From: Xanthostigma xanthostigma
Taxonomy: Eukaryota > Arthropoda > Insecta > Raphidioptera > Raphidiidae
Direction of reading: 5' to 3'
DNA length: 64,000 bases
NCBI GenBank assembly: GCA_963575645.1
Contig: OY754464.1
Coordinates: forward strand, 60,610,948 to 60,674,947
Shown here: one piece after another, positions 1 through 64,000 of the stretch
Layout: the number at the start of each line of letters is the position of its first letter
How positions within the stretch are numbered: the first letter of the stretch is position 1
The notes under the pieces: generated by a model
Told to the model about the DNA's origin: nothing
Databases searched by the model: none
Seen by the model: the letters and a program-made list of their open reading frames with translations, nothing else
Program-made: the position numbers and the translations under genes

Positions 1-513
1 TCAATTCACCAACCATAATTATGTTTACTGCAGGTATAAATCTATTCTGCCTTACTTCCATGGTATAAATATTTATTCGCCTGATAAAATAATAATGACC
101 GCCACATAGATCATACTACTTAACCTATAAACGTGAAATATTATATCTACAGTTTCTCTTGCTAATTTATTTATGTGTTGTTTATTAACATTTTATGAAG
201 TGTATAGTTGTAAAACATTAAAGTTACTGGAAGTTTTGTGTGCAGTTAGGTTTAAGCATAACACATTATTATTTTGTGAAACTTTTTTTGACGTTTACAT
301 TAACGCCATCGGTCAGATTTTTGGATGAATGTCAAAATATTCAACAAAATGAGCAAGGAGTATAGTGCAGTGTATATTTATTCTTTAATTAACTCTTCTA
401 CCTGATATTTTGTGGCGTATTGAAAGTAAATTTTATTCCAACGAATACAGTTCCCAGATTAATAACTTCTATCTTTAATAGTGTTCGGTGAATATCAGAC
501 TATATTATAGTAG
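1..513 (+). repeat. Direct repeat, copy A
   Basis: The first ~513 bases are repeated in the same orientation at 1768-2233 with many small differences. Shared landmarks are ATTATGTTTACT, the GAAACTTTTTTTGAC block and GTTCGRTGAATAT near the end. The left edge may lie outside the window. No coding potential is visible. Confidence 0.8.
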
Positions 514-1140
514 TGAAATAACACTTTTAGCAGTTCTCGAATAAGAATCTGAGAGCTGGGGGGCTTATAATGGAGGAATCATAAACACGCCATATAAATA
601 ACGCCATTACTATACGCCCAATCGTTGTTATTGTTTTTGACAATTTCAAAGGTCAAACTGCCAGATGAAGCGGTCAGCTTAAATTTTCAGGAAGATTGCG
701 ATTATATTATATGCCACTATATAAGGAAATGAACGCGAGCTGAATACGCGAAGCGGTTTTTATTTGACGGCCGCTTGGGTGGCGTGTCTCGTCGCAACTG
801 CTGAAAGTGCACAAATTTAAATGGATTTGAGAGCTGGGTAATTCGCTGGTAGAGAGAAATGTGCCGTTCTCGTCGACCCGACCCAACGTCGACAAATCGC
901 CCAGGGCTGGTTTTAAACTGTCTCATATCCAAACTGAATCCAATTAATACATAGTTTTGACAGAATCCACATCTTAACTCGAGTAAGAGAGCTGGGGGTT
1001 AGTTGTAACAGAGGTAAGCGCGAACGGATATTCCACACGAGTATAAAGCTGAGAATATTTTTGTTTCGTTAGAAACGAAATCGCCCAAGCGGCATTTTCA
1101 ATTTCAAATTTTTAAATTCCGCGCGAAAACGCTATAGCAA
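514..1140. other. No gene seen; repeated GAGAGCTGGG word
   Basis: This spacer holds three copies of GAGAGCTGGG (near 550, 829 and 987). A block at 545-625 resembles 34590-34680 (both contain ACGCCATATAAA followed by TATACGC), so it is probably part of a dispersed repeat. The short ORFs on the minus strand overlap each other and match nothing I know. Confidence 0.5.
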
Positions 1141-1319
1141 CCATGATTTGTTTTGGCAAAACGTCACTATTACAGTACACAAAAGCAGGCAGACATGCTA
1201 TTTCTAAGAAATACTATAGAAATGACGCCGTGTGACGTCATTACTATGGTAAATAAAGCAGCTATGTCTGCCTGCGTTTGTTTACAATAATGATGACGTT
1301 AGGTCAAAACAAATCATGG
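1141..1319. mobile_element. Imperfect palindromic MITE
   Basis: CCATGATTTGTTTTG at the left end is mirrored by CAAAACAAATCATGG at the right end. An inner pair GCAGGCAGACAT / ATGTCTGCCTGC and a third ACGTCA / TGACGT pair continue the symmetry. About 180 bp, non-coding, AT-rich flanks. Superfamily not determined because no clear target duplication is visible. Confidence 0.65.
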
Positions 1320-1767
1320 CGGATAACATTTCACTCTATTAAAAATCTCACTGTTTAAAAATTAAATAAATAAAATGAATATGAATAAAAATTGATTGCA
1401 AAATGTAGCGTTTTGTGGTTCTTGATAAATTGAATATTAGAAAACGATTTCATCTTTAGATTTTTATTGACGACTTTATTATATAGAAATGTGCCCATAT
1501 TCCCAACTGTCTGTCATGCTCTGATATTTATAATACTAATTACTTAATGCGATAGTAACATAGTACGTTTACATGACTGACTGATGGACAAACATGACAA
1601 GTTAAATAAAAGTATGTAAAAATAGTAGCATTCAAAACACGCTTGGTAAAAAGCCGATATATAAACTGCTAGGATATATTTTTAGTGTATTTTAATTAGG
1701 TATTATAAACGTAAGTGGTTATTTATTCAGTTCATTTGTTTCATTCCTCCGAATAAATAGCGATAAT
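1320..1767. other. No gene seen
   Basis: AT-rich sequence between the palindrome and the second direct repeat. I see no coding, RNA or repeat structure in it. Confidence 0.5.
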
Positions 1768-2233
1768 TCAATTCACTAAGCATAATTATGTTTACTACAG
1801 GTATAAATCTATTCTGTTCAAATTCTCGAGTATATTTATTCGCCTGAGAACATAATAATACCCGCCACAGAGATCATAATACCTACCTTACATGTAAACA
1901 GTTTGCTCTTGTGAATTTATTTATGTGTTTGTGAAGTATATAACTGTTGTAAAACATTAAAGTTAGTGGAAGTTTTGTTTGCAATAGGATAAAACATTAT
2001 TATTTTAATGAAACTTTTTTTTGACTTTACATTAACGCCGTCGGTCGGATTTTTGGATGAACGTCACAATATTCAACAAAAATACCAAGGAGTAGTGTAT
2101 TTATCCTTCAACTAACTATTTTGCCTGACAATTTGGCTGGTGAATTGAAAGTAAATGCTGTAACAAATGTTCCAAGATTAGTAATTTCTATCTTTAATAT
2201 AATGTTCGATGAATATGGCCATTAATAGCAGTT
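1768..2233 (+). repeat. Direct repeat, copy B
   Basis: Second copy of the sequence at 1-513, same orientation, ~1.25 kb downstream. The copies differ by many substitutions and small indels, so the duplication is not recent. They lack the TG...CA ends of LTRs and the spacer is non-coding, so I do not call them LTRs. Confidence 0.8.
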
Positions 2234-3212
2234 TATATATTTTAGACGCTTTGTACCTATATCGTATATAGCTACACAAATAAATTTTCTATCTATCTAT
2301 CTATAGGGATGCACCTCACTGATTAGTGATCAATGATTCGTTCATCTGTGTACGGCCGGTGATAATTGGTCGTTGATTTGATTTGCACTTTACAATGTTC
2401 CGGCCAATTCGTAGAGCAAATGAGGTTTAGTTACAAACAACTGCAGCCAACAATATCCATTTGATTATACATACGTGTATGTGAGACGGTGGTGAATAAA
2501 TATGTGTGTGTGTGTCTACGAAATTGTAATTGCAATTAATTTTAATTGTTTCTCAATTAATTGAACCGCCGATATAACAGAGATCTGCAAGCACAGAACT
2601 GCATTAACTGTATTATCGCCGTTGCAATGTCGACTTGCCATTATAAGCGAAAGAACCAACAACTTGAAGCTCTTTTTTGGTAGCATAATATCTGCGCGTT
2701 ATATACCTGTTGATTTATTAGCTCACCGACAAACTTTGACAGAGGAATCTCATCTAGTTAAATAAAAAATAATAATGACCGAATCTTATTGTTACATAAT
2801 CTAAATCGGATCAATTATTTTAGAAATAATTTGTACATATTTTGTTGGTTCTTAAATCATTCAAATATTGTGTAAGCTTTAAGGGTTAATTTCAGGCAAA
2901 TGCCATTGAAATTTTTTCATTAAAAATTATTTTGAAACATGCAAGTCGTTTTGTATGATTTTTAATATCGATGTTTCTTTATCTGTAGTTAAGGTTTAAA
3001 TTACAAGAAAGCGGTAAGTAAACAGTGGGCATATTTTGACTATTGCATATGATGTGTTTGACGAGGCAGATATAGTTAAAACTGGATCCAGTTTGTTTAG
3101 TTTTAATTTTTGTGTGCATTTTCAACGAATCTCTCATTTATCACTGTGCTAAAAGTAAGAATTTTTAATATATTTTTTTTTTAATTTAGCTAGTTGAATG
3201 TATGAGATAATG
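2234..3212. other. No gene seen; two microsatellites
   Basis: Contains a (CTAT)n run at 2289-2304 and a (TG)n run at 2502-2516. The rest is AT-rich with no supportable gene or RNA. Confidence 0.5.
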
Positions 3213-3214
3213 TA

Positions 3215-4767
3215 AAGGGTATAGCCGGATAGATATGGCGAGTTGGCCCCCAAATGGCAACCTATATCGAAACTTATGTTTAAATATCTACTTGATGTAC
3301 GAACTCTTTTTATATATGTGTTACCCCCGCACTCCCCTTTGACCTTGAGTTATAGAGCAAAAACCAGCCTACCTACGACTATCGTTCAAAGACACATATC
3401 TCCAAAACTAATTGAGCTAAAGAGGTAAAACCAACGCGAGCATTTAGGTAACCTTTAAGAGCACATTTTATATTTTTTTTGGATTTTTACGAATAATTAC
3501 ACACAAAATTAAAAAATAAATAAAAATATAATTTTCAATTTTTCAGTGTTCTCTGTGACTTACAATCACTGAAATAATATATATTGTGGCACTTGATATG
3601 CACTACTACACATACAAATTGCATTAGAAAAAAGTTGGTGCAACACTTCGAAAAAAAATTTTTTTGACGCGCATCACATCATATAAGGATACAAACTTGA
3701 CATAGTACACACATATATAAATATTTTATTAATTAAAATTATTGTTAGAATGGATTGAATGAAAATATAAACAATTTTCAGGAAAATATTGATTTCTTAC
3801 GGCGCGGTGCCGGGAATTATACGAGCGACAGCGAGTTCGAACTTAACGTACTTAAGAGCTAAGACTTTATTTATTTACACCACCATGGCATCATTTTCTG
3901 TCGGAAGTAGCTATTATTTATTATTTGTAGCTATTATTTTATTTTGTTATCTATAATAATTTCAGATAATATGTGTAAAAAATAAGGCTCTTCGTAAGGT
4001 TACTGGTTATAAAAAAGTTATCAAAACTGACAAAGACGCTAATTTGTTTAATTAATTTAATGAAATTATGACGTGGTGGTGTAAACACATAAACAGTCTT
4101 AACTCTTAAGCACGTAAATAACAAGCAGTGCAATAACAAGTACGAACTCGCTGTCGCTCGTATAATTCCCGGCACCGCGCCGTATGAAATCAATATTTTC
4201 CTGAAAATTGTTTATATTTTCATTCAATCCATTCTAACAATAATTTTAATTAATAAAATATTTATATATGTGTGTACTATGTCAAGTTTGTATCCTTATA
4301 TGATGTGATGCGCGTCAAAAAAATTTTTTTTCGAAGTGTTGCACCAACTTTTTTCTAATGCAATTTGTATGTGTAGTAGTGCATATCAAGTGCCACAATA
4401 TATATTATTTCAGTGATTGTAAGTCACAGAGAACACTGAAAAATTGAAAATTATATTTTTATTTATTTTTTAATTTTGTGTGTAATTATTCGTAAAAATC
4501 CAAAAAAAATATAAAATGTGCTCTTAAAGGTTACCTAAATGCTCGCGTTGGTTTTACCTCTTTAGCTCAATTAGTTTTGGAGATATGTGTCTTTGAACGA
4601 TAGTCGTAGGTAGGCTGGTTTTTGCTCTATAACTCAAGGTCAAAGGGGAGTGCGGGGGTAACACATATATAAAAAGAGTTCGTACATCAAGTAGATATTT
4701 AAACATAAGTTTCGATATAGGTTGCCATTTGGGGGCCAACTCGCCATATCTATCCGGCTATACCCTT
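3215..4767. mobile_element. Long fold-back element (1.55 kb palindrome), TA-flanked
   Basis: The element starts AAGGGTATAGCCGGATAG and ends with the reverse complement, between TA dinucleotides (3213-3214 and 4768-4769). The outer ~620 bp of each arm (3215-3830 and 4144-4767) look near-identical, and a 61-codon ORF at 3243-3428 recurs with the same translation on the other strand at 4554-4739. Inner arms stay alignable but diverge, for example a short indel after the TCGCTGTCGCTCG block, leaving a small central loop. There is no transposase, so it would need another element for mobility. TA flanks and the AAGGG end suggest a Tc1/mariner-like MITE; the ends resemble those of 36988-38732. Confidence 0.85.
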
Positions 4768-4769
4768 TA

Positions 4770-5600
4770 AAATTTTTGTTTGAAAACTACTCTATTAATC
4801 GAATAATATTGAAGGCAATACTTTACCAGTTTTGTTGCCATTTTTTTTCCAGAATTGATGACGTAAAACAACATGTGTTCCTCTTTTAAACATAATAATA
4901 GTAAATATAAGTAAGTATATTATATAATTATTATTCCTTACACAAGATTAATTAAGCATGAATCCTGTTTGATTTCAAGATACTAATAATAATAACAATA
5001 ATAATAACAAAAACAACAACAACAATAATAATAATAATAATGATAATAACAATAATAATAACATTTATATATAAATAACAAATATAAATAAAACACAGCT
5101 AAAATAATAATAAAAAGAAATAAATACTAAATAAGTTTAAAACAGGTGATGAATTTAATTGATTTGTTTCATCGTCTATCCGCGTTTTCTTTATCATGTA
5201 GATGAGGAAGTATTCTATAAGAACATACATAGGTACCTAATTAGGTATATATTTTTTTTTATTAATTCAAACCTTTTTAAAAATTACAATTTTTTTTAAT
5301 CAACAGACTGGATTTTAGTCACGTTCGGGCAGAGTACCTGGTTGTCGATATTAAGTACAATTTTATTCTCTTAAATCTTTTTTTTTTTAATTTATACAGC
5401 CACAGTCATGATATCAAACAAATTAGGTTTTTTTTAAAGGTACATCCAATTGTATATGTCCACATAATTATATATAGAGCATATGCACATATACAAGAGA
5501 ATATCACTAGGGGGGTGGCTCCACCATATAAGGTATCTGGCCAGTATCATTAAATATCAAAACTGGATCTAAACATGACAAAACATCCATGAATGGAAGT
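4770..5600. repeat. AAT/AAC microsatellite in gene-free stretch
   Basis: Positions ~4985-5110 are a long impure AAT/AAC/ATA run. The remainder is AT-rich with oligo-T tracts; I see no gene. Confidence 0.6.
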
Positions 5601-5651
5601 GGAATTCGATCCAAACAGGCACGCTGACCATTACACCACACTGTCTTCAAC
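5601..5651 (-). mobile_element. tRNA-derived SINE head fragment
   Basis: Read on the minus strand, GTGGTGTAATGGTCAGCG is a good RNA polymerase III A box, followed by GGATCGAATTCC, a near-consensus B box. The spacing is shorter than in a real tRNA and no acceptor stem closes it, so it is a SINE head or degraded tRNA pseudogene, not a tRNA gene. Confidence 0.5.
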
Positions 5652-6300
5652 ATAGGTTTAAATATTGGTTTTATTTAAAATTAAATTTAAATATATTCTT
5701 ACATCAATTGCATAATAACTAAATTGTAGGTACCTACATTACATATAGTTAGAGAATGGCGACAGAAATGGTCAAGAAACGCTCTTTTACGGATAATTTG
5801 CCCCCCCCCCCCTCTACAAATTTGCTTGGTGGAGTAGTGGTCTAGCGTGTTGCGGTACGCCGCTGAGGCGGTTAAAAAGCGGCAAAATTCATAAGTCCTC
5901 TACGAAATGGCAGAAAATGACTGAACAGCATCTGGGAGACCTCCTAGTTGCAGGAAAAATATTTTCTGACAATTTTCCCCCTGCAGAGAGTGGCAGTATA
6001 ATAAATAAAATTTTAACTTAATAAAAATTGTAGTTCATCGAAAATTATATAAGCTGCCTGCGTTCTGCATGGTTCTTTCTTTATTGCAAAAATATCAATT
6101 TTAAATGAATCCGGTTCACTATTATCATATTTAATACGCTAAGGTTTAACTTTAAGATGTTTGCCTCCCTTTTTAGAAAAAACCACACAATTTCTCCACA
6201 TAAATTATATATCATTTTACAGATAATTGCTTGCTCTACTGACATCGACAACTAAAAAATTTATTATTGCTTTTGTTTTTGTAAATTAATTAATTAACAG
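5652..6300. other. No gene seen; poly-C run and weak A-box-like word
   Basis: A C12 run lies near 5801-5812. At 5830-5850 TGGAGTAGTGGTCTAGCG resembles a tRNA A box, but no B box follows at a suitable distance. Otherwise nothing recognisable. Confidence 0.4.
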
Positions 6301-6687
6301 CAACGCTGAACAACGTCTGCCATCTGACGGCTATAATTTTGAAACAACGTCAACGCTTCGATCTGTCATCTGATCTTCATATTGTAAATACTGCATACTG
6401 CCATCTGACGGGCAACGCTGAACAACGTCACAACAATGCTGCTTGATGCCATCTGACGCTCAATGCTTTTGCTACTTGCGCCTCTACTTATATGACAATT
6501 TTAGTAAAATATTTCTTTGATCTGTCATCTGAACTTAATATTGTAATACAACAAAAAGAAGAATGTTATAAGCAGTGTGCAAAATTAGAAATGAATTGAA
6601 TACCTGCAATCATATTTAAAAAATAATTTTGTAAAGTGATAATTATTATACTTATTTAGTGCGAATAATTCGCACAGGTCACGCTAG
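6301..6687 (+). mobile_element. Helitron-like 3' end with internal repeats
   Basis: CAACGCTGAACAACGTC occurs at 6301 and 6413, GCCATCTGACG three times, and GATCTGTCATCTGA twice, giving a degenerate tandem block. The segment ends in a hairpin (GTGCGAATAATTCGCAC) followed by a short tail and CTAG then T, the 3' signature of Helitrons. I cannot place the 5' end, so the extent is provisional. Confidence 0.5.
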
Positions 6688-8549
6688 TTCAAAATTTATT
6701 GTTTTATTTATTTTATGTAGTGTTGTCATCTATTTATTTGTATTAAAAGATTCAGTTTCAATGCTCAAATACTTGAGTATTCAAATATTGAATGTTTGAA
6801 ACAATTTGTTTTGAAAGTATTCGAATATTTGAAAATTCAATTATTCGAATAAATTCCTAGCCCTAATTCTACATTGTTGTACAGTGCTAGAACTATGCTC
6901 CATTGTAAATACTGAGTGCTGGCTGCTCTGTTGTTAGATTATTTGTTAATGTCGGTTTGCAGCGTTGCTTTTCGCTAATTCAAAATAAAAAGAATCGAAT
7001 TCTCTTGTAATCATTTTTCATTGGACACGAACACGTAGGTACAGAAAAAAGTCAAATAAAGGTACCTACTGAAACGAAATCCCAAATCAGATGGGGGTGA
7101 ATTTTATACAAAAGAATTTATCTGGTTACAATATGTCATCCATTCCACGCGGACGAAGTCATGGGCAAACCGCAAGTTTATAAAAGAAAAAACTGAAATA
7201 AAAATAAAAGTTAAAAAAAACTAAAATGAAGAAAACAAGCCTCCATTCAGGAAACTAACATCTTTTTTACCCGACTATTTTTCACTTCGAAAACTTATTT
7301 GGTACGTCTTTTTATCGGATTTTTTTTGGTTTAATAACTTTTTTTTAATTAGTTTTACGTGAAAGTTTGTAAAATCATCTGCGTAAACGAAAAAGTTGTT
7401 TATTTAGGGTTGGCATGTTAAAATTAAGAGACGCTATTTATTTAATTGCACACGTCATGTTTACCAACCGCACGAGTTTAAAATTGATACGGAAGATCTG
7501 TCGTCAGTACAGCCAACTTTAAACATAGTACCTACGTTGTTTGCATAAGCAGGCCTGCTATATTTGGTGACGTAATGCGTATTTATCTTTTATACAAATT
7601 AAAGCCTCGAAAATTTCGTAGGGTAAATGAAACTTTTGTTAAAATACAGCCGCAGTTTTACGTGAGTTTGTTTATATATTACATGTGGCTGCATGTACGA
7701 TATGCACATATATACGTATAATGGCGCTGCTCTCTACACGTGTTTGCTGCGAAAGCAATGATAACGACTATGCACGGTGATAGCCGGAACTAAAACGGCG
7801 TGTTAATAGAGCGCCGACTCTCAACCTGTTTCCTATTTAATTTCGTTCTTTTCAGGGTTCAGTACCAACCACAAAATGAAAAAAAAAATTGAACCCTTAT
7901 AGGCTGTGTGCAAGAAACCTACTAGCGCCGCTATTGGGTAATAGAGAACTATTTAACTCACTTGTTATAGAAATCGCGACATGTTTCTATGGTGATAAGT
8001 CAAAAACTTTACTTGACCATGATGTGTCAAAAAAAAATTGTCGTTATTTTTATATAATATACAATAAAATTCAGATTGTAAAGCATTATATAAATAGCAT
8101 AACATAAAATGTACATGAGAATTATTTATTTACCAATTATGACGTAAAATATATAAATAAATATTTTTTTTACACTGACAGTGTAACGTCAATTTATGAC
8201 GGCAATGATCTTTATTTTACTTAAATCGCCATCAGCGCAACAGCCCGGAACACAACAAGCATTTCCAGATCGCCTAGTTTTGCGCATGTTTTCTTTATGA
8301 TTAAAAACTTTATAAAATTATAACTTTTTCACTTTTAATAAACATTGCTCACTGACATACGGAAAATTTGAGTTGGAAGTTTCCCCTAGTACTCACCACA
8401 AACGCTCGCATCGATAAATTTGTAACTTCGCCTCCCTGCACATAGGCCATAGGATCACTTTGTTGTCGGTTCGTCAAGACGATTTTTCTCACGGACGGCT
8501 AGACGTATCAACTTGAAATAAAAGAATGTATATTGTATATGGATGGGTA
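6688..8549. other. No gene seen; ATTCGAATA-rich patch
   Basis: At 6750-6865 there are overlapping TATTCGAATATTTGAA-type words ending in CCTAGCCCTAA, a pattern often found at eroded DNA-transposon ends. The rest is AT-rich. A 72-codon ORF at 7889-8107 has no recognisable domain and I do not call it. Confidence 0.4.
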
Positions 8550-8957
8550 ATCGAGCGGTGTAGCATAGTGGTGAGAGCACTAGACTCGCATTCGGGAGGT
8601 ATCGGGTTCAAATTCTGGCGGGGGCAGATGTGGATGGGACTTTTTCCTGCTGCCTTTTACCGGGAAACGGTAATTCCCGTACCGGCCATCTTGTTGAGGT
8701 TTTCTTTCCATGGTTTCCCTCAATAATTCCAGATAAATATCGAAATAGTTCCTTATTCAAGGTCATGGCCGATTACCTGTAAAAGTTCTAATTTCAAAAT
8801 TTGCCTACCTTATCCCCATTGCTATTAATTAGTTGAAGTTGAAAAAATATAGAAAATAGCGGGAAATGTGATAGTTGGAAAATAGTATCTAATTGTGCCA
8901 ATGGGGTCTGTTATGACATAAAATCGAGAAATGGACGTTAAACGCATTATTATTTGT
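8550..8957 (+). mobile_element. tRNA-derived SINE, copy 1
   Basis: A tRNA-like head at 8550-8625 has an A box (TAGCATAGTGGTGAGAGC) and a B box (GGGTTCAAATTC) at tRNA-like spacing. The body includes GGCCATCTTGTTGAGGTTTT and a 3' end GACGTTAAACGCATTATT. The same head, body and tail recur at 56825-57505, which defines the family. Transcription would use an internal pol III promoter. It encodes no protein and would rely on a partner LINE. Confidence 0.85.
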
Positions 8958-9170
8958 GTCTTTGTCTTTAAAGCCTCCTAGCTCTAAAATACGATCGAAA
9001 CTTCACAACGCCGAAATTTATAAAAAATCTATTCATTTTCTGCCAACTTTATCTATTTAGCTGAGTAGCTGAGTGTGTATATATCTCTGCCTGCTGATTT
9101 AAATTTAACGAAATTTTCTGTCAAAACTTATCGATGGTTAACCCTTCTGGGTATTCTTAAAATTCATTTT

Positions 9171-9812
9171 TACCATTCCAACCCACTAGTAGGGTATACT
9201 AGTTTAGGTCAAAATTCACTTTTTAAAATTTTACAATATTTTTTGTTTTGAGCTCCCCCGAATCCAAAAAAAAACATATTTTTGGAAACATTCTGTGTGT
9301 CTGTCTGTGAGCACGAAAGAACGGATGGAAACCAAATTTTAAAAGGATGTTTGATATAGAAATATGAAGAGATTTATTGTTATTGGAGAAAATCGGCGCA
9401 TTCGCAGAAGAGATATATGTTATAACGGTGTTTTTTTTATAATATTGATGTACATTTCATAACGACTTATTATTCTATTTATTTTTTCAAGAAAGTTTCG
9501 TTAAAAAGTTTTGTTAAAAATTTTTTTTTCTAAACTTTATAGTTTCGGAAATACTTTGAAAATAAAAAAAAATCATCCACTCTTTTGTTTTATGGATCTG
9601 TCAGAAATAAATTAGTTAGGCATGCTTTGATTAATTTTTACATGACGTGGAACATATTATGTAGGTAACCACGGCAACGAATAACAAATATCATATTGAA
9701 TACTAGCAATTACCCGCGTCACCTCACGCGATATCAGAAATGTTATTTTCTGTATAATACTACATTTTTGAAGTTGGTATGGTCCCGTCGCCAAATTGGC
9801 TGGATTTTTTTA
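9171..9812 (+). mobile_element. R1 dispersed repeat, copy a
   Basis: Begins TACCATTCCAACCCAC and ends near GGTCCCGTCGCCAAATTGG. Landmarks shared by all long copies are CTGTGAGCACGA, GGATTGAAACCAAATTTT, GTTTCGGAAATA, TTTACATGACGTGGAACATA and ACCCGCGTCACCTCACGCGAT. The last, read on the minus strand, is a GC-rich hairpin followed by CTAG and T, as at Helitron 3' ends. No coding capacity. Confidence 0.75.
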
Positions 9813-10134
9813 CCAACTAGGGCTCATCTATTGAGAAATACTGGTAGATAGACCTGATAGTATGTACTATGTTTTACCCTGTATAGGCTCGGTGTGTATA
9901 CCTTGTCTGGTGGGTAACGTGATGGGGTATTCCTCCAGCTCACGCGCCACTGCGTGTCACGTTTTATCAACACTTACGCACATATGCGCATGTATGTGTG
10001 TGTTCGTATTTCGTGTGCTGTAAGGCTCCAAAGTACACACTAATGCCGGTGTTATTCTGCAGTCTATACATTATTGTTGTTTCTATTGGATGAACGGCCC
10101 GTGACGTCACTGTAATTGGCTAATTTTTGTTTTT
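9813..10134. other. No gene seen
   Basis: Mixed-composition sequence with TG/CA-rich patches around 9965-10010. No gene or repeat boundary can be supported. Confidence 0.4.
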
Positions 10135-11146
10135 TTTTATAACCAGCAACCACCAGGATTTTTGACGTGATAACGTCTTATAAATTGATGAATCACCAAT
10201 CTTATAAATTGATAAAACACCGACTGCATGCACGAAAAAGTGTAACGTAACGTTCCTAACGTTCGTAACGCGTAACGCGTAGCGTTCCGCCTGACCCTGT
10301 GCGTGCTTTTTGCTAATTTCTCGCTCAATTTAAATCAGATCGGTTTGAAACCAGTCTTAAACGAAAGAGGAGAACATTTTACATAGATTTCGTATAACAG
10401 AATTTGCCTAAACAGTTTTTTTATACAAATTTATATAGAAAAATAGCTGTATAAATGCAATGTTGTCTAATGCATGACGCGACGCGGTCGGTCGTCTTTG
10501 TTTGCCGTACATGGAAATTAGAAAATAACGTATGTCTTGTCTTAACATGAAAACGGCTGCATTTCTAATGTTAAATTCAATTTTTTGACATTAGTATTTT
10601 GTGAAATGCAACGCCTTCTAAGTTAAGTATTGGAATGACTTATTATTATTAGAACATAATACTTTGACAGTTGCAAACGTCACTTTTGACATTTCTTATC
10701 ATTCCGACACCAAGGATAAGCGGATTGAAACCAAATTTTGGGAGGATGTTTGATATGCAAATATGAAGTGGCCTATTGTTTTTGGGGAACATCGGCGCAT
10801 GCGTAAAAGAATATATCTCTTATAATGATGTTTTATATAATAATAATATAGTTTTTAAAACGGTTTTTACTCTATCTATTTTTACTAGACATTTTTGTAA
10901 ATTTTTTGGGGAAAATCGGCGCATGCGCAAAAGAGATACATGCCATAGTTGTTTTTTATATAATAATAGTGTACTTTTTATAGTGTTTTATTATTCTACT
11001 TAATAAAATTTACCTAAATTTGAAGCGAAAGATGCAATATCATAGATTCGAATTATTATAATTATTATATAAATTTAGGTTATGTATTACGGAATACGTT
11101 ATCACGTAAAACTATCGTCCGTAAACCGACTTTACAGACAACCAAT
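10135..11146 (+). mobile_element. Element Y, copy 1
   Basis: The same ~1 kb sequence is present in reverse orientation at 27040-28642. Subterminal inverted words TGACGTGATAACGT (left) and ACGTTATCACGT (right) suggest a TIR-type DNA transposon, and the end ACAGACAACC is shared with the other copy. A repetitive core of AACGTT/ACGCGTAACG words lies at 10238-10280. Copy 1 carries ~300 bp (about 10749-11075) absent from copy 2; part of it is R1-like. No transposase is visible. Confidence 0.75.
10722..10988 (+). repeat. R1 fragment inside element Y
   Basis: GCGGATTGAAACCAAATTTTG and AAATCGGCGCATGCGCAAAAGAGATA match the middle of R1, present here in two partial tandem pieces. The junction with Y is seamless, so Y may have captured R1 or R1 inserted and was truncated. 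Confidence 0.6.
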
Positions 11147-11646
11147 TTTTTTTGGATTTGATACCAATTCTCAGTTTATTGTTTTTTGAAATTAAATTGT
11201 AAATCAAATGATATTTTCTCTAGCTTCTCGAATTAGAATCTAGAAGCTTGCAATTAGAGAATCCATGGCTATTCTCAAGCCTTTAAATAGCTCTCGTAGT
11301 AGATACATACTTTTGAGGGTTCTCGTCTCATGTGTCGTGTCGAGTTTTACGAATCTCGTCTCGGTAATCTCTCGAAAACGTCTTTCTCATCTCGATCTCG
11401 ACTCAAAATATGAATTGTTGAGACGAGTTTTTTCTTTGAGAATTCTCGTTATTAAGAGAAGAAAAGTATCATCTTGAAAACTTAACGAGACGATTGTAAA
11501 ATTTTCCTGTTTTGAAATCCGAGACGAAAATGAAGCTTGCCTCATTTTATGGTGACGTGAAATTTGCCAGTGCGTTGTGGTATCTGCTTTAACTTACATT
11601 GTATAAGTTTCTGGAAATCTTATGTAATCGTTTAGTAAAATCATTA
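11147..11646. repeat. TCTCG-rich region
   Basis: Between 11215 and 11530 the words TCTCG, CTCGTCTC and GAGACGAG recur many times on both strands (for example GTCTCATGTGTCGTGTCGAG, then CTCGTCTCGGTAATCTCTCG). This subrepeat pattern is common in DNA-transposon interiors. A 70-codon ORF through it (11265-11477) is a by-product of the repeats. Confidence 0.5.
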
Positions 11647-12097
11647 TGGCTAGTTTACACAGTGCGAGCTAGCGTACGAGTCAGCCTGCCGAGTAGCTGC
11701 ACTGCAGTAACTCGCACTGTTTGGACGTCACTTACGAGTAACTCGCACGTGCGAGTTAGACAGTAGCTCGTATCCGAGTTACTTCAACATTTTTTGTTTT
11801 CACTCGCATGCTCGCCCGTTAGCAACTCGTACATGACAGCAGCTCGGCCGTCGCTCGCATCGTTTGGACGCGTTCGGCAGTAGCTCACCAGTGCGAGCGG
11901 GATAGTCTACTGAGCAGAACCCGTGTTTTGTGCTGCGCCTGCATTCACTCGACATCGTGGCAACTCGCAAGATTGGACAGCAGCTACTCGTATCGTGTAG
12001 ACAGCAAAGGCGAGCCGAGCTACTGGCGTACGAGTAGACAAGCCGAGTAGCTGTCTACTGTCCGGTCAGCAGCTCGCACTGTGTAATAAACTAGCCA
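11647..12097. mobile_element. PIF/Harbinger-like MITE (TTA target duplication)
   Basis: TIRs TGGCTAGTTTACACAGTG and the reverse complement at the right end are flanked by TTA at 11644-11646 and 12098-12100, the 3-bp duplication typical of PIF/Harbinger. The GC-rich interior is built from repeated GCGAGT / AGCTCG / GAGTAGCT words in both orientations. About 451 bp, non-coding. The TIR start TGGC and the TWA duplication resemble the GCTGCACACGAGG family elsewhere in the window. Confidence 0.85.
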
Positions 12098-12100
12098 TTA

Positions 12101-13225
12101 TATTCGTTGAACATTTTTGCATTTAGTAGATGATTTTATATTTGCTCGTTTTATTTAATAATTACGAATGAATCATTAATAATATTAAATTTGAGCGCGA
12201 AATAATTAATAGTGTATTACATCAGCCAGTGTGGTGTATACTATTTTTCTTCATACCTCGGTCGTAAGTACGCTTATTAAATACATTAATTAATTAATTA
12301 CTTATTAATTACATAAAACACAGATAAATTCCAAACAAGCAACTTTGAGGTTATAAGTAAAAACACGAATGACAACTGTTAGTGATTATTAGCTAAAATG
12401 TAATAGGGTTGCAATGGAAACGACATCTAAACAACAGTTGATGGTTTAATTTTACTTTACTGTCGCCCGCATCAGTGCGTGTAATCCCACCAATGCGCAA
12501 ATGTTAGACTTTCTGCCTTAAAATTGATGTCGGAAGTATGTACTTTCGATCGAGGTCTGAAGAAAACAATACTATTTATAAGATGTGTTAGTTGATCTTG
12601 TGAAAAATATTTTTTGATTTTTGATAATTTGAAAATAATACATAACTAAAATCTAATAATTAAATTTTACAATTATGTTATTTACTTTAAAAGAACGAGA
12701 TACAAATCAAAGAAAAACAATATTTTTACCCGATTGCACCAGAAAGGAGGGTAATGTTTTTTTACTAAAATGTTTATGTAGTATATAATATTATATAGAT
12801 ATAGATTGCCTGCTTGGACCACGTGCTACGACGTAACTGTACACTTTGCCCAAGTGAACAGCACTTACCCTATAAGCTCATATCAACATTAGAGCCAAAC
12901 CCAGTGCCCTTCGCCCCACCATCCGCACTATACTGGTGCTTGCCAACGTGCGACAGGACTGTGGAACCAGTGGGACATTATGTCACATTGCATTTTATTT
13001 ATTGAAGGCGATATAATCAAAAATACTTTTCTCTTCTATCGCTCTTTCATCCAACAAAATTTACAATTAACATACCTAGTTATTAAACGTTTATGACCGT
13101 AGTTGTCAAAGGTCTATAATTTACAAATACTTATTGTGTTCTACTACGCAGTTGGATATCCAATCAAGGTTTAATCGGAAATTACAGTTTTAATGATCAT
13201 CTATAAAAAGATAGAAACATGGTTT
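12101..13225. other. No gene seen; one GC-richer patch
   Basis: Mostly AT-rich, with TAAT repeats near 12285-12310. A GC-richer patch at 12810-12990 contains a 63-codon ORF (12814-13005) with several Cys and Pro; I do not recognise it, and nothing adjacent supports an exon. Confidence 0.4.
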
Positions 13226-13365
13226 TTAAATTTTGCTTAAATTGGTCTTCCCAGTTTTTTTAGTAGGCAAACTGAGAATTCAAATAATTGTACAATTTAT
13301 AATATTTGTAGCTTTAAGAAATTAATATTAAAAAAATTGGGATGCCCAATTTAAGCAAAATTTAA
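13226..13365. mobile_element. Small palindromic MITE
   Basis: TTAAATTTTGCTTAAATTGG at the left end is mirrored by CCAATTTAAGCAAAATTTAA at the right end, and the symmetry continues inward imperfectly. About 140 bp, no coding content. Confidence 0.7.
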
Positions 13366-13577
13366 GAGAACTTATATCTATTCTAGATTATTATAAAAGT
13401 TATAAGCTCGCCGAACTTTTTTTATTTTACGTCGATGATAATAATAACACACTTAAAACGCGCCTTAAACATAATTTGACGAACAAACGAATGCTAGTTG
13501 GCGCGTCGTTCATTAGTTCGTGCTTTACCGTGATGACGTCATAATACGCGCCGCTGGTAGCTGGACTGTTTAAATTA

Positions 13578-13930
13578 AGGCCGCTGCACACGAGGCTAGA
13601 AACACTAACTGGTCGGTAGGCTGGGTACGAAGCTGGAAGTGACGTCACTGCGGGCTTGCCTGCTAGCTCACATGATAGGCTTTAAGAGGGGCTATTTTTC
13701 TTGCTAGGTCCTTTGCTTGCTCTGAGCAAGAACCAATCAGGAAGCAGTTTCTTGTCACGTGGGCGACCTGAACAAACACCCACAAACCAACATGACGCCA
13801 TTCTGCTCAGAGTCAGATAACAGACACGTTTTGCTCTGTGTTTATATTTGAACACTGCGTGCGCACCAGATTTTTTCGCAAAACTAGCTTGAAAAATATG
13901 TCCCGTCGGTGAACGCACTGTATATCACTG
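13578..13930 (+). mobile_element. PIF/Harbinger-like MITE, GCTGCACACGAGG family, copy 1 (3' truncated)
   Basis: Starts AGGCCGCTGCACACGAGGC after TTA (13575-13577). The interior shares CCAATCAGGAA, TTGTCACGTGGGCGAC and ATTCTGCTCAGAGTCAGA with copies at 24367-24816 and 33626-34137. The expected right TIR is missing, so the copy is truncated near 13930. ORFs at 13427-13648 and 13682-13918 (minus) are shadows of this repeat. Confidence 0.8.
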
Positions 13931-14636
13931 TATTGATTTTACTCATAAGAAGATTATTAGAATTGATAATTATTATTATTTAATATATAATAAGAATTTG
14001 ACGAAAAATATCGTCAATTTTTTGTATTTATGTGCTGAAATAAGTTTTTAATTGTTTCAGGTAAGTTGGAAATCGAAAAATTTAAACCCTGCGAATTATG
14101 TTGTCAAGTAGATAAGTATCTCATTTTTATTTTTATCATTTTCTTTTTTTATGTCATTTGGCTCAGATCTCTTAAAATTTTGATTTTTCCTCGCATAGCC
14201 GTAGCGACGATTTTATCCTAGGGGGGGGGGGTCCAATTTTCAACCTACCATTATCAGATTTATACATAATTTGAAAACTGTAGAAATGAAATCGATTAAC
14301 ACGGCTTTTTGGAGAAATTTCACGACAAAGAAAACGTAGATTATTGTAGATGTTTTTTGTATAAAAAAAAGTGACGTTTTCAGAAAAAAATGTTTGGAAC
14401 AAAAGTAATCTATTTTTAGTCAGTCAATACGAATTCGCGAAGAAAAACAGGGGTTCCCATTTGAGAATATGAAGATGACCTCGAAAAAATGTAGCACTTT
14501 CATCAAATCAAAAAAATATTTGCACCTTCGGCTTTCCCTGTTGATTCCCTGCAACTTTTATTCGAAACAGTTTGTTCGCGAAAGCTACCCTTTCGTTTTA
14601 AATACCCTGGTCTCTTTAAAATGAATACCCCGTATA
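13931..14636. other. No gene seen; possible transposon end at right
   Basis: Contains a G10 run near 14221. The last ~50 bases end AAATGAATACCCCGTATA, which looks like the right end of a TACGGGGTATTCA-type TIR, but no partner is visible. A 76-codon minus ORF (14172-14402) has no domain I recognise. Confidence 0.4.
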
Positions 14637-15132
14637 TACAGAATGATTTTTATTTAAGTTGATTCTTCTCTTTTAACAGCGTGTAGAAATCAAATAGACG
14701 AACAAATATTTTATGTAACTTTTTTATCAAAGCTCAAAAATAAGAGAGAAAGAGCCTTTCAAGGTTTAATTAATTTTTTAAAATTTTATTTAATTAATTC
14801 ATAAGCCCGGTTAGCACACGCGAAGAAATGATAGCACGAATCGGGAAATGCATCTCAAATAATTCGCGGATAATCACGATTACAAGCATGGCTACGACGC
14901 ACGTATCTTCGTGTCCAACAAAACGGGGACAACTTTGAACAATTTCTGTGAATAACATATTTCCATAGTGACATAACATAACTCTAGCACCGACCTCAAA
15001 ATTTAATGAAACTTTAGAAGCCCGTTTCTCTTTAATTTTTGAGTTTGATAAAAAAGTTACTTGAAATATTTGTCCGTCTATTTGATTTCTCCACGCTGTT
15101 AAAAAAAAGAATCAACTTAAAAATCACCTGTA
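14637..15132. mobile_element. Fold-back MITE, CAGGTGA family, copy 1
   Basis: The two ends are inverted copies: AAGTTGATTC, CAAATAGACGAACAAATATT and CTCAAAAATAAGAGAG at left are mirrored at right. The right TIR reads, inward, TACAGGTGATTTTTAAG. TA dinucleotides lie at both ends. The family is shared with 19134-19603. No transposase. The left end is more diverged (TACAGAATGATTT). The minus-strand ORF 15128-15359 abuts its right end. Confidence 0.8.
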
Positions 15133-15359
15133 TGGTTGAATCCATAATTCTTCCTTCTGCGTAGTCGGGTAAAAAGAGTGAACCACAAAAGCGTGAAACA
15201 CGCTTGTGAGTTGTAAATGCGCCTTTATAATGACAACCGATACCGCCGAATTGGCTGTCGTATTTTATTATTTCCTTCAATATCCGGAACATATTTAACC
15301 GTAACTCGATATATTTATTTCTCTCGGCTTCTGTTTGTTTTTTCGTTTGCACCACCGAC
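15128..15359 (-). CDS. Candidate exon, unknown protein
   Basis: On the minus strand the frame is open from about 15430 to the MITE end at 15132, and reads further into the MITE before a stop near 15032. The ~77 codons before the MITE look protein-like: mixed charged and hydrophobic residues, a motif GGIGCHYKGAFTTHKRVSRF and good codon variety. A plausible acceptor (GATTCAG before GTCGGTGG) lies at 15360 and a donor-like CAG/GTGATT at 15128/15127. I do not recognise the family. The donor-like sequence belongs to the MITE terminus, so the exon may be one the MITE interrupted. It could equally be a chance ORF or part of an unidentified transposon. Confidence 0.3.
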
Positions 15360-15440
15360 CTGAATCGAGCCAATTGTGATAACACAAAAGACAGGTCGTA
15401 AATATGATCGACCAGAGTTGCAAGTAAACATCGTCATAAA

Positions 15441-16276
15441 CTTTATTTTTTTGTTCTTATATTGTGCGGCTCACTTAATAGTTTCAATACGTACCGATAG
15501 ATGGATACAATATTAATTTGCTTTTTTATGCTGGGTTTCTTCAGGCACGACCTTTAATTTTAGTACACTATCAATGGTTCAAATTAAAGAAAAATGTTTG
15601 TCTATAATTTGTACTCTGTTACAATCGGATTAAGATTATTTTTCTGTCAAATTCGACTTAGCACGAGCTAAGTAATATAAATAAATGATGTAGTAAGGTC
15701 TATACTTCTCTGGTAGATCCGGCAACGTCGCTGAAATAGATATATTGTGTTCATACTTCATTTAAAATTAATTATATTTGGTGAAACGAGCTTTGGTAAA
15801 TTTGTGAATGAATAATACACACGAATTTCATTTTCCAGAACGATTTCATATTACAAATTTATTAAAGCAACATGCTATATCTATATTAACCATCAATCTC
15901 CATTTTAATTGAACAGTGACGTCAAACATCTGTAACATGAACGGTTCACAACGTTTTGACCCTTCAAATCTACCCTTGAACGTTATTTTCACTTATTACA
16001 GTCTGTATAATTGCAAAATTGAATGTGGAACCCCTAATTTTTAACACGCGTATATTAGCTTGATCTGTATGTAGGTATGTATGTAAAGAAATCTTTCAAC
16101 GTAATTTTCACCAATTTCAAGAAGTCTGATTAACTTGAAAGTTTGCACACATATCAAGGGCCGGTGACAATACAATTATTTCATAAAAATAAATTTTAAT
16201 TTAAAAATTTCTAGAAAAAATTTAATTTGAAAAAAATACTTTTGATGTCGTTTTGAGACTAAAAATTCTGAAAATA
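15441..16276. other. No gene seen
   Basis: AT-rich sequence. Around 16085-16200 there is text of the kind found in decayed LINE or Helitron tails (GAAAGTTTGCACACATATC), but too little for a call. Confidence 0.4.
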
Positions 16277-16548
16277 CATTGTAGTTTAACAGAAACTAAA
16301 AAAACATGCTTTAATAGCAAACCTAACTAAAAAGCAGAAAATAATTATGTATAAAATAATTCAATTATAGTAAAAAAGCGTGGGATTACTCTCATAATAC
16401 CTCTAATTTTATAAATAGCTACCAATGAAACAATTGTAACGTTTAATATCACGCACCCCACGCGTTTTTACTAGAATTGAATTGTTTTTTACTTTTTGTT
16501 CGGTTTGCTTTATTAAAGTGTGCTTTTTAGTGTTTTTAAACTATATTT
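16277..16548. mobile_element. Imperfect fold-back repeat
   Basis: Left arm words TAGTTTAACAGAAACT, GCTTTAATAGCAAACC and ATAGTAAAAAAGCGTGGG are mirrored in order on the right as CCCACGCGTTTTTACTAG, GGTTTGCTTTATTAAAG and TTTTTAAACTATA. About 270 bp, non-coding, arms clearly diverged. Confidence 0.65.
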
Positions 16549-16997
16549 TTTTACTATACTAACTCTATAATTAGGGAATAGGGCTTATGTTCTATATTTA
16601 TTTCCAAATTCGCTTTTCATACAATTCACAATTATCGCGTCTTTTGATTTTTTTTTAGAACTAAAAATATGCTTTCTTAACATTTTTAAGCAACAAGCCA
16701 AAGTTTGTTAAACTTAATCACAGCTAATAAAAGCTGTAGCAAAATGTCATTTGCTACCACAGTTTGAAATTTGCCGAGAGCATTTTTTCCGATCAAAAGA
16801 ACAGTCCTCTTAAGCACTAACCAGGGAAAAAAGTGCGACATAAATTAGACGGCGTCCTTTAATTTCAGATGATTAAAAACAAAATCGTTTATAAGCTCAT
16901 TATGCAAAAACGTTTTCTCTCAATCGATGTGCGCTTGGCTTTAGGGCGTCGTCTCTTATAAAACTTACCTACTTTTTGCCTTTATCCAGCTTTAATA
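16549..16997. other. No gene seen
   Basis: AT-rich stretch before the next MITE, with no recognisable content. Confidence 0.4.
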
Positions 16998-16999
16998 TA

Positions 17000-17905
17000 G
17001 TCCAGGAGGCAGTGAAGATTTTCGGTACTTATTTTCCCAGTCAGCAAACACCGATAGAATTATTCGGTTTGTTATTCTAAGCAAAATTCCTATATATGTA
17101 GGGGGCGGGTTCCGATGGGTTAAGGCGGAAAATGAGTTAGAAAGTACAAATATACTGCACTTTTTTCCAGTCATAAAAATAGCTCTATTAGTGAGAGATA
17201 TAGTGAATCGTCTGGCTTAATCTGTGAGTATGGGTTATATGTCTGGCAGGTAAAAAATTGGAAAAAAATAATCAACACCATTGCCCTTATTTTCGCAGTC
17301 CTAAAAATTTGTCAGATGACAGTTTATATTATAATTACAGCTGAAAATACAGTCTGGCTAATGTGGAACACCCCGAAAGCCTTGCCAGACTCGTCCAACG
17401 CTCGTTTGGCGCGCTAAATTCGCCATGTTCAATTATACAGGTGATTGTTGTCATCTCTATCTGACTTGTGAGTCTGGCGGAGCTTTCGTGATGGTAAATG
17501 ACAGCTAGATGTGTATTTTCTATGAAATTATCATGTGACTCAAGATGCCGCCAGACTCATTTGCCAATTTCGTAAATTAGCCAGACTTACTTTTGATTAT
17601 AGTTTATGATAGTATCAAATGATACGTTAAATTTCAAGCATGGGAAAATTAGGAAGAATAAGCCGGACTGACTTTCTTCCATTTGGGATCTGCCAGACTG
17701 TTATTTGCATTAATAAAATGATTAACTTTAATTACTGTCAAATATTTATGACTGGGAAAATAAGTGGTCTTTTTTTTATCTAGTGAGCCCACCCGAAAAT
17801 TTTAGCCAGACTCACAAATTGTCGTTTTGTGTCACCATCCAAACAAACTATTCCATATTTGCCGACTGAGAAAATAAGTACAAAAAAATTCACTGCCTCC
17901 TGGAC
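17000..17905. mobile_element. TA-flanked MITE, GTCCAGGAGGCAGTGA family, full copy
   Basis: GTCCAGGAGGCAGTGA at left and its reverse complement at right are bordered by TA (16998-16999, 17906-17907). Subterminal words CTTATTTTCCCAGTC and GACTGAGAAAATAAG continue the inverted repeat. The interior carries seven exact copies of GCCAGACT or its complement (17351, 17384, 17471, 17550, 17580, 17692, 17805) plus shorter or one-off variants. A shortened copy lies at 39945-40181. No transposase. Confidence 0.8.
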
Positions 17906-17907
17906 TA

Positions 17908-19133
17908 ATAGGAAACATCGGCCGAGAGCAGTGCGTTATTAGTTAGTTGCTGAACATTTGTGTGTGATATGTGCATAGATATATGTTATTACATAGTGAA
18001 GTAGTGATTTATAACGGCATGAATGAGACATGGCCAGGCCGTTGGCGTGCTCGTATCCCTGCGTAGTCGAGACCGAGCGTCCTTTTGAATCCACCCACCG
18101 ATCTGTCATCTGTTTTTTTCGCGCGCGCCGGCGTCTCTCACCACCTCCAAACAATGACGTGATGCCGTCACGACGCCGCGGCCGGCCTATAGACGCTACT
18201 CTATACATCCTTTATTCGGCGTTTTGTACTCATTTTTGTGTTTGGACGCGTGACATTTTACGTCAGAAGTTCTCAAAAAAAAACCAACAAAAATCCCGAC
18301 TGCGTCTAACAAAAGAAGCTTCCATTTTAAAATATAATCGGGTAAAAAGACATTCGTTATATCACGTCACTATTAGCATTATTTATTGATTTATTTTTAC
18401 CCTGCTACTTTTTATTTTAGAAGCTTGTTTTGTATTTTTGATTTCAATATTCTATTTTTTTTTAATTTTTTCCACATTACAAAATACGACGGCTCTTGGT
18501 CGCCATATTGAATTCCTTGTGACGTCATATATTATATTAAGTCACTCGCATAATCAGAAATATTCTAACGCTACCTCATTTTTTCAAATCGGTCTAATTG
18601 TTTCAGCTTGAGGGCAAAATATTTGAACATAGTCACATACATAGAACTATCAAAGCTTCTGTCGGTAATACAGAACTCTAAGGACCTAACTGTGCATTTT
18701 TTGGTCGAATTTTCGGATTCATACAATGTAAAAAAAGTCCGAGCGCATGCTGGGCACACACCTGATAGGATTCTGTAGTGTTCGTATTTGGTATTTATGG
18801 TTCGCAATCGTTAACCCAAAAATGCGCCATCGCAATATTTTGATACTTTTTTTGTAGATTAATAATTGAAAAAAACCGAGTATCCATGGGTTATTATATT
18901 CAATATTAAAATCACTTTGTGGCCTTTCAAAAGTCAAGTAGTCTTAATAAATATTGGCATGTACACTATTTATAGTGCCATCAGACGGAGTTTTTTGAAC
19001 GTTTATAATAGCTTTGGTTCTTATGTCTGCTATATAATAGAAATATGACAGCTATAAAATTGTCTGAAAAATTGGTCGATAATTTTATTTATTGAATACA
19101 CAAACTCACAAAATTCGCACTCTCTCTTTATAA
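17908..19133. other. Gene-free stretch with GC-rich patch (possible promoter or first exon)
   Basis: At 18030-18220 GC content and CpG frequency rise sharply (GCGCGCGCCGGCG, GACGCCGCGGCCGGCC), with TGACGTGA words nearby. Overlapping ORFs exist on both strands (119 codons plus, 89 codons minus). They use the same GC-rich core, are low-complexity Arg-rich, and neither resembles a known protein. A CpG-rich promoter or 5' exon of a host gene is possible but unproven. 18450-19133 is AT-rich with nothing seen. Confidence 0.35.
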
Positions 19134-19603
19134 TACAGGTGAGTTTTAAGTTGATGCTTTTTTTTTACAGCGTGTAAAAATCAAATAGACGAGCAAATAT
19201 TTCAAATAGTTTTTTTATCAAAACTCAAAAATAAGAGAGAAACAGCCTTTCGAAGTTTAAATAAATTTTATTAAATTTTCTTTAATTTTGAGATCGATCC
19301 TGGGGTTATATTATGTCACTATGGAAATAAGTTGTTATTATCAAGTATGTTGGTGCTTATTTGAAACTGACATGTGTATTGTTCTGTTTTTGAGAGATAA
19401 TAACAACTTATTTACATAGTGACATAATATAACCCCAGGACCGACCTCAAAATTAAAGAAAATTTAATAAAATTTATTTAAACTTCGAAAGGCTGTTTCT
19501 CTCTTATTTTTGAGTTTTGATAAAAAAACTATTTGAAATATTTGCTCGTCTATTTGATTTTTACACGCTGTAAAAAAAAGCATCAACTTTAAACTCACCT
19601 GTA
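19134..19603. mobile_element. Fold-back MITE, CAGGTGA family, copy 2
   Basis: A near-perfect palindrome: TACAGGTGAGTTTTAAG at the left end, the reverse complement at the right, and arms of about 200 bp matching throughout (TCAAATAGACGAGCAAATAT, CTCAAAAATAAGAGAG, GGGGTTATATTATGTCACTA). Each TIR begins CAG followed by GTGAGT, identical to the metazoan 5' splice consensus. The loop is about 60 bp. Arms are more similar than those of 14637-15132, so this copy is younger. Confidence 0.85.
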
Positions 19604-20939
19604 TTGGTATAGATTTCATTTTGCATCAGGGGTTTAACCCTTTTCGTGCTGGTGGTCATTTCAATGGATATGCTATTCTAACGCGTGTAATTTAAGTAAG
19701 CGTAATTAAATATCAAATATAAACATTTCATTGTGTTTGGGACTTATCTGAGATGTAGGCATGCCAAACAAAACAAAGAAATACTATGTGGGTGGATGAA
19801 ATATCGAGTCAAGTGTTGACCACAGTCATGGATTCACGCAAAGCTGGTAAAAGTGTACACTGTACTAATTATGTATCACTTAATATAACTTACTCATTTT
19901 GAGTACTATTCTCTTGATTTGTTTTCATATTTCTTAATCACATAGTTTCAAAGTTCGAGAGGGAGACACATTATTTAACAAATTTAGAAGTATCTCGAGA
20001 AATATTCACCTAAAGAAAAAAAAGTCACTTAAGAACTGTTATTGATTTTTTAAAGACCTGTCTAACAATTCCCTACGCAATGGGAAATAAGTACGGAAAT
20101 AAAAATGTTTATCCCTCAGTTCTATGAATGGAAATTTTCCTCTATTTTTTTGTAATTACATTACGCAGTTTTAAATGGCGATTCACATAAGGCACCTGCC
20201 TGTAAAGTTTCATCCGAATCGATGGAAAGATGGCGGGGTTTTAAGGCTGTGACATACCAGGACGGACGTACGTGTCGTTTTTTGCCATTTGGCTAAAAAA
20301 CCCTAAAAACATCACCAGCAACGTCAGTAAATAAGTAATCAGTTTACACGTTATTTAATCAAATTTTCCCATTAATTCGTACGTTCTTGTTTGAGTAACT
20401 CTGATTTACCGAGTATAGTTGTGAAATATGGTTTAACCGCAACCCCGCACAATGCTCTGACCTCTTGTTTTTTTTTTTCGGAACATACACGCAGAGCGCA
20501 CCACGCCGTTTCTTGGCATTTTGTCATTTCGAGTTTTCTTTCAGATGTATCTTATTTATTTGAAAGTAATTTTTCTCCGACAATAATTTTCATCCATTCA
20601 TATCTTTTCTGGCTTTTCTTATTCTGTGACCCTCTTCTCTTATGTATTCTCATTACATCTATACAACGTACACGTATAGTCCGTATACCACGAGTCCTAT
20701 GTGTAGGTACTCATCTGGAAGGACTTATTAATTTTATCTCCACCTCGAAACTTATGGACTGCGCAGGGGTGTCACTTCCAAGATTTGAGAAAGGTAAAAG
20801 TATTAAAGTGACCTTGAAGTATTATATCGCGGTGAACAAAACCGTAACCAGAAAAAAACTGGAAGGATTGTGATCTTTTGAGTTCGATCTTTCTTAACTA
20901 TCTGGTTTTCTGGATTTTCTAACGAAATATAAATGGCGG
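19604..20939. other. No supported gene; 160-codon ORF of unknown status
   Basis: An ORF at 20391-20873 (plus, non-ATG start) has a hydrophobic Phe/Leu-rich middle that might suggest a membrane segment, but AT-rich sequence gives this by chance. The string GLTATP near its start recalls helicase motifs, yet no other motif follows. I see no splice context or homology and do not call a gene. Confidence 0.35.
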
Positions 20940-21620
20940 GTTTATAGTATCAAACATCGAAGCTCTGGAGCTCCTAGGTTTGGCTAGTCAAAACCTCAGG
21001 TCTGACATAAAGTCAAATAGTCAAAGTTCAAACCACGTTTTTCTACCTTTGACTAGCGAATTTTTGTCTAATCCTAGGAGAGACTAATTTGGAAAGTCAT
21101 CCGCCGAAAGTCAATTTGATGAAATCGGGGTTTGACCAGTCTAAATTAGGTTTAGGAATGTGTTGGTTTGTTAGATCAGGTATAATAAAAGCATATTTTT
21201 GAGGAGCATTTGGGCATTTTATAAAGCCTTGGCTCCCAAACTTATAATCTTTTGTACTGATCTCCCTCAGAGCCAGCTGAACGTCGGACACATCTTCGTA
21301 ATTAAGAGATGTCTCTTTGCATTCTTGTATTTGATTCCTAGCAAAAGGTGTGTTTATTTCGTGTTTAGTCCCTACTCTGTAGTGACAACGGTCCAGGGAT
21401 TTTGTCAATGTGGTAATTCTCAGCTTTTTCTCCGTTGAAGTATTTTCTTTCTCTGTTGACGAATTTGCCATAGTCGCTTCTATAATAGACTAGGCAAAGA
21501 TCGAAGCAGATTATTTTATTTTCGACGTTTGACTAAAAAGCTAGGTACTTCTAGGTTTGACTAAAAATATATCAGTCAAATGCCGAAATTGGAATCACTT
21601 TTGGAGTTTGTCGAAAGGCG
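20940..21620 (-). mobile_element. Decayed integrase-type DNA transposon (KRBA2-like)
   Basis: Both flanks of the ORF at 21097-21471 are rich in the words TTTGACTAG, GACTAGC and CTAGGTTTGACT in direct and inverted arrangement (20957-21080 and 21480-21580). This suggests the non-coding ends of one internally deleted element. The encoded fragment resembles KRAB-A-domain-containing-2-like integrase proteins, which are borne by Ginger-type cut-and-paste transposons. Confidence 0.5.
21097..21471 (-). pseudogene. KRBA2-like integrase C-terminal fragment
   Basis: A 124-codon ORF starting at an ATG. Residues ~29-86 contain YRVGTKHEINTPFARNQ, a gap, EDVSDVQLALREIST and GSQGFIKC. These follow the order of the region after the rve integrase core in KRAB-A-domain-containing-2-like transposon proteins, where GQGFxKC leads into a Cys-rich zinc-binding tail. 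Here the Cys-rich tail is replaced after Cys ~86 by unrelated sequence, and the integrase core is absent. It is therefore a fragment, perhaps an internally deleted copy that kept an ORF. The family assignment is from memory of its sequence pattern. Confidence 0.5.
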
Positions 21621-22620
21621 TTGGTGAAACCTAAGATGAACCAGTTGTTTCGCGAAGAGGCTGCATATCGATCTATGACTATAACATGTATACTGACCTT
21701 TGCAAAAAATTTTAGGGGACTGGGGTTAAACTCTGTTTATCATCTCTGCCTAAACTTGAATTTCAGGCTGAAATTTCGGTCGACAAAAATTATTTCTAGA
21801 TTATGTGTATTGTATTAAAGAAACTTTTTTTAGTATTTAATACAAATGTAGCAATAGATTGTGATATTGCGACATTTTATAGCATCTTTTTTCAGAGTCC
21901 TTCAGGCCAAAACGCAGCCCTAATAAATCTAAATCAGAAAGTAAAGACGTACATTATAGATATACGCATATACATTGTATGTATTATACACAAAAGTAGG
22001 AATTCGCTATTATCCTCGGCGTCTATTCATCACGATATCATCATTTCTGTGTGTCGAGAGATCAAAACATGCGTAGCCCTCGGGGCGGTGGGGTGATGAT
22101 GGGGTGGTCTGGTCGTCGAATAGTTGGCGACATGGCGCGGTACACCGTCAGTCTGTGTGCGCCACTGTCGCATTTACGGGGACCTATTCTAATAACTTCA
22201 ATAAATACGAGTCAAGGGTAGCGACGTCGTTAAAGTGCCAGGTTCAAATAGCCTTAACTGTTGGTGGCTGCGTTAATAGTAATTTATGTATCTAGAACGT
22301 AAATGCCGTTTTAATGTATGAGTCGTCAAATTATATAAAAACGAGCGGGGTTCAACAGGCACGCGAGTCATAATAGCAATACGTTCGAGATACATGCAAC
22401 ATTTTTTGGATAGGGTCTTCCAATAGGAACTTCCGAACTTTGACAGTTGATAGCGGCTATCTTGTTGAAGCTACATCTGTCAAATTGGCTTTATATTGAC
22501 ATGTCCTATATCTTACACACGATCTACTGGATTAATAAAATTATTATTATTATTATCATTTTTTCAGTCTGTTTTTCCAAATTATCATGGACTGGATATA
22601 GCGTTCAACAACACGTGTAA
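21621..22620. other. No gene seen
   Basis: Contains a GC-richer stretch at 22070-22180 (GGGGCGGTGGGGTGATG) and several 60-97 codon ORFs with no recognisable domains. An ATT run lies at 22538-22556. Confidence 0.4.
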
Positions 22621-22639
22621 TGATAAAATTGTTTTATCA

Positions 22640-23300
22640 AAATAGGTCTGTTCAGGCAACGTTCATCGAAAAATCATTTTCAACGAGGTGGTCCATTTCC
22701 AGATGAATGGGTACGTGAACAAACAAAATTGTCGAATTTGGGACGAGACCAATCCACATGAGATCCAAGAGCATGCAATGCATCCAGAAAAAGTCACTGT
22801 TTGGTGTGGATTTTGGGCTGGCGGCGTCATCGGTCCAAATTTCTTTGAGAATGACGTTGGCCAGGCCATCACCGTCAACGGCGAGCGCTATAGGTTGATG
22901 ATTACCAACTTCTTTTGGCCTGAATTGAATGATATGGACACCAACGACATGTGGTTTCAACAGGACGGCGTAACGTGCCACACAGCTCATGCCACATTGG
23001 ACATTCTGCACGAACTATTTGAGGGCATTGTCATCTCACGTGGAGGTGAAGTGAACTGGCCACCGAGATCGTGCGATTTGACGCCCTTAGATTTTTTTTT
23101 GTGGGATTTTTTTAAGCCGCAGGTCTTTGCGTATAAGCCACAAACCACAGCGGTCCTCAAAGTCGACATGCCTTCGGTCGAATTCAGCCTGATTTACGCA
23201 CCAGTCATGAGAAAATTGGACATTTCGGATGCGCGCCACCCAGAGAAGCCGCGACGGACATTTGGAGGAAGTTATATTCCACACATAATGGCATCAATAG
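22640..23300 (+). pseudogene. mariner transposase pseudogene (DD41D-type)
   Basis: The open frame 22688-23317 carries transposase text typical of mariner: VTVWCGFWAGG, WFQQDGVTCHTA, WPPRSCDLTPLDFFLW. The second and third catalytic Asp (in QQDG and PLDFF) are 41 residues apart, the spacing of the DD41D (rosa) group. The first catalytic Asp, expected just before the HFxxNGYVNKQN block, reads as Glu (FNEVVHF at ~22672-22698). The N-terminal DNA-binding half is missing; a stop sits just upstream near 22645. After about 23160 the C-terminus is in a different frame: ENWTFRMRATQRSRDGHL is read in another frame up to a stop at 23286-23288, so there is at least one frameshift. Not functional. Confidence 0.9.
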
Positions 23301-24363
23301 GCCTTTCAAACGAATAAAAAATGTCGATGATATGTCAGACACACTTTGTTTTATTTAAATTTAAAGATAGGAAGCGCTTAATGAAAAACCCTTTACGTAA
23401 CTCCTATTACATAGCCAATTTTCACTTATTAATGATATTTGACAGTTTAGTGTTCGGTCATTTTGGAATCTATTTGGATTGTTTTCGAAAACTACGCCTA
23501 CTTTTCTGTCTCTGTCGCTCATATAGTTTTAAATTAAAAACGACAGATCGCTCTTATTGGGTTGGTGAAATCGCATTTCTTTTACTTTACTGACTAGTGT
23601 GAAATTGGGTCTTTTTACTATTTTATAGAAGGTTGTGCAAAAAATAATATTAAAGGAATTAAAATTAGTCGAACAAACAAAAATTTATAGCGAATTTGAA
23701 AATACCACATACAAATTTTTTATGTGAAACTTTTTAACCGCGCTTTGCACTTTCGGTTGAAACAAATGATTGTTTATAAGCCACACCATGCAGAAAGAGG
23801 GGAAATGCATCTATCCCATAACGTTTGTGTTCCTCATTTTTCGTTTAATCGAATCAGCATTTTACATAAGAATTTTTTAACTTAGAAAAAAATCATTCTA
23901 AAACTTGTAAAAATGTATCTTTGACCTCGTTTGTGAACAGAATAGGTCCTATTATAGGAGGCTATCAACTCTGTCAGGAGATGGATGTTGTGTATTATAT
24001 AAGGCACGTGTTTCGACGACTCAATCCAACTTTGATGTCTCTGTCTGTCATCTGCCTATACAGCTTGGCCTATTCCGGTGCCTCGTCTATACGTTTAAAA
24101 GTTGAAGCGAACTACTAGTCTTCTAATAGGCAATTTAATATTTACCAACGCTTATACCTAAAAAAATACGTTTTTACTATATTTGTAGCCACTAGGAATA
24201 TTTATAATTTCGTCACGTCCGTCTGTCTGTCACGTACCCACAGCTACTAAAATTTACAATCGATTTTGATGAAAATTTATAGAGAAATGCCTTTTATTAT
24301 AGCAGTATTGAAAATGTTGAGAAATTGTAAAGAAAAATAATGTTTGAAACACCTTTTTCAAGT
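23301..24363. other. No gene seen
   Basis: AT-rich; small ORFs at 23321-23593 and 23921-24118 show no domain. At 24200-24290 there is LINE- or Helitron-tail-like text (CGTCCGTCTGTCTGTCACG, then AATCGATTTTGATGAAA). Confidence 0.4.
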
Positions 24364-24366
24364 TAA

Positions 24367-24816
24367 AACCGCTGCACACGAGTCTGAAAACACTGCTAGA
24401 ACTTCTGTTGACCGTCAGGCTGTGTTCGAGACTGGAAATGACACACTGCGGACTCGCCTGCTAGCTCACAGGATGGATTTTAAAATTAGAACAGGGGTTA
24501 TTTTCTTTGCTAGTTCCTCTGCTTGCTCTGAGCCAGAACCAATCAGGAAATAGTATCTTGTCACGTGGGCGACATGAACAAACGCCCATAAACCAACATG
24601 GCGTCATTCTGCTCAGAGTCAGACAGCACACACGTTTTGCACTGTGTTTGTATTTGAACTTTTACTGCGCGCGCACCAAATCTATTCACAAGCTTGAAAA
24701 GACATTTTGTGTGAAGCGAGCACATAAAAGCAGTTAAGAAAACCAGCGCTAGAAAACTAGTAGTCAAATCTAGCAAGGAATCTAGCGGCAAAGCATAGCC
24801 TCGTGTGCAGCAGCCT
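24367..24816 (+). mobile_element. PIF/Harbinger-like MITE, GCTGCACACGAGG family, copy 2
   Basis: Full-length copy: left TIR ACCGCTGCACACGAG after TAA (24364-24366), right TIR CTCGTGTGCAGCAGCCT before TTA (24817-24819). Interior words TTGTCACGTGGGCGAC and CTGCTCAGAGTCAGA match copies 1 and 3. Small ORFs on both strands are products of the repeat. The TWA duplication supports PIF/Harbinger. Confidence 0.85.
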
Positions 24817-24825
24817 TTACGCGAA

Positions 24826-25633
24826 GATAAAGTTAAACAAACAAATAAATATGAAGGTGAAACTACCTCCCCCTTCTTTTTTGAAGTTAGTTGAAAAATG
24901 ATTATGTAAGGAAGTCAAGCTTATAGCTTGAATACGTTTTTGAACTTAAGTTTGAAGTAAATCAAAAGATTTCCTTGTTTACTTTGTTATTTTATGCGCA
25001 TCAGAAGAGCACTGTCATATTTTTTGAGCCGTGAAAATTTCTGCGCTTGTTTGCATTTGAAGCCCTCGAGCCTCTGCAGTTGAATATAATATGTCTAATT
25101 AACTAATTAAAGTGTACATATGTAATGTACATATACGGGGTGTTTGACAATGATTCCGTACATTTTATTGAATATGTACTTTTTACTATCACTGATCTAA
25201 ACTATAAAATAGAATATACTCGGATCTTCCGTCACACAAAAACTCTTTAAGAAAAGCGCACCCGGCATAATTAAATTTGCACAATTTATTTGGTTTAGCA
25301 AATTTGGATGAATGTGACATTTTCAGTTTGCTATATTTTTTGCACGCCACTTCTATAAAATAGCCGATTTTCATGCATGTATGGTCGTAAAATTGCACAT
25401 TATTCACTAGTGCTGTAACGTTGCGTAAAGATAAACGTAATCATACTACCATTTCTATATAGGAAATTATACCTAGTCTCTAAGCGCGTGCGATTACAAC
25501 ACAGCTTCTACAATAATTGTAAAATAAGCTGTTTTTCAAGTATTACCTTATAAAATAGCTGATTTTCACAATTATCAAAATTTAATAATTAAGTGAAAAT
25601 GCGTTACTTTATAACGTGGTTCGTTACTTTATA
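24826..25633. other. No gene seen; orphan TIR-like sequence
   Basis: At 25134-25150 TATACGGGGTGTTTGACA looks like one end of a TIR element, but no mirror copy is found nearby. The remainder is AT-rich. Confidence 0.35.
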
Positions 25634-25635
25634 TA

Positions 25636-26405
25636 GGGTGACCGGTAATTGCTTGTATTCCTCTCGGGAGAAGAAACTATGACTAAATTGGAATGATTAA
25701 ACCTTTATCACCTGGGGGTGGAAATGCGTAATTTATTTATAATGACACTTCTGTGAAAAATTTTTATTTTATTTTTTTTGATACCCATATTGTAGGAAAG
25801 CATAATTATTCATTGTAATATAAAGTTTAACGCAACACATAAAATCTAATACTATAAATTTCGTAGTTTTTAACTTTAGGAAGATTAGACAGCTATAATA
25901 AGTTATCAGATCATGGAAAAATTTAGGCCAAAAATATTTTTCTTCATACTTCGATCGAAAGTACGTACTTTCGTCCCTTATAGCAGGGACGAAAGTTTGA
26001 CATTTACTCCCTGTTATTTATTATATTAAATGACAGCGGTAACCCCAGTTACGAGTATAAATACGCATGAGAAATTTTTTCCTCCCGCCGTTCTCACTGG
26101 GAGTAAATGTCAATCTTTCGTCCTTGCTGACGAAAGTACGTACTTTCGAGCGGATATGAAAAAAAATCGTATACACCACACGGGCCTTAAAAGTTGAAAT
26201 ATCGCCTCTGCGCGTCATGAGCCCGAGGCGAAATTCAACTTTCGGCCCTTGTGATGTAATATACTATTTTTTTAAATACCCAAAATACGGATTTTTGTAA
26301 AAAGAAAACCGAAGTAGTTTTTCTCGAAAATTACACATTTTTGACCCCCAAGTGATAGAGGTTAAATCCTTCCAAATTAGGAATACGAGCAATTCCCGGT
26401 CACCC
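25636..26405. mobile_element. TA-flanked TIR element, GGGTGACCGG family
   Basis: Left end GGGTGACCGGTAATTGC and right end GCAATTCCCGGTCACCC are flanked by TA (25634-25635, 26406-26407). Subterminal repeats continue (CACCTGGGGGTG / GACCCCCAAGTG). A central pair with GACGAAAGT and GTACGTACTTTCG words (25950-26150) forms inner hairpins. About 770 bp, non-coding. Confidence 0.8.
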
Positions 26406-27039
26406 TACCTAATCGGTGATAATATTGTGACTGATACAACTGTTAAAAATCGTTATCCTCGTTTGAACATATTGTCACATTATTAAAATATTATCATTAT
26501 CGAGAGCTCACTAGAAAGATAATTTTAAACGTGCAACTTTTTTAACAGCCGTTTCTATTTTTTGCACCACTTCTTTTCGAAAAAACGTCGTCAACTTTTT
26601 TTTAATAGCACCTCGCTCATTTTTTTTTTTTGCAAATTATACGAACTGTCTTGAAGACGTCTTCAGTAGCCTAAGGATCCAAAAAGAAAGCAATTACTGG
26701 TGTGAAATTTGCATTTATTTGCTAACGTTTCGAAGGATATAATATTTTCATCCTCAGAGCACTGTTAAAAAAGAAAAAAAAATTAAAATAATGAATTTTA
26801 ATTAATGGTTGTAAATATGTTGAAACATTTTTGAATAGGTCATTTTAATTAAAAATGTAACCAAGAGTTAGTTTTTTTAAATTTTAATAAATTATAAGGA
26901 GGACTCACCAAATACCGTCAATTGAGTAATATATTATTCATTATAATAATAATAATATCATTGTTTTTTTTTGTATTATTGTGACAAAATTACTCAATTG
27001 ACTGCATTTGTTGAGTCCTCTTTATAATTTGTTAACATT

Positions 27040-28642
27040 AAAAAAAATGGTTGTCTGTAAAGTCGGTTTACGGACGATAGTTTTACGTGATAACGTATTC
27101 CGTAATACATAACCTAAACCTCCCAAAATTTGGTTTCAATCCGCTTATCCTTGGTGTCGGAATGATAAGAAATGTCAAAAGTGACGTTTGCAACTTACAA
27201 AGTATTATGTTCTAATAATAATTAGTTATTCCAATAGTTAACTTAGAAGGCTTTGCATTTCACAATATACTAATGTCAAAAAATTGAATTAAACATTAGA
27301 AATGCAGCTGTTTTCATGTTAAGACAAGACATACGTTTGCTTCTAATTTCCATGTACGGCAAACAAAGACAACCGACCGCGTCGCGTCATGCATTACACA
27401 ACATTGCATTTATACAGCTATTTTTCTATATAAATTTGTATAAAATATTTTTCTATATAAATTTGTAGTACAGTCAATCTGGCAAAAACCTCAACAAAAC
27501 CAACCAAAAAGGTGAAACTTGGTGAGTCGCTAGAGAATGATGAAAAAAAGGTTACCTGGCAATGGCCACCTTGTACCTGTTCAAATACCTGTTCAAATAG
27601 TCAAAAAAAACTCAAAAATATTTTGAAATGCATTTTTCTCGAAAACTATCCATTTTACAGAAAAATTTATTGAACAAAAAATGTAGAGGGCATCGTTATC
27701 TACAATTAATGTCATTGGTGCTATGTTGTACAACAAAAAATGTGCGCAGTAGGTGGCGCTTAAGTGCCAAAAAAAGTGTTTTTCCACTTTTTTGCCCTGA
27801 AATTTTCATTTTTCAGTTACGATTCAAATAGAAAAATTGTTCCATTTTATTTTATAAACAACTTTTATTTCAACATTTTTTTCATACAACTTACCGTTTC
27901 AGAGCTGCAGCTTGTTGAAGTGAAAATAAGTTGTATGAAAAGTAAGTTGTATGAAAAAAATGTTGAAATAAAAGTTGTTTATAAAATAAAAAGGAACAAT
28001 TTTTGCATTTGAATCGTAACTGAAAAATGAAAATTTCAGGGCAAAAAAGTGGAAAAACACTTTTTTTGGCATTTTAGCGCCACCTACTGCGCACATTTTT
28101 TGTTGTACAACATAGCACCAATGACATTAATTGTATATAACGATGCCCTCTACATTTTTTGTTCAATAAATTTTTCTGTAAAATGGATAGTTTTCGAGAA
28201 AAATGCATTTCAAAATATTTTTGAGTTTTTTTTGATTATTTGAACAGGTACCAGGTGGCCATTGCCAGGTAACCTTTTTTTCATCATTCTCTAACGACTC
28301 ACCAAGTTTCACCTTTTTGGGTGTTTTTGATACGAAATGATTTTTTTTTCGCCAGATTGATTGTACTATTGTATAAAAAAACTGTTTAGGCAAATTCTGT
28401 TATACGAAATCTATGTAAAATGTTCTCCTCTTTCGTTTAAGACTGGTTTCAAACCGATCTGATTTAAATTGAGCGAGAAATTAGCAAAAAGCACGCACAG
28501 GGTCAGGCGGAACGTTACGCGTTAGGAACGTTAGGAACGTTACGTTACACTTTTTCGAACATGCAGCCGGTGTTTTATCAATTTATAATATTGGTGATTC
28601 ATCAATTTATAAGACGTTATCACGTCAAAAAAATTATTGGTT
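27040..28642 (-). mobile_element. Element Y, copy 2, interrupted
   Basis: Reverse-complement match to 10135-11146 over both ends (GGTTGTCTGTAAAGTCGG, and TTATAAGACGTTATCACG). Compared with copy 1 it lacks the ~300 bp R1-containing block, joining AAATTTTGGGAGG directly to TTTAGGTTATG near 27110-27135. It is split by the fold-back at 27471-28363, so copy 1 gives a near-empty site for that insertion. Confidence 0.75.
27471..28363. mobile_element. Fold-back element inside Y
   Basis: A palindrome with ends CAGTCAATCTGGC / GCCAGATTGATTG next to TA on both sides. Arms of about 400 bp match (GGTGAAACTTGGTGAGTCG, GGTTACCTGGCAATGGCCA, AAATGCATTTTTCTCGAAAA, GTGGAAAAACACTTTTT). The loop is short (around 27895-27935). 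The ORFs at 27593-27787 (minus) and 28049-28243 (plus) are the same mirrored sequence, hence not independent genes. A few extra bases at the junctions mean the exact target duplication is uncertain. Confidence 0.8.
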
Positions 28643-28805
28643 ATTTTTTAATTAAAAAGTTCTATTCAAAAATATTTAAACATATTTATAACCATTAATT
28701 TAAATTCATTATTGTAAATTTGTTTCCTTTTATAACAGTGCTCTGATGATAAAGATATATACTTCGAAACGCTAGCTACTAAATGCAAATTTCACACTAG
28801 TAATT

Positions 28806-29385
28806 GATAAGATAAGATAAGATAAGATATTTTATTGGTGTTAAAACTTAAGTTTACACAAGTCGTACAGTTACAAAATTTAAAGTTTAATATTAAAAAA
28901 CTCTTCAATTGAATAAAAGCTATTCTTTTTAAGAAGAGTTTTTATTTGTTTTTTGAATTGGTGTTCCGGCAAATCTCTAACAGACTGTGGAAGGAAGTTA
29001 AATAATTTAGGGCCATAATAGTTTATGCCAGTTTTTATTTTATTGATACGATAAAAATTAATATGGATGTCCATATTGGACCTGGTATTATATGAATGCA
29101 GATTACTGTTATTATTAAATTCAGTTAGGTGTACTTTAACGTACATAAGGCAATGCAGGATGTAAACGGACGGCACAGTCAAAATTTTAGAGATTGCATA
29201 ATACTCTTTACAGTCCTGTCTATAAGGTAATGAATTAGTTATTCGCAGCGCTTTCCTTTGTAGACCAAATACTCTATTTGCATGTGGTGAATGACTCCAA
29301 ATCAAAATAGCATATGATATCACTGATTGGATAAGTGCATGAAATACCAATATTAGAACATCACGAGAAACAATTTTTGAGAGAT
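28806..29385 (-). mobile_element. 5'-truncated non-LTR retrotransposon
   Basis: The minus-strand unit ends in a short tandem tail (GATAA units at 28805-28828 as read on the plus strand, i.e. TTATC repeats at the 3' end). It contains the C-terminal reverse transcriptase ORF below and is truncated at its 5' side near 29385, typical of target-primed reverse transcription. It interrupts the right arm of composite X, so it is a late insertion. Confidence 0.8.
28880..29350 (-). pseudogene. Non-LTR reverse transcriptase, C-terminal fragment
   Basis: A 156-codon uninterrupted frame. It shows the thumb and post-catalytic region of CR1/Jockey-type reverse transcriptases: ISYAILIWSHSPHANRVFGL, then QRKALRITN, ILTVPSVYIL and HSYNTRSNMD, ending about 20 residues after a Lys-rich segment. 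The catalytic palm with YADD is missing, so the copy cannot act alone. The frame is intact although truncated, so the insertion is fairly young. The clade within the CR1/Jockey group is not settled. Confidence 0.85.
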
Positions 29386-29437
29386 TTCGTTCTTATTGGA
29401 TCCTTTGGCCACTGAAGACATTGTCTTCAAAACAGTT

Positions 29438-30929
29438 AATAACTAATTTTGGATCGCTTGCTTTTTATTATTAATTATTATAGTCAAACGTGAATTTAAT
29501 TTAGAGAAAAGACTTCATTTGTACTTATTTCCTATGGATACCATTCAGATGAACACACTGTATAAACGTGTGCGTTATACGCATTAGGAGTTTTACTCCG
29601 AAGAATGTAAAAGGATAACACATATAACTAAAAGGAGAAACGGGTCCTGAGCGACTCATTCGCGTCCTTTTACCCGCCCGTTTACTTTCATCTCGTTTTC
29701 TTTCAATTACTTTGATTGTTTTTTTTTGTAGCTAAAACCTCACAACCTGCCAAACGAACAGTTGAAAGTTTGTCTAACATAGTAGTCGAGTCAATGAAGC
29801 ATAAAAATCGTTAAAAATTCTTAATCCTAGAGAACAGGTCAGATTCTTATGATTGTTTTTTTTTTATATTACATTATTTGAAATCAGAAGCATTCCAGCC
29901 GGGATATTTTAAATTTTCATTTTATAATACTAGTTTTCCTCCGAATTTTCTTATACGCTCGCGTCACATACATTTGTTGTTTAACAAATAATTATTCTAT
30001 CTTGATATTGTACCAAAACTATTCTTGTTAGTGGTGGAAACTATTTATTTACAATAGGAAACGTTTAACAAAACAGTTAAACAAACAAACTAAAGTACTT
30101 CTTTCTCTCTATAACGTACCAGAAATGAAACTAATAAAACAAAAGAATAAGTAATAAAGAATATAAAGTCACTATTTATGTACGCAAAATATTTGCTACA
30201 CGGAACACACCAAAATTTATTCTGCACACTAATTTATTAAGTATATACAGGAAATTATTTATGTTAAACCAGCTTTATATAATTAAAATCAATGGTCTAT
30301 TATACCGCAGTCCGTACTAGTTGTTACACAGTTCATTTATCTATTTATCTCAACAGTTACCTCAGTACTGTTTACGGTACTGACTGAATAATTTAGGTAT
30401 GTCACAACTATTTGTCGATTGTTAACACACTGTGTATGACTCACTATATGACCGACTGTGTGACTGCGCGTCGAATTTATACGTGTTGGGTTTTCCTCCG
30501 AGCGATTTATTTCACGTTTCAGAAAAATCTACCTGTAGTTATTTTTAGGATTTTGCAAGAACATTCGATAGAACATATTAGCGTCTCAGCTGGGGGGGAA
30601 CGTGTAACAATATTTTCTATTCTTATCTAAAATGTGTGTTGACGCAAAGAGTCGGAAAGTTTTAATCCTTTAAACTCTCTATTTTCATTTATAGTTTTAT
30701 TTTACAGCACTTTAGAAGGAGAAGTTCAAAAATTAGGTTTTTTTATTTTTGGCGTTTAGTCAATTGATGAATATACAACATAACAAAAACAATTTCTGTT
30801 GTGTCAAAAAAACATTTTAAATTATAAATTCGAATTCTTTAAGGTAGTTCAACCATGAAACGGCTTTTCTTAGGAATCTAATAAAATTGAAGTATACGGT
30901 TAATAAAAGTGCCTTATATTTAATTTCAA
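29438..30929. other. No gene seen
   Basis: About 1.5 kb of AT-rich sequence. A 72-codon ORF at 30412-30630 has no recognisable feature. No tRNA, hairpin or long repeat detected. Confidence 0.45.
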
Positions 30930-32735
30930 AAAATGAACATGCTGGAGATAATATACCAAATATAAAAAAACGAGTACATTCCAGAATATCTCAAAAAGGG
31001 TTCTTAGTATATTTTTTAAAAACTAGTGCATTGTAAATTCAAAAATTATAAATTTTATTACCGTTTTAGTAATTAATAGGTGTGTATCTGTATATGAAAC
31101 CTTTAGCCCGGTCAAATTAGCATAAAAAATAGGGGTACCCTTGCATAAATTCACAACAAGCTGAAAATTTACAGGCACGTAAGGGATACCACTCTAATGA
31201 AATCCTGAAAAGTCCCCATTGATCCCGTGTGTGCAAAAATTTTTATTCAAGGTCAAAGGTCACAAAAATGGGTTTTTTGTTTTTTTTAGTCAAATGGTTA
31301 GTTTTACGATAAAAATAGCTCAGACTAAAATTGTAAATCAGGTCATTAGCTACTAAAATTGTCCTTATAATTTTTTCTCTAAGATCTACCATTTCTGAGA
31401 AAAAAGGCCATTCGAAAGTTAGCTGGAGCTGTATTCTCCATAATATGCATGACTACGCTGTCTCTGAACATTACTGGACGCGTAATATAGTAAAATTTTA
31501 AGTTTGCGTGACTAATATATTTATAATAAACGAGGAAGGTTTGTGTATATAATTTGTAAATATTTTTTACAAAATGGCTGAGCTACGACGGTGTTTTGTC
31601 AAAGACTACATAGTAAAAAACAGAGTCGCTCTCTGCCTTTCGCTTTTTCTCCACTTGCTTCTTCTAAACTACGTTTCGGATTTTGAAACGGTTTTCACTA
31701 ATAGAAAGAGCGCTAACCGAGGAAGACTTGTGTATAGAATTTGTAAATATTTTTTATAAATTTGTTGAACTACGGCGGTGTTTTGTCAAAGACTACATAG
31801 TAAAAAACAGAGTCGCTGTCTACATCTGTCTTTTTCATCGCTTACTTCTTCTAAACCACGTTCCGTATTTTGAAACGGTTTTCACTAATAGAAAGAGATG
31901 TAAACGAGAATGATTTGTGTATATAATTTGTAAATATTTTTCACAAAATGGTCTATCTATATATATATTACATATATAGTTTAGCCATTATGTACAAAAT
32001 AAAAAACTACAGAGGCAAAATGCGACTTTGTTTTATACTATGTAGTGACGTTGATGATGGCAAATTATATACACAAACATTCCTCTTTTATCGCTTTTTC
32101 TATTAGTAAGAACCGTTTCAAAATCCGAAACGTAGTTTAGAAGAAGCAAGTGGAGAAAAAGCGAAAGGCAGAGAGCGACTCTGTTTTTTACTATGTAGTC
32201 TTTGACAAAACACCGTCGTAGCTCAGCCATTTTGTAAAAAATATTTACAAATTATATACACAAACCTTCCTCGTTTATTATAAATATATTAGTCACGCAA
32301 ACTTAAAATTTTACTATATTACGTGTCCAGTAATGTTCAGAGACAGCGTAGTCATGCATATTATGGAGAATACAGCTCCAGCTAACTTTCGAATGGCCTT
32401 TTTTCTCAGAAATGGTAGATCTTAGAGAAAAAATTATAAGAACAATTTTAGTAGCTAATGACCTGATTTACAATTTTAGTCTGAGCTATTTTTATCGTAA
32501 AACTAACCGTTTGACTAAAAAAAACAAAAAACCCATTTTTGTGACCTTTGACCTTGAATAAAAATTTTTGCACACACGGGATCAATGGGGACTTTTCAGG
32601 ATTTCATTAGAGTGGTATCCCTTACGTGCCTGTAAATTTTCAGCTTGTTGTGAATTTATGCAAGGCTCAATGTCTATTTTGACCGGGCTACTTAGATTTG
32701 TTGTGTAGAATCTCTTACAAAATAAAATTCGTTTC
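30930..32735 (+). repeat. Repeat W, copy A, split by fold-back
   Basis: 30930-31105 and 32689-32735 correspond in reverse complement to 39665-39868 and 39108-39180. Shared words are AACGAGTACATTCCAGAATA, TGCATTGTAAATTCAAAAAT, GTATCTGTATAT and CTCTTACAAAATAAAATTCG. W is non-coding and its full limits are unclear. Confidence 0.7.
31106..32688. mobile_element. Long fold-back element, GCCCGGTC family, TA-flanked
   Basis: Ends GCCCGGTCAAA and TTTTGACCGGGC lie between TA dinucleotides (31104-31105, 32689-32690). Arms of ~600 bp match almost base for base (TACAGGCACGTAAGGGATAC, GGAGCTGTATTCTCCATAAT). Repeat W copy B lacks this element, which confirms an insertion. The left arm has a ~190 bp unit in tandem (starting ~31531 and ~31720) encoding similar ELRRCFVKDYIVKNRVA peptides; the right arm has one unit (32033-32230 minus). 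The tandem copy makes the arms unequal. No transposase. Confidence 0.85.
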
Positions 32736-33625
32736 CACGGAGAATATCTAACTTTTGAAATTTACTATTAAGCTATACTTTTGTCTACGACTGTCGCGAG
32801 TGAACTACCCTAAATTTTAAAAACTGCTGGAAAATTTCAATTATAACGCATTTTCTTGTTGCACTACACAGCAATGACTTCAGTTGCCAAGCGTCTATAA
32901 TCCACAATATCAAACTGCGAGAGACTGAAACAGAAATTCATTTCGATTAATATATCGGTTTTTAGAGGCCCTAAATTCGGGTGTCGGTTGCGTTTTCGGT
33001 TTTTGATTTTCGGTTCGGTTAGCTAAAATGAGTAATTAGTAATTACGGTGCGGTTTTCGATTTCGATTTGGTTCTATCTGCACAATAATCGCATTATACT
33101 ACACTCCCACCATATAACACGGCACCTCCACCATATAAATTCTATGTTACTATAATATCGGTTTCCATTTTTATTATTGCCAAACAAAGAACGATTTGAG
33201 TCTTAACACTTTCTTATTTACTCGAAAATACATTTTATGTGTCAATATTATTGTACATAACGGTACACCGGTAGCGGTAATGTGCTCTATTAGCGCTCTG
33301 AACATCAGAGTTGTTTTATTCACACAACAAATTCTAATATCTATGTTGCACGAAATTGATATAAATTGTAGCTTTTCGAAAAGGGAACATTCTTTTCAAT
33401 AAAGTGGTAGCCTTTTTAAGTCGATCCAAAGTCATAAGTTCAGAAACTTAACCGAAAAGTGTCAGTTGGATATATGTACGTCCGAGCGATACAGTTCGCA
33501 AACCTTGACGAATCGTCTTGCCTTATCTTTTATTCGCTTTATTCACTAATAGAACGCTACTAAAATTCCTTTGAAATGCATTCAGTGGTTTGATTTATAT
33601 AAACAATTTTACTTTTGACAGCTAA
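32736..33625. other. No gene seen; dispersed-repeat pieces
   Basis: 32872-32945 (CAGTTGCCAAGCGTCTATAA, CCACAAT) resembles 49811-49875 and 50377-50425. 32955-33075 is rich in CGGTTTTCGGTT words, a pattern also seen inverted at 49680-49750. A 68-codon ORF at 33196-33402 is unsupported. Confidence 0.45.
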
Positions 33626-34137
33626 TGGCCGCTGCACACGAGGCTGGATTTGCCACTAGATTCCTTGCTAGATTTGACTACTAGTTTTCTAGCACTAATT
33701 GCTTGTATGCGCTCGCTTCACACGAGACGTCTTTTCAAGTTGTTTTGTTGATAGATCTGGTGCGCGCGCAGGGACGATTCAAATATTATATACACAGAGC
33801 TAAACGTGTCTGTTGTTAGACTCTGAGCAGAATGACGCCATGTTGGCTTGTGGGCGTTTGTTCATGTCGCCCACGTGACAAGATATTGTTTCCTGATTGG
33901 TTCTTGCTCAGAGCAAGAAGAGGACCCACCAAGAAAAATAGATATTTTAATATCTATAAATATAGATATTTTAATATCTATATAAAAATAGATATTTTAA
34001 TATCTAGGTACCTATATCTTGTGAGCTAGCAGGCGAGCCCGCAATGACGTCATTTTCAGCTTTGTACCCAACCTACCGGCCAGCAGAAATCCAAGCAGTG
34101 TTTCTAGCTGTGTTTCCAGCCTCGTGTGCAGTGGCCT
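33626..34137 (-). mobile_element. PIF/Harbinger-like MITE, GCTGCACACGAGG family, copy 3
   Basis: Reverse orientation to copies 1 and 2. TIRs TGGCCGCTGCACACGAGGC and GCCTCGTGTGCAGTGGCCT are flanked by TAA on both sides (33623-33625, 34138-34140), a clean 3-bp duplication. An extra 80 bp of ATAGATATTTTAATATCT palindromes (33939-34018) has expanded or inserted in the middle. The 65-codon ORF at 33832-34029 is a repeat artefact. Confidence 0.9.
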
Positions 34138-34140
34138 TAA

Positions 34141-34818
34141 CAACTATATATTATTATTGTACAATATAATATTATAGTAGGGCTATACGACTATATCATG
34201 AAAGCAGCTAAACAGTAAACAATTCTTGAGCGTCGTAGAGTAATGATTTACGCTCATAGTACGGAGAAGATTGCCCGTTGGCTCCCGACCGCCTTCACTG
34301 AATTATTTTTACATTTATTTCATATTATTTCACTTGATATTTATTTATTCAAATATTTTGCTTATTTTTTTTCTTTAATTTTTTTAAATTTTTTTTTTAT
34401 TTTTAAATTTGTATTATACAGTGAAAAACTTAGCTAGAGATGCACTTTTAGTTTTGGAAATTATTTAGTCTTATTTTTTCAAGGTTATCTTTTCGGTTGA
34501 GCTTATTTGGGCGTAGTTATAACTCAAATTTTCAATTTATATATTTTTTTAATATGTTAAAAATCCAGTTTAATCATTTACCAGTTTTAGAATCTGTGAA
34601 GGAGGGGGTCTTGTAATAGAGGAGTTCACTGAAACGCCATATAAACAACGGCATCGGTATACGCTCGACTATTCACAAAAATGTTGAAATGGCCACATGC
34701 AGTTATGCACTTTACAAGTCTAAAAAAAGTTCCTACAAAGAATATAGGTAATCTATTTCTAGTTCGTAAGATTAAAACATACTTCTAGTTTAGTCAATGA
34801 GTGCTCATAAGGGGCATC
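34141..34818. other. No gene seen
   Basis: T-rich at 34285-34415. 34590-34680 resembles 545-625. No gene supported. Confidence 0.45.
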
Positions 34819-34820
34819 TA

Positions 34821-35981
34821 GATGGAAAAGTCGAAAGCAGAACATTTGACTTAGGAACTTTGTTTGGACTAGTTAGGAGATAAACATACTAAAAGTCCTT
34901 GCCCCTCTGAGGTACGCCCGAAGGGGGGGAGCACAAAGAAGGTCCCGTTTTTTGGTTTTTTGCTTTCATCTCGAAAACGGTACGTCGTACGAAATTTTGT
35001 TGTAATACATAATGAAAGCTGATAAAATTCTCTACAACTTTAGCTTTCACACTTTTTATCTATCTCCAATCTTTGCCTAGCTATGAGCTCCAAAAAACGG
35101 TCGATTTTCAAAAATGTGTTAAATTCTCTGTAGCACATTGTAACAATACGAATTTGTCAAAATCATTTCGTATCGCTCATACAAACTATTAAAAACACCC
35201 ACACACTATTAAAAAATAACATAAGCTTTAACCTATTGAAGGCCCTGGGCACATTAGGATTATGGGGCCCCTATGACCTTAACAGAGCACTATTTTGTTA
35301 GAATAGACAAAGAAAATAGATAAACAAGGTTCTAGATTCTAAGTCGAGGAATGTGATATAAAATGCATATATTTAAAAGGATCACGTTCCCAAATTTAAC
35401 ATGAAGGACACAAAAAAAATAAGTATATGAAAAATAGTTCACTGATGATTTTTGTTTAAAACAGTTTAGGTACTTAGTATACCATTAAACTAGGGGGTCC
35501 CTATCGATCGCGGGGCCCTGGGCACGTGCCAGAGTACCCAGTGGGAAAGAGGGCCCTGTGTGGAGGTACTCCCAGCTTATGTTATTTTTTAATAGTGTGT
35601 GGGTGTTTTTAATAGTGTGGATGACCGATATGAAATGATTTTGACAAATTCGTATTGGTACAATGTGCTACAGAGAATTTAACACATTTTTGAAAATCGA
35701 CCATTTTTCGGAACTCATAGCTAGGCAAAGATTGGAGATAGATAAAAAGTGTGAAAACTAAAGTTGTAGAGAATTTTATCAGCTTTCATTATGTATTCCA
35801 ACAAAATTTCGTACGACGTACCGTTTTCGAGATGAAAGCAAAATACCAAAAAACGGGACCTTCTTTGTGCTCCCCCCCCTTCGGGCGTACCTCGGAGGGG
35901 TAAGGACTTTTAGTATGTTTATCTCCTAACTAGTCCAAACAAAGTTCCTAAGTCAAATGTTCTGCTTTCGACTTTTCCATC
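34821..35981. mobile_element. Long fold-back element, GATGGAAAAGTCG family, TA-flanked
   Basis: Left end GATGGAAAAGTCGAAAGC and right end GCTTTCGACTTTTCCATC between TA (34819-34820, 35982-35983). Arms of ~400 bp agree nearly throughout (GGTACGTCGTACGAAATTTT, CTTTGCCTAGCTATGAG, AATTCGTATTG/AATACGAATT). The ~370 bp loop (about 35225-35585) includes the word GGGCCCTGGGCACGTGCC. Non-coding. Confidence 0.85.
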
Positions 35982-35983
35982 TA

Positions 35984-36985
35984 GAACTATTCGTTGCTTA
36001 AGCTATTCTCAATTTATCTTGTAAATTTCGTGATCAGATTGATTTGTTTTTTTTTCTTTGATAACATTTTACTCACAAAATAAAATGAAATCATGTTTAA
36101 GATTTATATAAAAAAAACTTCTTCTTTGGTGTATATAAAGTAGGCCAACTTCATGATGGAGAAATATTTTCACGGGCAACTAGTCACGGCTTTTCCACTT
36201 ACATTTACTTAATAAATATCTCCACTCATCTTCACTGAAAGCTTTTCACTAACAAAGTAAGACATTAGGTTGCTTTCGGTAATTTATTATATCTGATGAT
36301 CGCTTATCGTCGACCTAACGATATTATTAAAGTGATCTGATTTATACTCGAGACGAAAGCATTTGTTTATAAATTACCCTTAATGATCGTTCTTATCGCA
36401 TAATGGCATATTGACTTTGTTAAAACGAATACTTAAAGATCAAATATTGAGTTGTTATAAAAAAAAACAAATAAAACTAAAAGTACTTAACCATTTTTCT
36501 AAAATGAAACTTTTTAGCTCGCAATAAAGCAGCATTTTCTGTAACGGAAATTGGTAAATGACGTTACATCATGAACAATTTAAATATAATTGCAATTTTT
36601 ACAGCATCCTTAAGGCTTTACATTAAGAACAGTTAGATCAGTTCGTTAGGTGGCGCTTATTGACTGTTTGAAAATGGTAAACCCAGGTTAAAATCCAGAT
36701 TAGTAGTTTTTTTACCATTCCAACTCCACAAGTGGGTACTGTTACACATTTAGGTCAAAATTCACTTTTCCAAAACATTTTGTTTTGATAACGATTTTAT
36801 TTAACAGTTTGTAATGTGCATAATATAGAAATTTTATTTTTTTTTGCAAATTATTTTTAAATTACAAAAAAAAATTAAATTAGCACATTATGTGTTTATG
36901 GATAATAAAAGTGTATTAATTAAAAAGTTTCACTTCTACATAGTTCAATTACGACACCCGTGGTGTTTTTTTGTACACTAAATTG
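35984..36985. other. No gene seen; R1 end fragment
   Basis: 36713-36800 matches the left end of R1 (TACCATTCCAACTCCACAAG, TTTAGGTCAAAATTCACTTT) and is cut off. The rest is AT-rich and featureless. Confidence 0.5.
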
Positions 36986-37719
36986 AGAAAGGGTCTAGCC
37001 GACTTGCCATATGGAAATTGCACTGACGTCTTATGAACATAGTTTCACCTTTGAAATATTACTTTTTTGCTTAAAGTACTGATACTGTGATTTTAGATCT
37101 CTGCTTTCACTCATAAGGGAGATATGAGGGTAACAACCCCTAACGACATCTTTTTTTTTCTCAGAAACTATGACAGATATTTGAATGAATCCAACGCGAA
37201 AATATAGGTATCAATTAGTTCTATATTTGGTATTTTTTTTATATTTTTAGTTTAATTTTCAGAAGTGCAAAACGCAAAATTTATTTTTTGAGGGTGGTTT
37301 TTTATGTGAACTACTGGAGATACACCAACCAAATAAATATCATGTAATCATCTAAGAGTCTACTGTAATATATCATAAATACAAAACTTTGCGTTTGGTG
37401 GAACATAGTTAAAAAAAAAAACGATAGCGCATGAACTACATATTATAGATAATATACCAGTGCACTGTATAGCATTTTGCTATTTTACAAGTACCTAGTA
37501 AGTTACATCGAAATCTGTTTCCTTGCTTGCGTCATGGTCACGCTCTACGCAAAAGTAGCTACTGTCTTTTATTATTTATTAATTATTATTATTATTTATT
37601 ATTATTATTTAAAAATAGCTATTGTGCGTTAGTTTTTATTTAATTCGTTTAAGAACTGTTATTTAATGAAGGATGGAGTCCAATGAAGATAGGGGAAATG
37701 CAAAGGAAGTGTGTTAATT

Positions 37720-37955
37720 GTAACTTAAGTATAAAAAAAAGTAAACAAAGTTACTACAGAGGAAGAAATACGTAAATATTAGACATACTGTAAAAATACC
37801 GTATGTTTGTATATTACTATTAATTTATTAAGCTGCGTTTATTACAGAATATCGAACCAGTCTTTACTGTATTTTTACAGTATGCCTGATATTTACGTAT
37901 TTCTTCGTCTGTATAGTAACTTTATTTGATTTTTTTTTTTAATTAAGTTACAATT
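37720..37955. mobile_element. Nested inverted-repeat MITE in fold-back loop
   Basis: TTAATTGTAACTTAAGTA and TTAAGTTACAATTAA mark the ends; inner words GAAGAAATACGTAAATATTA and TACTGTAAAAATAC are mirrored. About 230 bp with a short centre. Confidence 0.7.
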
Positions 37956-37958
37956 AAC

Positions 37959-38221
37959 CAAGGGCGTAGATGTGGGGGGGTACAGGGGGTAATTACCCCC
38001 CCCAGGATCCCAGCCACAACAAACGAAAAAATACTTTTTTGTTGCGGAAATGAAAGGACCTTTTTTTTGCTCTTCTATTGTGCCGACACACGATAAAATT
38101 TTAGTTAGGTTGCTAAAAAAGGTTTTCGATTTTATTTTCGAGGTTAGGAATCTTTAAAAAATATTGATTTTGTCGCTTTAGCCCTCCCCCCAACCTCAGA
38201 AAAAAAAATATCTACGCCCTT
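37959..38221. mobile_element. Nested MITE, AGGGCGTAGAT ends
   Basis: AGGGCGTAGATGTGG at left and ATATCTACGCCCT at right are inverted. The interior block GTTGCGGAAATGAAAGGACC also occurs, inverted, in the hAT fragment at 42738-43007. The G and C homopolymers near 37974-38003 and 38183-38193 are part of it. Confidence 0.65.
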
Positions 38222-38734
38222 ACTAGGTACTTGTAAAATAGCAAAATGCTATACAGTGCACTGGTATATCTATAATATGTAGTTCATGCGCTATCGTTTT
38301 TTTTTTTTTTAACTATGTTCCACCAAACGCAAAGTTTTGTATTTATGATATATTACAGTAGACTCTTAGATGATTACATGATATTTATTTGGTTGGTGTA
38401 TCTCCAGTAGTTCACATAAAAAACCACCCTCAAAAAATAAATTTTGCGGTTTGCACTTCTGAAAATTAGACTAAAAATATAAAAAAAATACCAAATATAG
38501 AACTAATTGATACCTATATTTTCGCGTTGGATTCATTCAAATATCTGTTATAGTTTCTGAGAAAAAAAAAGATGTCGTTAGGGGTTGTTACCCTCATATC
38601 TCCCTTATGAGTGAAAGCAGAGATCTAAAATCACAGTATCAGTACTTTAGGCAAAAAAGTAATATTTCAAAGGTGAAACTATGTTCATAGACGTCAGTGC
38701 AATTTCCATATGGCAAGTCGGCTAGACCCTTTCT

Positions 38735-39107
38735 ACAAAATGCCATACTTCGGTTTTTATGGTTGAATTATTCAACCCATCATTAATTAAGAAATAAAAG
38801 TTTGTGTATCTTTTTCGTGAATGAAGGCATTTTGACGAACAAGAGACATGATAAAACGAATGACAGCAAGTTTTAACAGTCAGTCGTATCATAATATCAT
38901 TACAGACAAGATACCTAAATCATTTTTCCCATGTATCTCCTGTAAAATAGCTGATTTTCAACTAATTTTCACAATCTTAGACAGTTCAATTTTAAGCATG
39001 CTTGTCTAATTGTAGGCTGCGTTTAGTTCTCATGCGATTAGCATTAGACTATAAATTACTATGAAAATGATATTACTACTAAAAAATTTCGTAGAATAGT
39101 AAAAACA
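38735..39107. other. No gene seen
   Basis: AT-rich spacer between the fold-back and repeat W copy B; nothing recognised. Confidence 0.4.
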
Positions 39108-39868
39108 AAAGTTACAACGAATTTTATTTTGTAAGAGACTGTACACAATACATCTGAGCTTTAATATACAGATACACTTATACAGGGTGTATCACTAACA
39201 GAAAACGGTACATGGGGAAAACTCCATTGTGCAAATTAGTTGATCAACGATTACTTTGGCCACATATGAGAATGGGTAACATGGTAACGCTGACTAACCA
39301 TTATTTAATAACAATTATAGCTAATTATAATGAATAATTAGAAAAATCAGTTAAAATAATTCTTTAATATTAAATGAATTGATTTTTGTTAAGGAAACAT
39401 TTTTTATTCAGAAAATATTTTTTTACATACAAACAGTTAAAATAAAAAAATAAAGCAATTAATCCGTTATAAAAACTTTCTCTAACTTTATCTAACATTA
39501 CTAAACTGTCAAATGAACAGCAATATGCATTTGATACTGTATAGGTACACCGTGGTAATCATGGTAACGACCTCTGAATAGAGGGCAAAGCAATCTCTGA
39601 TCTTAACTAATTAATTGTACTGTGTACTTTTCCCTATGTACAGTTTCCTGTGATACACCCTGTATACAATTACAGTTGCAAGTACAATAGAAATAATTTT
39701 ATTTTTTAACAAAATTGTAAAAGAAGTCAGAGTTTTTTTCAAAAATTTTATAATTTTTGAGTTTACAATGCATTAGTTTTTAGAACATAATATTCTAAGA
39801 ACTGTTTTTGAGATATTCTGGAATGTACTCGTTTTCTTTATAGTTGGTATATCTCAAGCATGTTAATT
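39108..39868 (-). repeat. Repeat W, copy B, split by MITE
   Basis: Reverse-complement match to W copy A. It lacks the 1.58 kb fold-back present in A and instead contains the MITE at 39183-39662, so each copy shows the other's pre-insertion state. Confidence 0.7.
39183..39662. mobile_element. TA-flanked MITE, CAGGGTGTATCAC family
   Basis: Ends CAGGGTGTATCAC and GTGATACACCCTG with TA outside (39181-39182, 39663-39664). Outer ~45 bp TIRs are partly matched (ACGGTACATGGGGAAAA / TTTTCCCTATGTACAGT) and TAGTTGATCAACGATTA is loosely mirrored by GATCTTAACTAATTA. About 480 bp; no ORF. Confidence 0.85.
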
Positions 39869-39944
39869 ATGCACATTTGATTGTTAATATCTCGTTTTAC
39901 AGACGGTGAAAAAATTTCATTTTTTTAAATTACATAGTTTAGTA

Positions 39945-40181
39945 GTCCAGGAGGTAGTGAATTTCTTTTGTACTCATTTTCCCAGTCGGTGAATATGAAA
40001 TAGTTTGTTCGGATGGTGACATAAAACAACAATTTGTGAGTCTGGCTCTAACGCATTTTCCGCCTCAACCCATCGGAACATCCCCCTCCCCCCAATATAT
40101 AGGAATTTTGCTTAGAATAACAATCCGAATAATTCTATCGGTGTTTCCTGACTGGGAAAATAAGTACCGAAAATCTTCACT
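39945..40181. mobile_element. GTCCAGGAGGCAGTGA MITE, deleted copy
   Basis: Begins GTCCAGGAGGTAGTGA after TA (39943-39944) and shares TCATTTTCCCAGTCGG, GAGTCTGGCTC, CGCCTCAACCCATCGGAA and ATTCTATCGGTGTTT with 17000-17905. The central motif array is deleted to one AGTCTGGC (40039) and the right TIR is lost at TCTTCACTAAG. Confidence 0.8.
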
Positions 40182-40830
40182 AAGTTTTTAAACCTCCACT
40201 TAGTTATACATTTTCAAATTTAATAAAGCACAGCGTTTTAGATTATTTACACTGAATAAATTTATTTTTATAACACTTGTTTTGCACAGCATAACGACTT
40301 CAACAATGAAATGTCTGACGAAACGGCTGTGTTGTGCGAGTGCGAAGAAATTGTTAAAAATGTATAAATTAATTAAAACGCTGTATTTATAGTAAATTTA
40401 TAATGTTTCAGTCAAAGTTTAAAAATAATGGAAAAGTGATTAAAATGGAAGATCGCAATGATGCGAATGTCGTTTGTTATAACATAACAGACGTTAAATG
40501 GATTTTTATTGTAACGTGTAATCAAAAATATTGGCTCTGAATCAAGCAAAATATTATCATAGAAGGAAGTATCGGAACGAATTGAAGTTTACATTAAGAG
40601 GAATTCTTAGGATATATAAGATATATAACTTCTAGATGATAAATTGTTATAGTGTCCGTTCGTGTATTATATATATCCTCGGCCGGAAAACAAAAAAGTC
40701 TATGTCAGATTCTCAATAAATTAAAGTTAAGGATACGGGAACAGTTAGGTCGGCCGTACACGAGCAGCTTTAAACTCTCGAAATTGATTGTTTCAAGCAT
40801 CGACTGCATGGCGAAAATATTCGAATTAGT
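40182..40830. other. No gene seen
   Basis: AT-rich. An ORF from 40652 to 40960 (102 codons, plus) starts here and runs into the CTTGCGGTC cluster; it has no domain I recognise and I do not call it. Confidence 0.4.
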
Positions 40831-41170
40831 GCCCCTTGCGGTCGTGCCATTTGCGGTCAGAACAATATTATCGTTTGAAGAGTTCTATTCAGACGTTAAT
40901 CAAAGATTTGTTAATTATCGTTTCGCTTGCGGTCAATCGATATTATTAGAAGAATTCTAAAACACCATCGCATCAACAGCACCCCGTAATAGTTTTTTTA
41001 AGGAACTCCCCCATAGCCCCATCTTTTTTGACTGCGCAACAAAAGCATTTGGAATTGCCGATTTATAAAGTTACTTTCTTAACCGCAAGTGAGATCGCCT
41101 CTGATTAATTATTTGAATTTTTTCATATGACCGCAAGTGGGACGAAATTTTTTCCGACCGCAAGTGGGAA
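40831..41170. mobile_element. Inverted CTTGCGGTC motif cluster (MITE-like)
   Basis: Three CTTGCGGTC-type words at 40835, 40850 and 40926 are followed by three in reverse (ACCGCAAG at 41082, 41130 and 41157, two continuing GTGGGA). The symmetrical layout resembles subterminal repeats of a small DNA transposon. No clean TIR or duplication was found. Confidence 0.5.
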
Positions 41171-41639
41171 GAAACCAAATATTCTACGGACAACACGACC
41201 GCTCGAGCGATCATGATCGCAATGAGCAGTCACCAGCACCGACTGCTTGACTGTTGAGTGCCCGTGAGTATGTTTATCTGGGCAACGCGACAGAGAGCAG
41301 GGAAAAATTTGTCTCAAAATGTATATTGCAACAGATTTTGAGACCACTCTAGCGGTTGAACACGTTGAGGCGGACCAAATTAATTTTTCACTGTTAATGA
41401 AAGTTGTGGTCCGTTATCACATTTTTTTTTTAAATTTAGATTAATGGAGGTGTGAAACGTCACAATGTTATACATAAAAGATAAACTAAAATTAACCTGA
41501 CAACATTCTTTCACAAAGTGAAAAATAATCTAATGTTCCATTGCGTTCGTGGTTTGTGACGAATTCGAATGCAAGTACCTGCTTGTAAAAGACAGATTAT
41601 TTTTCTTAAAAACCGTACACTGAAACCTGAGTGATTGAG
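41171..41639. other. No gene seen
   Basis: A slightly GC-richer patch at 41180-41310 carries a 74-codon minus ORF that also crosses the preceding repeat. Nothing recognisable. Confidence 0.4.
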
Positions 41640-42010
41640 AATTGGGTAAGGGGGAAAACTCTCTAAGTGGGAGTAATTGCCAGGTACCGTATTTGTAACC
41701 CTCTAAAACCTCTATAAGTGAGAAACAGAAACCTCTATAGGAGAAAGACGTTTTTCACTCATGGACCTCTATAACTGAGACTACTTCTTGCCTGTACCTA
41801 TATAAGCGATAGTCGAACGTATTAATAGTTCCAAGAAAATTAAGAATGAGTCATAAATAGCTGAACTAACTAATATTTTTTTTTGTATAGTTTTCAGAGA
41901 AAGGCCACTCCTGTACCACTATAATCTAGAAACTCGGGTTAGTGAAAACCCTTTATAAGCGAAAAGAGATCGCGATCACTTGGACTCTTGCTTATCCAAA
42001 TTCTACTGCA
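41640..42010. mobile_element. pogo/Tigger-like non-coding remnant
   Basis: Repeated CCTCTATAAGYGA-like words at 41709, 41732, 41766, 41797 and 41949, and a right end GGACTCTTGCTTATCCAAAT followed by TCTACTGCA and TA. Read in reverse, that end begins TGCAGTAGAATTTGGATAA. Such CTATAAGCGA repeats and the CAGTA...GGATAA end are characteristic of pogo/Tigger elements. The left end is too diverged to place. Confidence 0.55.
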
Positions 42011-42411
42011 TAGCGATTAAAAAAAAAATTAGCATATCGTCATAGACAAGTAAGTGAGAGCAATATTTAAGGTGCGTTTTAAGGTGCTATGACGTGTCAT
42101 TTATAAGTTTTTTTTTGCGTTTAATCGATTTTTTAAATCCTTTACCTACACCTATTGAAGAGCTATGATGCTGCACATAATATTCCATTTGTGTTGGTCG
42201 AGGGTTAAGAATATAAATATAATATATCTGTATCTGAAGATGTAGAAATAGTGCGAAAAAAGCGACGTAGACAGTTTTACCTTTCGAGCGTAGATATATT
42301 ATGTATTAATGTTACGTGAATTTCGCCATGAGATCATTTTCTATTACATTTGAGTTACTATTAATCATATCTGTTTCGCATCTACCTCAGTTCTAACATA
42401 ATACATATATA
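42011..42411. other. No gene seen
   Basis: AT-rich sequence with no recognised feature. Confidence 0.4.
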
Positions 42412-42419
42412 GTATATAA

Positions 42420-42712
42420 CAATGTTTCCCAAACTGTGGGTCGTGACCCACTGGTGGGTCGCGAATCGATTTTTGCTGAGTCGCGACAAGATCTTGAATG
42501 TATATTTTTGACAAATATGTGTGCTGTCCGTAGCGATGACGTTAAAATAAATGTAAACAAAATGAAATAAAAAGTTTTTTTTTTGTTGAGATACCTTTTC
42601 TGGCTATAGTCAAGTAATTCTGATAAATTCAGTGCGCCGAGAATGAACTGGGCCACTGTAAATTGAGTTTCTAAAAAGTGGGTCGCAATTATTAAAAGTT
42701 TGGGAACCCCTG
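42420..42712. mobile_element. hAT MITE with 8-bp target duplication
   Basis: TIRs CAATGTTTCCCAAACT and AGTTTGGGAACCCCTG (inverted, 3 mismatches in 16) with subterminal GGGTCGTGACCCAC / GTGGGTCGCAA. The flanking octamers GTATATAA (42412-42419) and CTATATAA (42713-42720) match at 7 of 8 positions, as expected for hAT. The 87-codon minus ORF across it (42393-42656) is not a transposase. Confidence 0.9.
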
Positions 42713-42737
42713 CTATATAATATAACTAGTTATATAG

Positions 42738-43007
42738 CAGGGGCGGGCAAATCTTTTGACTGTCGGGCCACTTTGCCGATAAAAATTTGACCGTGGGGCA
42801 AAAATTTCGAGAGCAAAAAAAAAAAGCTCCTTTCATTTCCGCAACAAAAAGAAGGTCTTTTTTCGTCTGTTGTGGCCCTAGCTATTTACTATTTTTCTAA
42901 AAATTTTTAATGCGCCAAATTATATTGGCAAACTATCTTCGGTCTTAATAATCATTTATAAAATGCTTCGCGGGCCGGATCCGGACCATGAGTCAGACCA
43001 CCCGTAG
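42738..43007. mobile_element. Second hAT-like remnant, CAGGGGCGGGCAAA end
   Basis: CAGGGGCGGGCAAATCTTTTG followed by GGGCCACTTTGCCG is a classic hAT terminus, and GCGGGCCGGATCCGGACC near the far side is typical of the same families' other end, although the final bases are eroded. It lies 25 bp from the other hAT copy. Its block CCTTTCATTTCCGCAAC is shared, inverted, with 37959-38221. Confidence 0.7.
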
Positions 43008-43306
43008 CGGTCGTTTTTTTCGAAAACGGTTAGTCGTAGAGAGTTGTGTCAAAAATCTGTATCATAAAAGCCCTAATGAAGAATCGAATGGTGATATTTT
43101 TTTCCCCGGAAAGGTCGGCTTCCCTAATAGTTTGCTCCAGAATGTTCAAAACTCCGGAATATTAAATGGCAAGATAGGTCGAAAGTGGTACCTATTGTCG
43201 AAAAGATCTTTAAAAAATAAGCAAGTTTTGTAGGACATTTTTTTTTTGTTACTGCCACCCCTGTTAAGTAATATTCGTTTAAATTATTAAATTTACATCA
43301 TTTAAT
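43008..43306. other. No gene seen; small ORF
   Basis: An 81-codon ORF at 42988-43233 starts inside the hAT remnant and has no recognised domain. Confidence 0.4.
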
Positions 43307-43308
43307 TA

Positions 43309-43922
43309 CGGAAGCCGGGTTGGCTCATTGGTGACTAGTGGAGTAGTGGCACCGCACACGGCCACTTCCAACATGTTAACGCGTGCACGCGTTAACATGT
43401 GTCCGTGTGCGGGATAAATGCAGATTTCTGCCTTATCCGTGTGCGGGATAAATGCAGATTTCTACCTTATCCTGGAACGGTAATCGAGCTATCTCTGTCT
43501 TTTAACTGTCAAATTCTGTGAGCAGCGTTACTTTTTGCATTGAGGTTAGGCGTAGCTGAAGTTTTGTTTATAGTGAAATAAAGTAATAAAGAATTTCAAA
43601 GTAAACATTAGAAATGAGTTTATTGTTCATCACAGGTAATTTTACATTTTCATTTTTAATTTTAACGAAACTAATTTCTAATGTTTACTTTGAAATTCTT
43701 TATTACTTTATTTCACTATAAACAAAACTTCAGCTACGCCTAACCTCAATGCAAAAAGTAACGCTGCTCACAGAATTTGACAGTTAAAAGACAGAGATAG
43801 CTCGATTACCGTTCCAGGATAAGGTAGAAATCTGCATTTATCCCGCACACGGACACATGTTGGAAGTAGCCGTGTGCGGTGCCACTACTCCACTAGTCAC
43901 CAATGAGCCAACCCGGCTTCCG
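43309..43922. mobile_element. Fold-back element, CGGAAGCCGGGT family, TA-flanked
   Basis: Ends CGGAAGCCGGGTTGGCTCAT and the complement, between TA (43307-43308, 43923-43924). Arms of ~290 bp match (GTAATCGAGCTATCTCTGTC, CAAAGTAAACATTAGAAAT). The left arm has two additions relative to the right: a 22-bp perfect palindrome GTTAACGCGTGCACGCGTTAAC (43376-43397) and a ~34 bp tandem duplication of GTGTGCGGGATAAATGCAG. Non-coding. Confidence 0.85.
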
Positions 43923-43930
43923 TATTTAAT

Positions 43931-44117
43931 ACACTTTCGGAACCCCGTTCATTAAAATTTTTTTTTTGTAAGCAGCATTTTTAAACTGAAAAAAAATAAA
44001 AAAGCAATTGAAAAATTAAATATTTTTATTTTTTTTTATTTAATTTTTCAATTGTTTTTTCATTTTAAAAATGCTGCTGACAAAAAAAAAAATTTAATGA
44101 ACGTGTTTCCGAAAGCG
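43931..44117. mobile_element. Small fold-back MITE
   Basis: CTTTCGGAACCCCGTTCATT at left, AATGAACGTGTTTCCGAAAG at right, and arms with AGCAGCATTTTTAAA / TTTAAAAATGCTGCT and CAATTGAAAAATTAAAT mirrored around an A/T centre. It lies next to the previous element. Confidence 0.8.
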
Positions 44118-44309
44118 TTTTGCTGTGTTAGTCTTCCAAAATTCAGGATATTTTTAAGAGAACAGATTTTTAAAAAAATTCACGAGTAATTCAAAATTGA
44201 TTTAATATATTTAAAAGTTCGTCTATATTATCCGGAAACGACGATCTTTTATTAATTTATTAAATAACAACCCATGTAATTGTCATCAAATTAATCATTT
44301 CACAATTAT

Positions 44310-44441
44310 TAGTGTATTTGCCATAAGGCACTTACACTATTGGCGTCGGTCGGATGGCGGGACCTAGGGGTCGGACCAAAATTTCTCGACGTTTCATAGC
44401 CTCCTAAGAAGTTTGGCACCATTTTTGGAAAAGTCTATTTA

Positions 44442-44487
<46 letters not shown>

Positions 44488-44973
44488 CGTATATATATAT
44501 ATGTGTACGGGCTATAACTTTCGAAGGAGTTAATTTATTTTAATGAAATTTGGACCACATGTTGAAATTCATCACCGCACGAAGCCTATTTAAAATGGGC
44601 CTAATCGGGCTACTTTAAGGGTGGGTTTTAGGGGTTGAAAAATATTTTTGGGCCCAAAAATACCGAAAAATTTCTCCGAATCGTTTCAAAATTGAAATTT
44701 AACCCTTTAGTAATGATTAAAATGTGCTACCAAAATTTTATTAAAATCGGCCCGACAGGACCGGACTTAAAAATTTTATGAAAACATTAGTCTGTAGATA
44801 TGGATTTATTAAGTGAGGGTGAGTTTAATTTGTTGTATTGATAGTAATATTAAAATTAAGAAAAAAATATTATTTTAAGGGGTGTATTAAGAGGTTAAAT
44901 TTTGTATTTTGTTCAAAAATTAAGTTAAGTTTATATAAGGGAGCCCACACTGCCTATAATAGCAAATACACTA
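44310..44973. mobile_element. TIR element with TA microsatellite
   Basis: TAGTGTATTTGC at left and GCAAATACACTA at right are inverted, with partly matched subterminal sequence (AAGGCACTTACACT / CACACTGCCTATA). A (TA)n run occupies ~44441-44505. About 660 bp. Superfamily unclear; the 62-codon ORF at 44838 is not convincing. Confidence 0.6.
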
Positions 44974-45825
44974 TATTGTCGGCAGGGTTTCGCACTGCGA
45001 CCCGAGTTTTTTTGTTGTGTTATTGACCACGAGATGTGTCTTTTTGACCGAAATTACGAATTTCACAAAAATGGAATCTCTAAACAATGGAGATTTAATA
45101 GCAAAGGGAATTGTTTATTAAAGAATTTATCAAAAGGTATTAAATAGCACGTTTTACTTGTTGCATGGTATGAAAGCGAGTCTAGCAGAGCTTTTAAATT
45201 CTGCATAATTAACTTCATAATACCTCCATTGATGCAACATTTTGAAAACTTTATTTTGATGAATAAATTATATTTCTTTTGTGTTTCGTCTCATATTTAC
45301 TGTTCGCCATTTTATGTTCATAAAATATTGAAAAGTCTTCTTTAATTATTATTAATTTAATAGACGGGTCGTTTTTTCTGTACGTCCATTAGAGATACGT
45401 TTTTTAATGTATATTTAAACATTGCATGGCAGATTTTAAATTTCAGAGCTACTCCACCAATTCGAGTGTGAGTTAAAAAATTCATAAATATATATATTTG
45501 TAAATTACTGATATTACATTTCATTTATTTCTTCGAATTAATGAAACGAAAAAAAATAATTGACACAGAATTAGTGAAATGAAAAATAATAATTGGCCTC
45601 ATATTTTATATTAGACGTTTTTAAACGCTTTTTTTTAAAGAGCACTACAAATGTTGAAACAGAGAAAAAACTGCATATTTTTTTTGTCTAACGTTTATAA
45701 AAGATACACTTGAAGCCTGTTTTACATTGGAGTAAAAAGACGCAACGTCTTGTATAATTGTAGGGATGTGGTACAAATAGTTTTTTTATCTTTTTTTGAG
45801 TCTTGTAACTATATAATATTAAGAA
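44974..45825. other. No gene seen
   Basis: AT-rich, no recognisable gene, RNA or repeat. Confidence 0.45.
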
Positions 45826-46431
45826 AAATTCAAGCCAATTAGGCGAAGTGACCATTCCAACTTCAAAATGTTGACATTAGTATAATAAAGAAAATAAAAT
45901 TTCTGATATCGCGTGAGGTGACGCGGGTAATGGCTAGTATTTAATATGATATTTGCTATTTGTTGCCTTGCTACATAATATGTTCCACGTCATGTAAAAA
46001 TTAATCAAAGCATGCTTAACTAATTTTTTTTTCTTTTACAAATCTACGAAACAAAAGAACAGCTGATTTTTTTTTATTTTCAAAATATTTCCGAAACTAT
46101 AAAGTTTACAAAAAAATTGTTTACCGAAACTTTCTTGAAAAATAAATAGAATAATAAGCCGTTATCAAAAGTATACCATTATTGTATAAAAAAAACACCA
46201 TTATAACATATTTCTGCTGCTCATGCGCCGATTTTCCCCAAAAACAATAGGGCTCTGCATATTTATATACCAAACATCCTCCCAAAATTTGGTTTCAATC
46301 CGGTCATCCGTTTGACCTGTATCGTGCTCACAGACAAATAGACAAACAGACTAACAGACGCACAGAGTTTTTCCAAAAAAATGTTTTTTGGATTCGGGGG
46401 ACCTCAAAACCCACTAGTGGGTTGGAATGGT
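45826..46431 (-). mobile_element. R1 dispersed repeat, copy d
   Basis: Full-length reverse copy, from the CCAATTAGGCGAAGTGACC end to GGGTTGGAATGGT. In this orientation the Helitron-like signal reads CGCGTGAGGTGACGCGG, a short spacer, then CTAG and T (45915-45941). The two outermost ends (ACCATTCCAACTTC and GTGGGTTGGAATGGT) form a short TIR. Confidence 0.75.
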
Positions 46432-46837
46432 GAAATCGCAAGTATATGGACAAAAATATATTAATGGAAATTGTAATCTTTTAAAGTGAAAAGGCAAATC
46501 CGTTGGTGTATCATGGTATTTTTGGTATTGAAACACTGAATATAAAGTCCTAGCAATATTTTGACCCAGATGAGGAACCTGTAAACGTGTACCATTACAC
46601 AAATTGGACACGTCAAGATTTCGCATTAAAAATACCGGAACACCCACTTATAACCTTAATTTATGAAAAGGCATTTAATCCCCTTAGTGGTTAATTTTTG
46701 AAAAAAAAGTACAGTGTACACTTATAGTGACACTCAAAGGACTGTGCACATTGTGGCGTTATTGAGAGTTGTCGTAAAACGGAAAGAAGAAATAATTCGT
46801 TAATATTTTTTTACTACTTATAATATGTATTTACTCA
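46432..46837. other. No gene seen
   Basis: A 77-codon minus ORF (46414-46647) overlaps the R1 end. No domain recognised. Confidence 0.4.
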
Positions 46838-47572
46838 TCTATACTAATATAATATAAAGCTGAAGAGTTTGTTTGTTTGTTTGGTTAAACGCGCTAATCG
46901 CAGAAACTACTGGTTCGAATTGAAAAACATTTTTTTTTGTTGGATAACCTATTTATCGAGGAAGGCTATAGGCTATATAGTTTTACGCTACGATCTATTG
47001 GAGCGGAACATCAATGAAAAATGTTGCAAGATGTATCTCAAAATTAGTCCGTCCGACAAATATTATCAGGTGAAATGCCTTAACTAAATATTGCAATATT
47101 ACCGCGTGAAGTTTACAAGCCCGGATAGCTCAGTCGGTAGAGCGTAAGACTTTTAATGCCAGGGTCTAGAGTTCAAGCCCCACGTCGGCGAATATATATT
47201 TTTTTTATTTTTTACATTGCTTTTTTCTAAGGCTTACATTTCAATTTTTTAAAATTTTATTACGACTAATTAAAATTAAATTAATTTAATTAATAGCTCA
47301 TTTGAAAACTGTTACAACTATAGGTACCTATATAAAAATAATTTTCCTATAGTGTTTTCAATTAAATATTTATTATATTAAAAGAAATTTATTACTTAAA
47401 AAAAGTATAAATACTGCTTTTTAACAACAAAAACTTTAGAACGGTAACGTCGATCATTATGAAGTTTGGACACAACATTCATCTCGGTAAGCTAAGATAA
47501 ATGTGCGTACTAATGTCCCTTCCTACCCCATTCGTTCTTTTGCACCCGGGTGAAACCGGGCGGGACCGCTAG
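46838..47572 (+). mobile_element. Non-autonomous Helitron
   Basis: The 5' end TCTATACTAATATAATATAA follows an A, and the first 150 bp (GAAGAGTTTGTTTGTTTGTT, AACGCGCTAATCGCAG, CGAGGAAGGCTATAGGCTAT) are the recurrent Helitron start of many insect genomes. The 3' end has a hairpin (CACCCGGGTGAAACCGGGCG region) and CTAG at 47569-47572 followed by T, so insertion was between A and T. The 72-codon ORF at 46869-47087 is not a Rep/helicase. It contains a tRNA-like sequence at 47119-47191. Confidence 0.85.
47119..47191 (+). pseudogene. tRNA-Lys(UUU)-like pseudogene inside Helitron
   Basis: GCCCGGATAGCTCAGTCGGT and AGAGC match the start of tRNA-Lys, the anticodon loop reads ACTTTTAAT (anticodon TTT), and GAGTTCAAGCCC is a B box. 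The acceptor stem fails: the 3' side CGTCGGCG does not pair fully with GCCCGGA, and the anticodon stem GTAAG/TGCCA is broken. It is followed by an A/T-rich run, as after a tRNA retropseudogene or SINE head. The internal pol III boxes could still be active. Confidence 0.8.
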
Positions 47573-47880
47573 TAATATATAAAATTTACAACTGATTAAC
47601 AAACATTACTATCACAACGCTTTTTGCGTATAGACGATTATCTTTGTCTGACCAACAAATCCAAACAAACATTAGAACGAATTTCTTAGAATCTTCAGTA
47701 CGCATGATGCCGACAACAAAGCAACAAAATAACAAACAAGTGCTGTTAATTGCTTAATGATGACGTATTGTTGTCGTTATTTAGAGTGGGTGTGTCGTTA
47801 TTCAAAGTGCATCTATGTATAAGCAACAAGGTAAACCAATCGTTATATCGAGTGACGTTAAAATGTAGTTTATACTTCCC
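47573..47880. other. No gene seen
   Basis: Spacer between the Helitron and the LINE-tail fragment; nothing recognised. Confidence 0.4.
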
Positions 47881-47994
47881 CAAACTTCAAACTAACTCCA
47901 TATAAAATTTCATCATAATCGGCTCCGTGGTTTGGCCGTGACAACGTAACAGACAGACTGAGTTACTTTCCCATTTATAATATTAGTATTGATG
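47881..47994 (+). mobile_element. RTE-type LINE 3' tail fragment
   Basis: AAATTTCATCATAATCGGCT, then GACAGACTGAGTTACTTTCC and TTATAATATTAGTATTGAT is the usual 3' end of RTE-like LINEs in insects. Only the last ~110 bp remain. Confidence 0.6.
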
Positions 47995-48504
47995 AGGTAA
48001 TAAATCTGTTTTGTTATGAAAAACGATCGTGAAGTTTTGATTACAAATTCGTTATACGAAATTTAATCGCACACACGCTCGATATTATATATCCCTTGTA
48101 AAACGGGTTTTAACTCCCGTTTTATTCGCTTAACGAATATAAAACGCTTAGGCAGTGTTTATATTATTTCTTTTTTCTTCTGCACGGTAAATGAGCGTGG
48201 GCATGTTTTTTTACTCGGTACTTCATTTTGAATGTACCCTTTTATTTACTCTAATTCGAAGTATTCGGTGGGATATGAAAGCAAGAGTCAACTTAATGGG
48301 GTAAATGCGAACGCCGTCCGTCTCCCGGTGTTCAGTGTGCGTGGCGCGTCGCGACGCCATGTACAATTTTCGCCAACTTGTGTTGGCTCGCGCTGCGATC
48401 ATCTGCAAATATCGGTCCTGCAAATTGCAGACGCTTTACTGTTCAGGTTATTTGCATAAAAGTTAGGCCACCACTTACAGGTTTTGTTCTTCGAGTTCAA
48501 ACAC
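47995..48504. other. Gene-free stretch with GC-rich patch
   Basis: 48290-48430 is GC- and CpG-richer (GTGCGTGGCGCGTCGCGACG) than its surroundings and open on both strands (75 and 66 codons), which is more consistent with composition than with coding. A promoter or exon remnant is possible. Confidence 0.35.
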
Positions 48505-49180
48505 ATGTTTTTGTAAAAAGTTTGTTCGTCTGTTTGTGAGCACGATACAGATAAAACGGATGATCGGATTGATACAAAATTTTGAAAGGAATATTTTTTC
48601 GTTTTGAGGTCTCCCAAATAAAAAAAAAATATTTTTAGAAAAACTCTGTGCGTCTGTTAGTCTGTCAGCACGAATGAATGGATTGAAACCAAATTTTGGG
48701 CGGATGTTTGATATGCGAATATGAAGAGCCCTAATGTTTTTGGTGAAAATCTGCGCATGCACAGAAGAGATATATGCTATAATGGTGTTTTTTTATATAA
48801 TAATGGTATACTTTTCATAACGGCTTATTATTCTGTTTATTTTTTTCAAGAAAGTTATGTTAAACAAATTTTTTCTAAACTTTATAGTTTCGGAAATATT
48901 TTGAAAATAAAAAAAAATCAGCTGTTATCTTTTGTTTTGTAGATTTGTCCGAAATAAACTACTTAGTTAAGCATGCTTTGATTATATTTTTCATGACGTG
49001 GAACATACTATGTAGGTAACCATGACAAGAATAGCAAATATCTTATTGAATACTAGCCATTATCCGCGTTACCTCACGCGATGTCTTATTTTTTTTAATT
49101 ATATTATGTATCTACTATATCAAAATATGTCAATATTTTTGACGTTGGAATGGTTCTATCGACCAGTTAGCTGGCATTTT
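48505..49180 (+). mobile_element. R1 dispersed repeat, copy e
   Basis: Carries the R1 landmarks in order, but with two successive starts: a TCTGTTTGTGAGCACGATAC block near 48528 and another CTGTCAGCACGAATGAATGG at ~48661. It ends at GTTGGAATGGTTCTATCG. The left TACCATTCC end is missing. Confidence 0.7.
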
Positions 49181-49535
49181 TTTTTCTATTATTACGGTAC
49201 AATTAAAGAACGGTTGATTTATTCCATGAAAGTTTTGTAAAAGAATTTTTTTAACTTTATTGTTTCGGAAATATTTTAAAAATAAATACAATCAGCCGTT
49301 CTGTTTTTGAAACAAATTATTAAGGTAGCTGACAAACATGCTTTAGTTAATTTTTACATATGAAACCATATTATGAAACCCTGCAATCGAAAAGCAAACA
49401 TCATACTATTTATCACTAATTGTCGTTACCCGCGTCGGCGCACGCGTAACAAATTTTATTTTATTTATTATGCCAAATGTTTATGTTTTAGAGTTGGAAT
49501 GGTCCTGTCTTCCGATTCGCTGCAATTTTTAATAT
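49181..49535 (+). mobile_element. R1 copy e2, diverged tandem 3' half
   Basis: A second, more diverged copy of the R1 right half follows directly (TTGTTTCGGAAATATTTTAA, ACCCGCGTCGGCGCACGCG, AGAGTTGGAATGGTCCTGTC). Confidence 0.65.
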
Positions 49536-50454
49536 AATTTGAATTATAGGTAGGAAATACTTTTATCAGTGGGAACTGAGAGCAATTCTAGTGTATTTTT
49601 AAAAGCTTTTGTTCATTTTAGCTGTTGCAAATAATGTGTTTGTGTTCGTATAGAAGCAATTATTCGATAAACGCACGACACCGAAACTAGACCGAAACTT
49701 TAATTTAACGCCAAAACTCGCCTAAACCGAAACCAAAAGTTCGGTCGTACATTAGTTATGTTTTTCCATTCGGTACATATTTATTTGAGTACAGAGGATT
49801 GATATTGATGCGTTAATGATCTCAATTATCCAACGTCTACAATCTACAGCCTCTCTTTGTCGTTAACGAAACAGTGATGTACCTTAAGTTTCCGTTCTAG
49901 CTCGTGTTGTTCTTGTACGTACTTAGGTAAGTCGCTGCAGGCAGTATAAGAGGGGTCACTATATAGCAGATAGCAGCCAGCGCTCTGCCCCCCGGTGCAG
50001 TGAATCGTCGAAATATTAATGATCGTTGGATATATTGCAGGCTTAATTTAAAGATGCATCTGCAAGGATAACAACTGCTCTTCTACCGCAGGAAGTGAAC
50101 ACGTCAGTTGAATTATATCTGAAATAATATTGTGAAATTATTATTAAGGCTAGGTTTTAGTCGGCTTCATTAGCGTCGTTTTTTTTTCTTTGATAGTGCT
50201 CAACGCGATCATACATAGTAAATTAATTTTGTTGATCACAAATAATAGAACTCTTTCCATTTAAATGTTAAATAATCTACCAACATTTGGTTTCGAATTG
50301 CTCAGCCGTTTGACCTGTATCATAATTACAGACCAACAGACAAACAGATTTTTTCCGAAAACATTACATAGACGCTGATGACCTCAGCTGTTGAGCGTCT
50401 ATAATTCACAATCTCTCTCTCTCCCCCGAAAACATTACTTTTTTTGGAGACGGA
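49536..50454. other. No gene seen; short dispersed repeats
   Basis: 49680-49750 is rich in CCGAAAC words. 49811-49875 and 50377-50425 are two copies of the word block also at 32872. 50275-50365 is a reversed R1 fragment (CATTTGGTTTCGAATTG, GTTTGACCTGTATCATAA). Confidence 0.5.
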
Positions 50455-51592
50455 GAACCTGAAAAAGGAAGTGTGCTTTCGACATTATTTTATGTGTTAC
50501 GTCAGTTACGTGAACGACCTACCAAATTGCATAAAAGCAGACAATATAATTATGTTTGCAGATAATATAACTGTGTCGATAGCAGCACCATCCCTAAAAA
50601 AATTGAAGGATAAAGGTAAAAAAGTTTTCCAAGACTTTATAAAGTGGTGCGAAAAAATCATTTAGTGATAAATATTGATAAGACAGCCATCCTACGCTTA
50701 GATTGAAAAGGGATAGCTCATTAAGTGATACGTATTTTACTGTGAATAATGCAGCAATAAAGGAACAAAACAAAACAAAAATATTAGGTTTGCTTAAAGA
50801 TAAAACATTAAAATGGGGTGAACACGTCGTAGATACTGTATGCAAGAAACTAAATTCTCTACATTTCCATACCAGAAATATAAAACGAAATTTCGATTAA
50901 CAAACTCTATTGAGTATTGTCCACGGTAAAATATGGCATTGTTTTTTGGGCAAACAGCACAAACAGTGCTAGAGTTTTTGTAGCCCAGAAAAGAATCATA
51001 AGGTTAATTTTCAACTTGAAGCCTAGAGAAAGCTGTAAAGCAATTTTTAAAAATAAAAATATCTTAACTTTCTGGGGAGTTTATATCTATGAACTTGTAA
51101 CGTTTCTTTACAATTCGAAGTTATTGGTAACTAATAAAAAAGAAGTTAAAAACTATATCACAAGACACAATAATTTATCTTTAAAACATAAAACATCCTT
51201 TTACGAAAAATGTCCTATATATAAAATAAAGGTAATAAACTGTCCGAAAAACTGCCTCAAAATTTGAATCTAATAGTTTCTGCCTTTACTTGACGAAAAT
51301 CCATAATAAAATAAATAAAACAATTAAGTTAAAAAAGATTTTCACTTTAATTAATTAAATTAAATTAAAGTGAAAATCTTTTTTAAGTTAATTGTTTTAT
51401 TTATTTTATTCAAAATTTGAAGAAATGTAGAAATATAAATTCCCTAAAAAACGGCCTAAAGAAGTTCAAGCTCGGAACTTCACCGTATAAAAACGATTTG
51501 TAAAACCAATCGATCGTAATAATAATTGACGTTTGTAACCAATTTTAATTATTGGATCAGCAATAAATTATTATCGTATCTTATCTTAAAAA
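50455..51592 (+). pseudogene. Non-LTR reverse transcriptase pseudogene
   Basis: GSVLSTLFYV (motif before the palm) is in one frame, YVNDLPNCIKADNIIMFADN in another, and the C-terminal half (YGIVFWANS, VFVAQKRIIRLIFNLKPRES, YIYELVTFLYN, NYITRHNNLSL at 50917-51267) in a third, so several frameshifts separate the parts. The catalytic FADD reads FADN at 50556-50564. A 106-bp palindrome (51305-51410) lies in the C-terminal region, after which weak similarity resumes (LGTSPYKN). The 3' end has TATCTTATCTTA units near 51578-51590, like the copy at 28806. CR1/Jockey-like. Confidence 0.85.
51305..51410. repeat. Near-perfect 106-bp palindrome
   Basis: AATAAAATAAATAAAACAAT at left is mirrored exactly by ATTGTTTTATTTATTTTATT at right, through AAAAAAGATTTTCACTTTAA and a short TTAATTAAATTAA centre. 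It sits inside the reverse transcriptase pseudogene as a tiny fold-back insertion. Confidence 0.85.
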
Positions 51593-52323
51593 AACAAGCG
51601 GCCCTAAAGTTCACAAGACCAACTTCCCAGTTTGATGAATATTGAATATTAGTAAGTATGTACCTAATAATAACACAGAAAAGTAGGCATTGTAATTACT
51701 AAAAAAAATTAATTAAATGTTGCCAACACAATAAATTAGATCTGATAAATCTTTTTCAACATTTGTTTAAAAAAAAACGGATCGATTTTGATAAAATTTA
51801 TTTCTGAATAAATTAATACCTACTCTTCGTTTGGGATCCTACCGAAGTCTAAAGCGTGAGATTTCTTGTAAAATCCATTTTTTGCAGTAAATTTTACAGA
51901 ACAGAAAGACTGGACCGACTTTAATGAAAAACATGTTTTAATCATTTTGACATTATTACGCTTCGAGGTCGATATCGTTTATTATTTTCCGAATTTCATG
52001 TACAATCTATTTTGTGCAGGCTTTTTTTTTGGTTTACCTAAATAAAAGAAATGACTAACAAACCGATTTTGATAAAATTACGTGCTAGAAATAAATGAAT
52101 CACGTTCGTACATACAAAAGAATAGTGTAGTGATCTTCAAACAAAAATTTGTTACAAATTTTGATTTCTGTTTTTGGACGCATTGTAAGAACTTCCCAGT
52201 ATACTGGAAAGTTACTATTGCAAGTATGTGAAAAGTGAATTTTGACCTAAATTAGTAAGACTGTTCTTCCACTTGAAAAATCCATACCGGTGCAAGGTTT
52301 CCATCGTACCCGCTATGTACCTA
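51593..52323. other. No gene seen
   Basis: AT-rich; 51770-52110 has repeated GAT(C)GATTTTGATAAAAT-like words typical of LINE or Helitron tails. No gene. Confidence 0.4.
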
Positions 52324-54230
52324 CACGGTGTCCCATTTAAAATTTTATTCTAAATTTTCTCAAAAGGGATGAGGTATAGAAAAAGATTTCTCAGTTGAAG
52401 GATATTTAGTATCAAGAGGATCGAAAAGTTTCCTAAGTGAATTTTCGATAGAAGGCGCCACCTTCGAAATACTTCGTTTTTTTGTAATAAAAACCCATAT
52501 TTTTTATTGGCTCATTAGAGAAAGAGGAGACAAAATGTTACCTATATAACGTCCAGATTATTACCATTCCAACCCACAAGTGGGGAATGGTACTAGTTTA
52601 GATCAAAAATCACTTTTCAAAAATTTTACAATATCTTTCCGTTTTGAGGTCCCCCGAATCCAAAAAACATATTTTAGGAAAATCTCTATGCGTCTGTTTG
52701 TCTGTGAACACGATACAGGTCAAACGAATGAGCGGATTGAAACCAAATTTTGGGAGGATATTTGGTTTGCAAATATGAAGAGCCCTATTGTTTTGGGGGA
52801 AAATCTACGCATGCGCAGAAGAGATATATGCTAAAACGGTATTTTTTATATAATAATGGTATACTTTTCAAAACGGCTTATTATTCTATTTATTTTTTCA
52901 AGAAAGTTTCGTTAAAACATTTTTTTCTAAATTATAAGTATGCTTTGATTAATTTTTACATGACGTGGAACATATTATGTAGGTAACCACGGCAACGAAT
53001 AACAAATATCATATTGAATACTAGCAATTACCCGCGTCACCTCACGCGATATAAGAAATGTTATTTTCTGTATAATACTACATTTTTGAAGTTTTGTTAA
53101 AAAAATTTTTTTCTAAACTTTATAGTTTCGGAAATACTTCGAAAATAAAAAAAAAATCATCCGCTCTTTTGTTTTATGGATCTGTCAGAAATAAATTACT
53201 TAGGCATGCTTTGATTAATTTTTACATGATGTGGAACATACTATGTAGGTAACCATGGCAACGAATAGTTAATATCATACTGAATACTAGCCATTACCCG
53301 CGTCACCTCACGCGATATCAGAAATTTTATTTTCTTTATTATAACCAAATGTCAACATTTTTGAAGTTGGAATGGCCCGTCACCCAATTGGCTGGATTTT
53401 TTTTACTCTAGCTGGTGATGTGGGGAGGAAAATTTTTCATTGTTTTTCCGGAAAATTTTTTATAGGATATTTTTGAACTTTCCATATTTTCTTTTATTAG
53501 TTAATTTCTGTCCTTTTAATAAAAACTACAGGTTGTAATTATTCTAACACACGAATAAAATTAAGTTTAATCTGATTTACTTACTTAAGATTTGTCATAG
53601 TGTTTAATTTGCAACTCAAAACAAGTCAATTATCCTATTTCACAATAAAAAAAGCACTCGCAGAAAATGAATCACCCATTTCTTTTGTTATTTGATAAAC
53701 AAAGTAATGAGGTAGTGGCAGTAGCCAGAAAATGGTACCATGTAAACATATAAACAACTCTAGATTTTTGTCTTTTTGTTGGAACGGAAAAACTCAAAAA
53801 GGCATCACATCCCGAGTTGATAAAAATACTCCAGTTTTGTTTGCTTGTAGTAGCTTAGTAAATTTTCAGGAAAATTTTCTGTTTCTAAATTTTCCGGAAA
53901 ATCCACAACTCTAACTCCTGTCCATTTTTTTTCAGTGGTGATCATTTTAACTCGTGTTTGGTCCTAGAGAAATTGTTCGAACTGATCGTAAACAATGTAA
54001 AGCAATATAAAAAAGACCATTACTGAAAAAATGAACGCATAAAAATATGGGTCATCATTTAAAAAAATGTAGTTGTCATTCGTATCTTGAGGATGGCGCC
54101 ATCAATCGAAAATTCATTTAGGTATCTTTTCGACCCTCTTGGTATTAAATAAATTTTATCTGAGAAATTTTTTGCTATTCCTCATCTCTTGTGAAAAAAT
54201 CTAGAATAAAGTTTAAAATGGGACACCGTG
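52324..54230. mobile_element. TIR element, CACGGTGTCCCA family, TA-flanked, carrying an R1 insertion
   Basis: Left end CACGGTGTCCCATTTAAA and right end TTTAAAATGGGACACCGTG with TA outside (52322-52323, 54231-54232). Arms of ~190 bp correspond (GAGGATCGAAAAG / CTTTTCGACCCTC, GAATTTTCGAT / ATCGAAAATTC, AAACCCATATTTTT / AAAATATGGGT). The inside holds the R1 copy at 52562-53402 and ~530 bp of non-coding sequence. Confidence 0.8.
52562..53402 (+). mobile_element. R1 dispersed repeat, copy g (internally duplicated)
   Basis: Complete ends (TACCATTCCAACCCAC to CCAATTGGCTGGATTTT). The block from the TTTACATGACGTGG word to CATTTTTGAAGTT occurs twice (52945-53092 and 53218-53369); the first copy is joined in mid-word to TTGTTAAAAAAATTTTTTTC. 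The first duplicate is closer to copy a (9171) than to its own partner, suggesting recombination between copies. Confidence 0.75.
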
Positions 54231-54232
54231 TA

Positions 54233-55080
54233 TTTGCGAGTAGCTTTTTATAAGCAGTCTAATGTCGTTGTTTTTAATGTTTTAAAATACGTTTCGTTAT
54301 CCAATTAAATATAAATAAAACACAAGCCTCGAATCCCATAATATATATCTACATATTATATGGAGAGAGCAGGAATCAACGACCCATTTCATATACAGAA
54401 GCACAAAATGCACACACATCCATACGTACTGATACCGCGACACACATACTATATACATACAGTCTAATACCGCGAAACATACAGAAAGGTATGTCACAAT
54501 TTGCATGCAGTAACGCCGGGGGGGCGACACTTGCCTGCCTAGCAGCCGGCTGAATAATTAATAAGGCAAGCGAGAAGCCTTGCATCTATTACAGACGCTC
54601 GGCGTATCGAGCGGGGTAAATGTACCCGTGAAACGTAAAGGTCTATGTATGCAACGACGCGACGGGACGGGACCTAGTGGTGCCGATTCATTTCTGTACC
54701 GTTGCGAAAATTCCGATAACACTTTATTCATAGCAAGAGGGGGGGGCTCCTGGCCCACGCTAGAATATTAATTGTTCACGTACAAATAACAAGATAAATC
54801 TACAATAATCTACATATTTTCTTTGTCGTGAAATTTCTCCAGAAAGTCTATGAACAGTTTTTAAAAAATGTATAAAATGGCAGCTGGTAATGGTAAGTAG
54901 AGTTGAAAATTTGCCCCCACCCCTGGATAAAATCGTTGCTACGCCTATGACATCAAAAATAAAAAACAGTTTTTAAATTAATGTAAAGAAATGCTGCTGG
55001 AAAATGATAAATATTTTTAACTCAATTTTTTTAATTTTTATGTTTTGACGGCTACAACTTTAATAATTTTATGTCAAGAT
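54233..55080. other. Gene-free stretch with GC-rich patch
   Basis: 54500-54760 is GC-richer with G8 runs and CpGs (GACGCGACGGGACGGGACC), with 63-77 codon ORFs on both strands. None resembles a known protein. Possible exon or promoter remnant, unproven. Confidence 0.35.
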
Positions 55081-55640
55081 ATCTCATGTTTTGTATATTT
55101 TATCAGAGAGGGCATGTTGAAACGGCTTTGGCTACTCATGACCCTAAATAAAGTCGATTATTATTACAAATTAAAATTGGAGGCAAGTCATTACTCCATA
55201 TTTTTATCAGTTTGTGAGATACGGTATTGTTAGCTGGGGCTATTGTGCTGATATAAAAAAAAATCTTGTTCAAAAAACGGCAATTCGTTTTATTTTTAAT
55301 CTCGATTTTCGTGCTAGTTGTAAACAAACTTTTATTGATAAATGTATTTTAACTGTACCCTCTATACCTATAAGTCTATTTTACTTTGTGCTTTATTAAG
55401 CAACGTAACAACAAATAGGTATAACACATTTCAGGCTATCCATGGACACGACACTAATAATTTATTCTAATGTGATTTTGCCAAAATCCATAATGACTGT
55501 TTAATAATAGTGCCGAATATCACGCACTAAAATGTTTAAAATGTTGCCTCATTATATAAAAAATCTTGAATGAAATAAATTTAAAAAAGAAATTAAGCAA
55601 CTTTACTCATTCTATCACATTGATGATTTTCGGATTTAAT
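55081..55640 (+). pseudogene. Non-LTR reverse transcriptase fragment
   Basis: RYGIVSWGYCADIKKNLVQK, then AIRFIFNLDFRASC and CILTVPSI at 55214-55399 is the post-palm region of CR1/Jockey-type enzymes. Further on, broken frames give GHDTNN, DFAKIHND and LKKEIKQLYS-type text to about 55640. There are multiple frameshifts and stops, and the catalytic domain is absent. Confidence 0.8.
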
Positions 55641-56824
55641 TATGTATTTTACCAATTTGTGTTTATTATTTTGTATATAGTTTTTTAATTTTGGGTTTAG
55701 ACGTATCCACTTGTACAGTAATAAGGATAATAAATACTATTCTACCATTCTATTACCAAGAGTGGAAAAAATCGGTGGGCCGAATATGGAACCCTGTGGT
55801 ACACCAACAGAGCAGTCGTAAAACAAAAAGGTGTTATAGCGAAAAGCCGCGTAAAGATCGAATCTATAGCAAGATAATAACTTATATTTACTTCTCCGAT
55901 AATCGTTTCTTTTTTTTCAGTACTGCTCACCCACAGAACAGATTATTGTTCTGTGTGCTCACCCATCCTTATAAAAATATATTTTAGGGATGGCAGCACT
56001 GTTCAAAATTCATATTGATGTTCTATCGATGCACAGACCCTGTCCCCTTCATAAATTATTTCAACTGCATAAATTGAAAATATGTAATGGCGAGTAAAAT
56101 GTACAATTTCATCTCTCATTACACAGCGCCCGACGTTTATTATATGAAATGCAAATGGTCTCGTATGAATATAGTGCAGTCAGTCCTTTCAATGAGTTCG
56201 CAGCTGCTATTTATATATTATATACTTATGTACACAGATAATATAAATTCTTGGTCAAAATTAACGCACCGCTCGGTTTTCTGATATATTATTAACTTTG
56301 GGAACTTATTGCAATGGATCCAAAAATAGTAGATATTTTCAACGTATTTTTATTTTTTAAGGTCGCTGCAATATTTTTATTAACTTCCCAATATATTTGG
56401 GCAGTCATTGCAATGGATCCGAAAATAGATATTTTAAACTTATTTTTATTTTTTAAGGTCGCTGCAATATTTTTACATTAATTTTTAAAAAAAATATATA
56501 TGTATGTGTGCGTGTACCGCGCGTGATAATTTCTTTCTAAAACAAAATTTCGAGACTAAACCTCGATACCTTGCGACAATGTTAAGTTGCCAAAGGAAGG
56601 TTTGACTTATTTTTTGTCTTTATTCCCTGGACTAATATACAATACTGATCAAACTGAGAAGCTGGTCGTGTGAACCACAAGTGTCGTCCTTCGGAATCAC
56701 CATTTACCCGCGAACGAGTATTGCGAAGACTCTGAGAAAGGTTTGTTGCCTGTCATATCTCTCGCGATCAGCATGCGGACGTCGAAGCAAATTGCCCCCT
56801 AGAGCATATGGTGGTCTCAACTTA
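55641..56824. other. No gene seen; short local duplication
   Basis: A unit containing TGCAATGGATCC, AAAATAG and TTTTAAGGTCGCTGCAATAT occurs twice in tandem (56311-56380 and 56410-56475). ORFs of 60-98 codons have no recognised domain. Confidence 0.45.
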
Positions 56825-57505
56825 GCGGGGTGGAGTAGTGGTGAGAGCACTAGAGTACCAGGTTCGAATCCCGGCAGGGCCAGATGAGGCTGGGACTTTT
56901 TTCCTGTTGCTTCTCCCCGATAAACGGTAATCCTCCTACCGGCCATCTTGTTGAGGTTTTCCATGGTTTCCCTCAATAATTCCAGATATAAATATCGAGA
57001 TGGTTTCTTATTCAAGGTCATGGCCGATTACCTGTCAAACTCCTATGCTTAAAACTTGCCTGCCTTATCCCATAGATATAATATATCTATGGGATAAGGC
57101 AGGCAACTCACTCGCGTACTCTAGTCTAATATTATTAGACTAGAGTACGCGAGTGAGTTGTGAAAGTGTCTGCAATTCAGACAGAGAACAATTCCTTATC
57201 TCTATGGTAACTAATGATACAAAACAATGCTGATTTGAGTAAACAAATATCTGGTTTTTTGGGTTTTCTGCAGCGTTCGCTCTCTCAACTGAGGACACTT
57301 TCACTTATGGCAAGCATACGAACTAGCGTATGCCTTATCCTAATGTTCTAAAATTCCTTCATTCGCCCAATGCTGTTATTTAAGTGGAAGTTTAAAAATG
57401 AGGAAAAGAACGGGAAATATGATAGATGGAATATAGTAATGCTGCGAATGGCGTCCGTTATGACATAAAGTCGAGAAACGGACGTTAAACGCATTATTAT
57501 CATTT
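56825..57505 (+). mobile_element. tRNA-derived SINE, copy 2, split by an insertion
   Basis: Head: GGTGGAGTAGTGGTGAGAGC (A box) and GGTTCGAATCCCGGC (perfect B box). Body and tail match copy 1 (GGCCATCTTGTTGAGGTTTT, GACGTTAAACGCATTATTAT). The anticodon-arm region is shorter than in copy 1. Between 57067 and ~57330 unrelated sequence interrupts the body, flanked by TGCCTTATCC on both sides, which looks like a ~10-bp target duplication. Confidence 0.85.
57057..57160. repeat. Two adjoining perfect palindromes
   Basis: 57057-57104 is a perfect inverted repeat, TGCCTGCCTTATCCCATAG to its complement around ATATAATATAT. Directly next to it, 57105-57159 is a second, AACTCACTCGCGTACTCTAG to its complement around AATATTATT. 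The first re-uses the SINE sequence itself. Further on GTGAAAGTGTC (57161) is mirrored by GACACTTTCAC (57295). Confidence 0.85.
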
Positions 57506-57510
57506 TATGG

Positions 57511-58100
57511 TGGTTTCAAGCTTGTATATCCTGGTTTCATCAGCAAAAAATGTGTTTCCTGTCAAATAATTCCTTCAATATGAAAAATCCTTGGCACTTG
57601 GAGGGTCAAACATATTCCAAGACTATTCTAAATCTGTGGACATAGACACACCATTGCGGAGTGCCGCATTCGGGTAAAAACCGAGTGGTGCTTAATTTTG
57701 ACCAGGAGTGTATATGTTGTATATATATATATATATTCGACATTCGTGTAATGAATACGGCGCATTGTGCGTGATCACGCATATATAGTCTGCGTGAAGT
57801 GAAGAAGAGCACTCTTGAAGACGAAAGCTTTAAGTCAAAAGCATAGCATACAAATAAGCTTTACAGCAGCACGCGGCAGCAGTAATTTCATTGGAGACGT
57901 AACGAGCCAGCCACACTGTACTTGCGAGGGACTCTAGACTCTAGAGTTTTTGTATAATTTCTCGCATTCGCGCTATAGAGCCAGTGCAGTTTAACCTCCC
58001 TTTAAATCATCGCGCGTTAGTAGTATATGGCTACCTAGAAATATACTCCTGCACTCTTCATCTGAAATCATTTCCTCTCGCCCTTAAAATCGTTACAGCT
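57511..58100. other. No gene seen
   Basis: Contains a (TA)n run at ~57720-57735. ORFs at 57606-57812 and 57984-58229 are unsupported. Confidence 0.4.
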
Positions 58101-58336
58101 CTCCCGACGCTATATTTAAAGCTAAAGGGGTCGGCTAAACCTCAGTTAAAGAACCAAAAATTAGGAAAAACATTTTTGAAAAACTTTTTTATAAAGAATA
58201 TTAAAAATTACGTAATATCTCATGTGTAGCCAAAACTTGTTCTCAAAAAGTTCTTCTGTAGGATCTGTAGGGTGATTCTTAGTTCTTCTTTTGACGTTCA
58301 CCCGAACCCTTTAGCTTTAAAAATAGTATCGGGAGT
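58101..58336. mobile_element. Inverted-repeat MITE
   Basis: CTCCCGACGCTATATTTAAA, then GCTAAAGGGGTCGG at left is mirrored by CCGAACCCTTTAGCTTTAAA and ATAGTATCGGGAG at right, with GTTAAAGAAC / GTTCTTC further in. About 236 bp, arms moderately diverged. Confidence 0.65.
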
Positions 58337-58764
58337 AACCATTTTTAGGCGAGGAGAAAAGATTTGAAATAGTGCAGGGGATATTTGTAATACTCTGATG
58401 ATTAGCTACACCGTTGTAACTAATTTTGAAAATGTAAAAAAATATATGTTGCCATTTGAAAAAAAATGCATCTACACTTCCGGTTGAGTTTGAAGTAGGT
58501 ACCAAAAAATATACCTCATCAGTTTCCGAAAGTAAGTCTCTAATTGAACAAAAAACTATTTAAACTTTTTTTTGTATCTAGTAGGATACACGAATTATTC
58601 ACTGTTATGTTACCATTTTCGATGAATATGCAAAGTCGTTTTTAGTGTGTCCTCTATTCTAACTTTTCAACCGTTTGTTAAAAAAAGAGAGCGTGTATTT
58701 TATACTACACAATACTGAGTAAGACGGATATATGTAACTGTAAAAAAACTGAAAAAAGACCGAT
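58337..58764. other. No gene seen
   Basis: AT-rich spacer without recognised features. Confidence 0.4.
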
Positions 58765-58769
58765 CATAA

Positions 58770-58850
58770 TAGCATCGACCGCCGGAATCGAACGTACGAC
58801 CTTTAGGTTGCGAGGCGACCGTTCTACCTAGCTGCCAACTTAACCTAATT
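58770..58850 (-). mobile_element. tRNA-like SINE head fragment
   Basis: On the minus strand: GGCAGCTAGGTAGAACGGTC (A-box region), CGCCTCGCAACC (anticodon-loop region) and TACGTTCGATTCCGGCGG (B box). The layout is that of tRNA-derived SINE heads; stems are imperfect and no closed acceptor stem exists. It lies just upstream (minus sense) of nothing recognisable. Confidence 0.55.
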
Positions 58851-58880
58851 GTACTGGTATTTATAGTATATTATGGTTCA

Positions 58881-59135
58881 TTAAGTGGAGAATAGTGCCT
58901 CTTCGAAAATTTTGAATCTAGTCCCATCTTTTGGCATATTTTTGACTTGAAGCCAGGTAGTTCCTTGTTCCATAACTTCTTCACGAACAGTTCTTCTCTA
59001 GGATATTTTGGGTCGTCCTCTTTTTTGGTATCCCGGTGAGCTCCAATCCAAGGCTCTCTTCGCTATGTCGTCATCTGTCTTTTGCAGCGCGTGTTCTATC
59101 CAAGTCCATTTCCTACGTTTTATAGTTAGTTTACC
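58881..59135 (-). pseudogene. Endonuclease/reverse transcriptase LINE, C-terminal end with one stop
   Basis: A minus-strand frame reads TIKRRKWTWIEHALQK, then IAKRALDWSSPGYQKRGRPK, a TAG where the family normally has Trp (near 58999), RRTVREEVMEQGTTWLQVK, and ends EEALFST with a natural stop at 58881-58883. The order WIGHxLR, ALxWxPxGxRxRGRPKxTWRRT is the conserved C-terminus of RTE-like LINE polyproteins. Only ~80 codons remain, with a single nonsense change. Confidence 0.8.
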
Positions 59136-59138
59136 TTA

Positions 59139-59795
59139 CCGTGTCAAAAGAAATTTTACTTCAAAAACCTGAATATATATTTTTATAACAATAAAAAGTC
59201 ATATATATATATATAATATATCGAATTGATAATTGATTTTTTAAATAGATTAAAAAAATACAGTTATGTAACACTGATTGCACTAATTGATCAATTTTTA
59301 GTTATTTATTTGCTTTTAATCACAGTTAGCCAGTTGAGAGTTCATTAAATAATGTAGAAAAGTCTAACATATATAACGACAGTCAATTGTTTAACAAAAG
59401 CGTATTCTCTATCGTAACATAATTTACGAAATCTGTCTACTTGCGACATATCAATGAATCTATTTTACTAGACTTAAGCGATTTAGGACGACTCCCTCGA
59501 GTATTTGAACATTGAAATATATATAATGCATACATACTTTATTTTTTATCGAATATTAGTGCACGCAAATAGCTATATACTCTAATATTAAAATTATATA
59601 TCTATGCCTTCAGTTATTTTATACTCGTATATTAATTTAGTAAAACCTGAAATTTATTATTTATTGAGATATGTTTTATTAGTGTAGTTGCCTATATTAT
59701 GCACGAGAAACTATCCAGGAAACTATAATCCCATCAAAAACATAAATGTGAAGAAATGGGTCGAGTTCTTGTCAAAACTGTGTTTTGTTATCTTA
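59139..59795. other. No gene seen
   Basis: AT-rich with a TA-rich run at ~59200-59222. Nothing recognised. Confidence 0.45.
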
Positions 59796-60234
59796 AAAAA
59801 ATTCCAGTCAATTGGGCGACGAGACCATTCCAACTTAAAAAATATTGACATTTGATGTTATTATGTAGTATAATACAGAAAACAAAATTTCTGATATCGC
59901 GTGCGGTGACGCGGGTAATGGCTATAAAGTTAAGAAAAAAAATGTTTAACAAAAGTTTTTTGAAAAAATAAATATAATAATAAACCGTTATGGCAAGTAT
60001 ACCATTATTACACATAAAATAACGTTATAGCATACATAGATTTGCATATCAAACATCTTACCAAAGTTTGGTTTCAATCCACTCATCTGTTTGACCTGTA
60101 TCGTGTATACAGACTTTTTCCAAAAATATATTTTTTGATTTTTGAGGACCTCAAACGAAAAAATATTGTAAAACTTGGAAAAGTGATTTTCGACCTAAAC
60201 TAGTTCCATTCCCCACTTGTAGGTTGGAATGATA
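59796..60234 (-). mobile_element. R1 dispersed repeat, copy h (internally deleted)
   Basis: Reverse copy with both ends (CCAGTCAATTGGGCGACGAG to AGGTTGGAATG). The Helitron-like CGCGTGCGGTGACGCGGG word at ~59900 is joined directly to the TTAAGAAAAAAAATGTTT region, so the middle ~170 bp is missing relative to copy d. Confidence 0.75.
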
Positions 60235-60329
60235 AAAATTGTGTGAACTGATAATAATTTACTGAAAACTGCTCCATTGTTAGACCTTTAAAAATTTGGT
60301 TCTCACTCATTTTCAGATATGTGAAAATA

Positions 60330-61533
60330 TTCAAAGCAATGGCACGTCAATCCGGTGTCGGAGAGGCAACCGGATGACGAGTGGTAATCTGGGCATATGA
60401 GTGGTGCAGAACCCCCTGGTAGCGGCCAAAGTGACCCCAAATGGACGGGGGCGGCGATATGGGGGTGTGTCAAAATCGAAAAATGTTTGAAAAGGCAACC
60501 GGATAAAAATGCGGTTGCATTGAAGGAAATACCCTAATTATATAATAAATTTTTTTTGCCATCCGAAACACGCGGGCCGTTTTTGCACTAGCGAATAAAA
60601 AAAAAATTTAAAAAAAACTGAAAAGGCAACCGCTTCAAAATTAGTGAGCATACTTATTGACACCACCAAACGTTGGAAAAACATTGCCATCCGATCCTGA
60701 TGGGCAGTTTCGGAGAAACAACCCCTCAAAGTCGCCGAAAAACCCTTTTTTTCGATTTTTTCAACAATAAGTAAAAAAAACACACTAAAAATTGTTCAAA
60801 TCGGATGGCATTCGAAATTTATACTGTCCTAAGTACAAATAATAGTGTGTATCAATGCCATCCGATTTCGATTAAATTTACCCCTATTTAGCCACCCCCA
60901 AAACTCATGAAAATAACAATTTTATGCAGCGTATGGCATTATTTTTCTTGTTTTTGAGTTTTGGGGGTTGGCTAAATAGGGGTAAATTTAATCGAAATCG
61001 GATGGCATTGATACACACTATTATTTGTACTTAGGACAGTATAAATTTCGAATGCCATCCGATTTGAACAATTTTTAGTGTGTTTTCTTTACTTATTGTT
61101 GAAAAAATCGAAAAAAAGGGTTTTTCGGCGACTTTGAGGGGTTGTTTCTCCGAAACTGCCCATCAGGATCGGATGGCAATTTTTTTCCAACGTTTGGTGG
61201 TATCAATAAGTATGCTCACTAATTTTGAAGCGGTTGCCTTTTCAGTTTTTTTTTAATTTTTTTTTTATTCGCTAGTGCAAAAACGGCCCGCGTGTTTCGG
61301 ATGGCAAAAAAAATTTATTATATAATTAGGGTATTTCCTTCAATGCAACCGCATTTTTATCCGGTTGCCTTTTCAAACATTTTTCGAATTTGACCCACCC
61401 CCATATCGCCGCCCCCGTCCATTTGGGGTCACTTTGGCCGCTACCAGGGGGTTCTGCACCACTCATAGGCCCAGATTACCACTCGCCATCCGGTTGCCTC
61501 TCCGACACCGGATTGACGTGCCATTGCTTTGAA
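60330..61533. mobile_element. Long fold-back element (1.2 kb), near-perfect palindrome
   Basis: TTCAAAGCAATGGCACGTCA at left and the complement at right, with TA outside (60328-60329, 61534-61535). Arms of ~590 bp match almost perfectly (GGCAACCGGATAAAAATGCG, ACACGCGGGCCGTTTTTGCA, GATCCTGATGGGCAGTTTCG, CCCCTATTTAGCCACCCCCA). The loop is only ~35 bp at 60915-60950. The words GGCAACCGG and GCCATCCGA recur within each arm. The 81- and 60-codon ORFs inside are not independent of the repeat. This is the longest and tightest hairpin in the window. Confidence 0.9.
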
Positions 61534-61720
61534 TAAAAGGTATAGCCAGAAAAGGGGCCAGAAAGTCGAATGCTTTTGTCGCCTTGGAAACCAATGGCTA
61601 AAACGTAATGTACTTTTCGACAACTCTAATGAATTGTAAATTGAAATTACGTCTGTTCATAAAGCAAAGAATGTCTGAAATTGTGCTTTTTGTTCCCTAT
61701 CTATTGTTTAAAAAAATTCA

Positions 61721-61885
61721 AAAAAAAAAATTGAACCTCGTTCAAAAAAGGGTCACCAATTTAATATAGGTACCTAATATATATAGTACATAAAACGTGA
61801 TGGTAATTAAATTGGTGCCGACCTCAAAACTTTGTTATTTTACGCTTTTTAATGACCCTTTTTTGAAGGAGGTTTAATTTTTTTT
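61721..61885. mobile_element. Small inverted-repeat MITE
   Basis: AATTGAACCTCGTTCAAAAA and AGGGTCA at left are mirrored by TGACCCTTTTTTGAAGG and AGGTTTAATTTT at right; inner CACCAATTTAATATAGG pairs with AATTAAATTGGTG. About 165 bp. Confidence 0.75.
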
Positions 61886-63094
61886 CGTTAAGTTTTTTAT
61901 TTATATTTCTTAGTGATCTTTCTTTTGTCTAATAAAACCGAAGAGCAACGTTTACGCCGACAACTACGACTGCTGCAATATTTCTTTGCTTTTTGTAAAT
62001 TTTCTAAAAAATTGCTGAACCGATTTTGCTAAAATTTGTATGGGATCAGCTTTGAGACATACTCTATCGAATAAAAAAAGAATCTTCGAAATCGGTTCAC
62101 AGCTAACGGACAAACATACAAAAAAAACAATCGAATAAAGAATCTCTTCCTTTTTTAGATGTCGGTTAAAAAAGAGACGTGATAAATAGTCAAAGTTGAA
62201 AATTGAAATTAATAATCGAGTTTTACATGTTTTTTTTGACACGTGCTACGCTTAAAAAAATCCATGTTCTATTTCTTCTGTCCATACGTTCTTTGTGACT
62301 TCATTCGCCGTCGTATTACGACCGGAATATTACTGCACCGGTATCTTAGAAAACCAGGGATTTCCTACACAGTCCAATTTATTGTACATCCCTGTATACG
62401 CATTGAAGATGATAAAAAGACGTGTCCCCCGTTGCCTTTAAGTACCTCGTTGTGTGCGTGTTCAGCGCCCCTCTTGTATACAGCGTATAGTAAACCATGG
62501 AATTGAAAATACCAAATTGACAGTGAAATGTTTTCGAGTGATTTCGCCTTCCACGCGAAGAATATAAATGCAATTATACAGCGGCGCATGAATGTTGTTT
62601 ATAGGGCTTCCGTATCAGAATTCCGAGATTTCGCACAAAATATCTAACATATTGTATTGATTTCGGAACCGAGGAAATTAATTTCCGAATTCCGAAAATT
62701 ATAAAACCAATAAAAAATTCAAATATTTGCTTAATTTGCCGATCACAAAGTTGGCGTTAATAAAACATTTTTTGAACTTTCTAGGCTAGTATAACTTTTA
62801 ACTGATTTCAAAAAACAATTTTTATATACCGGGTGAGTTTTTTAACGTGGCACATCCGAATATCTAGAGAAGTAAGCACTCTGGGAAAAAATATCTCGGA
62901 TCAGAGTCAAATCATTTCACCGCATTTACCTATGATAATATCAATAATGAATTACTGACTAGATGCATAAACAAATCTCTATGTGTAATGTGTATCTTAT
63001 AGTATTTTGTATTCCATAGCATATACTTTGTAATCTATTTTTATAATATTATGTGCTAATGGCCAGAGTAGTCGAAGCGCATTTTTTTTCTCTA
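61886..63094. other. No supported gene
   Basis: 61990-62180 has AACCGATTTTGCTAAAATTT and AAATCGGTTCACAGCTAACG text seen in LINE/Helitron tails. 62829-62850 (ACCGGGTGAGTTTTTTAACG) looks like an orphan transposon end. An 87-codon ORF at 62243-62506 and its antisense partners have no recognised domain. Confidence 0.4.
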
Positions 63095-63535
63095 AATAAA
63101 AAAAAATCTCTATGTAACTTAACTCAATGGTTTAACGAAAACAGTTTAAAACTGAACCTCGAAAAATTCAGTATATAAAATTTGGAAAGAATGGTTTGCT
63201 CAATCATAATTTAGTTTTACCTGATTTTGGTGCAATAAATTTATCAGAAATTGTTAAACTTCTAGGTGTCCACTGTCCACATCGACAAAAACTTGACATG
63301 GAAGCAACACATTGAATATCTTATAAATACCGTAAATAAATACATATTTCTTATTCGTTCTTTAAATAAAACTGTTCCCTGTTCAGTTTTACTGAATATA
63401 TATTATGCTTACGTGCACTCGCGTCTGTCCTATGGAATAATGTTTTGGGGACGTTCAGTTCATATAAATAACATATTCAAAATTCAAAACAGATGCATTC
63501 GAGCAATATGTAATAAAGGACCACGCACTTAATAA
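63095..63535 (+). pseudogene. Non-LTR reverse transcriptase fragment
   Basis: 63266-63532 reads HIDKNLTWKQHIEYLINTVN, then LIRSLNKTVPCSVLLNIYYA, LSYGIMFWGRSVHI and IFKIQNRCIRAICNKGPR, the thumb region of CR1/Jockey-type reverse transcriptases. Just upstream, NLTQWFNENSLKLNLEK in a frame with stops extends the similarity. The catalytic motif is outside the remnant. The frame is cut by the small inverted repeat starting at 63536. Confidence 0.85.
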
Positions 63536-63662
63536 TAGTATATTGTGCGACTAGTGAGAGAAGGAGAAGATTCCATGAGCGTGAAATTTGCCGCACGAGC
63601 GTAGCGAGTGCGGTAACAGGCGGGTGGAATATTCTCCTTCGATCAATGGTCGCACATAATAC
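63536..63662. mobile_element. Small TIR insertion in the reverse transcriptase pseudogene
   Basis: AGTATATTGTGCGAC at left and GTCGCACATAATACT at right are inverted, with GAAGGAGAA / TTCTCCTTC inside and a CGAGCGTAGCGAGTGCGG centre. About 125 bp. Confidence 0.65.
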
Positions 63663-63663
63663 T

Positions 63664-64000
63664 TTATTCAACTAGCACGAGTAATATGTAATCGGGGCCC
63701 TGATAAAAGAGGAAAAATAATAAATCACTTCATTGATTGACGTACCCACCGCCCTAGATGCACACAAAATGGCCCTGACTTTCGCTGAATCGCGATGCTG
63801 TTTTCATATATACAAATCGCTACCGCGTTCCTATTGGTCCAGAAACTATGCAGTAATAATTCATTACCGTACAGTTTCGGCTCCCTACCGCGTTCCTATT
63901 GGTCCAGAAACTACGCAGTAATACATTATCGTACAGTTTCGGCTCATTATTAGCACTCTACGCGTCAACATGAAGTAATTTATTATTTCTCCAGAATTTA
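63664..64000. repeat. 65-bp tandem duplication in gene-free end
   Basis: TACCGCGTTCCTATTGGTCC, AGAAACTATGCAGTAATA and GTACAGTTTCGGCTC form a unit at 63821-63885 and again at 63886-63945 with a few changes. No gene is supported to the window edge. Confidence 0.75.

Follow-up and report, generated by a model that had tools for sequence, protein, structure and literature searches.

How did a stretch of 64,000 nucleotides of the Xanthostigma xanthostigma genome (hereafter the window) come to hold a swarm of long fold-back elements beside TA dinucleotides, and do these elements share one origin and one way of becoming palindromic? In the window 14 inverted pairs have arms of at least 100 nt at 70% identity or more, while the longest inverted arm in 20 dinucleotide shuffles (63988-64000 nt each) is 54 nt. 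The elements are listed below in window coordinates, with the strand given where one is assigned.

E1, 3214..4768: AAA-GGGTATAGCC..GGCTATACCC-TTT palindrome, arms 632 nt, 100%; Spy-type, non-autonomous
Dispersed repeat copy, 10375..10457, minus strand: vacant site for L142, L014 and one E7-family copy
E2, 14637..15132: TA-flanked, diverged member of the E4 family
E3, 16998..17907: TAGTCCAGGAGG..CCTCCTGGACTA, arms imperfect; outside 3-bp duplication ATA probable
E4, 19134..19603: TA, CAGGTGAG..CTCACCTG, TA; arms 184 nt, 98%; fits TA duplication, Tc1/mariner-type
E17, 25634..26407: TA, GGGTGACCGG..CCGGTCACCC, TA; TIR short
E5, 27469..28365: TA, CAGTCAATCTGGC..; arms ~309 nt, 98%
E6, 31104..32690: TAGCCCGGTC..GACCGGGCTA; 3-bp duplication CTT; arms 605 nt, 98%
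E7, 34786..36005: ends TAGTTTAGTCAATGAG..TTGCTTAAGCTA; 3-bp duplication TTC; arms 305 nt, 96%
E8, 36988..38732: AAA-GGGTCTAGCC..GGCTAGACCC-TTT palindrome, arms ~514 nt; Spy-type
E9, 39181..39664: TA, CAGGGTGTATC; weak palindrome, known from the window copy
E10, 43307..43924: TACGGAAGCCGG..CCGGCTTCCGTA; 6-bp duplication TTTAAT; arms 186 nt, 99%; IS3EU-like
E11, 52322..54232: TA, CACGGTGTCC; weak palindrome, known from the window copy
E12, 60328..61535: TATTCAAAGCAATGG..CCATTGCTTTGAATA palindrome, arms 576 nt, 98%

A preliminary description of the window had noted at least twelve inverted-repeat elements between TA dinucleotides, most with arms of 200-620 bp and few visible mismatches, and had quoted the termini of ten families. 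All ten quoted termini are indeed inverted with TA outside both, and long near-perfect arms are present in six of the ten (E1, E4, E6, E7, E10 and E12); the window copies of E3, E9, E11 and E17 are weakly palindromic. The boundary quoted for E7 has to be moved, as GATGGAAAAG is internal to the element. E8, with window arms at 99% identity, was absent from that list. Exact ends in the 623-Mb genome number 236 for E1 (reversed-pattern control 6) and, with controls of 0 each, 938 for E12, 74 for E6, 368 for E10, 1207 for E7, 356 for E4, 96 for E8, 215 for E3 and 393 for E17. Thus all nine families counted are multi-copy, as had been proposed, and none of them was found just once. The fold-back sequences are real, repeated, non-coding mobile elements. 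Two window ORFs put through Pfam gave nothing informative. For the analyses below, copies were chosen for paired ends among the matches listed, so that per-copy counts refer to intact-looking copies; L010, which belongs to a different family, was left out of the E1 set.

The preliminary description derived all elements from Tc1/mariner-type ends with TA duplications, through one palindrome-making process. In its favour, TA stands beside each quoted end in the window, and TA flanks both sides of the placed ends in 8/8 copies of E4. The same count is 0/34 for E1, 0/11 for E8, 0/15 for E12, 0/13 for E6, 0/10 for E10, 0/5 for E7 and 0/11 for E3. A 3-bp duplication is seen instead in all 15 E12 copies (mispaired flanks 26/210), in 11 of 13 E6 copies (4/156; the other two have 4 bp) and in 5/5 E7 copies (2/20), where a vacant site adds to the evidence; it is weaker in E3 (7/11, mispaired 12/110). 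In E12, E6, E7 and probably E3 the TA is the start of the element and the duplication lies outside it, as with the AAA flanking the window copy of E12. E10 elements have TA termini in all ten cases, with duplications of 6 bp in seven and 7 bp in one (mispaired 0/90); two had no flank match, namely L060 and the first L061 copy.

Vacant sites were found for two families. The dispersed repeat at 10375-10457 carries TCT once at the position of an E7-family insertion, and its AAATTT is intact, without duplication, where the E1 copy L014 (upstream flank differing by 2 nt) and the coding relative L142 are inserted. A second E1 copy, L013, lies inside an E12-family copy as CGATTAAA, GGG..CCC, TTTACCCC; the corresponding vacant arm of the window E12 reads CGATTAAATTTACCCC, with its AAATTT site at 60862. 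All E1 copies (34/34) have an A as the free first base ahead of the searched end. Flank matches of E1 are slightly high at 2 bp (5/34 versus 63/1122 mispaired, P ~0.04), stand at 1/34 versus 35/1122 for 3 bp, and none is longer. E8 has 0/11 matches of 2 bp (mispaired 11/110), 1/11 of 3 bp (1/110) and none longer; its AAA is given by construction because AAA/TTT was in the search pattern. Based on the two paralogous vacant sites, E1 inserts at AAA^TTT without target-site duplication, and its adjoining 'TA' is due to chance. A vacant site considered for E5 was dropped, being blurred by local duplication; E5 itself sits within the dispersed repeat that has another copy at 10375-10457.

There are thus at least four target-site classes: none at AAA^TTT, 3-4 bp, 6 bp and TA. 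Among the families resolved, a TA duplication fits E4/E2 alone. The E4 copies read TATA in six of the eight with TA on both sides; no vacant site was found for E4, and its TA could belong to the element. TA adjoins four of the eight single E17 ends examined. A common Tc1/mariner origin is contradicted by the vacant sites of E1 and E7 (paralogous rather than orthologous, with other duplication sizes), by the matched flanks of E12, E6 and E10, by the probable deviation of E3 and E8, and by the DDE_Tnp_4 domain in coding relatives of E8. The proposal fits E4, and as an account of the whole swarm we regard it as barely credible.

The Spy-type group has coding relatives. Intact ORFs with DDE_Tnp_4 are present in L010 (714 aa, E-value 1.5e-19), L140 (680 aa, 5.9e-18) and L142 (705 aa, 1.1e-16), and the L010 ORF exists in seven full-length stop-free copies, L010 included, at 99-100% identity. 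A PDB search with the L010 protein gave nothing informative. The ends of L140/L141 are common to E8; E1 and L010 have 38 nt at 82% in common and no more. TIRs measure ~435 bp in L140/L141, 516-538 bp in L010 and ~674-675 bp in L142. Spy elements of the PHIS superfamily, whose DDE transposase is related to Harbinger/IS5, share with the E1/E8 group the AAA^TTT insertion without duplication and, at the level of a domain match in the coding relatives, the DDE transposase; published accounts describe the insertion mode, the transposase and long TIRs in some members (PMC11304231, PMC4482050). E1 and E8 differ from them as non-coding palindromes.

AcademX encodes an XPG nuclease. E6, E7, E12 and probably E3 fit the AcademX class by TA..TA termini and 3-4-bp duplications, with the nuclease unconfirmed by domains. 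ORF fragments occur in the E6-family copies L073 and L074, the latter with a motif GEDIDLLVL..GCDTTSA judged by eye; the ORFs of both in Pfam, and the L074 protein in PDB, returned no support. Duplications of 3 or 4 bp are given for AcademX, and TA..TA termini with 6-bp duplications for IS3EU/GingerRoot, in PMC10045372; the former are common with E6, E7, E12 and perhaps E3, and the latter agree with E10, which we therefore call IS3EU-like from its TA..TA termini and 6-bp duplications. Differing from IS3EU/GingerRoot, E10 is known from non-coding copies with arms of 186 and 85 nt. E4/E2 is Tc1/mariner-type and fits a TA target, like Tc1/mariner MITEs, whereas most resolved families here behave otherwise. 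No coding parent was present among the examined copies of E1, E12, E7 and E10. L055 was rejected as an autonomous E12 copy, being a LINE insertion because it carries reverse transcriptase; L091 was rejected as an E7 parent, as it is an E7 copy seeming to hold another palindrome with arms of 730 bp.

How the arms became long can be followed in two families. In all 18 arms of the nine E8 copies (9/9), the base is left-type at 13 of the 16 sites separating the left and right TIR of L140/L141, including all twelve sites at 376-434. Past the TIR edge the arms match the left end at 51 or 52 of 61 positions and the right end at 28/60. Doubling in E8 is supported for part of the end, because the right-type base stands at sites 27 and 48, neither type at 435, and 49-375 are uninformative. 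Judged from these sites, both inner arms of E8 come from the left end of the coding relative, around and beyond its ~435-bp TIR. In E6 the palindrome measures ~311 bp in seven of 13 copies (268 bp in L072), ~605 bp in five and 562 bp in L069; in the last six, sequence from the right end recurs in inverted form at the left, and positions 347-640 (element coordinates) of the window E6 left arm are inverted right-end sequence. Acquisition of right-end sequence in inverted form lengthened the E6 arms, from ~311 bp to ~605 bp. The earlier idea of a process making the ends alike is partly right, as E8 and E6 show for a portion of one end.

An explanation without end doubling would take the palindromes as internal deletions of autonomous parents with very long TIRs. 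Spy relatives already possess such TIRs (L140, L141, L010 and L142, as above), and published work reports a Spy TIR of 467 bp (PMC11304231) and, for autonomous aphid mariners, long TIRs with an LTIR of ~460 bp (PMC5490172). Against it, the arms in E8 and E6 are longer than the TIRs seen in coding or longer relatives of these families, and the subterminal sequence of one end is present twice. We therefore consider deletion by itself improbable as the explanation, while the other long palindromes may be internal deletions of long-TIR parents.

E1 and E12 show concerted evolution of their two arms. Divergence between arms is 1.44% within and 2.49% between copies in E1 (28 copies; 0/20000), and 1.20% versus 1.93% in E12 (13 copies; 0/20000). 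The signal was undetected in E7 (9 copies, 782/10000), E10 (9 copies, 1308/10000) and E6 (5 copies, 539/10000). These tests used 28 of 34 E1 copies, omitting six outside 1400-1620 bp, 13 of 15 E12 copies (without L013 and L055), E7 without L091, E10 without L075, and five of 13 E6 copies, the eight longer ones being omitted. That the palindromes or their perfection are artefacts of assembly or polishing has next to no probability in our view, although private variants in both arms of E1 cluster mid-arm, far from unique sequence (22/69 versus 6/79 near the ends), and this excess could partly reflect polishing. Sizes are common to copies at many loci, and most families have matched flank duplications. 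Moreover, all five of the E1 copies WIN, L020, L023, L024 and L026 have the variants at 180, 276, 294 and 410 on both arms, though other carriers, e.g. L035, have them on a single arm, and arm-specific mid-arm variants are kept in E7 and in the E12 copies L045, L046 and L054.

The swarm is very probably mixed: its non-autonomous DNA transposons fall into at least four target-site classes, and in E8 and E6 one end has been partly doubled. These classes would be Spy (E1, E8), AcademX-fitting (E6, E7, E12, probably E3), IS3EU-like (E10) and Tc1/mariner-type (E4/E2), the non-coding elements presumably being moved by transposases supplied in trans. TIR-templated recombination or repair may have copied one end onto the other past the TIR edge and so lengthened the arms, either by joining the left end of one copy with the right end of another or by fold-back template switching; later arm-to-arm conversion would keep the arms alike in some lineages, namely E1 and E12. 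A wider claim, tentative and one that we rather doubt, is that ends have been doubled again and again in this genome across unrelated superfamilies (Spy, AcademX-like and perhaps IS3EU-like), TIR-templated recombination each time exchanging one end for the other in inverted form, with palindromes out-amplifying their parents and conversion keeping them perfect. Still less likely is selection for perfect pairing in transcribed copies acting as sources of long-hairpin endo-siRNAs: the predicted fold is very stable (e.g. E10, -493 kcal/mol, z -53 versus 20 shuffles), but such stability is inherent in a palindrome.

Much of the present picture is anticipated by earlier publications on Spy and Galileo. 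For Galileo they describe recruitment of non-TIR sequence, chimeras, proposed conversion and convergent long TIRs (PMC3573991). Galileo/Foldback elements thus resemble those described here in long TIRs enlarged by non-TIR sequence and in chimeric copies, in other superfamilies than ours; the difference is that sites separating the relatives' ends here reveal which end was doubled. Similarly, the inner right arm of E8 as an inverted left-end copy is a feature absent from the excerpted Spy accounts.

The window illustrates that a shared TA can mask unrelated transposons. If transcribed, the palindromes would be obvious sources of double-stranded RNA. E8 and E6 are two documented examples in which diagnostic sites trace how a transposon end was doubled into a longer palindrome, and the intact, near-identical ORFs of Spy relatives in the same genome make the origin and mobilisation of long-TIR elements directly testable.

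At least 13 inverted-repeat elements are present in the 64-kb window, and 14 inverted pairs have arms of at least 100 nt at 70% identity or more, whereas the longest arm in 20 dinucleotide shuffles of the window measures 54 nt. The inverted repeats of the preliminary description are thus real, while the TA target class that it assigned to all of them does not hold, as the flanks differ by family. The window copies after which the main families are named lie as follows:

3214..4768, E1
31104..32690, E6
34786..36005, E7
36988..38732, E8
43307..43924, E10
60328..61535, E12

Genome-wide searches with exact end motifs recovered 236 ends for E1 (6 with the reversed-pattern control) and 938 for E12, 74 for E6, 368 for E10, 1207 for E7, 356 for E4, 96 for E8, 215 for E3 and 393 for E17 (controls 0 each). 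All nine families searched in this way are repeated in the genome. Among the matches listed, ends of E1, E7, E8, E10 and E12 pair mostly at constant spacing, those of E6 at varied spacing, and E3, E4 and E17 are mostly single ends. A second, partial E3-family sequence lies at 39943-40181, with one GTCCAGGAGG end at 39945. Elsewhere in the genome, locus L061 (1-1420) holds two tandem E10 copies with TA ends 8 bp apart, and L091 (125-2468) an E7 copy containing another palindrome of a separate family (arms 730 bp, 99.7% identity).

Target-site duplications were assessed by comparing left and right flanks of copies with paired ends, using mispaired flanks as control; search patterns of families other than E1 and E8 did not contain TA. 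Duplications of 3 bp lie outside TA..TA in 15/15 copies of E12, 5/5 of E7, 7/11 of E3 and 11/13 of E6, the remaining two E6 copies having 4 bp. E10 shows a duplication of 6 bp in seven of ten copies and of 7 bp in another, the last two having none, and in E4 TA itself stands on both sides in 8/8. For E1 (34 copies) and E8 (11 copies) no flank duplication of at least 3 bp exceeds the mispaired background. Matches of 2 bp in E1 (5/34 versus 63/1122 mispaired, P about 0.04) are not borne out as a duplication by the E1 empty sites. The 'TA' previously ascribed to E1 is a T plus the first A of AAA and is both-sided in 7/33 copies; this A, outside the E1 search pattern, occurs in 34/34, while in E8 AAA is present by construction, being part of the pattern. 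The TA beside these elements is not one single thing.

The E1 copy L013 lies within an E12-family copy whose empty counterpart, at window position 60862, reads AAATTT where the filled copy reads AAA/element/TTT. Three more insertions have their empty counterpart in a dispersed repeat at 10375-10457. The coding Spy relative L142 and the E1 copy L014 (2 nt different in its upstream flank) occupy the same AAATTT, and an E7-family copy has TCT as its duplication. One AT-rich dispersed repeat (10375-10457, 27407-28422; L014, L092/L093, L142) has been hit by several different transposons. Diverged, overlapping dispersed repeats in inverted arrangement (45803-49202, 52322-54232, 9166-11002) seem to have no connection with the palindromes.

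The lack of a duplication on insertion at AAATTT and the long terminal inverted repeats (TIRs) agree with published descriptions of Spy (PMC11304231, PMC4482050). A further paper (PMC10045372) gives TA..TA ends with 6-bp duplications for IS3EU and 3- or 4-bp duplications for AcademX; here the AcademX assignment is putative, based on duplication length and a motif recognized by eye. The elements look like new members of known groups. Among Spy-type coding relatives, L010 (3810 bp, TIR 516-538 bp depending on alignment) encodes a 714-aa ORF with DDE_Tnp_4 (Pfam), a domain also found in L140 and L142. The L010 ORF exists genome-wide in seven copies, counting L010, that are full-length, free of stops and 99-100% identical, and this near-identity suggests recent activity. 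L140 and L141 have ends in common with E8; they measure 3269 and 3254 bp, with a TIR of about 435 bp, and their ORFs encode 680 and 673 aa. L142, of 4243 bp with a TIR of about 674 bp (99%) and a 705-aa ORF, represents a third kind. Two window ORFs have no Pfam match: 22688-23317 (209 aa) resembles by eye an insect mariner transposase end (..LTPLDFFLW), and 28880-29350 on the minus strand (156 aa) a non-LTR retrotransposon protein tail.

In E1 the arms diverge by 1.44% within and 2.49% between copies (28 copies; 0/20000 permutations, and likewise for the first and later 14 separately). Of the variants shared by at least two copies, those that most carriers have in both arms number 13/21 at positions 131-500, 2/4 at 1-130 and 0/14 at 501-632. 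The E1 copy L035 is a chimera: one of its arms is of the type found in the window, the other ancestral at most sites examined. E12 points in the same direction (1.20% versus 1.93%, 13 copies), and its subfamily L045, L046 and L054 retains arm-specific variants. No significant effect was found in E7, E10 and E6. Over all these families, arm-to-arm conversion appears episodic rather than universal. The fold predicted for E10, at -493 kcal/mol, simply mirrors the palindrome.

For the origin of the palindromes in E8, 16 sites are informative, those at which the two TIRs of L140/L141, left and right, differ. Every one of the 18 arms in nine copies carries the left type at 13 of these, site 8 and the full twelve at 376-434; the right type stands at 27 and 48, and neither type at 435. 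Past the TIR the arms match the left subterminal sequence at 51 or 52/61 versus 28/60 for the right. Thus the right arm, at least in its inner part, repeats the left end in inverted form, while the outer 375 nt offer three informative sites only, mutually discordant. In E6 the palindrome measures about 311 bp in 7/13 copies (268 bp in L072), including both 4.3-4.6 kb copies with coding fragments; in the stretch compared, six of the seven carry one common native left sequence, from which the seventh, L073, departs after an initial shared part. In the six others (about 605 bp in five, 562 bp in L069) inverted right-end sequence replaces the native left sequence.

The palindrome-making process proposed in the preliminary description is supported in part, by E8 for the inner right arm and by E6. 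For E1, E12, E7 and E10 plain internal deletion of long-TIR parents may be enough; among the copies examined no coding parent of these families was found. Where ends are doubled, recombination or repair through the TIR would have copied one end onto the other; recruitment of sequence into TIRs and conversion are proposed for Galileo in a published account (PMC3573991). The part of interest is this end doubling, in one Spy and one AcademX-like family.
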